Below, in pieces: positions 1 to 64,000 of a stretch of DNA of 64,000 nucleotides. The notes beneath the pieces were generated by a model. That model worked only from the letters and a program-made list of their open reading frames with translations, did not search any database and was not told where the DNA came from. Position 1 is the stretch's first letter. The number at the start of each line of letters is the position of its first letter. Source of the DNA: Zygnema cylindricum. Lineage: Eukaryota > Streptophyta > Zygnematophyceae > Zygnematales > Zygnemataceae. The position numbers were made by a program, and so were the translations under genes. The stretch is from the NCBI GenBank assembly GCA_037447655.1, contig JBBHKE010001784.1, positions 248,001 to 312,000 on the forward strand, written 5' to 3'.

Positions 1-471
1 ATAGGATACATGATTTTAATTTTTCCTTGACGTTAATTAAGGTACCGTACAAAATAGCGTAAAGGACGAATTACAATAATATATAAATAGTGTGGCGTAC
101 GGTCGATGTCAGACCGTACATAAATGTACCTTTTTAATTGAAAATTTTACAAAAAATGAGTTAAATCAGACGCGCACGCATAGGATGGTGCGCTAAAAAA
201 AAGGGATTGTTATGACACCTAAATTTGTCTTACATGTACGGATATTTAAATTTCACGACGGCGTACGATTTTTAATATTTTGTACGGAAAAATATATTAA
301 TGTATATAATTGTACAACGAATATTCCATTTTTGCTGTTCCCAAATTAGCATAAACGCCGAAATTAGAATACACCTTTTTAAAAAAAAATAAAAAATTAT
401 TAATTAGCGTCAATGACGGTGTATTTACTTCCACACTATTTAAAATTTGACACTAATAACGATGCGCGGTG
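1..471. mobile_element. TA-flanked MITE, partial (left end outside window)
   Basis: Diverged copy of the element at 22925-23463: the first 130 bases match 22988-23121 closely, including the stretch around GTACGGTCGATGTCAGACCG. The right end reads ACTAATAACGATGCGCGGTG followed by TA. The left end lies before the window. No coding capacity is visible. Confidence 0.75.
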
Positions 472-478
472 TACTGTA

Positions 479-672
479 CACCGAAAATCGCTATTAGAGT
501 ATATAACGCCAATTCAGTGCCCTTTTTTCAAAAAAAAACCTGAAATACAATTAATAACGCTATTTAAGTACGTGGACCATAATCTGCCACGTCTCAGGTA
601 CTAAATTAGAATCAATAACGTAATTGTTTTTTGACGCTATTTAATCCTTGACTCTAATAGCGATTGGCGGTG
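479..672. mobile_element. TA-flanked MITE, 194 bp
   Basis: The left end CACCGAAAATCGCTATTAGA and the right end CTAATAGCGATTGGCGGTG are inverted copies, and each is bordered outside by TA. The flank TACTGTA is present on both sides, so a longer duplication is possible. The interior contains GTGGACCATAATCTGCCACG, also found inverted in the copy at 42446-42644. Confidence 0.75.
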
Positions 673-1178
673 TACTGTACCTGCGCGTAGCCATTTTATT
701 TATATGTGGCTGCCGCAGTTTGGTTACAGTAAAACTGCGCCGGCCGTGTGATTTTTTTTTTTTTTTATGACGGTCGACGTTTGCAAGCGCGACACTTTTT
801 TAACCGCCGGTACAATATTCCGCCAGTCAAAGTTGTTCGACGGATTGACCGTCAGATCTGAAATTAAAGGTACGTAGCCTGTACGAAATTGTACTTCAAA
901 TGTACAATTTCTGACAACTACCTGCGCGCAGCAAAAATCGTCTCTGCGATTAGCAATTCTCTTATTTGAATGCATGTTATTTTTTACCGCTCATTTGACG
1001 GAAAGCGTACAAACTGCGGTACATGTTCAATTCAAATTTGTTAACATGTACGGATTTGTACGAGAAAAAAATCATTATCGTTTTCTACGATTTTTTCAAA
1101 TCGACCTCTCCAGTTTCTACGTATTGTACGCGCGTTCGAATCGTGCGTAAAATGCGTTTTGAACAACTATGCTTAGTA
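673..1178. other. AT-rich spacer between MITEs
   Basis: No gene recognised. It contains GTAC-bearing motifs similar to those inside the neighbouring elements and may be a further decayed copy, but I cannot define ends. Confidence 0.3.
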
Positions 1179-1390
1179 CACTGCCAATCGCTATTAGCGT
1201 TGTGTACGCTAATTCCGTCCCGCTTTTTTTTTTTTATTCTCAAATAGATTTATCCACACTATTTAAAAAAACCTAATTCCTAATTAGAATAGATGATTTC
1301 TTCGAAAATTTTCAAATTCCCAATTAGCGTAAACCACGCTAATTATGCGTATACGCTAAAAAAATTACACGCTAATAGCGATTGGCGGTG
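1179..1390. mobile_element. TA-flanked MITE, 212 bp
   Basis: The left end CACTGCCAATCGCTATTAGC pairs with the right end GCTAATAGCGATTGGCGGTG, with TA outside both. The right-hand TA (1391-1392) is also the left-hand TA of the next element, so the two lie back to back. Confidence 0.7.
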
Positions 1391-1392
1391 TA

Positions 1393-1881
1393 CACCGTGA
1401 ATCGCTATTAGCGTACATGACGCTAATTGGGGTACCCCTTTTTTTGGGGCAAATTCTCAAATAGAATAAAGTACGCTAAATGTTTTTGCACGTTATTTGA
1501 GGTACCCCGCTCAATACGGTTCATAAATGTAATTTAGTGCCCTTTTAAATAGTGTGGTGTACGGACTGCCAGATCTGTACTATTCCGTACCTTTTTAAAT
1601 TTAAAAGTTCAGAAAATATAATAATATATAATTGCGTAAATATTTTCCGGCATACGCAGATGTCAAAAAAACGCGACGGCGTACGATTTGAACAATTTCG
1701 TACATCTACATGTTTTAGTGTGGACATATTATGTGCCGAAAATTTTTACAAAGCAGTTTACAAATTAGAGTACATGATAAATTAGTATCATGGTGTACCC
1801 GAAAAAACACAATTTACCGTAAAGTACGCTAATTGTTTCATTACGCTATATTTTTTATTACGCTAATAGCGATTCACGGTG
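1393..1881. mobile_element. TA-flanked MITE, 489 bp
   Basis: The left end CACCGTGAATCGCTATTAGC and the right end GCTAATAGCGATTCACGGTG are perfect inverses over 20 bases, each bordered by TA. Internally it is AT-rich with several GTAC motifs and resembles the 539-bp element at 22925 in length and composition. No transposase is visible. Confidence 0.75.
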
Positions 1882-2485
1882 TAGCTTACGATAAGGATAA
1901 ACGTATTATAAACGTATTATAAACGTATAATAGGGATTATCCGTACGATACGCGTATGAGAAGCGTACGATCCGAAGCAGTGAGGAAAAAGCCGTTCCGC
2001 ACGATTTCGAATCTTGTTTTAGTGCGATTTTTATTTTACGAATTACTAATCGAACGATTGCAGCTACAGTACTTTGTTTCTTACGTGGGAAGGCGCCCTT
2101 GGGGAACCCAAACCTTTTGGAGAATTGTATAAATATCTTTTGTACGGTCAAGACATGATTCGTACTAAAATGTACTTTCAGCCAATATGAAGCTCCGGAC
2201 GTCTCGGAAGCTGCCACGTGTCAATGGGAACAAGAAAAGATATTTCCACTCAATCCTCTTTTTTGAAATAAAAATCTTTCTCTCCTTTTTCAACTTTCAC
2301 TTTACCTTTTTAAAAAAAAAAAAAAAACGTTTTTTCGCAAATTCAAACCTTCGTATCCTCGTTTTCTTTTTAACATTTTTTTTAAAAAGGTTTTTGTTCC
2401 CAGTTTTTTTTTTTTGACGTTTTTTCCATTTCCTTTTTTTTTTTCACATTCATTTTTCACATTTTTCATCCCTTTCTATCCATCT
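1882..2485. other. Intergenic, T-rich toward the right
   Basis: Short open frames here have no recognisable similarity. From about 2270 the plus strand becomes a run of T and TTTC tracts. It would be the 5' flank of the possible gene starting at 2486. Confidence 0.3.
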
Positions 2486-4985
2486 ATGGCTTCCGTACGA
2501 CCTCTTCCGTACAACGCTGCCACGTGGCACAATAAGAATCCTCTCAGGACATCTAGTTTCCTTCCTCGCCCCCTTCCTCTCCCTCCTTGCCACGTGGCAT
2601 CCCGTGGATCGCGCCACGTGGCAGCGCGGGGCTCCCTGCGAGACTACGAGGCGGGTCTGGAGGGGCCGCGGGAAATTGTACGGCCAGGATTCGTCCGCGA
2701 TCCGTACAGCCAGCCCGCACGTGCGACTGAGGTGAACAGCGATTTTGTCTTATTCAAAGAAGCGCCGAAGAGGCGGCGCAGGAAGGGGCGCCGCGTGACA
2801 CCTGTCACGGCAGTGCAGGTAAGATTTTTTTTTTTTTTTTTTTGAATGTATATTATTATTATTATTATTATTATTTTTTGAATTTTCATTTACTTATTTT
2901 ATATTTATTTTGCTGTTTTTTTTTTCTTTTATCTTTTTTTCTTCTGTTCTCCGCCCACCAGAATTGGCGTGGCAAAAAAATAATAAAAAGGGGTATATCC
3001 CCAATTGGGGGTTTCTGTTTTATGGGGGTTTTTTGGGGGGGGGGCGGGGAGGGGAGGAGGGAGAGGGTTCCAGGCGGCTGTGGGGGCCGGAATTTCCGGA
3101 GTCTGTTCTGTCTTTCTCCTAAGAAGTGTACTTGATTTTTTGTCGTTTCTGAGGGAGAATCCACTTGTACGGAATGCTCCTCTGGGGTTGACTTCAGAGG
3201 TCAACGACCTCCTCCTCAGTTTGGTGAGGGGGGCTCTTAACCCTAAATTATTTTTAAATTGGGGGGTTCAAAGGGGTACATTACCTTTTTTGGAGATTTT
3301 GGGGCCCAGTTTCAGGTTTTTAGAGAGGGGTGGTGTGGCGTGGAATTTTGTTGGAGTCCACACTATTTTTGGTAACCCTATGATTGTTTGGGTTTTTTCT
3401 TTTTCTTAGATTATTCAAACTTTGTACTTTTGTCACAAATTTTTCTTTAGACTAAAAATTTCAATCGTGGAAAGTACTCGTAACACATTAGTTTTTAAAT
3501 GTCTGTACATTATTAGCGGGATAATTTGTATGTTTATATGTTCTCTGTTTAATAGTGTGTATTAAAAACTATTTTATCGTGTGGCCTAGGGCCTACAATT
3601 GTTTGCAAACTATAAATAGTATATAGTATTAAAAGTAACCGAACCTAGTTTTATTTATGAATGAATTTTTTCACCTAATATTATGTGGTCATTTATCACG
3701 TTTGGGTACACCTTGTATGGCTATTTTAAGTTTTGGTTTTTTGCCTCTCGAACTCATTTTTTCTCTTTTTATGTCGTTGCCCGATTTTTCATTGCTTTAG
3801 TTTTCTTGAGTTAAAAGTAGGTTTCTTGTCGATTTTAAGTTTGAAAATCTTGGAACTTGAAAAAGAGTTAAATTTCTTATCAAACTTGACGTATTATATT
3901 GTTTAGTGATATGGTTTATTAAATCCTTGAGATTTGGATTAGGGGACGTGACTATTTCTACACCTTTTTCATTGTAGTGAGTCGGTCTTTTTTATCGTAT
4001 AACTTATTTGAGGTTTATAAATAATTAGGCATCATAAATGTGCCCTCTTCGAACTTACAAGGTAGTTTCCCATCATAGAGCTCACTAATGACCGCTCGAT
4101 TCTTCCAATCTTTACTAAATCTAAGAAGACATCGTTTTCACAACGACGCAAGTTATAAAAATATAACATGGTTTGAGATCACGTTGTTCGGTTTGGCGTG
4201 ATGTGACGGTGCGATGTTATTTCACCTCACGTGACATCGTATACTCTGCATGTGTCTTTGATGGGACGTGACGAGACAGGGAAGGGGGTGAGGTGACTGA
4301 GACTTTTGTCATCTAAGTATAAAAGTGACTCAATGGCACTGGTTGTGACGTGACGTGACATGACATCTTTCATCTGGTCAACTTTGGAATGTTCCTTCTC
4401 ATCGTTTAACGAAATTTACCACCATCAAAGTTTTTTTGTTTTTGATTGTGTTTGTTGTCTTTCCCTTTTATGTCGACTTATCCTTTTTCTTTTTTTTTGG
4501 TCAGGTGGGGGGATTTGGAGGACTTGCCGTTGCCATGTTTGGATTCACAGGATTGGGCCTCGCACTTCTTGCGGTAAAAAATGGGAATTTACAAAATAAT
4601 GTGAATTCTTAAGGCTTATTCTCGACTTTATGCACCTCATTATAAAATTGGGGTTTTCCCGAGATCGAAACAAGTGACTCCGTTTGTCTTATGCCAACAT
4701 TGTTGGCGCCGACCACATTTATCTCCAGGATTTATAAAGGGGTTTACTTGGATTTATTGGGGAAATATGTGAATAAGTGCGGATCAGACAAAACAGGCGA
4801 TCTTCAATATTTAGGTAATGGAATAGTGTGGATTTGCACAATATTTCATGTTTGCTTTGGAGTGGTCATATGGCAAATAGGATAAACGCAGCAAATATCC
4901 ACTCTGGTTATGGTGGGAAAGTGTGTTGTCCTTTTAGGTGGAAAGGGAAGTCAGGGAGAGGAGGTTGGGAATTTTACATGTGTAA
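2486..4985 (+). CDS. Possible small plastid-type membrane protein gene (weak model)
   Basis: Candidate exons are 2486-2818, 4505-4573 and 4938-4985, all phase 0, with donors CAG/GTAAGA and GCG/GTAAAA and acceptors GGTCAG/GTG and TTTTAG/GTG. Exon 1 (111 codons) starts MASVRPLPYNAATW, which is Ser/Arg-rich and transit-peptide-like, and ends in the basic stretch KRRRRKGRR. Exon 2 gives a glycine-rich hydrophobic helix, GGFGGLAVAMFGFTGLGLA. Exon 3 ends VEREVRERRLGILHV and TAA. I do not recognise the family. Support: GC-rich exon 1 against AT-rich flanks and phase agreement. Against: short exons, a 1.7-kb intron and three G-boxes inside exon 1, which could make it a promoter instead. Exon 3 is the least certain. 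Confidence 0.35.
2519..2622. promoter_or_regulatory. Three palindromic G-boxes
   Basis: GCCACGTGGC occurs at 2519-2528, 2589-2598 and 2613-2622. This is the bZIP/bHLH G-box core CACGTG in its strongest plant context. The cluster sits inside the proposed exon 1 (reading TWHN, CHVAS and RHVAA), so one of the two interpretations may be wrong. Confidence 0.5.
2844..2872. repeat. Short (TTA)n microsatellite
   Basis: About nine TTA/ATT units just after the proposed exon 1 donor, flanked by T runs. Confidence 0.8.
2960..4500. other. No gene recognised (intron of the weak model, or intergenic)
   Basis: AT-rich with one G-rich patch (3030-3095). Near 4195-4350 there is a cluster of GTGACG/CGTGAC motifs, including overlapping TGACGTGACGTGACATGACA. 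No coding or RNA gene seen. Confidence 0.3.
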
Positions 4986-5444
4986 GTAGTTGATCGTATG
5001 GTTATAGTACATATAGGAAGTATTATGTCAAAAAAGTAACTTAAATGATATATAGAAGACCACAATTTGTCATTGTAAATAATATGGTGTGCCGAAGGAT
5101 ATGATACAGTTGTGCCTCTGGACAGAAGGATACATACATATAACCAAGGGGAAAAAGGGATAAGATAGTGATGATGAGGTTGATAGTGATGATGAGGTTT
5201 ACTCTCAATTATAGACATCCTTAGACACGTTTTTTAAAGAAAGTGACTGTTGTAATTTAATGCTCAAATGTCAAATTTTCTGGAGTTTCTCTGTGCACTT
5301 TTGGAAGATTTATGATTGACGTTTATGATGCTGGATGAGAGATTGTCAGGATCACTTTAATGGGTCTTTTTATCCATAAGAATTCCAAAACACATGGAAC
5401 ATGAATTTATTTGAAAAAGAGAGCCCAACTGTAAAGGAGGAAGG

Positions 5445-5832
5445 AAGTGTTGGGTATCGAGGACCTTTTGCTGATATTCGATATATATCGAATTTCATGT
5501 ACCCATCGTTATATCGCTTCGATATGTCGAAAACCAAATTATCGCGATATATCGTATCGCCGATATACCGAGGCATTAATTTTTATTTTCATTTTTCCCC
5601 AATTTTTTTTTCAACCCCCCCCCCCCCCCCCCCACACCCAACTGAGGGCGCACCGGGGGGAAACCGTACGATTTTCCGTACTAGGACTGTACGGACACCC
5701 AGTTTTTGCGATATATATCGCGATAATTTATGTTGGTCCCGGTATGATATATCGAGGAATCTGCTCGATCGATATTCGATATATCGAATATCAAAATTAT
5801 TGCGATATGAATTTACCCGATACCCAACACTA
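5445..5832. mobile_element. hAT-type MITE, 388 bp, 8-bp target duplication
   Basis: GAGGAAGG at 5437-5444 is repeated exactly at 5833-5840. The element starts AAGTGTTGGGTATCG and ends CGATACCCAACACTA (inverted, first base differing). An 8-bp duplication with TAGTGTTG-like ends fits hAT. The interior is rich in ATATCG/CGATAT palindromes and holds a run of about 18 C (from 5616). No transposase. Same family as 21743-22636. Confidence 0.85.
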
Positions 5833-5840
5833 GAGGAAGG

Positions 5841-6382
5841 TACAAAAGCACCAATTGAGGCAGAACACTTTCAGCAATATTATACTCAGTCCAAATTTTC
5901 AACCAAAATGGGAGAAGCTCACAACGAATACAACGTGACAACAGACTCATGCCATTAGTCACCAATTGATGGTAATGAACATAATTTTAACATTAATTTT
6001 TAAGAGGAGGAAAAAAGAAGGATGTAGTCACACATCCATTCATTCGTTTATTTATCATCTCACGCTCGATTCTACTAACCAGAATTTAAACAATAGAAGT
6101 GCATTCATATAATGGCAAGGTCTGCCATTTTATTTTCAAACTTATGAATGCAGTACATGATCAAACAGAAGGAATTGTTAAAATGAACACCAGTCTTCAT
6201 ACTCTCAAAATCATTTCATCCTACATTTTGGCTCAAAATTGTTCAACATTCTATGGCATTCCACCAACTTCTGGAATCTTTTGAAGCAAATATATACCCA
6301 AGCAAAGATAACTGCAGCATGAGAAATCGTTTACTACACCATTAGAAATAATTTACTAAGTCATTTGAAAGCGTTTACGACA
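5841..6382. other. 3' flank of the GT37 gene
   Basis: No independent gene recognised. On the minus strand this is the presumed 3' UTR and downstream region of GT37. Confidence 0.35.
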
Positions 6383-9300
6383 TCACGAGGAACTGTTTAC
6401 TACACCATGAGAAACGACCGTAATGCCCCTGTTCCTATCTGAGCATCTCTGCAAATGAGGGTATTCTGGGAGTGGGTCAAAATCCGCAAACCAACCCTGA
6501 CGCAAGTCAAGAACCGTCCTGCAAAACAAAAAGGATGGCGTAAATTAAAATTCAACAACACATTTTTACAGAAGACTGTCCTAAAATCCATTTTTAATAG
6601 CGCTATATCAGTGCCCCTAAATTCTAGCCCTTGAGCCTAAATAAGGATTGATAAAAGTTATTTTTTTAATTAACACTAATTCTTTAAACAGTTTAAAACC
6701 AGGCACGTCATTTGGAACTGAATTAGAATGAATGACACTAGTACAAACCCCACGCTAATAATTCTTTTACTCTAATAATAATTCACCGTGTACATGCTGA
6801 AGGGATAATTACTTGTCAAATTTCTCAAGCCGTTAACTTCACATGCCATCAAACCAATAAGAAAGATATAACACGTTGTTGCAACACGAATCATAATCGT
6901 CATTACAAATATAGTATATAGAAGAAGTATATATATAAAAAAAATGGCCTATTCTCTACCAATAATATCAAACATTAATGATGCATGACCACAGTGGTTC
7001 TCTGACAATGATCCACGACTGCTTCAACCTCTACAATTCGAAGTTCTAACCGTACAAGGGTACAAATCTCGAAAAGAAATGGTAAATCTTGGTAAACACT
7101 TACAGGCATTGCAATTTTAGAGGGGGTGTATGGTAACATGGTTCGAGGCCTTCCTGCTTAAAACAAGACTGCCTGAATACAAACAGAAACCACCGATTCC
7201 CACGAGTGATAGCCAGAGTGAGCAGCCATTAGAAATAGTAACACAATGTTCAATAACAACATGACAGTAACAAGGAATACAAAACATGTGAATCACCGTT
7301 TATCAAGCATTTTCTGGACTTCACACAGCCTTTTCTGTGATAAATTATTTTCAACCAACGTTTTCATTCTGGCAAACTGGTAAAGGGAGGAAAAAAAAGA
7401 GGCAGGTGTTACAGTGACAACAGGCACTTCACCGGATGCATATTCAACTCGTCACATTCGTCTCTTGGACATATAAACTGCAGTATCTAGGAGAATCTTT
7501 GGAAGAATCCATGCTATTCATCATAGTCACTTTTACTTCGTTCTTAGGTCTTATCGACCGTCCGAAGAAGATGAGCATATTCTTCCACAGGAAGCCAATT
7601 AGCACTGTCGTGAAATCTCTGGATGTTAACCGAGATTTTTACCTTTTTTGATAATTTTTTGTAAAATATTGTGCCAAAAATACAGTGACATCATATCCAT
7701 TTTTCCTTGTCTGGCAAAACTTATATATACTCCAGCTCCATTTTGACCTAATATCAACCCCTTTCATATTTTTAAGGTACAAAAAAGAGACACAAGCAAG
7801 ATAGAATACTGAAACACCTAACTTTCTTATATCATCTAAAACAAGGAAAAAGTTACTGGAAGAGCTCTGACCTTTTCTCAGTGTAAAAAATGGTTGCATT
7901 AAAGCCCATTATGTTCAAAATATATACCGACTGGCCCCCAAGGCCCCAAGCAACATATCCGAAAGTGGAATTTGCAATTATGAGGAGCTTATTACTGTCC
8001 ACAAATCCCACAATGACAAATCATTCATTATTCACTATAACTTCTTGAAAATGTAAACATATTGTTAATGTTTCCAAACTCCTGATGCTACTTGAGAAAC
8101 CAGACTAAAACATAGTGCAAATTGGAGTCAACGACCGAGAAAACAATCAAAAGTTGACACTGTGTTTGGACGTTTTAGTTGATGCAATCCAAACCAGACA
8201 TAATAGAATAAGCATAGCTCATCCATCATCATCATTCTGGGCCATACTTACCTCCAATGCCTGCTTAACAACTAGTGTGGACCACAGTAACTACAAACAA
8301 CAACCTTCCAGGGTAATTACAAATGACGAAAATACTGGCCATTGGAGTATCTGCAGTTATCCAAATGTACGGACATTGGCGTTACTGGAGATACCGGTGT
8401 TACTCTCAATTTTTTACTGGTAAGTAAGAGTAAAATACTGGTCCCGCCAGTAACAACAGTTATTATCGGGTTATTTTCGTTTTTTTATCGTTATTCCTTC
8501 AGGAGATGCAGAACCGTAGTCCGTACATTACTGGAGTTGCGTGCAGTAAATCCAGTATTTTTGTCATATGTGACTACTCCATTAGTGAACAACAAACGAC
8601 TTAGCGTTTTATGAATACATGTTTCAGCATGGGCCATATTATTTTCCCACCATACCATTAGCCTGTCAAGAGGCTAATTAATGATGGAAGTCGTTGTTCA
8701 CAAGACTACATCTGAATTACACAAGGTACTCATCATACCTGAAGCTCAGCAGCCACATCTCCACATATGCCCGCTGGGCTTGCTCAATACTTTTGTTTTC
8801 ACGAGTGTCTTTGGTCTCCGTCAAGACCACCACATCTGATGAATTCCCCAATGTATAATTGTATACTTGATGAAGATATGTGGCATAAGAGCTGTTTAAA
8901 GATGCTATGAAGACAACTGTTTTGTCGTGTTTGCGTTGTCTGTGGGCAGATTAATGTTAGAAAGGCATCAGAATCTCTAACAGTGAATGCCATACTGCAA
9001 TGGTCTAACAATCGAACAACCATGAACACAAAGGAACAATAATGAACAAAGAAAAAAAACAATAAACAGAAAAGAATAACAATGAACAAACAAAAAAGCT
9101 CAAAGATAGGTTCAATATGGAAAGATGAGGTTAATTCAACACCACAGGAGCAGAGGCAATTAGATGCTGGGTGCAAAGACAAGCAGACACAGTAAAAACA
9201 GAGATATATTCAACAAAGTATACACATTCGTAAAGGCAAAGCCCCCTTATCAGACGATTAAATACGTATGAGCGAAAAAATAACAGACCACGTGGAATCA

Positions 9301-12300
9301 AACGCGCAACAGAGGACTGACAGATAGATGGAAAAGGAAAACTGATAAAATATTCCCGAATGAGCAGGGTTAAAAAAACAAAAAAAGTATTCGAACAAAC
9401 TGAGTCACCCAAATGAGCGGTTCCATTAAAGAGGAAAAATGAGAAACGACCTCCACATGCTCAGAGATTTATGAATGACCACCACAACATGAGAAAACAT
9501 TCTATATAATTCAAGAAGTTTACTTGAGACGAGATCGTCAATTAGCTCAAGAAGAGGACTCAAATACGCGGATGTATTTGAACGGGAAGGAAGAAAAAGG
9601 AGGCAATAAGATAGGGAAGCGCACGGATTACTAAATACTTTGAAATACGTTAAAAAAACACCAAAAACTGACAGACTTCAAAGAAGGTTTGTGAATCCAC
9701 ACAAACACAATAATAGCATTAATTTTGAAACAATAATTTGATTTTGCATGAGTGAGTTCTTCTCAAGTTAAATTACTGCAGTAACAAACACAGAAGAGAT
9801 AAAATACATAGAAGAAATAACTGTCACAGACATCAAATGGCACAGATAAAGGAAATAGCTATCAACACACACCCACAAAACAAGAAAAGAAAAGAAAAAA
9901 GCTAAAACCAAAGCTAACTTTACAAAGGGTTGGATAAAGCTGACCCTGGAATCCTGTGCTTCCTTTGAAAGGGATCCGGAAGGATTTTGGAAATGTTGAC
10001 GGCACAGTCAAGCACGACAGGAGGAACTCCAGTGTCGTCTTCCAATCTTGTACGGATCTAAAATGCAAAATGTTAAATGTATAACAACACATATTGTTAA
10101 TGCTGGGAGAGGACATTTGAATTTTACAGACGTAAACATACTGATAATTTGAACCTGCCAAAACAATAAAAATAAGAATAGTTTTCAAATCGTGACAAAA
10201 ACCATGATGCTTCTTCGGAACCCAAGTGTGAGATTAAATTTTTTGCAAACTATTTGTGTGAGAATGTTGCTCACCTGCATTCCAACGTGGCTGCCATGGC
10301 CGATATAATCATTGTAATATATGCGAGTGATTTGGTCCCAAACATGATTGTTGGGGTTCAAAATATGGTGTGCCACATGATAAAAAACTCTCCTGTGACA
10401 TGCCAAGGCGCCTTCACAAATTAGCCATTTATTCCACTAACTCCTTTTCTATATCCTGCCAGTTTGCATTTTGGATGAAGAGTAAACATGTGAAGTCGTT
10501 CCCTCCATTTATACATCACAAGTAACTCCGGAATATGAAAAAATAGCCCATTAACTTGACAATTTGAGCAGAACCACACTGGAACAGTCATGAACGACTA
10601 ACATGTGAAATTCTCTTTGCTACTTTTGAAGTAATGATGTACCCATTTACATTACGGGTCTGGTTCAATACAAGATTTTCAGAATTCAACCATTGTCGCT
10701 AAATCTATAGATTCGTCCTTAACCCAAACATCACAACAATAGTTTTCATCAATTGTATACACCATACTCCACAACAAAAACTAGAACTACTCTCCCACTC
10801 GAAGAAACAATTAGAAGCAACCAAGCATTACATATGGAACACAAACATTGAAGGGCACAAAATCACTTGTACATCACACAGAAAAGTCAAATTGCTTTTC
10901 CTCAACTATGAAACGGCTGAGAAAGATAAGACAGCAACCAGAGGACACTGTTTTTTCCAAAGCCTAAAGAAACGTTTCCTTTGTCTGCTTAACCAGATGC
11001 CCTTTTCCATCGAAAATGAAGTTAAGGCAGTTAGCAAATATTTATCCATAACAACTCACATGCAGGAAACAAGAATACTAGCAACTCTAGTCCAAACAGC
11101 AACTATTTTAAGCCATTTACCTGTCAGGAAATAAAAGCTGAAGCTTTTCAGCCATAGAGGGGATAAACCATAGCCCAGTTGCAAAGTACTGGTTACTAAA
11201 AATTGTGACCGTCCTTACGTGAGCCTGCAGTAAGGCTTGTGCTTCATCGCAGAAAAATAAATGTCCCTCGGATTTATAACGGTGACTAATTTCAATTCTT
11301 GCTACTTGGTTTGCTGAATGTGCTGAGGCATCCAAGTTCATAACATCCTTCAATCTGCAAAAAATCCAGGACATACATTCCATTAGTACAGAAGACTACA
11401 TGCATTGGAAGGCATATTTCCAGTTTTCCTGTCTCATGCAAACAGGAAATGCAGTACGGTTTTGAATTCAATCAATGCTATCAAAAACACTTTCATTCAC
11501 TCTAAAAAATCTATGCACGTGCAATTTCACTGAAACAAGGACCAACTTGATTTCCTCTATTCGGCTTGCAACCCATATCTCGTTGGTCAATGTCACATAA
11601 GGAGGCACAGAAGTGGAAATACAAATCTCTTCATAAAGGTGGAAACATAAATGCCTTTGTATTAAGGAGGAAATTTTCCTTCACTTATTAATTTAAGCAT
11701 CTTCTTGATACCAACAAAGACAACCCAGGAAGGACACGAACATAAAAACAAATGTTGGCATGAGAATTTTTCTTCGCTTATGAACTAAAGCATCAAGTTG
11801 TTACTGGGAAAGGTAGCTGAAGTACATTGGCGAAAACACAGATGTTTCTTAAAAGGAGGCTGAAGAATCTTAACTTACAAAAATTGAAGGTCACTTAACA
11901 TCACTTACAAATTTGAACATCACTAATGGTTTTGAACTAACTGATGAATTTGACCATCACTTATGATTTTGAACATCACTTATAGCTTTGAACTTCACTA
12001 ATGAATTTGAACATCACTTATAAATTTGGACATCATTAATCAATTTGAACATCACTTATGGGTTTAAACATCGATAAATGTTGAACAGAATTTGAACATA
12101 AAAATGTTCTCAGCGAAGGCAAACAAGGATATACTTAAGGAGTGGTGCATAGGGAATGCCTTCGGGGTCAGCGTGCCAATCAGGAGCCCACCATGAAGCC
12201 GCAGGAGCTGGTAAGTCACAGAGAAGGGCCTACAAACAAAACCGAAATAAATGGAGCAACAAAAAAAGGAAGAAAAATAAAGGGAATATAAATGGAACAG

Positions 12301-14697
12301 AATATGGTGACAGATAAAAACAAAAAAGTTTGTTCTTTATTGCACCACGGTTAATGAATGGCTCTTAAATTGACAAGTGAGTAAGCTGGAAAGTTCTAGC
12401 ATAAGCAGCATAATGTAAGCCAGGTCAAACATAGAAACTAACTGAAACAATAACAGGGATAAAAGCATTGAGGGCCTACATCAAGTTGATCATTTGAGAC
12501 AAGTAGAACTCGATCTGTCAAAAATGCCCACAAGAAAATAGAAACAAGCGACAGAAGTCTGTTTCCCAATCCTGCTTGAAGGTCAACCATAGCATATTTG
12601 CAGCCGTGGAGTCGGGAAAAGTCCTCACTCTTAAGGTGCTCTGGGTCCCCTACAACATATGGCCAGTCTGATGAACCGTTCCAACACTTGCTATACATTT
12701 TCATATAGCCTGCAAAGAAAAGCACAGATAAAAGTTAACAAAGTAAAGCACAAATAAAAGTTAACAGGGAAAAGCACAAATGAAAGCTAACAAAGAAAAG
12801 CACAAATGAAAGTTAACAAAGAAAAGCATTGGCATTTACATCAGGTGAAGGTGAAAAAGTCTTGCATAAACAGTTCAACATGTGCATTGGGCAAAACTCC
12901 ATATGATGGATCCTTTTTCATTGTGGATACACAGGTCATTGAGTGAAGAAGTAAGCTGAACCGTTCAATCAGCCTTGCTCATTATTAAAGTGCCTCATAA
13001 CTATTGTAATCACATACTATTACTTCTTAAAAATTTTCAGCAAGGTTTTGGATGAACGAACAGAAAAGGTTATCTTAATTTTTGTGAGCACTTGAAAATA
13101 TAAAAGTCAATAAAGCTGGCACTCGACTGATCCCTTCCTAAAGGAGCCGAATATTCTTCTAGAACCTATGTCAAACTTTATGGGCAAGGTAATCTTGGGG
13201 CGTTTCTGAACATGTTACCACCTTGTCCAGCCAATGTTCCCTGTCCTATTTCAAGTCCTAGATCATAGTTTCCGCTGTGGAAAGATGTTTGTCGAGCACT
13301 CCGTTTTACATAGACTGACTGCAGTTGGGAAGCACTCGAAGTTTCAAAGTAAGATTATATGAACCAACTCAACGCAATAAGTCACAAATACGACTCGACT
13401 GGCAGCTCAAGTGTCAAAATGTCCTGAATCCCTTTCCTGACTCAGGTTGTTCTCCTCACCTCAAGCTCTATGTATGGCTCCAAGTACCATACAGAAGGTA
13501 ACGTCTGTCCTCCAAGTGACGGCCGATACATGTACTTAAGCTCCTCATGTAACTGAAATACGTTGAGACACGTTCGGTATTTTTCAAGTTAAGAGCTCGA
13601 AAAGCTATAGGGGACACTAACACACACCTTCTAGCTTTAGCATAAGAGCTGAGGATGACTTGATGTGTTGCATTGAGGGATGATAGAAGCCCTTCTCCTT
13701 CCTGTGAAAGCAAAAGTAATTAATTACGTTATCCAGGCACATGCAGTTCAAATAATGAACAGAAAATACGGGGAGACATTTTTCTAGAGTTAAGTACAGT
13801 TAAGTAAACAAGGGTTCTACGCTGCCAAATACTATGTCGAAGGTTAGTCAAAATGCTATTAAACTTATCCCGATGGTAACAAACTTATCAGTTTTGTGGA
13901 CCGTCACACATTCATTCATCTCTTATTTGTTTGAATGATATTTTTAGTACTCCATCATAATTGCGTATGCTATCTTGAAAAGGAACTTCGGGCTCAATCT
14001 CTTGCTTCTCTCACAAAATAAACAATAACTATTTATGATTGTTCTTGGACATTCGACAAGAACTCATGGACAAATGCAGTTGGTCAACAATGCCATCGTC
14101 AACATTTCTGAGGGAAAATGTAACTTGAAAATGCAGTCTGCATGCTGACAGAAAACAGCAAGAGAAAATGCCATAGTCCAATTTCTTGAATAAAAATGTA
14201 AAAACCTATCATTTGACAAAAGATATGGGCTTTCGTCCAGTTTAAGATAATGTCAGGCCTGCCTTGAACCACTAATTATTTGATGTGGCTATTATTATCG
14301 ATTATATGATTTTGGTTCTATCGAACTTCAATACTACTCGTGTATTACTTCCCAAGCTGAATCCTTGCGAAATCTTGGTAAATAAAGCTGACTATACACT
14401 GCTCACGCTGTCAGTATTGATTACATTCAAAAAGTATTAAAGGGAGAGTACATGTCGCAACGTCTCCCTACACTAAACTAGTAATATACATTCTAATTCC
14501 GTACACAAATAATTCCCTTTTAGCGATGGGAAGTGTGGTCCACTATGCCATTAATTCATGAAAGATTATACGCCATCGAACAATTTAACAAATTAACAAT
14601 CCTCTTGCAATACCTGCGAAGTATTCATATGGCTTCCTTGACTGTTGAATTTGCGGATGGACCAACATTTCACGTCTCTCTTCCTAATTCGAATAAA

Positions 14698-14766
<69 letters not shown>

Positions 14767-15976
14767 TGTCTGAGTGTTTGTGCGTGTGCATGTGCATGTG
14801 CATGTGCATCATAATGCAACTTAACATTTCTCAATCTTTCAACCTTTTAATAGTAACAAGATTGCTTTTTTTAAGGTGAGAAGAACAAGCATCTTAAACA
14901 ATAACATATAAGGGCCTTTCAGACATGATGGGCATTATGTGTTTTTTGAAGCAAAGCACTTTTTCACCACCATTTCATGAAAGAGACAATCCTTGCTCAA
15001 CCAAGAGAACAATCAGATTGTCACCCCTAAATTAAAACGTATCACGAATATATCAACAAATAAACAAACTGACTGTTATGTTGTTTCTCTGATGAGCTTC
15101 CATGGGTCTTTTCAATATGGCTTTCTCCCAAATAGAAGAAGTGAAAGCATTCCCGTCCTCTCGAATTCTCTACAACTTTCGAGACTTCTTTCACCAGCAA
15201 CCCATATTAACAGCGAGTAAATTCAGAAATTGCATAGATTATAATTGCATGAAATTGCATAAACCTGCAATTACATAAACTGCGAGTAAATACATATAGA
15301 TAGATAAACTAAATAAACATGCATAAGCATGTAATAATGTCAATGTCTAATAATAATGTATAATGTCAATAATAATGTGTAATGTCTTGCATTATAATTG
15401 CATAAGTTATGAAATACATATATTGAAGGCAAATTCATAAATTGCAGAAATATTCTTCATAAATGTCGAGCGTTACCTTGCCCAGCAAGTATCGTTCACT
15501 GTTCGCCGCCGTTTGATTCGTTTCCATTTCTTTGGAGTCCAATGGAGCATCGTATATTGCCGAGTATCTCCTTTGTCCTCGACCCTAACCGCAACAAGCT
15601 TTTTCATCAAACCAGTGCCATTGGTGCCACTGGAAACTTGCAAAGAGCCAAATCTTGACTCTGCAAGTCTTCTCCTTTGTTGTTCAGTTGACATCGCGTT
15701 TGTATTCACTTGCACGTGCGGCTTTGATGCATCCAGTTTAAAAATGTTATTGCGGGAATTAACTTGAGCCTTTTGAAAAGCATCAGCTTTAGGAGATCGT
15801 TCTCCTTCGCCCATGGCTACATTGAGATTCAGCAGTAGCAGAAAAACAAGCAGTTGCAAACAAAGTCTGGTCGGGTCCCGAGACTCCCGAGCCCCTGCTG
15901 CTCTCGCCATCATCTCTTGGGCCTGTCTGCCAGCCGAGAGACCGATTTGCACTTGGCACTGGGCACTTGCCATCAT
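6383..15976 (-). CDS. GT37 family (xyloglucan alpha-1,2-fucosyltransferase-like) gene, 13 exons
   Basis: Spliced gene. Exons in transcript order: 15976-15477, 13701-13626, 13552-13460, 13318-13222, 12709-12480, 12229-12135, 11354-11121, 10392-10275, 10057-9924, 8939-8739, 7994-7872, 7172-7104, 6518-6383. All introns are GT-AG, all phases join without a stop, and the sum is 2106 nt (701 aa plus TGA). The family transfers fucose from GDP-fucose to galactose of cell-wall polysaccharide in the Golgi. Seen: N-terminal membrane anchor (residues about 38-55), GLGNR at 302-306, the R-x-x-x-D type donor-site motif (VGMQ/IRTRLED, 478-488) across the exon 8/9 junction, and NSTFGYVAWGLGG at 601-613. The C-terminal cysteines (EPCYHTPP, then HLQRC) align with plant FUT1 as I remember it. 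About 100 residues before GLGNR have no clear FUT1 counterpart. Exon 9 could instead end at 9945 (21 nt shorter, in frame). Donor specificity is inferred; the acceptor is unknown. Confidence 0.9.
7872..7994 (-). CDS. GT37 gene, exon 11 (STFGYVA motif)
   Basis: Encodes residues 594-633, reading NKLLIIANSTFGYVAWGLGG and then a hydrophobic strand. In FUT1-type enzymes the same place reads A-W-S-T-F-G-Y-V-A-Q-G-L-G-G, so the tryptophan before STF is replaced by asparagine here and the glutamine by tryptophan. The exon enters and leaves in phase 2 and joins exon 10 (ending LLSF plus two bases) and exon 12 (SCFKQEGLEPCYHTPP) without a stop. The preceding intron (7995-8738) contains an inverted-repeat insertion. 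Confidence 0.85.
8309..8582. mobile_element. Inverted-repeat (MITE-like) insertion in GT37 intron 10
   Basis: The ends form an imperfect inverted repeat: ACAAATGACGAAAATACTGG on the left pairs with CCAGTATTTTTGTCATATGT on the right (3 mismatches in 20), with weaker pairing outward to CAGGG. The interior holds further complementary pieces (CCAGTAA, GTCCGTAC). I could not establish a target duplication, so the exact ends and superfamily are open. It does not disturb splicing of exons 10 and 11. Confidence 0.5.
11885..12075. repeat. Minisatellite in GT37 intron 6
   Basis: About ten degenerate units of 20-24 bp built on TTTGAACATCACTTATGA, inside the intron between exons 6 and 7. They end just before the left boundary of the large duplication. 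Confidence 0.8.
12480..12709 (-). CDS. GT37 gene, exon 5 (GLGNR motif)
   Basis: Encodes residues 256-332 and contains the strongest family signature: KYAMVDLQAGLGNRLLSL followed by WAFLTDRVLLV, which matches the first Rossmann strand and helix of the GT37 fold. The acceptor is TTTGCAG/GC (phase 1, completing a glycine begun in exon 4); the donor is GAT/GTAGGC (phase 0). Exon 6 (12229-12135) continues with LLCDLPAPAASWWAPDW, matching the FCEPF...SWLLP segment of FUT1. An almost identical second copy of this exon lies at 17841-18070. Confidence 0.9.
12722..12832. repeat. Minisatellite in GT37 intron 4, with a copy at 18083-18193
   Basis: Four imperfect units of about 28 bp containing AAGCACAAATGAAAGTTAAC, directly upstream (in transcript sense) of the exon 5 acceptor. 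The block recurs at 18083-18193 as part of the large duplication. Confidence 0.8.
14699..14762. repeat. (TG)n microsatellite
   Basis: About 32 TG units in GT37 intron 1, followed by an imperfect TG-rich tail with GTGCAT repeats to about 14808. The open frames across it are repeat artefacts. Confidence 0.95.
15477..15976 (-). CDS. GT37 gene, exon 1 (anchor and stem)
   Basis: This exon encodes residues 1-166 plus two bases of codon 167. The start is the first ATG after an in-frame TGA eight bases upstream; a second ATG follows directly. Residues 1-37 are short and basic, and 38-55 form a leucine-rich membrane span (LCLQLLVFLLLL...). A polar stem follows, containing NGT, ending in a basic KKWKRIKRRR stretch and then NDTCWAR. 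This fits a type II Golgi glycosyltransferase with a cytosolic N-terminus. DTCWAR continues in exon 2 as KEKGFYHP, which lines up with the SCLSRYQS region of land-plant FUTs. The donor is AAG/GTAACG. This exon is not part of the downstream-exon duplication at 17.5-20.8 kb. Confidence 0.85.
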
Positions 15977-17474
15977 ACTTCAAAGTTTCAAATGTGCGAA
16001 TACAATTGGAAACGCATTGTAGTCAGACCGTACTAAAACCGTACCATTTGGCTTCCGAATATAGTATGTACCGAAATAGACTTTCCACTTCCAGTTATAT
16101 TGGGCGACTCATATATCGGCTGCGGTCATATCTCATTCCTACCTTCACCTGGAGAGGACAAAAAAGTGACAAGACAGTTGCCGTACATGCAATGAGCAAC
16201 ATTTGACCCGAGATGGCGACTACAGTAATGTAGTTATGCCTGTAAGGGCATTTTCCCATGTAACCGAAACTTTAATCTTGTAACTTTGTTTCTAGCGAAG
16301 ATTCTACGTACAGCTTTCAGAGCATTCCGATGTAATCGCAAATAAGGGTGCGTCTCCATGTACTTGTAACTTAGAGAAACTACTTTGTTTTTTAGCGCAG
16401 ATCCGGCGGACCCGGATTTCAAGTGTCCCTATGTGTAACACCGAAATTGTTACTTAAGGGTGTGACGATTGTATACGCTGACAATGCCCCTGACGGCTGT
16501 CAACGTCTACAATCTGTGATGACACGTTATTTTCCGTAACTGCTTGTGACGTCGCGTGACTTTTCATGACATTGTCCACCTACCGCCCTCCAGGCTATGC
16601 CGTTTCACGGTTGAAGGAGATACGCTTTGCCTTTGCGTCTATTGCTGGGTAGACGTGAAATGGCATAGGAACCTTGAGACCCCTGCAAAAAAAAAATCCG
16701 TACCGGATGGAAACGGACAAAACAGAACAAACTGTGTACTTATCTTTGTCTTATTAAACAGAAACGGACAAAACATAGCGAATCGTGTACATTTCCACGT
16801 CGCTTAAAATCGTTTGAAAATTTTCGAAATTTACGGCACGTGCGAATATATGTTCCTATTTGTTTATAGAAAATCCCTAATTTTAAAACACATCACGCAC
16901 GTTTTTTAAACACAAGGTTGAATATGACGTTTTTTGTCGTCGAAGTGGGTCGAAAAACACAAGACGACAGATTTTCGTACATCCTAAGATCGAGGATGAC
17001 GCAAATTGTACTCTACAAATTTGCTATTTCTTCGTACGCTCAGAACTTAGGCAGTACGGCGCTAAGTTTTAAAGGAAAACGACAGAAAAAAACCCTTACT
17101 TAGACACATGGAGACTCACCCAAACTTTTTACTTGAAACGTGACAAGAGTAGACATGTACGAAACATGTGACAGATAAACAGTACCACAATGTTGCGAAA
17201 CTTCCACTCTGCTTCAATTTCAGACGTCCACCCGCACGCTGTACAGTTTTTGTCACTTCGCAATGTCTGTACGCCACATTGTCGACGTGGAGGCATTTTA
17301 GATGTTTATGGTTTATGACATTATGACGCGCACGTCACGCTCAACTATGACCGCGCCGACGTCACAATTTTTGGAAGCTTTCCGCCATGGTTTCTCGATT
17401 GTATTTTTTTGTCTTTTCCAACTCTGCTTGCCATCAAAATACGCCCAAAGATAGTAAAAAAAATCTTTTTCAGA
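15977..17474. other. Upstream region of the GT37 gene
   Basis: No gene recognised. It has several GTAC motifs (for example CCGTAC near 16029 and 16043) and a duplicated GAAACGGACAAAAC (16708 and 16760). The GT37 promoter should lie at its left end on the minus strand, but I see no convincing TATA box. Confidence 0.3.
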
Positions 17475-20058
17475 CGAAGGCAAACAAGGATATACTTAAG
17501 GAGTGGTGCATAGGGAATGCCTTCGGGGTCAGCGTGCCAATCAGGAGCCCACCATGAAGCCGCAGGAGCTGGTAAGTCACAGAGAAGGGCCTACAAACAA
17601 AACCGAAATAAATGGAGCGACAAAAAAAGGAAGAAAAATAAAGGGAATATAAATGGAACAGAATATGGTGACAGATAAAAACAAAAAAGTTTGTTCTTTA
17701 TTGCACCACGGTTAATGAATGGCTCTTAAATTGACAAGTGAGTAAGCTGGAAAGTTCTAGCATAAGCAGCATAATGTAAGCCAGGTCAAACATAGAAACT
17801 AACTGAAACAATAACAGGGATAAAAGCATTGAGGGCCTACATCAAGTTGATCATTTGAGACAAGTAGAACTCGATCTGTCAAAAATGCCCACAAGAAAAT
17901 AGAAACAAGCGACAGAAGTCTGTTTCCCAATCCTGCTTGAAGGTCAACCATAGCATATTTGCAGCCGTGGAGTCGGGAAAAGTCCTCACTCTTAAGGTGC
18001 TCTGGGTCCCCTACAACATATGGCCAGTCTGATGAACCGTTCCAACACTTGCTATACATTTTCATATAGCCTGCAAAGAAAAGCACAGATAAAAGTTAAC
18101 AAAGTAAAGCACAAATAAAAGTTAACAGGGAAAAGCACAAATGAAAGCTAACAAAGAAAAGCACAAATGAAAGTTAACAAAGAAAAGCATTGGCATTTAC
18201 ATCAGGTGAAGGTGAAAAAGTCTTGCATAAACAGTTCAACATGTGCATTGGGCAAAACTCCATATGATGGATCCTTTTTCATTGTGGATACACAGGTCAT
18301 TGAGTGAAGAAGTAAGCTGAACCGTTCAATCAGCCTTGCTCATTATTAAAGTGCCTCATAACTATTGTAATCACATACTATTACTTCTTAAAAATTTTCA
18401 GCAAGGTTTTGGATGAACGAACAGAAAAGGTTATCTTAATTTTTGTGAGCACTTGAAAATATAAAAGTCAATAAAGCTGGCACTCGACTGATCCCTTCCT
18501 AAAGGAGCCGAATATTCTTCTAGAACCTATGTCAAACTTTATGGGCAAGGTAATCTTGGGGCGTTTCTGAACATGTTACCACCTTGTCCAGCCAATGTTC
18601 CCTGTCCTATTTCAAGTCCTAGATCATAGTTTCCGCTGTGGAAAGATGTTTGTCGAGCACTCCGTTTTACATAGACTGACTGCAGTTGGGAAGCACTCGA
18701 AGTTTCAAAGTAAGATTATATGAACCAACTCAACGCAATAAGTCACAAATACGACTCGACTGGCAGCTCAAGTGTCAAAATGTCCTGAATCCCTTTCCTG
18801 ACTCAGGTTGTTCTCCTCACCTCAAGCTCTATGTATGGCTCCAAGTACCATACAGAAGGTAACGTCTGTCCTCCAAGTGACGGCCGATACATGTACTTAA
18901 GCTCCTCATGTAACTGAAATACGTTGAGACACGTTCGGTATTTTTCAAGTTAAGAGCTCGAAAAGCTATAGGGGACACTAACACACACCTTCTAGCTTTA
19001 GCATAAGAGCTGAGGATGACTTGATGTGTTGCATTGAGGGATGATAGAAGCCCTTCTCCTTCCTGTGAAAGCAAAAGTAATTAATTACGTTATCCAGGCA
19101 CATGCAGTTCAAATAATGAACAGAAAATACGGGGAGACATTTTTCTAGAGTTAAGTACAGTTAAGTAAACAAGGGTTCTACGCTGCCAAATACTATGTCG
19201 AAGGTTAGTCAAAATGCTATTAAACTTATCCCGATGGTAACAAACTTATCAGTTTTGTGGACCGTCACACATTCATTCATCTCTTATTTGTTTGAATGAT
19301 ATTTTTAGTACTCCATCATAATTGCGTATGCTATCTTGAAAAGGAACTTCGGGCTCAATCTCTTGCTTCTCTCACAAAATAAACAATAACTATTTATGAT
19401 TGTTCTTGGACATTCGACAAGAACTCATGGACAAATGCAGTTGGTCAACAATGCCATCGTCAACATTTCTGAGGGAAAATGTAACTTGAAAATGCAGTCT
19501 GCATGCTGACAGAAAACAGCAAGAGAAAATGCCATAGTCCAATTTCTTGAATAAAAATGTAAAAACCTATCATTTGACAAAAGATATGGGCTTTCGTCCA
19601 GTTTAAGATAATGTCAGGCCTGCCTTGAACCACTAATTATTTGATGTGGCTATTATTATCGATTATATGATTTTGGTTCTATCGAACTTCAATACTACTC
19701 GTGTATTACTTCCCAAGCTGAATCCTTGCGAAATCTTGGTAAATAAAGCTGACTATACACTGCTCACGCTGTCAGTATTGATTACATTCAAAAAGTATTA
19801 AAGGGAGAGTACATGTCGCAACGTCTCCCTACACTAAACTAGTAATATACATTCTAATTCCGTACACAAATAATTCCCTTTTAGCGATGGGAAGTGTGGT
19901 CCACTATGCCATTAATTCATGAAAGATTATACGCCATCGAACAATTTAACAAATTAACAATCCTCTTGCAATACCTGCGAAGTATTCATATGGCTTCCTT
20001 GACTGTTGAATTTGCGGATGGACCAACATTTCACGTCTCTCTTCCTAATTCGAATAAA

Positions 20059-20129
<71 letters not shown>

Positions 20130-20822
20130 TGTCTGAGTGTTTGTGCGTGTGCATGTGCATGTGCATGTGCATCATAATGCAACTTAACATTTCTCAATCT
20201 TTCAACCTTTTAATAGTAACAAGATTGCTTTTTTTAAGGTGAGAAGAACAAGCATCTTAAACAATAACATATAAGGGCCTTTCAGACATGATGGGCATTA
20301 TGTGTTTTTTGAAGCAAAGCACTTTTTCACCACCATTTCATGAAAGAGACAATCCTTGCTCAACCAAGAGAACAATCAGATTGTCACCCCTAAATTAAAA
20401 CGTATCACGAATATATCAACAAATAAACAAACTGACTGTTATGTTGTTTCTCTGATGAGCTTCCATGGGTCTTTTCAATATGGCTTTCTCCCAAATAGAA
20501 GAAGTGAAAGCATTCCCGTCCTCTCGAATTCTCTACAACTTTCGAGACTTCTTTCACCAGCAACCCATATTAACAGCGAGTAAATTCAGAAATTGCATAG
20601 ATTATAATTGCATGAAATTGCATAAACCTGCAATTACATAAACTGCGAGTAAATACATATAGATAGATAAACTAAATAAACATGCATAAGCATGTAATAA
20701 TAATGTCAATGTCTAATAATAATGTATAATGTCAATAATAATGTGTAATGTCTTGCATTATAATTGCATAAGTTATGAAATACATATATTGAAGGCAAAT
20801 TCATAAATTGCAGAAATATTCT
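17475..20822 (-). pseudogene. Duplicated GT37 exons 2-6, isolated copy upstream of the gene
   Basis: Near-perfect second copy of 12114-15456. It holds exon equivalents at 19062-18987, 18913-18821, 18679-18583, 18070-17841 and 17590-17496, all with open frames and intact splice sites. It has no exon 1 and none of exons 7-13. It lies 5' of the functional exon 1 on the minus strand, so it cannot enter the normal transcript unless transcription starts further upstream. Its right end (20822) abuts a copia fragment. The very low divergence means a very recent duplication or an assembly duplication. It has not decayed; it is called a pseudogene only because it is a fragment. Confidence 0.8.
20059..20125. 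repeat. (TG)n microsatellite, duplicated copy
   Basis: Counterpart of 14699-14762 in the duplicated segment, one TG unit longer. This is one of the few differences between the copies and a useful marker for telling them apart. Confidence 0.95.
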
Positions 20823-20998
20823 CATTAGAGGAAAGGTTTTTTAAAAGGGGATATATTTTCATGTTATTTACTCTTATTGAACTCCAAATGAAGATCGGTT
20901 TAATTTAGTTGTAGTTGAACCGTCTTATTTAGGGTTTAGGAAAAAAAGTAAGATTAATTATATGTTTATGTTTAGTTAATTAACATGTACTTAAGTTT

Positions 20999-21415
20999 GT
21001 GTTTGGTTGTACTTTTTTATTTTGGCAAAACGGTAAAACTTCGCACACCTTTCTTGAAGTTTGCGACTTCAACCCACTATTGCGTTCGACCGAAGCAGAG
21101 TATATGGCAGCGTGTCACACTTCTAAAGTGTCGATTTGGATTAAGGAGTTACTTGTGATTTCTATTGACTGTATGAAAATCTTTTCTGACAGTATGAGTT
21201 CGATGGCGTTGGTAAAGAATCATGTCTTTCACAAAAGGACAAAGCATATCAGGATTCACTGGCATTTCGTACACGATTTGGTCGCTGCGAAGGAGGTTGA
21301 GTTTTTGTACATTTCGACGTTGGAGGAAGCTACGGATATGTTGACTAAAGCCGCGGCTCATGATATGTTATTGAGGGGGAGACGTAAATTAGGAAGAGGG
21401 GGGTTGTTAGCGTAA
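20999..21415 (+). pseudogene. Ty1/copia polyprotein fragment (RNase H end)
   Basis: 139-codon open frame matching the C-terminal RNase H part of copia pol. It contains STEAEYMAACHTSKVSIWIK (the catalytic-Glu region), IFSDSMSSMAL in the place of the usual D-N-Q-A block, KHIRIHWHFVHD and the terminal LEEATDMLTKA. The upstream part of pol is missing: the sequence is cut off near 20823, where the GT37 duplication ends. It is followed by a purine tract and TGTTAG, the expected start of an LTR. It belongs to a different lineage from the copia copies at 40-64 kb. Confidence 0.85.
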
Positions 21416-21742
21416 AAATTGTAATCGGTCGTCGCGGTGTGTGGCCCGGCCATCTAGTTGTCTTTACGTCAAGCGTGTGTGGTCCTTTTTTTGTTGTTAT
21501 TCGTTTCGCAGATTCCTTGTCTCGCGTAGATTCGGTTTTGCGACGACCAGGTTCATTTTTCATTAGGTGTGTACGTTTGGTTGTTCTTTGTGCGGTTTTG
21601 GTTGTACCTTTGTTTAGTACTTTAGGACTATATAGTTTCGCGTGTAGACGCGACTTGATTGGTAGGCGCTTCGTGCGCACTTTATGTTTCGGTTTGGTTT
21701 TATAGTTTGAAGTAGTGACGTTACGTTTGTAGTACTATTTAT
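21405..21742 (+). repeat. Probable copia LTR, interrupted
   Basis: Starts TGTTAG directly after the purine tract AGGAAGAGGGGGG, in the position of a 3' LTR. A TATA-like ACTATATAG lies near 21628. The hAT MITE inserts at 21743, and the LTR may resume after 22645. I cannot place its 3' end. Confidence 0.5.
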
Positions 21743-22636
21743 TAGTGTTGTGTATCGGTAAGGATTCGCCGATAACCGATATGGGCCTTTTTTCGGGTAT
21801 CCGATAATCGATCTATTGGTACGATATATCGACATCAGTCTTATCGCCGATAAGTAGCCGATAATATCGGGACTTATCGGCGATAATGCTGATAACGATA
21901 ACTATTGGCGATATTTCTACGGACCGTACAAATAAATATACGGCCTGTACACTCAGATGTACGACTTATTCCCCGGACCTGTACAAGCACAGAAGGTACA
22001 GTAGCCGCCATGATATCTGTACAGTGTTGATCCGGATCCTGTTAAAATGATGAACCTTTCACATCCGACGCTATGGCTTTGTCCATTTATTCCTTGAGAT
22101 CCACTGGGGACCTGCCACGTGTCAATCTTTCGGCTTTTTTGGCAAAAGCAACCAAAAGAGCCATTCCGGGATAACGGCGCTCACGCTGGCCCGTCCGTTC
22201 GTGTTTTCTCATTCCAAGTCGTCCGTTCGATTTCGGCGGCGCGCAAAATGTTATTTTGCGTCCGTTGTACTTTTGTGTCCGCCGTCTTTTTCCTGTTCCA
22301 TGTTCACCAGTTTTTTAGTAGAATTCCGTGCGTCGCCGTAAAATATTAGTTCAGTTAACCGGCCAACGTTTATGTGCTGCGCTGTCCGTAATATATTGCA
22401 GTTAAACGGTAACGGCACAGATTTTCATACGTGGCATGCCACGCTATATAAAGTCCATAAAATAATACAGTATGTTATAAAATACTATTGTATGCATACT
22501 ATATATTTTTTAAGTTATCGCCGATATGGAATTTGTTGGTCCTAGACCGATATATCGGAATCTCTGACCGTTCGATAACCGATAACTATCGGTATCGGTG
22601 TTATCGCGATAAGTTTTTTACCGATACACAACACTA
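21743..22636. mobile_element. hAT-type MITE, 894 bp, 8-bp target duplication
   Basis: CTATTTAT at 21735-21742 is repeated exactly at 22637-22644. The ends are TAGTGTTGTGTATCGGTAA and its inverse TTACCGATACACAACACTA. Subterminal DNA is full of CGATAT/ATCGG palindromic units. The middle is GC-richer, with a CCACGTGTC box and many GTAC motifs. No transposase frame. Non-autonomous; a larger relative of 5445-5832. Confidence 0.88.
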
Positions 22637-22716
22637 CTATTTATTGAAACTTAGAGGGAGAGGTTAACTTAACTTTTATGGGGAAAAAATTCTATGAAAT
22701 ATATTGGCTTCCGTGG

Positions 22717-22738
22717 ACTCTCTCTCTCTCTCTCTCTC
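22717..22738. repeat. (CT)n microsatellite
   Basis: About eleven CT units. Confidence 0.85.
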
Positions 22739-22924
22739 TTGTTAATGTTCTGAATGCTTCCGATGTTTTCTTATACTCTGATTTTTTGTAAGATCCTTCA
22801 CAGGTTGGAGCTGCAATGATTGCAACGGACTTGACAACGACGGCGACGGAAGGCCGTACCGTAGCGTGATAGGGTCTTGGAACGGCCTTAAGACTTAGAT
22901 GGAACGCCAGTTGAGGTGACGGTA

Positions 22925-23463
22925 CACCGCGAATCGTTATTAGTGTCAATAACTCTAATTTGGGTTCTTAAAACTTTGATTTTTTTCCTCAAATAGGATA
23001 CACGATTTTAATTTTTCCTTGGCGTTAATTAAGGTACCGTACAAAATAGCATAAAGAATGAAAGTACAATAAGATATAAATAGTGTGGTGTACGGTCGAT
23101 GTCAGACCGTACATAAATGTACCTTTTCAAGTGAAAATTTTACAAAAAATGAAATAAATTAGACGCGCACGCATAGGAACGTGCGCTCGTAAAACGAGAT
23201 TAGTTTGACACGTAAATTAGCTGACATGTACCAATATTTAATTATCACGACGGCGTACGATTTTTACTAGTTTGTACGGATACATATATTAATGTATATA
23301 TAATCGGAGGCGAATAATCCATTTTTGCTGTTCCCAAATTAGCATTAAGCCGAAATTAGAATACACCTTTTTTTATTTAAATTTCAAATTCTTAATTAGC
23401 ATCAATTACGGTAAATTTTCTTCAACACTATTTAAATTTTGACACTAATAACGATTCGCGGTG
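22925..23463. mobile_element. TA-flanked MITE, 539 bp, perfect 23-bp inverted ends
   Basis: The first and last 23 bases are exact inverse complements (starting CACCGCGAATCGTTATTAGT), with TA immediately outside at 22923-22924 and 23464-23465. It is the best-preserved member of the family that also fills 1-1881. The TA duplication suggests Tc1/mariner-type mobilisation, though the ends do not match the Stowaway consensus I know. No coding capacity is visible. Confidence 0.85.
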
Positions 23464-23856
23464 TACCGAAATTGGGTGTGCACTTGACGAACTGAGTCCA
23501 TGGAACTCGTTACCGGAGTCTCCTGTGAAAGTATTGAACTGAGTCCACGGAACACGTCATTGTAAGTGCGACCGAGTGTACCTGTGCGACCGAGTATATG
23601 GAACTCCACCTCACGGAGCCGCGTCTCGACCAAAATTAGTGTGGATAATTTTTACCCCTGTGAGTGGACTGCTTTCCTTAAGACCTAACTCCTCTGGTCA
23701 TCGATTTTTAGCCACGGTTCTGACAGTACTATCGCTGCATCCTACCGACGCTGAAGTTAAAACGTTTTTAGGGTTGCGAGGATTGGCGAGGCGGAGGAGG
23801 TACTGTAGAGTGAGAAGGACTTTTAGGGTTCGAAGGCGAGGGAAGGCAAAGGAAGG

Positions 23857-25282
23857 ATGGGCGGCGAGGGAGATAGGCGGGGAGGGCCTACCGGGAGGAA
23901 TAGGGCGACAGTACAGGAACTAAAGCTGGTAACTTTTTCCCAATTCTCTCTCCCTCTCTCTCTCTCCATCTCTCCCACTCTCCCGCCCCTTTTCCTTTCT
24001 TTTTTCTTGTCCTGTCCTTTTTTTTCTCTTTTCCATTCCTTTCCTTTCCTCTCCTATCTTTTTTTTTTCCTATTCATTCCTTTCCCTTCTCTCCTTTCCC
24101 TTCCCTTCCCTCTCCTTCCCTTCCCTTCCCTTCCCTCTCCTTCCCTTCCCTTCCCTTCCCTTCCCTTCCTTCTCCTTCCCTTCCCTTCACTTCCCTTCCC
24201 TTCCCTTTCCTTTCCTTTCCTTTCCTTTCCTTTTTCCTTTCCTTTTCTTTCCTTTCTTTCCTCTCGTCTCCTCTCCTTTCCTTTCCATTCTTTTCCTTCC
24301 CTTTCTTCCTTTCTTTTCCTTTCTTTTCCATTCCTCTCCTTCCTTCTTCCTTGCCTTGCCTTGCCTTGACTTTCCTGTCCTTTTGTTTTTCCTTTCCTTT
24401 CCACTTTCCTTTCATTTCGTTTTATCTGCAGTTTCCTTTCTCTCTTCCATTCCTTTCCGTTCCTTATCTTTTTATTCTTGCCCTTTCCTCTTTGCCTTTC
24501 TTTTTTTTTTTAACTTTCTGCAGGTGCTAGCTGGCAGTTGGGCCTTTCCCGGAAGGTGGCGATTTGCGGGTGATTCCGTTTTTGGCGATTTCCTCCTGTT
24601 CTTATTTTTGCAAGCGGGGAAGGAATCCCTCAGACTCGAGCTCTCATGCAAGCCGAGGAGGGCGGGAGGCTTTTTTTGAAAATCAGATACGCTGTTCGAT
24701 GTTTTCGATCGCCTCACCGGCCGACTTCCCTTTGTGACGTCACTGTTAGAGTGTGTGTTAAAGCAGCCAATGAGACAAAAACAATTGTCACAGTCACATC
24801 TTCAGCAGCAGTGATTGGCCAAGGACAAGAGTTGACTGATTCTGACATGAAGTTTCAAGAGGACAGAAGGTGAAGGCTGGAATCAAAATCTAGACATGAA
24901 GTTTCAAGAGGACAGAAGGTGAAGGTGGAATCAAAACTAGTCCATCATCTGAATCAGGCCACAAACGAGAGCATGAGCTAGCTCTAGCACTATTCTTTTA
25001 CGTTGCAAAAACCGTGTTTTTAATCCTCGAGTGAATGGAAGTTGAGGTTTTTTTGCAGTGCAATTGTTCACTATTTGGACGGTTTTAGTCCATAATCACT
25101 TTTAAAAGGAAGAGTGAGAGAGAAGGAGAGCTGGTCTCTTTATGTCTCACCATGTTTTTTTCTTTTTTACGCAATCTTTTCTTTGTTTTCTGTTTTCTTT
25201 TTGATCGGCAGGGATTGCTCCAATTTGTGGAACATATGGCTGAGCCTCGTGAACCTGAATATTCTCCGCCTATTACTAAGTG
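23857..25282 (+). CDS. Possible gene start: two candidate exons of unknown function
   Basis: Candidate exon 23857-23928 reads MGGEGDRRGGPTGRNRATVQ and ends KL before GTAACT. Candidate exon 25212-25282 (acceptor TCGGCAG/GG, donor AAGTG/GTGAGG) reads GLLQFVEHMAEPREPEYSPP then ITK, and joins it in phase 0. Another open piece (24525-24679, after CTGCAG) may belong to the first gene or be non-coding. I do not recognise the family and find no further exon before 26 kb, so this may be a 5' fragment. The intron contains a pyrimidine tract of about 580 bp. Confidence 0.3.
23938..24515. repeat. Long polypyrimidine tract
   Basis: The plus strand is almost entirely C and T, with tandem TTCCC and TTTCC units in the middle. 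The long open frames on both strands here are artefacts of the repeat. Confidence 0.9.
24843..24935. repeat. Tandem duplicate of about 45 bp
   Basis: GACATGAAGTTTCAAGAGGA with its following GTGAAGG(C)TGGAATCAAAA occurs twice in a row, at 24843 and 24893. Confidence 0.8.
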
Positions 25283-25399
25283 GTGAGGAACTTTTGACTT
25301 TTTTTTTAAAAACATTATGGTATTTTTTTTGGGTTATTTTGGATTTTTTCGGATGTGTTTTCCTGGGATTTTTCAACTCGTAGTTTCTGCGACAAATTT

Positions 25400-26020
25400 G
25401 TACCAGATTTAGTGTGGATTAGGGTGGAAAAATGATGAGGACTTTCTGAGTTTCTTTTGGGATGTTCTGAGTTTTTTTGGGACTATTTCCGGTGTTTTTT
25501 GGGGGGGATTTCTTGACCCGTGCCTTTTTTGCACCGGAATTAGTGTGGGTTAGACGGAGAACGATAAGGTTTGTCCTTGGATTTTTTGGAGGTCATTTTG
25601 GGGTTTTCCGGGCATTTTTTTCGAAATTATTTTGGGGTTTTTTGGGATTGATTTAAGATTTTCTGGTGTTTTTTTTGGTTTTTGATTCTTTAGGGATTTT
25701 TTTGGGCCATTTTGGGGAAAGTTTTTAAAGGGGAGGAGTTGAGTTCTGAATAGAGTTTGATGGTTTTGGGGCTTTTTGTGAATAATATGCACAATGTTTA
25801 CTGTAGATTAAGGGGGGATGTGGTATTTTCAGTTTGTTTTTTTCGGATGTTTCACTATTTCCTGAAAAAATATTCGGGCTATTTTTGTATATTTTCAAAC
25901 TGTATTGGTGCGAAAACTCACCACATTTTAATCCCCATTTCCACCCCTTTATACCCTATTTCGGTAGGTCCATCGAGAAAGATCTACCAGTCACTAGTTA
26001 CTTTCTAATCACAGTCAAGC
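25400..26020. other. No gene recognised; T- and G-rich
   Basis: Repeated TTTTTTGGG-type runs on the plus strand; open frames have no recognisable similarity. Confidence 0.3.
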
Positions 26021-26305
26021 TGAAGTACGGAGAAGGGAGAGGAGGGAGAAGACGGAGAAAAGGGAGAGGATGGAGAAGAGGGAGAAGATGGAGAGGAAAG
26101 GAGGGAGAGAAGCAAGAGGGATAAGAGGGAAAGGAAAGGGAGGATGAAAAGTTTGGAGAGGGAGGGGGACAAGAGTGGGAGGGGGGAGAAAGGAGTGTGA
26201 GAGGACCGAGAGGGAGAGGACAAAGGAGAAGAGGAGGGGGAGAGAAGAGAGAGGAGGAGGACAAAAGAGACAAGGGAGAAAAGAGAGAGAAAATAGAGAA
26301 GGGAT
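26020..26305. repeat. Long polypurine tract
   Basis: The plus strand is nearly all A and G (GGAGAA/GAGGGA units). It complements in kind the pyrimidine tract at 23.9-24.5 kb. Apparent proteins are artefacts. Confidence 0.9.
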
Positions 26306-29300
26306 AATAGAATTTACTCTTATTTACATGTTTCGCACTATTTCCAAACCCCACAAGTAGGTATCTCAACAAATGTTGTCAAGGTAGTACACTTGTACTT
26401 GAAATAGTATTGATGCCAGCTCAACTCAGACGCCACGCAGTCGGCACACAATTTTTTTTTTAACGACACAAAAATGCAGATGAGCGTTTTAACAACATAT
26501 TAGAGTTTATAATTATATTCACGCTAATAACGACTACCAATGTAAATTTCTCAATTTTCTTAGTGTTTTCCCACTTTCCTATTCTCAAAAGGCATGTACA
26601 CACCCCGACCTTACCCTACACATAACTCCTTAAATTGGTCCACGTGACCTGGTAATCGCAATGTGAGCGTGGAAACAACAACTTGGCGGTTGTCTAAGTG
26701 TGAATCAGGCTGCTCGGATCTACACATAAATCGAAGAACTCAAATGTATTATGCTTTCGTTGGCGGAGGTATTTGGAAGAGTTACCACTCCTAAGCTAGA
26801 CTCGTATTTCTTCAAGTTTGGTAAAGAATGTACATTATCTTTGTGGTTGCAAGGCGTTCCATTTAGCAAATGTAAGATAGTGAGACTATTGGTCGATGTT
26901 CCTTAGTCTCTTATGCCTCAGAATCTAGAACCCGGTGAAAAAATCAATTCAGGCATGAACTTTGTAAAACACATCGACACTCCATCACAATCGCATGCAT
27001 TATGACAATCACCAAGCTAAAGGTACAACAAGATGTTAAAACGTAAGATTTTGTGTGATACCAATTTTAGCCAAGATGTACAATACGAGGCGCGTTACGA
27101 TACCTTATCTACTACCACGACATATCACTCGAGGCGACACATGACCGATATATTTTGAGGGGGATGTTGAAATCGGGAATGCTATACTAGTTCGTCATAA
27201 AGGATCACACCGGACAATTTGCAATGGGAAATCGAAAGGTACAAAATGTGATCGAGCAATTCCATTGGACCCACTAAAAGTGAACAGACACACATGCCAC
27301 CTCTACATTAGACCACATTCAACTAATCCATTGGCCATGTCATTATAGATGTAATCACGAGAGAGATAAATGGGCATGTAGAACAACAACTTCATTAAGG
27401 CTTTCAAAACAAGTCTTCAAAAGCAACAAGGTATATCAGATAGAATGTAGGATTCAATTGACAACACATCGGAATACTGAGGTTACAGTTAGATTAGAGA
27501 GTAGTGAACAACTCAACTTTAAATTCAACTGAGATATAGGGATTACAAGTGTTTGAGTTGTGTTGTAATCTCTTTGGGGCCTCACTCTAGTTTTTGCTAA
27601 AAGCCCCTTTGACTAGTCATTTGCTACAACGTTGAAGGCACTATCTTGTCCATCCAATAGGGATGTGATCTACCTCTCCTTACCTCTCCTCATTCCTATT
27701 TCTACATTGTGACAACTTGCTCTAAGTCTATATGTTTGAGGATCCCTCGGATGATGGAAAAAATTTATCAAATGAAAAACTAAATCTCGGATCCCAAGCT
27801 TGTTTGATAAAAACGAGAATTCGAAAAGGAATTTATTACAAAACAAAAATCGTTAAGTAATGATGTCCAAATTCACATTCAGAAGACACTCCCATTTGTC
27901 TCAGTCTCCAACTATAATATTTAATGTTGAACAATCATACACCTTTGTGTGACATTACACTAATAAAAGCCTCATGTCAGTTTAATGTCTCATCACTCAA
28001 TTTCCAAGGTGATACTAGGTAGGTGGATTCCTTTGAAACTTGTGGCCTGCCATTGTGGTTGGCCACTCAATCTACGAAGCGTATTGTCATGCACAAATGC
28101 GATCTATTGGCGCAAGACATAATGGCGCAAGTGAATTAGAGGTGTTATGAGGCTAGTTCGGAGCACAAAATAATAACGACCAACTGAAATACTAACTTTT
28201 GAATATCTTGACAATAACTCAATTTGTTATAACCAAACTACTAAAACACCATTATTCCTATACTAATCAGAAAATATTGCATTTGGGATCCCAATTCTGT
28301 TGTAAACCTCTTCGAAATTGCTTTCATATATTTTTTAATTTCATTAATTAAAACTTATAATATTTAGTGTTTTAAACTTATCAAACTCGGCAAATTTGTT
28401 AGCCAGGTGGACACTATAGTAATTTGCAGGCGAACAAACCATGCAAGCAAACAAGTGAACAAAAATATGATCGCACGTGTGGTTACTTGGATCAGCAATG
28501 AGCTGTCAAGAGTAATTCCCTGTTGTAGTCTTTCATAGGTCAATATTGAATGTAAGTTAAATTTTAGTTTACGAAACAAACATTAAACAACAATCATACT
28601 AGTGAAAAATAGTAATCAATGTCATGAAATCGCATATTCATCTTTAACATTATTCAGTGTTCTCTCTTAAACATTGATGTAAGATATATGTTTTTAAATT
28701 TTGGTGTTTGGTGTTTGATGTCAGATGTTTGCTTTTGAATATTGCATGTTGGGTGCATTATGAACAGTGGGCAATTTTGGAGGCTCGAAGTATATGGAGG
28801 CAGATGTGGAATGTGGAAGGTGGGATGGTGGTAGATTGTGGACATTGAATTCTTATTTATATTTCATGTGTGAAGTTTAATGCCTACATTTTCTAGTTTT
28901 GGTGTTGGACAATGAATGGTGGTGGTGGTAGGGATATAGTTCTTGATGTTAGATTGTAGAATGTTAGATGTTTGTTTGCTTTGTTTGGATGTTGTAATTT
29001 TGATTTTGGATGTTGAATAATAAATGGCGTATGGTGGGGGTGTCGAGGACGAGGCTAGATTTGTGGATGGTGGAATAGTAGATGTCCAATGTCGAATGTC
29101 GAACGTTGTATATTAGATTTTTTATGTTTTGTTGTTTTGATGTTTGATGTTTGATTTTTGGTTTTTGATTATTTGAAATTGCATTAACAAAAGCAAGAAA
29201 AAAATCCACAGGTTGTTAAATTTCAACGAATCAAAATTTACAAATGTTGTTGGGAGCATGTTATAATTATTGCCACGGTGATGTCAAAGGCACTAAACAT

Positions 29301-29850
29301 GACTTCATTTTTTGCATGTAATTAAACATCACCATTGTTTTCGATGACGAGGTTTTCAATTAGCTTAGTTTACAATGAATTTACAAGTTGAAAGTATATG
29401 TTTAGGACTACTTCTCAACCCCGAAGAGTTGTGCAATATATTCACTCAAGTAGAATGTAAATCACCAATGCGTTTTACACTATACTTAATGACTAATAAA
29501 CATCGCAAAACTGGATCATTAAGAAAAGATTCCAACGAGTTGACATAATGTAAAAACCGATTAGAACCCTCTAATCGCATATGTTGAAGAATGCACTTAT
29601 ATTAATACTTGTCCTCGAATTAAGGGTCAAGTTCTATCAATCGGAAAGTGGGGTAGTTTAAAGAAATCCATGACTATCCGTATAAAACCTTACCGTTTAT
29701 TATATTTTTATAAGAAAAACAACATTACAAAGATGTCGTGCATGTGACAAAAGAAATAATAAACATGCTACACAACCAGCTTAAAGATAAATGACAAAGA
29801 AATAAACAAGAGAGTCATGGATAAATCGGGAAATTTGCGACACAAATCCG
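26306..29850. other. No gene recognised; degenerate intergenic DNA
   Basis: A single TA-MITE-like end (ACGCTAATAACGACTACCAA) lies near 26520. From about 28660 to 29170 there are many GATGTTTG/GATGTTG-like words, probably a decayed minisatellite. Nothing coding or structural is supported elsewhere. Confidence 0.35.
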
Positions 29851-29859
29851 TACAAGCAA

Positions 29860-30510
29860 CAAGAACCAATTGCAGCCGCCACCCGCAATACACTTTCGGT
29901 AGCCTTTGGGGATAGCGTCACACGACGCCACGTGGCACCATACTATTGGATACCGCAGAAGATTGGAGGAGGAACCATGGCTCCCGTTTTGACAGGCTTC
30001 ACTTTAAAAGCCATGTCATACAATGGCCGTAAAATAAGTACATCGCCTAGTGTACCTTCTTATACTATATAGTGCTTCTATTGGACTAGGGTTTAGTAGT
30101 AGGCTGTCATAAGTAGGCAAACCATGACTTAGTGAAATTAAGGTACCTCTCTCTAAGAGAGCTTGAAACTATAAAGGTCATCTTTGACCATCCATAACAT
30201 ACTGCTTAAGGGAGCAAATTCAGTGATTTTTTTTGCGTTTGACACAAAGAGTCTTGTGTTTTTTTTGCGTTTGACTCAAGGGAGTCGGGGAGCAAATTCA
30301 GTGATTCTTTTTGCGTTTGACTCACGGGAGTCTTGTATTTTTTTTGCGTTTGACTCAAGGGAGTCTTATCCTCACAAGGGTGAGAGTGGTCACAACATTC
30401 GTGTGCCTGGGCGGCGCTTATTAACCGGGAAAGTTAAAGGGGAAAATATTATCCAAGAGGCATTACATATGCTGCTCAATCTCTGGGTCAATGGAGACCA
30501 CAGAATTGCA
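29860..30510 (+). repeat. Copia LTR fragment, plus strand
   Basis: Homologous to the inner half of the LTRs at 37286-38338 and 53394-54427 read in reverse: CCACGTGGCA box, CCATAAC, GGGAGCAAATTCAGTGAT, and the terminus ending CAGAATTGCA at 30510, the same terminus as the LTR at 53394. The 5' part is not recognisable. Within it, TTTTTTTGCGTTTGACTCAA is repeated about four times (30230-30362). Confidence 0.65.
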
Positions 30511-30924
30511 CATTGAAAGAGTGTGTAACGGGAAAATGGGGAGACTTGAGCAACTTATCAGGAAACTTTATCAGGATTTGGTACACTAACGTCAGTAGCA
30601 TATATATAAAGAAATGGATGGCGTGGAAATATCTAAAAAGGGAGAATGTGCAGCAATTGTTTGATACAAGTGTGTAGACAATAGATTTTCAACAAATCTG
30701 ATAACATCACTAAGTGACGATTACGAGAGGAAATTCGGATTTACCAGAGAGTGTTATAGCATTAGTGAAAGGACAAGTTGGCGTTTATAACAGAGAGGGA
30801 GCTGTTACAGGAGGAATTTTTCCAAGGTGGCAGTTTTCAAGATGGCAAATGATGGGAAACGTGTTGTTCTACAACCACTGGAGCAAGTGGAGCATCAACA
30901 ATAGTAGTGGAAGTAGACATTATC

Positions 30925-31837
30925 TCAATCATAGAAGCTTATGAAGAATCCTTTCAAACAGTTGTTTTCTACAGCTCACCAAATCTGATACAATGAGTCA
31001 AAGTACTTTAAACTATACCAGAGTATAGAATATCACAAAGACTAACAACTCCTAAAGTTTCATCTCAATTGATCCAACATACACCAAGATATACAACTCA
31101 AAAGTTTCCCAAATATAGTTTGCAGATTACACAATCTGGAAGTCTTGAAACATAAAATGTTCTACATCCTAAGTCTTATACTCTTCACTCAGTTGTCATA
31201 TTGCATATTGTTGTACCGCTGATAAAAGTGTTCCTGAAAGATACGTCCAAAACAACTAGAGTGCCACAAAGGTCTAAGAGCTCCTGATCACGCTAAAACT
31301 AATCTATCACTATACAATCAATATTACTGAGAATCCTATACAGGTTATTTGTTCAAATACTTGTCATTTTGCTTAGTGACAATTAATTGGGTACGTCCAT
31401 CTGGTTGATGCGGAACATCCGTTAGCGAGTTACTTCATTATTCTCTTATGAATCTCTTCTGTTGACTCGGTTCATATCAACCATAGCAGCGCACTCTAAA
31501 TCATGATCACATTCAAATATTTGCGGCTTCGTAGCAGCTACGCTGACTCATACCAAAAACAGCCGCAGCTGCGTTTGTCCTATTCCGTAGCAACTACGTT
31601 GTCCTGTACCAAAATATCAGCAGTTGTGTTTGTCCCGTTGCATCGCAAGCTGCGTTCGTCCGTACAGACTATATCAAAAATAACCGCAGCAGCGCTTGTT
31701 CCATCTGCGTCGCAGCTGCGTTGTCGATACCAAAAGAAAACTTACACAGTGTTTCAAGTGACGACGCGTGTCCATATAGATCTATTTTTCCGCCATCCTA
31801 TAAATTTGCTGACACTTAAAGCTTTCCAAAAACAACA
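30925..31837 (-). repeat. Copia LTR (second family), minus strand
   Basis: Reverse complement of the LTR at 41761 onward. It begins TGTTGTTTTTGGAAAGCTTT at 31837 and shares GACTTCC, GGGAAACTT and GGATTCTT blocks. Beyond its 3' side (near 30920) an ATGTCTACTTCC follows, as in the 42.4-kb copy, probably the start of gag. 31500-31760 holds a GC-rich minisatellite (GCAGCTGCGTT-like units). Its 5' end abuts the satellite directly at 31838. Confidence 0.7.
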
Positions 31838-34800
31838 TAAGTTAGGTAACAATGCGTGTTTGCGCTAACAGTTTCTGTAAATTAGGTAAAAATTCTTGTT
31901 CGTGCTAACAGTTTGTGTATTTTAGATAACATTTTTTGTTAGCGCTAATAGTTTGTGTAGTTTAAATAACAATTCTAAATAGCGCTAACAATTTTTGTAA
32001 GTTAGGTAACAATTCCTTTTAGCGCTAAGAGTTTTTGTAAGTTAGGTAACAATTCTTGTTAGTGCTAACAGTTTGTGTAAGTTAGGTTTCAATTCTTGTA
32101 AGCGCTAACAATTTGTGTAATTTAGATAACAATTATTGTTAGCGCTGTTCTGGAAGTTAGGTAACAATTCCTATTAGCACTATCAATTTGTGTAAGTTAA
32201 GTTGCAATTCTTGTTAGAGCTAACAGTTTGTGTAGTTTATATAACAATTCCTGTTAGCGCTAAGAGTTTTTGTAAGTTAGGTTTCAATTTTTGTTAGCAC
32301 TAACATTTGTGTAAGTTAGGTAAGAATTCTTGTTAGCGCTAATAGTTTGTGTAAGTTATCTAACAATTCTTGTTTGCGCTACCAGTTTGTGTAAGTTTGG
32401 AAAAAAATCTTGTTAGCACTAACAGTTTGTGTAAGTCAATTAACAATTCTTGTTAGCGCTAGCAGTTTGTGTAATTTAGATAACAATTCTTGTTAGTGCT
32501 AAGAGTTTGTGTAAGTTAGGTAACAATTTTTGTTAAGGCTAACAGTTTTTGTAAGTTAGGTAACAATTCTTATTAGCGCTTATAGTTTGATGAAGTTAGG
32601 TAACAATTCATGTTAGCTAGCACAAACAACTTGTGTAAGTTAGGTAACAATTTTTGTTAAGGCTAACAGTTTGTGTAAGTTAGGTAAGAATTCTTGTTAG
32701 CACTAACAGTTTGTGTACGTCAATTAACAATTCCTATTAGCGCTATCATTTTGTGTAATTTAGATAACAATTCTTGTTAACGCTAACAGTTTCTAAAAGT
32801 TAGGTAACAATTTTGTTTACGCCAACAGTTTGTGTAAGTTAGGTTACAATTCTTGTTAGCGCTAACAGTTTGTGCAATTTAGAAAACAATTGTTGTTAAC
32901 ATTATTATTTTCTGTAAGTTAGGTAATAATTTGTAATAGTGCTAACACTTAGTCTAAGTTAGGTCACAATTCTTTTTAGCGCTAACAGGTTGTGTAAGTT
33001 AGGTTAAAAATTTTGTTATCGCAAATAGTTTGTGTAGTTTAGATAACAATTGGTGTTAGCGCTTACAGTTTGTGTAGTTTAGAGAACAATTCTGGTTAGC
33101 GCTAACATATGTGAAATTTAGATAACAATTATTGTTAGTGCTAACAGTTTGTGTAAGTTATGTAACAGTTATTGATAGCTCTAACTGTTTGTTTAAAATA
33201 GGTAACAATTCTTGTTAGCGCTAATAGTTTGTGTAATTTAGATAACAATTCTTGTTAGCGCTAACAGATTTTGTAAGTTAGATAACAATATTTGTTATCG
33301 CTAACAATTTGTATAAGGTAGGTAACAATTCTTTTAGGGCTAACAGTTTATGTAGTTTAGATAACAAATCTTGATAGTGCTAACAGTTTGTGTACTTTAG
33401 ATAACAATTCTTGTTAGCGCTAAAAATTTGTGTAAGTTCGGTAACAATTCATGTTAGCTAGCACTAACAGTATCTGTAAGTTAAGATGTAATTCTTGTTA
33501 GCGCTAGCAACTTGTGTAATTTAGTTAACAATTTTTGTTAGCGCTAATAGTTTGTGTAAGTTAGGTAACAGTTATTGTTAGCGCTAACAATTTGTGTAAG
33601 TTAGGTAAAATTATTGTTAGCGCTTACAATTTGTGTAAGTTAGGTAACCACTCTTGTTAGTGTTAACAGTTTGTGTAAGTTTGGTTACAATTCTTCTTAG
33701 TGCTAACGGTTTGTGTAAGTTAGTTAATAATTCCTGTTAGCGCTAACAGTTTGTGTAATTTAGATTACAATTCTTGTTAACGCTAACAGTTTCTAAAAGT
33801 TAGGTAACAATATCGTTAACGCTTAGAGTTTGTGTAAGTTAGGCTACAATTCTTGTTAGCGCTAACAATTTGTGTAAGTTAGGTAACATTTTCTGTTAGC
33901 GCTAATAGTTTGTGCAATTTAGATAACAATTATTGTTAGCATTAACATTTTCTGTAAGTTAGGTAACAATTCATGGTAGCGCAAACAATTTGTGTAAGTT
34001 TGGTTACAATTTTTTTTAGCGCTAACAGTTTGTGTAAGTTAGTTAACAATTTTTGTTAGCGCTAACATATGTGTAATTGAGATAACAATTATTGTTAGTG
34101 CTAACAGTTTGTGTAAGTTATGTAACAGTTATTGTTAGCTCTAACTGTTTGTTTAAAATAGGTAACAATTCTTGTTAGCGCTAGTAGTTTGTGTAATTTA
34201 GATAACAGTTCTTGTTAGCGCTAACAGTTTGTGTACGTTAGATAACAATTTTTGTTAGCGTTAACAATTTGTGTAAATTAGGTAACAATTCTGTTTAGCG
34301 CTAACAGTTTATGTAATTTAGATAACACTTCTTGATAGCGCTAACAATTGGTGTACTTTAGATAACAATTCTTTTTAGCACTAACAATTTGTGTAAGTTA
34401 GGTAACAATTCATGTTAGCTAGCACTAATTGTTTGTGTAAGTTAGTTAACAAATCATGTTAGCGCTAACAATTTGTGTAATTTAGATAACAATTATTGTT
34501 AACGCTAACTGTTTGTGTAGGTTAGGTAATAATTCTTATTAGCGCTATTAGTTTGTGTAAGTTAGGTAACAATTCATGTAAGCGCTAACTGTTTGTGTAA
34601 GTTTGACTTCAATTCTTGTTAGCGCTAACTGTTTGTGTAAGTGAGGTAACAATTATTGTTAGCGCTATCAGTTTGTATAAGTTAGGCGGTAGCAATTTCT
34701 TTTAGCTCTAACAGTTTGTGCAAGGTAACAATACGTGTTAGCGCTAACAGTTTGTGTAATTTAGATTACAATTCTTGTTAGCGCTAACAGTTTGTGTAAA

Positions 34801-37285
34801 TTAGATAAGAATTCTTGTTAGCGCTAATAGTTTGTGTAATTTAGATAAAAAAAATTGTTTCAGCTAACAGTTTGTGTAAGTTAGGTGACAATTTGAGTTA
34901 GCGCTAACGGTTTGTGTAAGTAACATAACAATTATTCTAAGCGCTAACCGTTTGTGTAATTTAGATATGAATTCTTGTTAGCACTTAGAATTTGTGTAAG
35001 TTAGGTAACAATTCTGTTAGCACTAACAATTTGTGTTATTTAGATAAAAATTCTTGTTAGCGCTAACAGTTTGTGTAAGTTTGGTAACAATTCCTAATAG
35101 CCATAATAGTTGTGTAAGTTAGGTAGCAATTTGTGTTAGCGCTAACAGTTTGTGTAATTTAGATAACAATTCTTTTTAGCGCTTACAATTTCTTTCAATT
35201 AGGTGACAATTCCTGTTAGCGTTAATATGTTGTGTAATTTAGATTTCAATTCCTGTTGGCGCTAACAGTTTGTGTAAGTTAGCTAACAATTCTTGTTAGT
35301 GCTAAAAGTTTGTGTTAGTTAGGTAAGAATTCTTGTTAGCGCTAACAGTTTGTGTAATTTAGAAAATAATTCTTGATAGCACTAACAGTTTGTGAAATTT
35401 GTATAACAATTCCTTTTAGCAATAACAGTTTGTGTAATTTGCATAAGAATTCCAATTAGAGCTAACAATTTGTGTAAGTTAAGTAACCATTCTTGTTAGC
35501 GCAATCAGTTTGTGAAATCTAGATAAGAATTCTTGTTATTGCTAACAGTTTGTGTAATTAAGATAAGAATTACTGTTAGCAGTAACAGTTTGTGTAATTT
35601 ACATTACAATTCTAGTTAGCGCTAAGAGTTTGTGTAAGTTAGGTAACAATTAATGTTAGCACTAGTATTTTGTGTAAGTTGGATAACAATTCTTGTTAGC
35701 GCTAAGTGTTTGTGTAATTTAGATAAGAATTCTTGTTAGCAGTAACAGTTTGTGTAATATAGATATCAATTCATGTTAGCACTAACAATTTCTCTCATTT
35801 ACATAACAAATCCAGTTAGCGCTCAAAGTTTGTGTAAGTTAGGTAATTATTCATGTTAGCGCTAACAGTTTGTGTAATTTAGATAACAAATCTTGTTAGC
35901 GCTAACAATTTGTGTAAGTTAGGTAACAATTTCTGTTAGCCTTAACAATTTGTGTAAGTAAGGTAACAATTCGTGTTAGGCTAATAGTTTGTGTAATTTA
36001 GATAACAATTCTGGTTAGCGGTAACAGTTTGTGTAAATTAGGTAACAATTCCTGTAAGCGCTAACAGTTTGTGTAAACTATATATCAATTCTTGATAGCG
36101 CTAACAGTTTGTGTACTTTAGATAACAATTCTTGTTAGCGCTAACAGTTTGTGTAAGTTCGGTAACAATTCATGTTAGCTAGCACTAACGGTTTGTGTAA
36201 GTTAAGATGCAATTCTTGTTAGCGCTAGCAACTTGTGTAATTTAGTTAACAATTTTTGTTAACGCTAATAGTTTGTGTAAGTTAGGTAACAATTTTTGTT
36301 AGCGCTAACAATTTGTGTAAGTTAGGTAAAATTATTGTTAGCGCTAACAATTTGTGTAAGTTAGGTAACAATTCTTGTTAGCGCTAAAAGTTTGTGTAAG
36401 TTTGGTTACATTTCTTGTTAGCGCTAACAGTTTGTATAAGTTAGTTAACAATTCCTGTTAACGCTAACATATGTGTAATCTAGATAACAATTCTTGTTAG
36501 TGCTATGAGTTTGTGTAAGTTAGGTAACAGTTATTGTTAGCTCTAACTATTTGTTTAAAATAGGTAACAATTCTTGTTTGCGCTAGTCGTTTGTGTTATT
36601 TAGATAACACTTCCTGTTAGCGCTAACAGTTTGTGTAAGTTAGATAACAATTTTTGTTAGCGCTAACAATTTGTGTAAGTTAGGTAACAATTCTGTTTAG
36701 CGCTAACATTTTATGTAATTTAGATAACAGTTTTTGATAGCGCTTACAATTTGTGTACTTTAGATAATAATTCTTGTTAGCGCTAACAGTTTGTGTAAGT
36801 TAGGTAACAATTCATGTTTGCTAGCACTAACAGTTTGTGTAAGTTAGTTAACAATTCATGTTAGCTCTAACAATTGTGTAATTTAGATAACACTTACTGT
36901 TAGCGCTAACAGTTTGTGTAAGTTAGATAACAATTCTGTTTAGCGCTAACATTTTATGAAATTTAGATAACTGTTTTTGATAGCGCTTACAGTTTGTGTA
37001 CTTTAGATAACAATTCTTGTTAGCGTTAACAGTTTCTGTAAGTTAGGTAACAATTCCTATTAGCGCTAACAGTTTTTGTAAGTTTGGTTGCAATTCTTTT
37101 TAGCGCTAACAGTTTGTGTAAGCTAGGTAACAATTCCTGTTAGCGCTAACAGTTTGTCTAATTTAGATAACATTTCTTTTAGCACTAACAGTTTGTGTAA
37201 GTTAGGTTACCATTATTGTTAGCGCTAAATTTTTTTGTAATTTAGATAACAATTCTTGTTAGCTCTAACACTTTCTATAAGTTAG
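31838..37285 (+). repeat. 40-bp satellite, block 1 (forward)
   Basis: Tandem array of a 40-bp unit, about 136 copies by length. Each unit has the palindrome GTTAGCGCTAAC, then AGTTTGTGTAA, then either GTTAGGTAACAATTCTT or TTTAGATAACAATTCTT. Units vary by substitutions and small indels; occasional GTTAGCTAGCAC variants recur. No coding capacity. Confidence 0.97.
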
Positions 37286-38338
37286 TGAATCTCTGAGACC
37301 TCCATAGGTCCTCAAAAATGACATCTTGGAAGAAGCCTGTAGGATAAAACTGACCCCTTTGTGTTATAGCAATAATAACTGCTACCCTGGCAAAAAAACC
37401 CTTACCACCTTTACCCTTTTAAAGGCAAGACTCCCCTGAGTCGATAGCAAAAAGAATCTCTGAATTTGCTCCTCTGAATAGTAAGTTATGGAGGATCAAA
37501 TTTGACCTTTTGTACAAAAGCTCTGTGGGAGAGAGGGTCCTATCTACCAATTTTGTCTAAGTCCTATCTCTCTCACAAACTCTATCTACTGACGTACGGA
37601 CCAATCATATTACTCTTCCGTACACAAAAGTACAGCTGCGAGTGTACTTTCTGTTCGGATAATGTACGACATGCCTTAATGTCGACATGTGGTATTTCTA
37701 GATTTGCTCCCTTAATCCTTGGAGATGCCGCGATCCAATATTATTATGCCACGTGTCATCCGATGTGGCGATGACCATAAACTGCCGAAATCCTCTCACG
37801 GAATCTCTACACTCATCCCGGCCTTCTGATTAAATGCACATTTAATTGTAGTCGTAATAAATACCTCACGGTATTCGTTTCGCTATTGAAACAAATGCGA
37901 GGTACTTGTTTCATATCCGTATCGTAATATGTACTTCTTCATAACTGAACCTATGTATTCCGTATGCACTTCCCCTTAAATAAAATATCCTACATGGTAC
38001 GTTTAAATAATTATCAAACTCTATAGCATGTATCATTACTTATAGACCTAACGGATAAGATTACCGTCTACCGGTTATCTGCTGGCCGGCAGGTACCAGG
38101 ATCAAATCGTGGTTTCATCATTAAATCTTTTAGTAAATAAACTACCACTCAATAAATCAACTAATTCATTTCCCCTAAACCTCTCGATAGCCTAGGTAGC
38201 CATGGCTCTAGCTTCCTCTCCAATTTCTCAGTGACTGCGACAAGTGTGGGAGTTGGAGAGAGAAGTTAGAGATAGATGCCTCGGCATCTTTCTATTTAGA
38301 CCTAGAAAATACTTAAAAGAGAACCATCAATTTCTACA
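37286..38338 (-). mobile_element. Solo copia LTR, 1053 bp, with 5-bp target duplication
   Basis: Read on the minus strand it runs from TGTAGAAATTGATGG to GGTCTCAGAGATTCA (TG...CA). GTTAG at 37281-37285 is repeated at 38339-38343, so this is a complete insertion into the satellite. No internal region remains, as after LTR-LTR recombination. It contains the GTAC cluster and the ATTCGTTTC...GAAACAAAT hairpin shared by the other LTRs. Confidence 0.93.
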
Positions 38339-40704
38339 GTTAGGTAACAATTCTTATTAGCGCTATCCGTTTGTGTAAGTTAGGTTACAATTCTTGTAAG
38401 CGCTAACAGTTGGTGTAAGTTAGGTAACAATTCCTGTTAGCGCTAACACATTGTGTAGTTTAGATAACAATTCTTGTTAGCGCTAACAATTTGTGTACTT
38501 TGGGTAATAATTCATGTTAGCATTAACAGTTTGTGTAAATTTTGTTAGAATTCTTGTTAGCGGTAACAGTTTGTGTAAGGGTGATAACAATTCTTGTTAG
38601 CGCCAACAGTTTGTGTAATTTAGGTAATAATTCCTTTAGCGCTAACAGTTTGTGTAGTTTAGATAACAATTTATGTTAGCGCTTACAGTTTGTGTAATTT
38701 AGATAACAATTCCAGTTAGCGCTAACAATTAGTGTAATTTAAATGACAATACTTGATAGCATTAACTATTTTTGTAAGTTAGGTAACAATTCCTGTTAGT
38801 GCTAACAATTTGTGTAATTTAGATAACAATTCTTGTAAGCTCTAACATTTTTTGTAAATTAGGTAAAAATTCCTGTTAGCGCTAACTGTTTGTGTAAGTA
38901 AGGTAACAATTCTTGTTAGCGCTAACAGTTTGTGTAGTTTAGATAACAATTCTATTTAGCGCTAGAGTTTGTGTAAGTTAGGTAACAATTCTTGTTAGCG
39001 TTAACACATTGTGTAGTTAAGATAACAAATCCTGTTAGCGCTAACAGTTTTTATAAGTAAGGTTACAATTCTTGTTAGCGCTAACAGTTTGTGTAATTTA
39101 AATAACAATTCTTGTTAGCGCTAACACATTGTGTAGTTTAGATAACAATTCCCGTTACCGCTAACATATTGTGTAAGTTAGGTTACAGTTCTTGTTTGCC
39201 CTAACAGTTTATGTTAGATAGGTTACAATTCTTGTTAGCGCTAACAGTTTGTGTAAGTTAGGTAAAAATTTCTGTTAGCGATAAGAGTTTGTGTAGTTAA
39301 GATAACGATTCTTGTTAGCACTTTCAGTTTGTGTAAGTTAGGTACCAATTATTGTTAGCGCTTACAGTTTGTGTAAGTAAGGTAACATTTCTTGTAAGCG
39401 TTAACAGTTTGTGTGAGTTTGGTAATAATTCCTATCAGCGCTAACAGTTTGTGAAGTTTAGATAACAATTCCTGTTAGCGCTTACAATTTGTGTAGTTTA
39501 GATAACAATTTTTGTTCGCGCTAACAGTCTATGTAGTTTAGATAACAATTCCTGTTAGCCCTTAAAGTTTGTATAGTTTAGATACCAATTCTTGTTAGCG
39601 CTAACAATTTTTGTAAGTTAGGTAACATATATTGTTAGCGCAAACAGTTTTTGTAAGTTAGGTAACAATTCTTGTTAGCGCTAACAGTTTGTGTAAGTTA
39701 GGTAACATTTCTTGTTAGCGCTAACAGTTTGTGTAAGTTAGGTAACATTTCTTGTAAGCGCTAGCAGTTTGTGTAAGTTTGGTAACAATTCCTCTGAACG
39801 CTAATAGTTTGTGTAGTTTAGATAACAATTCCTGATAGCGCTTACAATTTGTTTAATTTAGATAACAATTCCTCTTATTAGCGCTAACAGTTTGTATAAG
39901 TTAGGTAACAATTCTTGTTAGCGCAAAGAGTTTGTGTTGTTTAAATATTAATTTATGTTATCGCTTACATTTTCTATAGTTTAGATAACAATTCATGTTA
40001 ACGCTAACAGTTTGTGTAAGTTAAGATACAATTCTTGATAGCGTTAGCAGTTTGTGTAATTTAGATAACAATTTTTGTTAGAGCTAATAGTTTGTGTAAG
40101 TTAGGTAACAATTCTTGTTAGCGCTAACAGTTTGTGTAAGTTAGGTAACAAATCTAGTTAGCGCTAACAATTTGTGTAAGTTTGGTTAAAATTATTGTTA
40201 GCGCTAATAGTTTGTGTAAGTCAGTTAACAATTACTGTTAGAGCTAACTGTTTGTGTAAGTTTGGTTTCAATTCTTCCCTAGAGCTAACAGTTTGTGTTA
40301 GTTAGGTAACAATTATTGTTTGCGCTAAAAGTATGTGTATGTTTGGTAACAATTCCCGTTAGCGCTAACTGTTTGTGTAAGATTTGTTTCAATTCTTGCT
40401 AGCGCTTTTAGTTTGTGTAAGTTAGGTAACAATTATCGTTTGCGCTAACAGTTTGTGTTATATAGATAACAATTCTTGTTAGCGCTAACAGTTTGTGTAA
40501 TTTAGATATCAATTATTGTTAGCGCTAACAGTTTGTGTAAGTTAGGTTACAATTCTTGTTAGCGCTAATAGTTTGTGTAAGTAAGGTAACAATTCATGTT
40601 AGCTAGCACTAACTGTTTGTGTAAGTTACTTAACTATTCCTGTTAGGGCTAACAATTTGTGTAATTTTGAAAACAATTCTTGTTATCGTTAACTGTTTCT
40701 AAAA
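38339..40704 (+). repeat. 40-bp satellite, block 2 (forward)
   Basis: Continuation of block 1 after the solo LTR, same orientation, about 59 units, ending at the assembly gap. Confidence 0.97.
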
Positions 40705-40783
40705 NNNNNNNNNNNNNNNNNNNNNNNNNNNNNNNNNNNNNNNNNNNNNNNNNNNNNNNNNNNNNNNNNNNNNNNNNNNNNNN
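40705..40783. other. Assembly gap (79 N)
   Basis: Run of N between forward satellite and copia pol. Satellite orientation differs on the two sides, so the join should not be trusted. Confidence 0.99.
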
Positions 40784-41600
40784 GCTTTGAGGTAACCTCA
40801 AAGATGAGTACGGAATGCGGGGGGCAAAAGGGTGTTTAACTCCAATGGAGTTTCGGCAGAAGTTAGAGGGAGAAGAGAGAGAACCAGGTGTTATTGTTAG
40901 CGAGTATTTAGAATCAGAGGAGAATGATCCTATGACAATAATACCTTATAGACAGATAGTGGGAAGCTTAATATACTTCATGAACTGTACCCGTCTTGAC
41001 ATTGCTACAGCGGTCGGGGTACTGAGTAGGAGTCTAGAAAATCCGAGAAAATATGATCTTGATGCAGCAAAGAGAGTCTTAAGATATTTGGCAGGAACTA
41101 AAGATCTCAAACTCACTGTAGGCGGAGGAGAAGTCAAGCTGCAAACATGGAGTGATGCAAGCTATGGCGACATGCCAAGCCGGAAATTCACCACGGGATT
41201 TGTTCTACAAATTGGGAACGGTACTTGTTGTTGGAGCAGCAAACTTCAAAAGGTTACAGCACAGTGGACAATGGAGTCAGAATATATGGCATCAAGCTTG
41301 GCCCTCAAAGAACTCTTATGGGTAAAATCCATGTTACAAGAACTAGGATACATGCAAGCTGGTCCACAGGTGATCTGGTGTGATAACCAGGCTGCCATTG
41401 CCATTGCTTCTAACTCGAGTCATCACTTCAAAAGCAAGCACATGGATGTACGATTACACTTTGTAAGAGAAAATGTGTTCTCTATAATGATTAAATTATG
41501 TTATTTGCCAGATGCAAAAATGATTGTTGATATGCTCACTAAAGCTCTTCCTGCTCCTAAGCTAAAGTACTGTAGGAACGCATTGGGATTGAAAGAATAG
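40784..41600 (+). pseudogene. Ty1/copia pol fragment (RT end and RNase H)
   Basis: Open reading to a TAG. It contains the end of reverse transcriptase (PYRQIVGSLIYFMNCTRLDI, then AAKRVLRYLAGT) and a full copia RNase H: WSDASYGD, MESEYMASS, WCDNQAAIAIA, KHMDVRLHFVRE and DMLTKALPAPKLKYCRNALG. The acidic catalytic residues are in place. The 5' part (gag, protease, integrase, RT palm with YVDD) is missing because of the gap. It is followed at 41746-41760 by the purine-rich AAAGCTTTAGGGAAG and an LTR, so it is the 3' end of an element. Confidence 0.92.
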
Positions 41601-41760
41601 TTTAATTATAGTAGTGCCATACTGCCACTTCGCGATAAGTCCACCATTGAGATGTAGTGGGACTGGGTGACTTGCTAATTGCAATACTGCTATGCTGCGA
41701 TGCAGAGCTAGTTTATCACCGCAGCTGCGCTGGTATACTGAGTCTAAAGCTTTAGGGAAG

Positions 41761-42445
41761 TGTTGTATTTTTGGAAAGCTTTCAGTCTCACCGCAGTAGC
41801 TCAGCTGCTATAGAGACAGAGGAGCGCAGCAACAGAGCAGCGCAGCAGCCGAGCAGCGCAGCAACAGAGCAGCGCAGCAGCCGAGCAGCGCAGCATCGAA
41901 GCTGCAACACAGACAGGACAACGCAACCACGATTAAATTTGATATGGTCCGTACGGACAACGCATCGTCTGATATTCTTAATATGATTCTATACAGGATA
42001 GAGCAACTGCCAGAGATATGATTCTAGTCAACTTAGTGGGTAACTCAGTGGTAACTTATTGGGTAACTCAGTGGTAGCTTAGTGATAGCTCAGTGGTAGC
42101 TTGACAGACTACTGGTAGCTTGGTGGTTTAACGTACCTCTCAAGTAAACTGGTGTAGCTAGTTCAACACAAGTGTAAGACTTAAGACTCAGAACATATCT
42201 TGTATCCAGACTTCCAAGTAGTAAAACTAGAGACAGTTTTTGGGAAACTTCTGAGTAATATTTCTTGAGTGTTGTCGAGTCAATTGTGCTGAAACTTTGG
42301 GAGTTGTCTGTGTTTATGCCACTCTATATTCTAATATAGTTTTGAGAGGTTTGAATGCTTGTTTAAGAATTGGTGAGCACTTTAAAACAGCTGTTTGGTA
42401 GGATTCTTGATAACGTCTGAGAGTGTAACATGTCTACTTCTACTA
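41761..42445 (+). repeat. Copia LTR (second family), plus strand
   Basis: Starts TGTTGTATTTTTGGAAAGCT directly after the polypurine tract. It contains a GCAGCGCAGCA/ACAGAGCAGC minisatellite (41820-41895) and a GGTAACTCAGTGGTAGCTT repeat (42040-42125). The 3' end is not exact; homology with the copy at 30925-31837 continues to the ATGTCTACTTC at about 42430 that probably starts gag. Confidence 0.7.
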
Positions 42446-42644
42446 CACCTTGAATCGTTATTAGCGTATAGAAAATATTAGTGTAAAGAAAAAATTAGCG
42501 TCATTCATTGTAATTTAGTGACAGGAGACGTGGCAGATTATGGTCCACGTCTTTCAATAGTGTAATTTATTATATTTAAGGTATCAATGTCAAAATTTTG
42601 GGGTGGCGATATAGCGTACATAAGGCTAATAACGATTCACGGTG
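42446..42644. mobile_element. TA-flanked MITE, 199 bp, nested in copia
   Basis: Ends CACCTTGAATCGTTATTAGC and GCTAATAACGATTCACGGTG, with TA outside both. It interrupts the start of gag of the copia element: the homologous sequence near 30920 runs straight through the same point. The interior has ACGTGGCAGATTATGGTCCA, the inverse of the copy at 479-672. Confidence 0.85.
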
Positions 42645-42687
42645 TACTACTGCTGCTCCTCCCCGTGCACCGGTGGTCGTAGAATAA

Positions 42688-45600
42688 CACTAACAGGAAT
42701 TGTTAATTTACTTTCTAAAATTGTTAGCGTTAATAAGAAATTTTACCAAAATTACACAAACTCTAAGTGCTAACAAGAATTTTAACATATCTTACACAAA
42801 CTGTTAGCGCTAACCGGAAGTGTTACCAAACTTACACAAATTATTAGCGCTAACAATAATTGTAACCTAATTTACACAAACTGTTATAGCTAACAAGAAT
42901 TGTTATCTAAATTGCACAAACTGTAAGCGCTACCACGAATTGTTATCTAAACTACACAAACTATTAGCCCTAAAAGGAATTGATACCTAAATTACACGAA
43001 TTTTTATTGCTAACAAAAATTGTTACCTAACTTACACAAATTGTTAGCGCTAACAAATATTGTAACCTAACTTACACAAACTGTTAACCCTAGTAATAAT
43101 TGTTATCTAAATTGCACAAACTGTAGCTCTACGGAATTGATAAGACTTACACAAATTAATGCTTAACAAAATTGTAACCTAATTTACGAAATTTACACAA
43201 CAAGAATTGCACCTAAATAGCAAGTGCATCTTTTAGAGGAATTGTTACCAACTTAACAAAATTGTCAACGCTAACAACAAATGTAACCTAACTGCAAATT
43301 TATAAGCTAATAAGATTTGTTATCTACCACAACTTAGCTGAACAAAATTATGTAACTTACTAAAATTTTAACGCTAAGAAGGAATTGAACTAACACACAA
43401 ACTGTTACGAACAAATTACATATTTAAACTAGAAAACTGTTAGAAACAAAAATTTTATCTAAACTACACAAATTGTAGCCTTTAAAAGAAGTTGTACTCT
43501 TACACAAATTGTTAACCCCTAAAGAAACTGTAACCTAACTTCAAACAAAAGCGCTAAAAGTATTTACCTAACTGGAATTTTACAAAGCAAAACCTAACCA
43601 AAACAGGTGAGCGTAGCTGTTATCTAAACTACAAGACTTTATGCAACGAATTGTTAACTAATCCAAAAATTGTTAGCGCTAACAGGAATTTTTACCAAAC
43701 TCACACAAACTGTAGCGCTAACAAGAATAATAACATATCTTACACAAACTGTTAGCGCTAACAAGAATTGTAACCTAAATTACAAAAACTATTAGCGCTA
43801 ACAATTATTGTTATCTAAATTACACAAACTCTTAGCGCTAACAGGAATTGTTATCTAAACTACACAAACTGTTAGCGCTAAAAGGAATTGATACCTAAAT
43901 TACACGAATTTTTATCGCTAACAAGAATTAAAACCTAACTTACACAAATTGTTAGTACTAACAAGAATTGTCACCTAACTTACAAAATTGTTTTGTCAGC
44001 GCAAATAAGAATTGTTATCAAAATTTCACAATTTTTTATCACTAACAGGAATTTTTACCTAACTTACACAAATAGTTAGCGCTAACAAGAATTGCAATCT
44101 AACTTACACAAAGTGTTAACGCTAAAAGGAATTGTTACCCAAATTACACAAATTGTTAAATCTAACATTAATTGTTATCTAAACTACACAATTTGTTAGC
44201 GTTAACAAGAATTGTTACCTAAATAACACAATCTGTTAGCGCTCACGCGAATTGTTACCTAAATTACATAAACAGTTAGCGCCAACAAAAATTGTAACCT
44301 GCCACAATAAAAACTCTAGAGAGGAGTGGAAAGAGAGGAGGAGTTAGGACTATGTTAGGAGAGAAGGAGATGGGATGAAGGAGGATAACAAAAATGGAGG
44401 AAGGATCATGACAAAATCCCACCCCTCCAGACTGCCACCGAGCCAAAAGAATCCTATTCAAAATAATAATAAACCGGTATCGCTAACAGGAATTGTTATC
44501 TTAACTTCACAAAGTGTTAGCACTAAAAGGAATTGAAACCTAAATTACACGAAATTTTATCGCTAACAAGAATTGTTACCTAAATTACACAAATTGTTAG
44601 TGTTAATAAGAATTGAAACCTAACTTACACAAATTAAAAGGGCTAAAAGGAAATTACACAAATTTTTATCGCTAACATGATTTGTAACCTAACTTACACA
44701 AACAGTAAGCCCTAACAAGAATTGTCACCTTACTCACAAAATTTATAAACGCTAATAAGAATTGTTATCTAAATTAAACAAACTGTTAGCGTTAACAAGA
44801 ATTGTTACCAAACATACACAAACTGTAAGCGCTAAGAAAAATTATAACCTAACTTACACAAACTGTTAGCACTAACAGGATTTGTTATTTAAACTACACT
44901 AACTGTTAGCGGTAACAAAAATTGTTATCAAAACTACACAAATTGTTAGCACTAAAAGGAATTGTTAACTAACTTACACAAACTGTTAGAGCAAACAGAA
45001 ACTGTAACCTTACTAACACAAACAGTTAGCGCTAGCAAGAATTGTTATCTAAACTAAAAAAATTGTTAGCGCTTAGAGGAATATTTCCCTAAATTACACA
45101 AACTGTTAGCACTAACAAGAATTGTAACCTATCTTACACAAACTCTTAGCGCTAACAGGAATTGCTACCTAAATTACAAAAACTATTAGCGCTAATAAGA
45201 ATTGTAACCAAACTTACACAAATTATTAGAGCTAACAGGAATTGTAACCTAAATTACACAAATTTTTATCGCTAACAGGAATTGTTACCTAACTTACACA
45301 AACTGTCAACGCTAACAAGAATTGTAACCTAACTAACACAAAGTGTTAATGCTAAAAGGAATTGCTACCTAAATTATAAAAATTGTTTAGCGGTAACAGG
45401 AATTGTTACCTAACTTACACAAACTATTGCCGTTAACAAGAATTGTAACCTAACTTACACAAAATTGTTAGCGCTAACAATAATTGTTATCTAAATTACA
45501 CAAACTAGGGCTAACAATAATTGTTACCTTAATTACACAAACTGTTAGCGCTCACAATAATTGTGAGTTAAATTACACAAACAAGTAGCGCTTACAAGAA

Positions 45601-48600
45601 TTGTAACCTAACTTACACAAAACTGTTAGCGCTAACAAGAATTGTTATCTAAATAACACAAACTGTTAGCGCAAACAAAAATTGTTACCTTACTTACACA
45701 AAATTTTCCGCTAAAAATTATTGTTATCTAAATTACACAAACTCTTAGCGCTAACAAAAAATGTTACCTAACTTACACCAATTGTTACCGTTAACAAGAA
45801 TTGTAACCTTACTTACACAAACTGTTAGCGCAAACATAAATTGTAACCTAAATAACAAAAATTGTTAGCGCTAACAAGAATTATAACCTTACTGACACAA
45901 ACAGTTAGCACTAACAGGAATTGTTAACTAACTTACAAAAATGTTTAGCGCTAACAAGAATTGTCACCTAACTTACAGAATATATAAGCGCTAATAAGAC
46001 TTATTATCTAAATTACACAAACAATTAGCGCTTACAAAAATTGTAACCTAACTTACACAAACTGTTAGCGCTAAGAAGAATTGTAACCTTACTAACACAA
46101 ACTGTTAACGCTAACAGGAATTGTTATTTAAACTACAAAAACTGTTGGCGTTGATAGGAATTGTTAACTAACTTACAAAAATTGTTAGCGCTAATAGGAA
46201 TTTTTACCTAAATTACACAAACTGTTACCCCTGACAAGAATTGTAACCTATCTTACACAAACTGTTAGCGCTAACAGGAAGTGTCACCTAAATTACAAAA
46301 ACTGTTAGCGCTAACAATTATTATTATCTAAATCACACAAACTGTTGAGGTAACGGAACTGTTACCAAACTTACACAAATTATTAGCGTTAACAAGAATT
46401 GTCACCTAATTTACACAATTTGTTAGAGCTAACAAGAAATGTTATCTAAATTTCTCAATTTTTTATCGCTAACAGGAATAGTTACCTAACTTACCCAAAT
46501 AGTTAGCGCTAACAAGAATTGTAATCTAACTTACACAAAATGTTAACGATAATAGGAATTGTTACCTAAATTACACAAACTGTTAGCGCGAACAGTAATG
46601 GTTAACTAACTTACACAAACTATTGCCGTTAACAAGAATTGTAACCTTACAGAAACTGTTAGCGATAACATAAATTGTAACCTGAATAACAAAAATTGTT
46701 AGCGTAAACAAGAATTCTAACCTTACTGACACAAACTCTTAGCGCTAACAAGAATTGTTAACTTACTTCCAAAAACTTTTAGCGCTAACAAGAATTGTCA
46801 CCTAAGTCATAGAATTTATAAGCGCTTATAAGAATTGTTAACTAAATTACACAAACCGTTAGCAAATAAAAGAATTGTAACCTAACTTACACAAATTGTT
46901 AGCGCTTAGAAAAATTGTAACCTGACATACACAAACTGTTAGCGCTATCAGGAATTGTTATTTAAACTACACAAACTGTTAGCGCTAACAAAAATTGTTA
47001 TATACACTACACAAATTGTTAGTGTTAAAAGGAATTGTTACCTAACTCACACATACTGTTAGCGCTAACAGAAAATGTAACCTAACTTACACAAACTGTT
47101 AGCGCTAACAGGAATTGTTATCTAAACTACAAAAACTATTGGCGCTAATAAGAATTGTTAACTAATTTACAAAAACTGTTAGCGCTAATAGGATTTTTTA
47201 CCTAAATTACATTAACTCATAGCGCTAACAAGAATTGAAACCTATCTTACACAAACTGTAAGCGCTAACAGGAATTGTTACCTAAATAAAAAAAACTATT
47301 AGCGCTAATAAGAGTTGATACCAAACTTACACAAATTATTAGCGCTAACAAGAATTCTAACCTAAATTACACAATTTTTTATCGCTAACAGATATTATTA
47401 CCTAACTTACACAAAACTGTTAGCGCTAACAAGAATTCTTATCTAAATTACACAAACTAGGGCTAACAAGAATTGTTACCTAAATTACACAAACTGTTAG
47501 CGCTCACAGGAATTGTTACCTAAATTTCACAAACAGTTAGCGCTAACAAGAATTGTAACCTAACTTACATAAAACTATTAGCGCTAACAAGATTTGTTAT
47601 CTAAATAACACAAACTGTTAGCGCTATCAAAAATTGTTACCTTACTTACACAAAATTTTTCGCTAACAATAATTTTTATCTAAATTGCACAAACTGTTAG
47701 CGTCAACAAAAATTGTTACCTAACTTACACCAATTATTACCGTTAAGAAGAATTGTAACCTTACTTACACAAACTGTTAGCGCAAAAATAAATTTTAACC
47801 TAAATAACAAAAAATGTTAGCGCTAACAAGAATTGTAACCTTACTGATAGAAATTGTTAGCGCTAACAGGAATTGTTAACTAACTTACAAAAATTTTTAG
47901 CGCTAACAAGAATTGTCACCTAACTTACAGAATATATAAGCTCTAATAATAATTGTTTTCTAAATTACACAAACCGTTAGCCCTTACAAAAATTTACATA
48001 ACTTACTAAACCGTTAGGAGCTAAGAGAAATCTATTAATTAGCAGTAACAAAAATTGCTATCTAAACTACAAATCTGGTTAACAAGAAGTTAATAATCCT
48101 AAAACTATTAGCATAATGATTTTACCTAAATAACACAAAATGTTACCTAAAAATTGTAACGTGATCTTACTTGTTAGCAGATTGTCAACTAAATTACAAA
48201 AACTGTTAGCGCTAACAATTATTGTTATCTAAATCAAACAAACTGTTAGCGTTAACAGAATTGTTACCAAACTTACACAAATTATTAGCATTAACAAAAA
48301 TTGTCACCTAATTTACACAAACTGTTAGAACTAAAAAGAATTGTTATCTAAATTTCACAATTTTTTATTGCTAACAGGAATTGTTACCTAACTTACACAA
48401 ATAGTTAGCCCTAACAAGAATTGTTACCTAAATTACCCAAACAGTTAGCACGAACAGAAATGATTACCTAACTTACACAAACTATTGCCGTTAAGAAGAA
48501 TTGTAACCTTACTTACACAAACTGTTAGCGCTAACATAAATTGTAACCTAAATAACAAAAATTGTTAGCGCTAACAAGAATTCTAACCTTACTGACACAA

Positions 48601-51600
48601 ACTGTTAGCGCTAACGGAATTGTTAACTTACTTCCAAACACTTTTAGCGCTAACAAGAATTCTCACCTAACTTACAAAATTTATAAGCGCTTAAAAGAAT
48701 TGTTATCTAAATTACACAAACCGTTAGCGCATACAAGAATTGTAACCTAACTTCCACAAACTGTTAACGCTAAGAGGAATTATAACCTTACATACACAAA
48801 TTGTTAGCGCTAACAAGAATTGTTATTTAAACTACAAAAATTGTTAGCGCTAACAAAAATTGTTATATAAACTACACAAATTGCTAGCGCTAAAAGAAAT
48901 AGTTACCTAACTCACACATTCTGTTAGCGCTAACAGAAAGTGTAACCTAACTTACACAAACTGTTAGCGCTAGCAAAAATTGTTATCTAAACTACAAAAA
49001 CTATTAGCGCTAGTAAGAATTGTTACCAAACTTACACAAATTATTAGCGCTAACAAGAATTGTAACCTAAATTACACAAAGTGTTAACTATAAAAGGAAT
49101 TGTTACCTAAATTACACAAACTATTGCTGTTAACAAGAATTGTAACCTAACTTACACAAACTGTAAGCGCTAAGAAGAATTGTTACCTTACACAAACTGT
49201 TAGCGCTAACAAGAACTGTTATTTAAACTACACAAACTGTTAGCGCTAACAAAAATTGTTATAAACACTACACAAATTGTCAGCGCTAAAAGGAACTGTT
49301 ACCTAACTCACACATACTGTTAGCTCTAAAAGAAACTGTAACCTAACTTAAACAAACTGTTAGCCCTAGCAAGAATTGTTATCTAAACTGAAAAAACTGT
49401 TGGCGATAACAGGAATTGTTAACTAACTTACACAAACTGTTAGCGCTAATAAGAATTTTGACCTAAATTACACAAACTGTTAGCGCTAACATGAATTGTA
49501 ACCTATCTTACACAAACTGTTAGCGCTAGCAGAAAGTGTCACCGATATTAAAAAAACTGTTAGCGCTAACAATTATTGTTATCTAAATCACACAAACTAT
49601 TAGCGATAACGAAATTGTTACCAAACTTACACAAATTATCAGTGTTAACAAGAATTGTCACCTAATTTACACAAATTGTTAGAGCTAATAATAATTGTTA
49701 TCTAAATTTCACAAATTTTTATGGCTAACAGGAATTGTTACCTAACTTACACAAATAGTTAGCGCTAACAATAATTGTAACCTAACTTACACAAAGTGTT
49801 AACGCTAATAGGAATTGTTACCTAGATTACACAAACTGTTAGCGCGAACAGGAATTGTCACCTAACTTACACAAACTATTGCCGTTAACAAGATTTGTAA
49901 CCTTACTTACACAAATTGTTAGCGCTAACATGAATTGTAACCTAAATAACAAAAATTGTTAGCGCTAACAAAAATTGTAACCTTACTGACACAAACTGTT
50001 AGCGCTAACATGAATTGTTAACTAACTTCCAAAAACTTTTAGCGCTAACAAGAATTGTCACCTAACTTACATCATTTATAAGCGCTAATAAGAATTGTTA
50101 TCTAAATTACACAAACCGCTAGCGCATACAAGAATTGTAACCTAACTTACACAAACTGTTAGCGCTAAGAAGAATTGTAACCTTACATACACAAACAGTT
50201 AGCGCTAACATGAATTGTTATTTGAACTACACAAATTGTTAGCGCTAAAAGGAATGGTTACCTAACTCACAAATACTGTTAGCGCTAACATAAACTGTAA
50301 CCTAACTTACACAAACTGTAAGCACTAGCAGGAATTGTTATCTAAACTACAAAAAAAGTTGGCGCTAACAAGAATTGTTAACTAATTTACAAAAACTGTT
50401 AGCGCTAATAGGAATTTTTACCTAAATTACACAAGCTGTTAACGCTAACAAGAATTGAAACCTATCTTACACAAACTTTTAGCTTTAACAGGAAGTGTTA
50501 CCTTAATTACAAAAATTGTTAGCGGTAGTAATAATTGTTATCTAAATTACACAAACTGTTAAAGCTAACAAAAATTGTTATCTAAATTACACAAAATGTT
50601 AGCGTTAAAAAGAATTGATACCTAAATTACACAAATTTTTATCGCTAACAAGAATTGTCACCTAACTTACACAAATTGTTAGCGCTAACAAAAAATGTAA
50701 CCTAACTTACACAAGTTGCTAACACTAACAATAATTGTTATCTAAATTGCACAAACTGTTATCTCTAATTGTAATTGTTACCTAACTTACACAAAGTGTT
50801 AGCGCTAAAAGAAATTGGAACCTAACTTACACAAACTGTTAGCACTAGCAGGAATTGTTATCTAAACTACAAAAACTGTTAGCGCTAACAGGAATTGTTA
50901 ACTAATTTTTAAAAACTGTTAGCGCTAATAGGAATTTTTACCTAAATTACACAAACTGTTAGCGCTAACAAGAATTGAAACCTATCGTACACAAACTCTT
51001 AGCGCTAACAATAATTGTTATCTAAATTATACAAACATTTAGCGTTAACGAAATTGTTACCAAACTTACACAAATTATCAGCGTTAACAAGAATTGTAAC
51101 CTAATTTACACAAATTGTTAGAGCTAACAAGAAATGTTATCTAAATTGCACAAAATGTTAGCGTTAACATGAATTGTTATCTAAACTACACAAACTGTTA
51201 GCGCTAAAAAGAATAGATACCTAAATTACACGAATTTTTATCGCTAACAAGAATTGTCACCTAACTTACACAAATTGTTAGCGCTAACAAATATTGTAAC
51301 CTAACTAACACAAACTGTTAACACTAACAATAATTGATATCTAAATTGCACAAACTTTTAGCGCTAACGGAATAGTTACCAAACTTACACAAATTATTAG
51401 AGCTAACAAGAATTGTAACCTAATTTACACAAATTGTTAGAGCTAACAAGAATGGGTACCTAAATTACACGAATTTTTATCGCTAACAGGAATTGTTACC
51501 TAACTTACACAAACTATCATCGTTAACAAGAATTGTCACCTAACTTATAGAAATTATATACGCTAATAAAAATTGTTATCTAAATTTCACAAGCTATTAG

Positions 51601-53393
51601 CTTTAACAAGAATTGTAACCTAACTCACACAAACTGTTACCGCTAACAAATTTTGTTATTTAATCTACACAAACTTTTAGGGCTAACAAAAATTGTGATC
51701 TAAACTACACAAATTGTAAGCACTAAAAGGAATTGTAACCTAACTTACACAAACTGTTATCGCTACTAGAAACTGTAGCCTAACTTACACAAATTGTTAG
51801 AGCTAGCAAGAATTGTTATCTAAACTACAGAAACTGATGGCGCTAACATGAATTGTTAACTAACTTACAAAAACTATTAGCACTAAAAAGAATTTTCACC
51901 TAAATTACACAAACTGTTACTAACAAGAATTGTAACCTAAATTACAAAAACTGTTAACGCTTACAAGAATTGTTATCTAAATTACTCAAACTGTTAGCGC
52001 TAAAAGGAATTGATACCTAAATTACACAAATTTTTATCGCTAACAGGAATTGTTACCTAACTTACACAAATTGGTAGCTCTAACAAAAATTGTAACATAA
52101 CTTACACAAACTGCTAACACTAACAATAATTGTTATCTAAATTGCACAAACTGTTATCTCTAATTGTAATTGTTACCTAACTTACACAAAGTGTTAGCGA
52201 TAAAAGAAATTGGTACCTAAATTACACAAATTTTTATCGCTAACAGGAATTGTTACCTAACTTACAGAATTTATAAACGCTAATAAGAATTGTTATCTAA
52301 ATTACACAAACTATTATTGCTAGTAGGATTTGTTATCTAAACTATAGAAAACTATTGGCGCTAACAGGAATTGTTAACTAACTTACAAAAACTTTCAGCG
52401 CTAAGAGGAATTTTTACCTAAATTACACAAACTGTTAGCGCTAACTAGAATTGTTACCTAAATTACAAAAAATGTTAGCCCTAATAAGAATTGTTATCTA
52501 AATTACACAAACTCCTAGCGCTAACAAGAATTGTTATCTAAATTACACAAACTATTAGCGCTAACAAGAATTGTTACCAAACTTACACAAATTATTAGCG
52601 TTAACAATAATTGTAACCTAATTTACACAAACTGTTAGAGCTAACAAGAATTTTAATCTAAACTACACAAACTGTTAGCGTTAACAAGAATTGTTATCTA
52701 AACTAAACAAACTGTTAGCGCTAAAAGGAATTGATACCTAAATTACACGAATTTTTATCGTTAACAGGTATTGTTACCTAACTTACACAAATAGTTAGCG
52801 CTAACAAGAATTATAACCTAACTTACACAAAGTGTTAACGCTAAAAGGAATTGTTATATAAATTACACAAATTGTTAACGCTAACATTAATTGTTATCTA
52901 AACTACACAAACTGTTAGCGCTAACAAGAATTGTTACCTAACTTGCAATACCCTGTTAGCGCTCTGAAAAATTGTTATCTAAATTATACAAACTAGTGCT
53001 AACAAGAATTGTTACCTAAATTACACAATTTGTTAGCGCTCACAATAATTGTTACCTAACTTACACAAACTGTTAGCGCTCACAGGAATTGTTACCTAAA
53101 CTACACAAACAGTTAGCGCTAACAAGAATTGTAACCTAACTTACACAAAATTGTTAGCGCTAACAACAATTATTATCTTAATACCACAAAAAATTTCCGC
53201 TAAAAGATATTGTTATCTAAATTACACAAAGTGTTAGCGCTAACAAAAATTGTTACCTAACTTACACCAATTGTTACTGTTAACAGGAAATGTAACCTTA
53301 CTTACACAAACTATTAGCGCTAACATGAATTGTAACCTAAATAACAAAACATATTAGCAGTAACAAGAATTGTTACCTTACTTACACAAACTG
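42688..53393 (-). repeat. 40-bp satellite, block 3 (reverse)
   Basis: Same unit as blocks 1-2 in opposite orientation, about 260 copies. Typical words are GTTAGCGCTAAC, AAGAATTGTTACCTAAC and TTACACAAACT. Two stretches (about 43130-43640 and 47990-48190) are ragged, with many short deletions. Higher-order similarity appears from about 50 kb on. Interrupted at 44301-44476. Confidence 0.97.
44301..44476. other. Insertion of about 176 bp in the satellite
   Basis: Non-satellite, purine-rich on the plus strand (GAGAGGAG words), starting after AATTGTAACCT and ending before CGCTAACAGG. I see no inverted ends or target duplication; origin unknown. Confidence 0.6.
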
Positions 53394-53477
53394 TGCAATT
53401 CTGTGTCCTCCATTGGACTACAGAATACAGGAAGCCTCTAGGTAGTATTTAACTAACCCACTTTAAGCCACGACCAC
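51001..53477. repeat. Segmental duplication within the satellite, copy 1
   Basis: Matches 56391-58851 nearly base for base, including rare unit variants (ACACAAACTCCTAGCGC) and the 84-bp LTR start at its right end. One 17-bp difference lies near 51640/57038. Similarity continues leftward less regularly. Confidence 0.88.
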
Positions 53478-54427
53478 TGCTGCCCAAGAAGGCAAATTGA
53501 CAATTTGACTGCACCCCTGTGCAGCTTGGACTCCCCTGAGTCCGTAGCAAAAAGAATCACTAAAAACGGCCAACCAACCGATAAGTTATAGGGTGGCAAA
53601 AAAATGCCAATTTATACAAACTCTCAAAGAGAGAGGACTATCTACCTAAATTTTCCTAAGTCCTAGTTTTTCCTAATTCCCTCTCACAGCTCCTATCTAC
53701 TGCCTGTACTAACCAATCACAAAACTATATTGTACTAGAAAGTACTACTGCCGATGTACTTTCTGTACGGCCTCTGTACGACAAAGCCATTATGTGGACG
53801 CGTGTCCACTTTCCACTCGTCCGTACGCTCCTCGGAATTCCCGCGACCGAATGATGTCTTCCCACGTGGCGCTAGGTCATGCCACGTCACTAAATGCCAA
53901 AATGACCATTCCGCGATTTCGGCGATGATGCGCGCCGTTAGATTTGACGCGAAATTCAATCTCGGCCGTAATAAATACTTGCGCGATATTTGTTTCGCTG
54001 TCGAAACAAAATGCGCGATATCCATTTCAAACAAGTACAGTACTTACTGTATCTATGTGTGGCGTTAAGGGTTTCAGTTAAATGAATCTAGTACATTAGA
54101 ATAGTTTAATTAATAATGAAACTCTATATCTCCTAACGGACTTCTACGACAGACTGGTTAGAGCTAACGGCTACGCCGCGCTCTGCTGGTCGGGGGTTCG
54201 AGTCCTACCGGACTCAACCTTTTGTTGAGAGTGGCTTAAGCCACTCTTTAGTCCTTCTTATGGAGTTAAAGGCAGCCATGGCTCCATTGCTCTCTCTCTC
54301 TCTCCTTCAGTGACTACAACAAGTATGGGGGCGAGAGAGAGAGAGAAGAGATAGAGGCAAGCTGCCTACATTTTCTTTTCTAATAGATTTAGACCTAGAA
54401 AATATACAAAAACTACTTATTTCAACA
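53394..54427 (-). repeat. Copia LTR, 1034 bp, minus strand
   Basis: On the minus strand it starts TGTTGAAATAAGTAG after the polypurine tract AAAATAAAGGGAG and ends GGACACAGAATTGCA. It contains the GTAC cluster, a GATATTTGTTTCG...CGAAACAAA hairpin, a CCACGTGGC box and, on its opposite strand, a tRNA-like stretch (54152-54212). It is the 3' LTR of the remnant at 54456-55620. Confidence 0.88.
54152..54212 (+). promoter_or_regulatory. tRNA-like A box/B box pair, antisense in LTR
   Basis: CTGGTTAGAGC followed 30 bases later by GGTTCGAGTCC. The second matches the pol III B box exactly; the first matches the end of an A box. A CGGCTACGCCG hairpin lies between, where an anticodon arm would be. Acceptor-stem pairing is poor, so I do not call a functional tRNA. 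Confidence 0.45.
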
Positions 54428-54455
54428 CTCCCTTTATTTTCTAGTCTAATTTTAA

Positions 54456-55620
54456 TTTTTATTTTAACCCGCATTTCTCTCGACAATATTTTAATTTAGG
54501 AGAGGGCACAGGTTTGGTCATCATGTTAGCCACCATTTCTTCATCAAGTCTATACACAAGATTTAAAATTTTATTTTCAACTTTTTCTCTTACGAAGCTT
54601 AATCTTATGTCCATATGTTTTGCTTTGAAATGATGTTTTGGATTGGCTGCGATTGCGATTGCAGCTTGATTATCGCAAAAGATTTCTTGCACTCCCTCCT
54701 TCATATATCCCAGTTCTTGCAGTAAGGACTTGACCCACATCAACTCTTTCACAGCAGAACAAGAGGCCATGTACTCAGCCTCCATAGTGGACTAAGCAAC
54801 CACCGTTTGTTGCTTACTGCTCCAACAGCAAGCACCTTCCCCAACATACTACACATACCCAGAAGTACATCGTCTCATAGGTGCGTCCCCATAACTGGCA
54901 TCACTCCAAGTAGTGATGTCAGTGTGCTCCCCTCCCAAATGCAACCATAACTCTCTAGTTCCCACCAGATATCTCATGACTCTCTTGGCTGCCTCCTAAT
55001 CCCTCTTCCTAGGATCATTAAGACTCCTACTGAGTACACCAACTGCCGCCGCTATGTCCGGCCTGGTACAATTCATAAAATAGATTAAGCTTCCTACGAC
55101 TTGTCTATAAGGGATAGACTTCATGAACTCTCTCTTCGTGGACTCATCTGATCGTCTAAGATAATCATTCCTCCTTCTACACCCCCATCACTTACTTTTT
55201 TCAAGTCCATGGGAGTGGTACAACTGTTAGCATTTTCCATCTGGAATTTCTCAAGCATATTACCTATTGCTTCTTTCTGAGTAAGTCTGATAATCTTCTT
55301 CCCTCTATCTCTCTCCATTTGGATCCCCAAAATATATTTTGCCTCCCCTAAATCCTTCATATCAAATCTGCCCCTAAGATCTCTCTTTAGCCTATTGATA
55401 TTCTCCAAAGACTTACTTAACACAAGCAGATCATCCACATAAATTGCAATAAAAATGACACCATTCTCATCTTCAAACATATAGATAGAATGGTCAGAGC
55501 TGATCCGGATGTATCCCAGATCGGTGAGAAACTCATCTAGTTTCTTATTCCACTGTCGGGGAGCCTGTTTCAGTTCATTTAAGGACTTTATGAGCCTGCA
55601 GACTTTGCTTTCTTCTCCTT
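54456..55620 (-). pseudogene. Ty1/copia RT-RNase H remnant, 5'-truncated
   Basis: From 55620 leftward: KSLNELKQAPRQWN, then IYVDDLLVLS (RT active site, intact YVDD), KYILGIQMERD, and RNase H with MEAEYMASCSAVKEL, FCDNQAAIAIA, KHMDIRLSFVRE and the tail PKLKYCREKCGLK. The frame is broken: a shift near 55130 and stops such as TAG at 54793. The sequence upstream of RT is gone and satellite abuts directly at about 55621. Confidence 0.9.
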
Positions 55621-58600
55621 CTACACAAATTGTTAGAGCTAGCAGGAATTGTTATCTAAACTACAGAAACTGATGGCGCTAACAGGAATTGTTAACTAAC
55701 TTAAAAAAACTGTTAGCGCAAAAAAAAAATTTCACCTAAATTACACAAACTTTTACTAACAAGAATTGTAACCTAAATTACAAAAACTGTTAACGCTAAC
55801 AAGAAATGTTATCTAAATTACGCAAACTGTTAGCGCTAACAAGAATTGTTATCTAAACTACACAAATTGTTAGCTCTAAAAGGAATTGATACCTAAATTA
55901 CACAAATTTTTATCGCTAACAGGAATTGTTACCTAACTTACACAAATTGTTAGCGCTAACAAAAAATGTAACCTAACTTTCACAAGTTGCTAACACTAAC
56001 AATAATTGTTATCTAAATTGCACAAACTGTTATGTCTAATTGTAATTGTTACCTAACTTACACAAAGTGTTAGCGCTAAAAGAAATTGGAACCTAATTTA
56101 CTCAAACTGTTAGCGCTAACAGGATTTTTTTTTTAAACTACACAAATTATTAGCGCTAAATGGAATGGTTACCTAACTCACACATACTGTTAGCGCTAAC
56201 ATAAACTGTAACCTAAGTTACACAAACTGTTAGCACTAGCAGGAATTGTTATCTAAACTACAAAAACTGTTAGCGCTAACAGGAATTGTTAACTAATTTA
56301 CAAAAACTGTTAGCGCTAATAGGAATTTTCACCTAAATTACACAAACTGTTAGCGCTAACAAGAATAGACACCTATCTTACACAAACTGTTAGCGCTAAC
56401 AATAATTGTTATCTAAATTACACAAACATTTAGCGTTAACGGAATTGTTACCAAACTTACACAAATTATCAGCGCTAACCAGAATTGTAACCTAATTTAC
56501 ACAAATTGTTAGAGCTAACAAGAAATGTTATCTAAATTGCACAAAATGATAGCGTTAACATGAATTGTTATCTAAACTACACAAAATGTTAGCGCTAAAA
56601 AGAATTGATACCTAAATTACACGAATTTTTATCGCTAACAAGAATTGTCACCTAACTTACACAAATTGTTAGCGCTAACAAATATTGTAACCTAACTAAC
56701 ACAAACTGTTAACACTAACAATAATTGATATCTAAATTGCACAAACTTTTAGCGCTAACGGAATTGTTACCAAACTTACACAAATTATTAGAGCTAACAA
56801 GAATTGTAACCTAATTTACACAAATTGTTAGAGCTAACAAGAATGGGTACCTAAATTACACGAATTTTTATCGCTAACAGGAATTGTTACCTAACTTACA
56901 CAAACTGTCATCGTTAACAAGAATTGTCACCTAACTTATAGAAATTATATACGCTAATAAAAATTGTTATCTAAATTTCACAAGCTATTAGCTTTAACAA
57001 GAATTGTAACCTAACTCACACAAACTGTTACCGCTAACAAAACACAAACTTTTAGGGCTAACAAAAATTGTGATCTAAACTACACAAATTGTAAGCACTA
57101 AAAGGAATTGTTACCTAACTTACACAAACTGTTATCGCTACTAGAAACTGTAACCTAACTTACACAAATTGTTAGAGCTAGCAAGAATTGTTATCTAAAC
57201 TACAGAAACTGATGGCGCTAACAGGAATTGTTAACTAACTTACAAAAACTATTAGCACTAAAAAGAATTTTCACCTAAATTACACAAACTGTTACTAACA
57301 AGAATTGTAACCTAAATTACAAAAACTGTTAACGCTTACAAGAATTGTTATCTAAATTACTCAAACTGTTAGCGCTAAAAGGAATTGATACCTAAATTAC
57401 ACAAATTTTTATCGCTAACAGGAATTGTTACCTAACTTACACAAATTGGTAGCTCTAACAAAAATTGTAACATAACTTACACAAACTGCTAACACTAACA
57501 ATAATTGTTATCTAAATTGCACAAACTGTTATCTCTAATTGTAATTGTTACCTAAATTACACAAAGTGTTAGCGTTAAAAGTAATTGGTACCTAAATTAC
57601 ACAAATTTTTATCGCTAACAGGAATTGTTACCTAACTTACAGAATTTATAAACGCTAATATGAATTGTTATCTAAATTAAACAAACTGTTATTGCTAGTA
57701 GGAATTGTTATGTAAACTATAGAAAACTATTGGCGCTAACAGGAATTGTTAACTAACTTACAAAAACTTTCAGCGCTAAGAGGAATTTTTACCTAAATTA
57801 CACAAACTGTTAGCGCTAACTAGAATTGTTACCTAAATTACAAAAAATGTTAGCCCTAATAAGAATTGTTATCTAAATTACACAAACTCCTAGCGCTAAC
57901 AAGAATTGTTATCTAAATTACACAAACTATTAGCGCTAACAAGAATTGTTACCAAACTTACACAAATTATTAGCGTTAACAATAATTGTAACCTAATTTA
58001 CACAAACTGTTAGAGCTAACAAGAATTTTAATCTAAACTACACAAACTGTTAGCGTTAACAAGAATTGTTATCTAAACTACACAAACTGTTAGCGCTAAA
58101 AGGAATTGATACCTAAATTACACGAATTTTTATCGTTAACAGGTATTGTTACCTAACTTACACAAATAGTTAGCGCTAACAAGAATTATAACCTAACTTA
58201 CACAAAGTGTTAACGCTAAAAGGAATTGTTATATAAATTACACAAATTGTTAACGCTAACATTAATTGTTATCTAAACTACACAAACTGTTAGCGCTAAC
58301 AAGAATTGTTACCTAACTTGCAATACCCTGTTAGCGCTCTGAAAAATTGTTATCTAAATTATACAAACTAGTGCTAACAAGAATTGTTACCTAAATTACA
58401 CAATTTGTTAGCGCTCACAATAATTGTTACCTAACTTACACAAACTGTTAGCGCTCACAGGAATTGTTACCTAAACTACACAAACAGTTAGCGCTAACAA
58501 GAATTGTAACCTAACTTACACAAAATTGTTAGCGCTAACAACAATTATTATCTTAATACCACAAAAAATTTCCGCTAAAAGATATTGTTATCTAAATTAC

Positions 58601-58767
58601 ACAAAGTGTTAGCGCTAACAAAAATTGTTACCTAACTTACACCAATTGTTACTGTTAACAGGAAATGTAACCTTACTTACACAAACTATTAGCGCTAACA
58701 TGAATTGTAACCTAAATAACAAAACATATTAGCAGTAACAAGAATTGTTACCTTACTTACACAAACT
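55621..58767 (-). repeat. 40-bp satellite, block 4 (reverse)
   Basis: About 79 units in the orientation of block 3. The right 2.4 kb duplicates 51.0-53.4 kb; the left part resembles 51.8-52.3 kb and 57.2-57.6 kb, showing nested higher-order repeats. Confidence 0.96.
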
Positions 58768-58851
58768 GTGCAATTCTGTGTCCTCCATTGGACTACAGAA
58801 TACAGGAAGCCTCTAGGTAGTATTTAACTAACCCACTTTAAGCCACGACCA
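56391..58851. repeat. Segmental duplication within the satellite, copy 2
   Basis: Partner of 51001-53477. It ends with the same 84 bp of LTR (58768-58851), cut at GCCACGACC and joined there to an unrelated plus-strand copia tail. Confidence 0.88.
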
Positions 58852-59044
58852 GATTTAAGAAAAATGGGATGTTAAATAAAATGTGTGATGCAATTATCAT
58901 TTCAGTTCATTTAATGCACTGTGTTAAATACTTAAGTTTTATGAAAGGAAAAGGAAAAAGGAAAAAGAAAAGGAAAAAAGGGAGGGGGTGTTTGTTTACT
59001 TGTTTGTGGAAGTTGAAAGAAAATAGACTAGAAAATAAGGGGAG
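58852..59044 (+). mobile_element. Copia internal 3' tail with polypurine tract
   Basis: Last part of an internal region, ending AGAAAATAAGGGGAG just before an LTR. From 58891 it matches 61194-61345 with a single-base indel. It shows that another element copy once lay to the left, as in a tandem or recombined element. Confidence 0.8.
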
Positions 59045-60231
59045 TGTTGATATTTGAATATTTTCTAGGTCTGTATTAGGATAGAAAAAGAGCTAAGGCA
59101 GTCTGCCTCTAACTCCCCTTTCCAAGCCCCCACACTTGTTGTAGTCACTCAAGGCTAGATAGGGAGCTAGAGCCATGGCTGTCTAAGCTCTCTAGAGAAG
59201 ACAAGGAGTAAATTAGGTAGACTTACCAAAAGTTAGTTGACGGACCCAGGAATTGATCTTTGTACCTGTTGTCCGTCAATTCACATTAGCCGTTAGCTCT
59301 AGCCGTTAAGTATAGGACACATATTACGATGTATAGAGTTTAATAAATATATAAATTGTTACATGTAGATTAATTCGTTTAACGGCAAATAGATACTTAG
59401 TACATAGATACAATTTGATTTAGTACGAAGTACAATATGGGGACAAAACGGATACCGCGCATTTGTTTCGATAGCAAAACAAATACCGCGCGTCGAATTT
59501 CAGCGGCTAGGATTATAGCCGGTTTTGATCCGACGGCCACGATAGGCGCCGCGATCACGAATAAGGCACTTTTGGCGTTTTACGGTATTTTGCCACGTCA
59601 CATGACAGATGACACGTGGCGTGATAACATTGGATTACGGGAATTTCGGAGATTACAGGAACTAATCCTGATTTGACATGTGTCGACATTTTGGCCATGT
59701 CGATAATGGCCGTACAGAAAGTACACCCGTACCTGTACTTTTCTGTACGACACAGTGTTTTGATTGGTGCCGTACTTCAGTAGATAGATTTTTAGAGAGG
59801 GAATAGGACTTCAAATTTTTTGGGTAGGTAGCTGCCTCTCCCAGAGAGCACCCTGTATAAATGGCAAACTTTGCCCAAACATAACTATCAATTTACTTGA
59901 CCATTTTCAGTGATTCTTTTTGCTTCGGACTTAAGGGAGTCCACGCTACACAAAGGTGTAGAGGGTCAGAGTTTTTGTCTGCCAGTGTGGCTGCATTTCT
60001 AAGGGAAAGTCAAAGTTGGTGAATGTGTCCAAATCTCATATCCTAACTTTGCATTCTGTGTTGGAACTGAGCACACAGAAAGTGTTATTTCACAAGGGTG
60101 AATCTATATTGCGGTTTTGACTGTCAAAGGGTCAGTCACTTGGGTTTATATTAACTTGGAGTCAGCAGTATCTAGATTAGCTTCTTTTGGATCTGCATAC
60201 TTTGAGGGCCAATGGAGGTCTCAGAGTTTTA
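59045..60231 (+). repeat. Copia LTR, 1187 bp (5' LTR)
   Basis: TGTTGATA...TCAGAGTTTTA (terminal CA mutated to TA). Features: a CGCGCATTTGTTT...AAACAAATACCGCGCG hairpin (59456-59492), a G-box (GACACGTGGC, about 59608-59617), seven GTAC cores in about 70 bp from 59711, a reversed CCAAT box (TGATTGGT) and TGTATAAATGGC as a TATA box near 59852. It matches 61346-62532, apparently without difference over the first 710 bp or so. Confidence 0.93.
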
Positions 60232-60247
60232 GGTTATGGGCCCACCA
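60232..60247 (+). promoter_or_regulatory. Primer-binding site for the initiator tRNA-Met anticodon arm
   Basis: GGTTATGGGCCCACCA, adjoining the 5' LTR, is the reverse complement of the anticodon-arm region of plant initiator tRNA-Met (TGGTGGGCCCATAACC, from memory). Drosophila copia primes from a half-tRNA at the equivalent place. The usual plant 3'-end site (TGGTATCAGAGC) is absent. Confidence 0.85.
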
Positions 60248-60259
60248 TCTAGGGTGCCT

Positions 60260-61216
60260 ATGTTCGATAGAACAAACTTCACTTATTCGGAGTTTACAAT
60301 GGCGGGATTGCTTTTCGAGAAGAACTTATGGGGAATAGTTTCGGGACAAGTGAGATGTCCGCCACCTGGATTTGGAGGAGCTTACTATGGAGAATCATCT
60401 GAGGCTGTCTTGAATATCAACCGGAGTTCAGATGCAACGGAAGGTGAAGGGAAAAACCGATCCGTAGATGGGGAAGAATGGGAGAAGGGAAAAGGAACAC
60501 CGATGGTGAGGGGAGCTAAGCTCTCGACTATGGTTCTATTTGGAGGGTTTAAAACAGAAGAAAATGACAGAAAAATATGGGAATACAAAAATACTATAGC
60601 AAAGTATCTCATACTTAGAAACGTGTCTAAGTCCATAGCTATCACTCTTATAAACTTAATGATGTCTTCAGAGATATGGGAAACACTAAGTCAGATTTAT
60701 AAGAGTAAGACTATTCAGAGGCAGCAATTTGTAAACCAAGATATAGATGCCTATGTTTTTAAAGGAGGTAGCATGATAGAGTTTTGCAATGATATTGCTG
60801 CGCTATATGTTGAGTTTACTAGTGCGGGATATGTAGAATCTGAGGAGAGGAAGATTAATACACTACTGATGAAACTCCCAGAAGAGTACGAAAACATCAT
60901 TTGTCGTATGCAGGCAATGGATGGCTCCTCATGGACTTGGAGCTTTACCATGGGGATAATTCTTGTAAGGGAAAGCACTTTGGAGCTTCGTAGGGGAAGT
61001 GACAGGGTGAATGCATTTACAGCTGGTGGTGATTGGCGGAAGCGTGATGAGAGGAACGGCAGTGACGAGCGGAAGCGTGATGAGAGGAACGGTGGTGACG
61101 AGCGGAAGCGTGATGAGAGGAAGAAAGACAAAGGTAAACCTTATCGGAACTTTGGTGGAAAAAGAGGGAGAGGAAAAGACACGGGAGCTTTGAAATTATC
61201 ATTTCAGTTCATTTAA
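60260..61216 (+). pseudogene. Copia gag, fused by deletion to the element's 3' tail
   Basis: Open frame in the UBN2/copia gag style: FDRTNFTYSEFTMAGLLFE near the start, then KIWEYKNTIAKYLILRN, SSEIWETLSQIY, EERKINTLLMKLPEEYENII, then a tandem RKRDERNGxDE repeat. The CCHC zinc knuckle, protease, integrase, RT and RNase H are absent; at about 61190 gag runs into the sequence otherwise found just before the polypurine tract. An in-frame ATG at 60236 lies inside the primer site, so the ATG at 60260 is the better start. The product could be made but cannot mobilise itself. Confidence 0.85.
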
Positions 61217-61345
61217 TGCACTGTGTTAAATACTTAAGTTTTATGAAAGGAAAAGGAAAAAGGAAAAAGAAAAGGAAAAAAGGGAGGGGGTGTTTGTTAC
61301 TTGTTTGTGGAAGTTGAAAGAAAATAGACTAGAAAATAAGGGGAG

Positions 61346-62532
61346 TGTTGATATTTGAATATTTTCTAGGTCTGTATTAGGATAGAAAAAGAGCTAAGGC
61401 AGTCTGCCTCTAACTCCCCTTTCCAAGCCCCCACACTTGTTGTAGTCACTCAAGGCTAGATAGGGAGCTAGAGCCATGGCTGTCTAAGCTCTCTAGAGAA
61501 GACAAGGAGTAAATTAGGTAGACTTACCAAAAGTTAGTTGACGGACCCAGGAATTGATCTTTGTACCTGTTGTCCGTCAATTCACATTAGCCGTTAGCTC
61601 TAGCCGTTAAGTATAGGACACATATTACGATGTATAGAGTTTAATAAATATATAAATTGTTACATGTAGATTAATTCGTTTAACGGCAAATAGATACTTA
61701 GTACATAGATACAATTTGATTTAGTACGAAGTACAATATGGGGACAAAACGGATACCGCGCATTTGTTTCGATAGCAAAACAAATACCGCGCGTCGAATT
61801 TCAGCGGCTAGGATTATAGCCGGTTTTGATCCGACGGCCACGATAGGCGCCGCGATCACGAATAAGGCACTTTTGGCGTTTTACGGTATTTTGCCACGTC
61901 ACATGACAGATGACACGTGGCGTGATAACATTGGATTACGGGAATTTCGGAGATTACAGGAACTAATCCTGATTTGACATGTGTCGACATTTTGGCCATG
62001 TCGATAATGGCCGTACAGAAAGTACACCCGTACCTGTACTTTTCTGTACGACACAATAATTTGATTGGTGCCGTACTTCAGTAGATAGAGTTTTAGAGAG
62101 GGAATAGGACTTAGAAAATTTTGGGTAGGTAGCTGCCTCTCCCAGAGAGCACCATGCATAAATGGCAAACTTTGCCCAACCATAACTATCAATTTACTTA
62201 ACCATTTTCAGTGATTCTTTTTGCTGCGGACTAAGGGGAATCCACGCTACACAAAGGTGTAGTCGGTCAGAGTTTTTGTTAGCCAGGGTGGCTGCATTTC
62301 TAAGGGAAAGTCAAAGTGGGTGAATGTGTCCAAATCTCATATTCTAACTTTGCATTCTGTGGTGGAACCGAGAACACAGAAAGTGTTATTTCACAAGGGT
62401 GAAAACATATTGTGGTTCTAACTCTCAAGGGGTCAATCACTTGGGTTTATATTAAATTGGAGTCGGCACTATCTAGATTAGCTTCTTTTGGATCTCCATA
62501 CTCTGAGGGCCTATGGAGGTCTCAGAGTTTCA
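61346..62532 (+). repeat. Copia LTR, 1187 bp (3' LTR)
   Basis: TGTTGATA...CAGAGTTTCA, followed by satellite beginning CTAAC. Same length as the 5' LTR; after about 62050 it differs at many positions (TGTATAAATGG against TGCATAAATGG, for example). Confidence 0.93.
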
Positions 62533-62697
62533 CTAACAAGAAGTGTTACCAAACTTACACAAATTGTTAGCAATAACTGGAATTGTTACCCAAGTTACAC
62601 AAACTATTAGGGCTAACAAGAATTGTAACCTAACTTACAGAAACTGTCAGCGCTAACAAGAACAATTATCTAAATTACGCAAACTATTAGCGCTAAC
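62533..62697 (-). repeat. 40-bp satellite, block 5 (reverse)
   Basis: About four units, squeezed between two LTRs of opposite orientation. It begins CTAAC and ends CTAAC. Confidence 0.95.
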
Positions 62698-63745
62698 TGA
62701 ATTTCTGAGACCTCCATAAGTCCTCAGAGTAGACAGCTTCCAAGAAGCCTCTAGGATAATCCTGACCCCTTTGTGTTTCAGCAAAAATGATTGCCACCCT
62801 CGCAGACAAAAACCCTAACCACTTGCACCTCTGTGAAGGCATGACTCCCATGAGTCGATAGCAAAAAGAATCTCTGAATTTGCTCCCCTGAGCTGTAAGT
62901 TATGGAGGGTCAAAGTTGACCTTTTGTACATAAACTCTGTGGAAGAGAGGGTCCTCTCTTCTAATTTTTCTAAGTCCTATCTCTCTCACAGACTCTTTTT
63001 ACTAATGTACGGAACCAATTAGAATAGAGTTCCGTACGCAAAAGTACAGCTGCCGTTGTACTTTAGGTAAGGACATTGTACGACATGGCCTAAATGTCGA
63101 CACATGTCATATCCGGATTCGGTGCCATAATCTCCGGAGATTCCACGATTCAACGTAATTTCGCCACGCGTCATCCGATGTGGCGATGGCGACAAACCGC
63201 TGAAATCTTCCTCCGTGATCTCGGCGCTAATTGCGGCCGTCCGATTAGAATCTAATTTAATCGTAGCCGTAATAAATACATGTGCGGTATTTGTTTCACT
63301 TACGAAACAAATGCGCGGTATTGATTTTTAGTCCGTACCGTAATCCGTACTTTATATATTACCGGATCTATGTATCACGTAATCTATTATAGTTAAATGA
63401 ATAATCGTACGTATATATATTTAATTAATTATCAAACTATATACTACGTAGCATTAACCCTAGACTTAACGGCTAAGGCTACCGGCTATTTCCTGTCTAC
63501 CAGTCGGTAGGTACAAGGATCAATTCCTGTCGCCGGCACATACATTTAAATAAATAAACCCTAACTAATATAAATTTCCTGTAGACCTCAGAATAGCCAA
63601 GGTAGCCATGGCTCTAGCTTCCTCTCCAATTTCACAGTGACTGCGACAAGTTTGAGAGTTGGAGAGAGAAGTTAGAGATAGAATGCCTCAGCTTCTTTAT
63701 TTCTTTTCAGACCTAGAAAATACTTAAAAACCATTAGTTTCTACA
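62698..63745 (-). repeat. Copia LTR, 1048 bp, minus strand
   Basis: On the minus strand it runs TGTAGAAACTAATGG to GGTCTCAGAAATTCA. It is closest to the solo LTR at 37286. It contains the GTAC cluster and the GCGGTATTTGTTTC...GAAACAAATGCGCGG hairpin. It is the 3' LTR of an element that continues beyond the window. Confidence 0.9.
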
Positions 63746-63758
63746 CTCCCCTTATTTT

Positions 63759-64000
63759 CTAGTCAATAATCAATTTCAGACCACACTTCTCCCTGCAAAA
63801 AATTAGCTTAGGGGAAGGCACAGGTTTGGTCATCATATCTGCTACCATCTCAATATCTGGTCTGTACTCTAAACTGATTATTTTGTTTTCTACTTTTTCT
63901 GTAACAAAGCTAAGTCTAATGTCCATGTGTTTGGCTTTAAAATGATGTTTAGGATTGGCAGAAATAGTGATTACTGCCTGATTATCACAAAATATTTTCT
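63759..64000 (-). pseudogene. Copia RNase H end, continues past the window
   Basis: Reads FCDNQ-type block (LCDNQAVITISANPKHHF), KHMDIRLSFVTEKVENKI, MVADMMTKPVPSPKL, FCREKCGLK, followed by the polypurine tract AAAATAAGGGGAG and the LTR at 63745. Open in the part visible; whether the element is intact cannot be told. Confidence 0.85.

Follow-up and report, generated by a model that had tools for sequence, protein, structure and literature searches.

The stretch of DNA analysed here (64,000 nucleotides, hereafter the window) carries a long tandem array of a 40-bp unit. We consider it probable that this unit belongs to an old dispersed satellite family of a land-plant or streptophyte-type genome, and that the family behaves in an ordinary way and is not a protein-binding device. 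It is a new satellite family of an already known kind. The first-pass annotation had suggested that a dyad every 40 bp could bind a dimeric protein or form cruciforms, and the criterion set beforehand for that idea was that the palindrome be better conserved than the other parts of the unit. We find that it is conserved no better than the remaining unit.

A dispersed satellite with a 40-bp unit

About 21.8 kb within 31838-62697 consists of a tandem 40-bp unit containing GTTAGCGCTAAC (Table 1). The period-40 rows reported by TRF in the window are 31838-40698, 42690-53394, 55622-58769 (two rows) and 62534-62691. The five blocks sum to 21,823 bp (approximately 21.5 kb in the first estimate) and are mainly one satellite split by Ty1/copia LTR elements. 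Blocks 1-2 and blocks 3-5 have opposite orientations, with the 79-N gap and a copia element between the two groups.

Table 1. Features of the satellite region, in window coordinates.
Feature	Position	Strand	Remarks
Satellite block 1	31838..37285	+	40-bp units, orientation GTTAGCGCTAACAGTTTGTGTAAGTTAGGTAACAATTCTT; TRF; 137 monomers
Target-site duplication (TSD) GTTAG, left copy	37281..37285	+	
Solo copia-type LTR, family D, inside satellite	37286..38338	-	TG...CA ends; TSD both sides; joined site restores 40-bp unit; 77% to LTR at 62698
Satellite block 2	38339..40698	+	TRF; starts with right TSD copy GTTAG (38339-38343)
Assembly gap, 79 N	40705..40783		
Fragment of copia pol (its RNase H end); the element has LTR family B	40791..41600	+	Open frame
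LTR family B	41763..42689	+	End adjoins satellite at CTAAC
Satellite block 3	42690..53393	-	Opposite orientation; split by 169-bp non-satellite stretch (44302-44470)
Truncated copia element	53394..55621	-	LTR family C 53394-54427; RNase H + RT 55124-55651 joined straight to satellite at 55622
Satellite block 4	55622..58768	-	TRF
Rearranged copia element	59045..62532	+	LTR family A 59045-60231; PBS-like GGTTATGGGCCC; gag ORF 60233-61216; second LTR A 61346-62532; LTRs 96.5% identical
Satellite block 5	62533..62697	-	Between two elements; CTAAC at both ends
Start of 6445-bp copia-type element	62698..64000	-	Two family-D LTRs, 94.5% identical; reaches C1336:317142; CTAAC both sides

There are 103 exact copies of GTTAGCGCTAAC in the window, versus a mean of 0.01 in 100 shuffles, and 6295 in the whole 353-Mb assembly, versus 19 for the reversed control. 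In the same assembly, a 47-mer from the unit is found on 21 contigs, and the satellite is present on at least 23 of the 2689 contigs, reaching tens of kb at some loci. The unit thus shows both properties by which a satellite is recognised, long head-to-tail arrays of one unit and high copy across many loci, and we infer a total of about 1.3 Mb.

Calculated from 3384 near-complete units (of 3571 monomers, 187 are dropped as incomplete or because they carry long inserts), the consensus palindrome has 14 bp, TGTTAGCGCTAACA, with the flanking T at 0.94 and the flanking A at 0.88. A perfect 12-bp palindrome had been assigned to each unit, and this holds for the consensus but not for individual copies: the exact 12-mer is present in only 107 of 538 aligned near-complete units, when 85-97 (depending on how gaps are counted) would be expected with independent columns. 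The second half-site, placed about 25 bp away, does exist, but it starts 23 columns on and has many variants, among them GTTAGGTAAC in 69 of the 538 units and TTTAGATAAC in 96. The two intermixed unit types are also there: mutual information is greatest, by a wide margin, between columns 24 and 29 (0.311 vs. a median of 0.013). Similarity between the two halves of the unit is weak, being equalled by 28 of 2000 shuffles.

A two-unit profile search of the masked window finds no satellite beyond the arrays. That the satellite derives from copia LTRs or inner parts is rejected, since the profile matches nothing there. Neither Rfam at gathering thresholds nor a tRNA scan reports any match in the window.

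The first-pass annotation knew of no described satellite with this 40-bp unit, and an exact-word literature search, with Repbase outside its scope, agrees in finding no printed description. The printed matches listed are each to a single 10-mer, in papers that by title are on other subjects. One 19-mer of the unit has a single match in prokaryote genomes (Kribbella), at chance level by our estimate, and none in viral contigs. In the excerpted text of the Physcomitrella satellite paper (PMC6302065), none of six short words of the unit is printed; that paper, on a non-vascular plant, likewise describes tandem repeats, with monomers of 27-217 bp. As excerpted, the Sanger/PacBio pipeline of a broad 2013 survey (PMC4053949) dropped units shorter than 50 bp, and with that floor it would have missed a 40-bp satellite.

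Copia elements and their insertion sites

Six LTR insertions have an identical 5-bp duplication on each side, and joining their flanks restores an intact unit. The marks of Ty1/copia elements (LTRs with TG...CA, a 5-bp TSD, and copia RT or gag) are spread over the elements: each mark is seen in one or another of them, and not every element shows the full set. Pfam reports RVT_2 in the truncated element (E 9.6e-36) and Retrotran_gag_2 in the gag ORF of the rearranged one (E 1.2e-18). The pol fragment at 40791..41600 has no Pfam match itself; its best protein relatives are named ribonuclease H, many of them with RVT_2. Protein relatives of the copia elements are a mixture from plants, algae and metagenomes, with top matches 47% and 46% identical, and the protein search finds no relatives of gag. 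The LTR is followed by GGTTATGGGCCCACC, a putative half-tRNA-Met primer site. Copia lineages with a primer site complementary to half tRNA-Met include Osser, Bryco and Gymco-II, according to the excerpted text of PMC6317226.

The junctions between elements and satellite cluster modestly at a few unit phases (26 junctions in 141 kb, P 0.009; the 20 outside the window, P 0.027), with the excess at columns 1-5/8-12 and 21-25. At this density, a few hundred such junctions would be expected across the genome. These 26 were chosen by eye, and junctions without a recognisable LTR end were excluded by eye before the count (for example C37 7.5k, 10.9k and 27.8k; C49 40.5k, 41.4k and 69.7k; C1536 101.4k; C1336 318.7k), with the duplicate insertion C37 42410 counted once. 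The junction C1167 is placed by the program at column 39, which gives the P of 0.009, and by eye at column 21, which gives 0.001; the P of 0.027 for the outside junctions uses column 21.

Within the window, GTTAG/CTAAC is used by four of the six insertion events (P 1.8e-5, or about 1.2e-4 allowing any 5-mer). Outside the window, the palindrome arm is hit by 4 of 20 (1 expected; nominal P 0.016, or 0.058 counting the third GTTAG site), and with so few of the outside events at the arm we reject a strict site-specificity of copia for GTTAG/CTAAC and retain a preference at most. Exact ends of LTR-A number 4767 genome-wide, and they are dispersed. Among 40 of these ends elsewhere, nearly the first 40 by order of contigs, the exact primer site comes next in 11. 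The other 29 run into different sequence, which in about 4 resembles a mutated primer site and in none starts with GTTAG or CTAAC.

For plant LTR elements, the excerpted text of PMC6911290 describes targets such as ANGTT-TSD-AACNT of Tos17, with a weak palindrome preference. Similarly, the copia elements here stand at preferred phases in and near the palindrome, but here the duplication is often one palindrome arm (GTTAG/CTAAC) or TAAGT, and this preference is only partial. Phased insertions would make it possible to test cleanly how copia integrase chooses its target, as an identical 40-bp target would be present some tens of thousands of times in the genome.

Divergence between units

The mean unit-unit difference is 16-26% in 10 of 11 regions and in all four large blocks of the window, and higher in contig C426, which has mixed orientations. 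Concerted evolution, in which neighbours are more alike than distant copies, is typical of satellites, if not strictly defining. Here, the identity at lag 1 equals the mean of all lags in block 1 (0.780 vs. 0.783) and block 3 (0.741 vs. 0.742), and is higher by 0.02 in block 2 (0.778 vs. 0.758) and by 0.007 in block 4 (0.765 vs. 0.758). Identity within contigs is 0.768-0.839 in 10 of 11 regions (0.683 in C426), and between contigs it is 0.774. The sole homogenisation that we see is block duplication at 90-99% identity; in the window, 56168-58851 is a duplicate of 50777-53476 (97-99%). Because neighbours are almost as different as distant units, units probably mutate independently, and the main route by which the array is renewed would be that entire blocks are duplicated from time to time.

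The founding unit would already have contained the palindrome, and was perhaps itself a duplicated half-unit of about 20 bp. Ty1/copia elements insert, leave 5-bp target duplications and partly shrink to solo LTRs, cutting the arrays into blocks. Blocks differ in orientation, and in one case the orientation flips right within an array. Because the core is self-complementary, each unit can pair with any other on its strand, and such pairing may help slippage, block duplication and inversion.

CpG observed/expected ratios in the arrays are 0.69-0.93, that is, there is no depletion, and the core CG of the palindrome is not specially decayed. A lack of CpG depletion would be unusual in methylated plant heterochromatin, and it counts against our best explanation. 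The role of the satellite, if any, would be that of bulk heterochromatin (pericentromeric or similar), and not of a code in the dyad.

Folding and the centromere question

Single strands of the array fold beyond shuffles. In eight of eight stretches hand-picked for their many exact palindromes, z is -2.0 to -7.5, versus +1.8 to -1.3 in four controls. In 40 random array stretches the mean z is -3.18, with 30 below -2, versus a mean of -0.77, with 8 below -2, in 40 random control stretches from 1-30000, a contrast weaker than with the hand-picked stretches, yet still clear. The folding lends partial support to the earlier suggestion of cruciforms, but the long stems in the structures displayed mostly join two units, and are not one-unit cruciforms. 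Selected secondary structure would also give a folding excess, and we count this against our best explanation.

Could this be the centromere satellite of this plant? We regard as unlikely a short dyad-rich array whose hairpins or cruciforms assist in positioning CENH3 and whose copia elements reside in the centromere. It would be in keeping with the arrays on at least 23 contigs, with the nested copia insertions and solo LTRs, with the folding, and with the proposal that dyad symmetry marks centromeres without CENP-B boxes, found in the excerpted text of PMC9070824, which also tells how Kasinathan and Henikoff discussed centromere satellites rich in dyads. As in those satellites, short inverted repeats recur in the array with predicted non-B structure, but in this array the dyad is no better conserved than the other columns. 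Moreover, a xyloglucan fucosyltransferase ORF (12441-12734) lies about 19 kb from the array and its duplicate (17799-18095) about 14 kb from it, and the genome-wide dispersal of LTR-A means that this family at least is not centromere-bound. The centromeres of Allium fistulosum (PMC7644871, as excerpted) similarly have tandem arrays with retrotransposon insertions; in contrast, the unit here is one of 40 bp and not a long one, and the elements are Ty1/copia. If the arrays were centromeric, they would give a plant centromere unit below the 50-bp floor of the 2013 survey (PMC4053949, as excerpted). More doubtful still is that a plant or streptophyte-alga centromere rests on this 40-bp self-complementary satellite, structured by inter-unit pairing and not by a box bound within one unit, with copia integrating at fixed phases (the GTTAG/CTAAC arm, TAAGT) and with satellite and retroelement thereby shaping each other.

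Conservation of the palindrome

In the window, the consensus is kept at 0.870 in the palindrome columns versus 0.861 in the rest of the unit, rank 16 of the 40 cyclic 12-column windows. For the 3384 units, which come from 11 contigs, the values are 0.872 and 0.868 (rank 21 of 40). Since C426, with its orientation change, gives badly aligned units, we repeated the calculation without it, and obtained 0.872 versus 0.876, rank 23 of 40. This flat conservation across the 40-bp unit speaks against a selected dyad; in a CENP-B-box-like system the motif would be better conserved than its surroundings in the unit, and here it is not.

Perfect palindromes of any sequence are in excess over column shuffles, 111 versus 91 (sd 7.7) in the window and 712 versus 635 (sd 17.7) in the 3384 units. 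But other 12-column windows show the exact consensus in similar excess over independence (ranks 12 and 22 of 40 for the palindrome). With an equal excess of intact stretches elsewhere in the unit, we read the palindrome excess as a sign that certain units are better preserved over their whole length. Complementary double changes are slightly above shuffles in two of the six dyad pairs, 1-12 (92 vs. 69) and 4-9 (9 vs. 4), and do not exceed expectation in the remaining four, being below it in 5-8 and 6-7. It is very improbable, then, that selection maintains the dyad as the binding site of a dimeric protein (a CENP-B-like box), even with a 14-bp consensus palindrome recurring every 40 bp and with these small excesses in its favour. 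As the palindrome is kept no better than its surroundings, we infer that no sequence-specific dimer need be assumed.

Finally, it is hardly credible that the array stems from an assembly error or from low-complexity DNA scaffolded wrongly: the 79-N gap does lie beside the orientation flip, and 51667-53476 does reappear at 57042-58851 with 99.3% identity, but the unit is found on many contigs, where the transposon insertions and the duplications are clean, and in C426 the orientation switches directly inside the array, near 14.25 kb, at AATT and with no gap.

The satellite and its unit

The array is a genuine, abundant satellite of ordinary type that copia elements have cut into blocks. TRF reports a period of 40 in four intervals, three of them large and the fourth small, and GTTAGCGCTAAC occurs 103 times in the window, where 0.01 copies would be expected. 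Splitting the five blocks by wrap-around alignment gives 553 monomers (538 nearly complete) with the consensus GTTAGCGCTAACAGTTTGTGTAAGTTAGGTAACAATTCTT, in which the palindrome is 14 bp long, TGTTAGCGCTAACA. The two unit types described in the first-pass annotation correspond to columns 24 and 29 (G..G or T..A), which covary far above other pairs (mutual information 0.311, median 0.013). The likeness between the two unit halves (GTTAG-G-TAACA-TT) is equalled by 28 of 2000 shuffles, so that derivation from a duplicated 20-bp unit is plausible, not proven. At 13.1-13.8 kb of contig C2145 (locus L069), the array decays: its units become short and irregular, and small pieces of non-satellite sequence appear among them.

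The palindrome 12-mer occurs 6295 times in the assembly (352,776,454 bases in 2689 contigs), against 19 for a reversed control. Scaling this count by the window density (103 in 21.8 kb), we infer a total of about 1.3 Mb, or 0.4% of the assembly. An exact search for a 47-mer from the unit finds it 31 times, spread over 21 contigs; with C37 and the window's own contig C1336, at least 23 contigs carry the satellite.

Within the literature covered by exact-word searches, the satellite is apparently undescribed, as had been proposed. Long words of the unit found no match; shorter words, among the matches listed, gave single 10-mers only, under titles on other subjects and none as a satellite. The words searched are also absent from a Physcomitrella satellite paper (PMC6302065). 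A 282-species survey (PMC4053949) dropped units under 50 bp in its Sanger/PacBio pipeline, and it reports that tandem repeats are scarce in green algae, a moss and a liverwort, seven basal plants in all.

Is the palindrome conserved?

The first-pass annotation suggested that a dyad every 40 bp could bind a dimeric protein or form cruciforms, and gave as refuting evidence a palindrome kept no better than the remainder of the unit; the alignments show just that. In the window, the consensus base is kept at 0.870 in the 12 palindrome columns and 0.861 in the other 28, and the palindrome ranks 16th among 40 cyclic 12-column windows. A wider set of 11 regions (141,259 bp of satellite within 299,558 bp; 3384 of 3571 monomers used) gives 0.872, 0.868 and rank 21. 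Removing contig C426, which has mixed orientation, gives 0.872, 0.876 and rank 23. The palindrome is thus no better conserved than its surroundings.

Two observations point in the opposite direction. Perfect palindromes, whatever their sequence, exceed column shuffles, both in the window (111 vs. 91, sd 7.7) and in the 3384 units (712 vs. 635, sd 17.7), and complementary double changes are slightly above shuffles in pairs 1-12 (92 vs. 69) and 4-9 (9 vs. 4); pairs 5-8 and 6-7 fall below expectation. Intact consensus stretches, however, are above independence across most of the unit (for the three sets, the palindrome takes rank 12, 22 and 15 among 40 windows), so units better kept as wholes explain most of the palindrome excess. 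Nor did the 3384 units reveal any special decay of the central CG: transitions occur in 7.5% (C6) and 8.2% (G7) of units, similar to other C/G columns. On this evidence the palindrome is one feature of the unit rather than a demonstrated device.

Folded as single-stranded DNA, eight hand-picked 150-nt array stretches have z from -2.0 to -7.5, and four controls +1.76, -0.86, -0.58 and -1.34. Forty random array stretches average -3.18 (30 below -2), vs. -0.77 (8 below -2) for 40 from positions 1-30000. In the printed structures most long stems pair palindromes of two different units, as expected when a tandemly repeated core is self-complementary; selection is not needed. Such between-unit pairing may matter for slippage and inversion.

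Copia elements at the breaks

The array breaks are copia elements.

Array junctions in the window
Position	Feature	Flanking sequence	Remark
31837	LTR end adjoining array	TAAGT	
37286-38338	Solo LTR	GTTAG both sides	Joined flanks give a normal unit
42689	LTR-B end	CTAAC	
53394	LTR end adjoining array	AACTG	
55622	Block edge without LTR end		Broken RT gene fused to satellite
62532	LTR-A end	CTAAC	
62698 to C1336:317142	Copia element, 6445 bp	CTAAC both sides	LTRs 94.5% identical

GGTTATGGGCCC immediately follows the 5′ LTR of the 6445-bp element. LTR families A, C and D are related (64-77%). LTR-A is dispersed, since an exact search of the assembly finds its 3′ end 4767 times (2459 + 2308, against 13 + 5 for a control). 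The LTR-A copies at 59045-60231 and 61346-62532 differ by 41 substitutions, 18 of them transitions and 4 in CpG context. Together with little-depleted CpG (observed/expected 0.69-0.93 in arrays, 0.84 in the window), this is a hint that cytosines in these repeats are little methylated. These copies lie in a tandem (inner end, LTR, gag, inner end, LTR) at 58852-62532, fused to a broken LTR-C at 58851, an arrangement due either to recombination between elements or to a join made in assembly. LTR-C carries, at about 54130-54215 on the strand opposite the element, what we take to be a tRNA-like stretch (B-box-like GGTTCGAGTCC, A-box-like TGGTTAGAGC); ARAGORN with bacterial settings finds no tRNA there.

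Six events have identical flanking 5-bp duplications and intact empty sites. GTTAG/CTAAC accounts for 3.4% of array 5-mers, and four of the six window insertions are at this sequence. For a set of 26 junctions, picked by eye and each showing a recognisable LTR end, the start column is 21 in four cases, 1 in four and 8 in three, giving 17 coincident pairs vs. 8.1 expected (P 0.009; P 0.001 with one misplaced junction reset by eye). The 20 junctions outside the six window events give 10 pairs vs. 4.7 (P 0.027), and 4 of these 20 are in a palindrome arm vs. 1 expected. Given this weaker excess, insertion phase is probably non-random, and the strong window figure is partly luck.

Turnover and orientation

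Block duplications are the visible form of renewal: 50777-53476 with 56168-58851 (97-99%), and 46046-46988 with 49301-50248 (90%). In blocks 1 and 3, neighbouring units show no gain in identity over distant units; the gain is 0.02 in block 2 and 0.007 in block 4. Ten of the 11 regions have within-contig identities of 0.768-0.839, and identity averages 0.774 between contigs; the C426 value, 0.683, comes from an alignment spoiled by mixed orientation. Orientation changes between blocks in C1336 and C37 across transposons or a gap; in C426, near 14.25 kb (locus L064), the array switches directly at AATT, with neither.

Window content

The window, positions 248001-312000 of C1336, is eukaryotic: a Ty1/copia reverse transcriptase (RVT_2, E 9.6e-36) and a gag of copia type (E 1.2e-18) occur in it alongside an exon-sized xyloglucan fucosyltransferase ORF (E 2.4e-9), which makes a land plant or streptophyte alga the likely source. 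The fucosyltransferase ORF is carried by a 3.35-kb direct duplication (12114-15456 and 17475-20822, 99.8%), reflecting either a gene copied very recently or a duplicate created by the assembly. A TTTCC-type polypyrimidine repeat of about 475 bp lies at 23991-24465.
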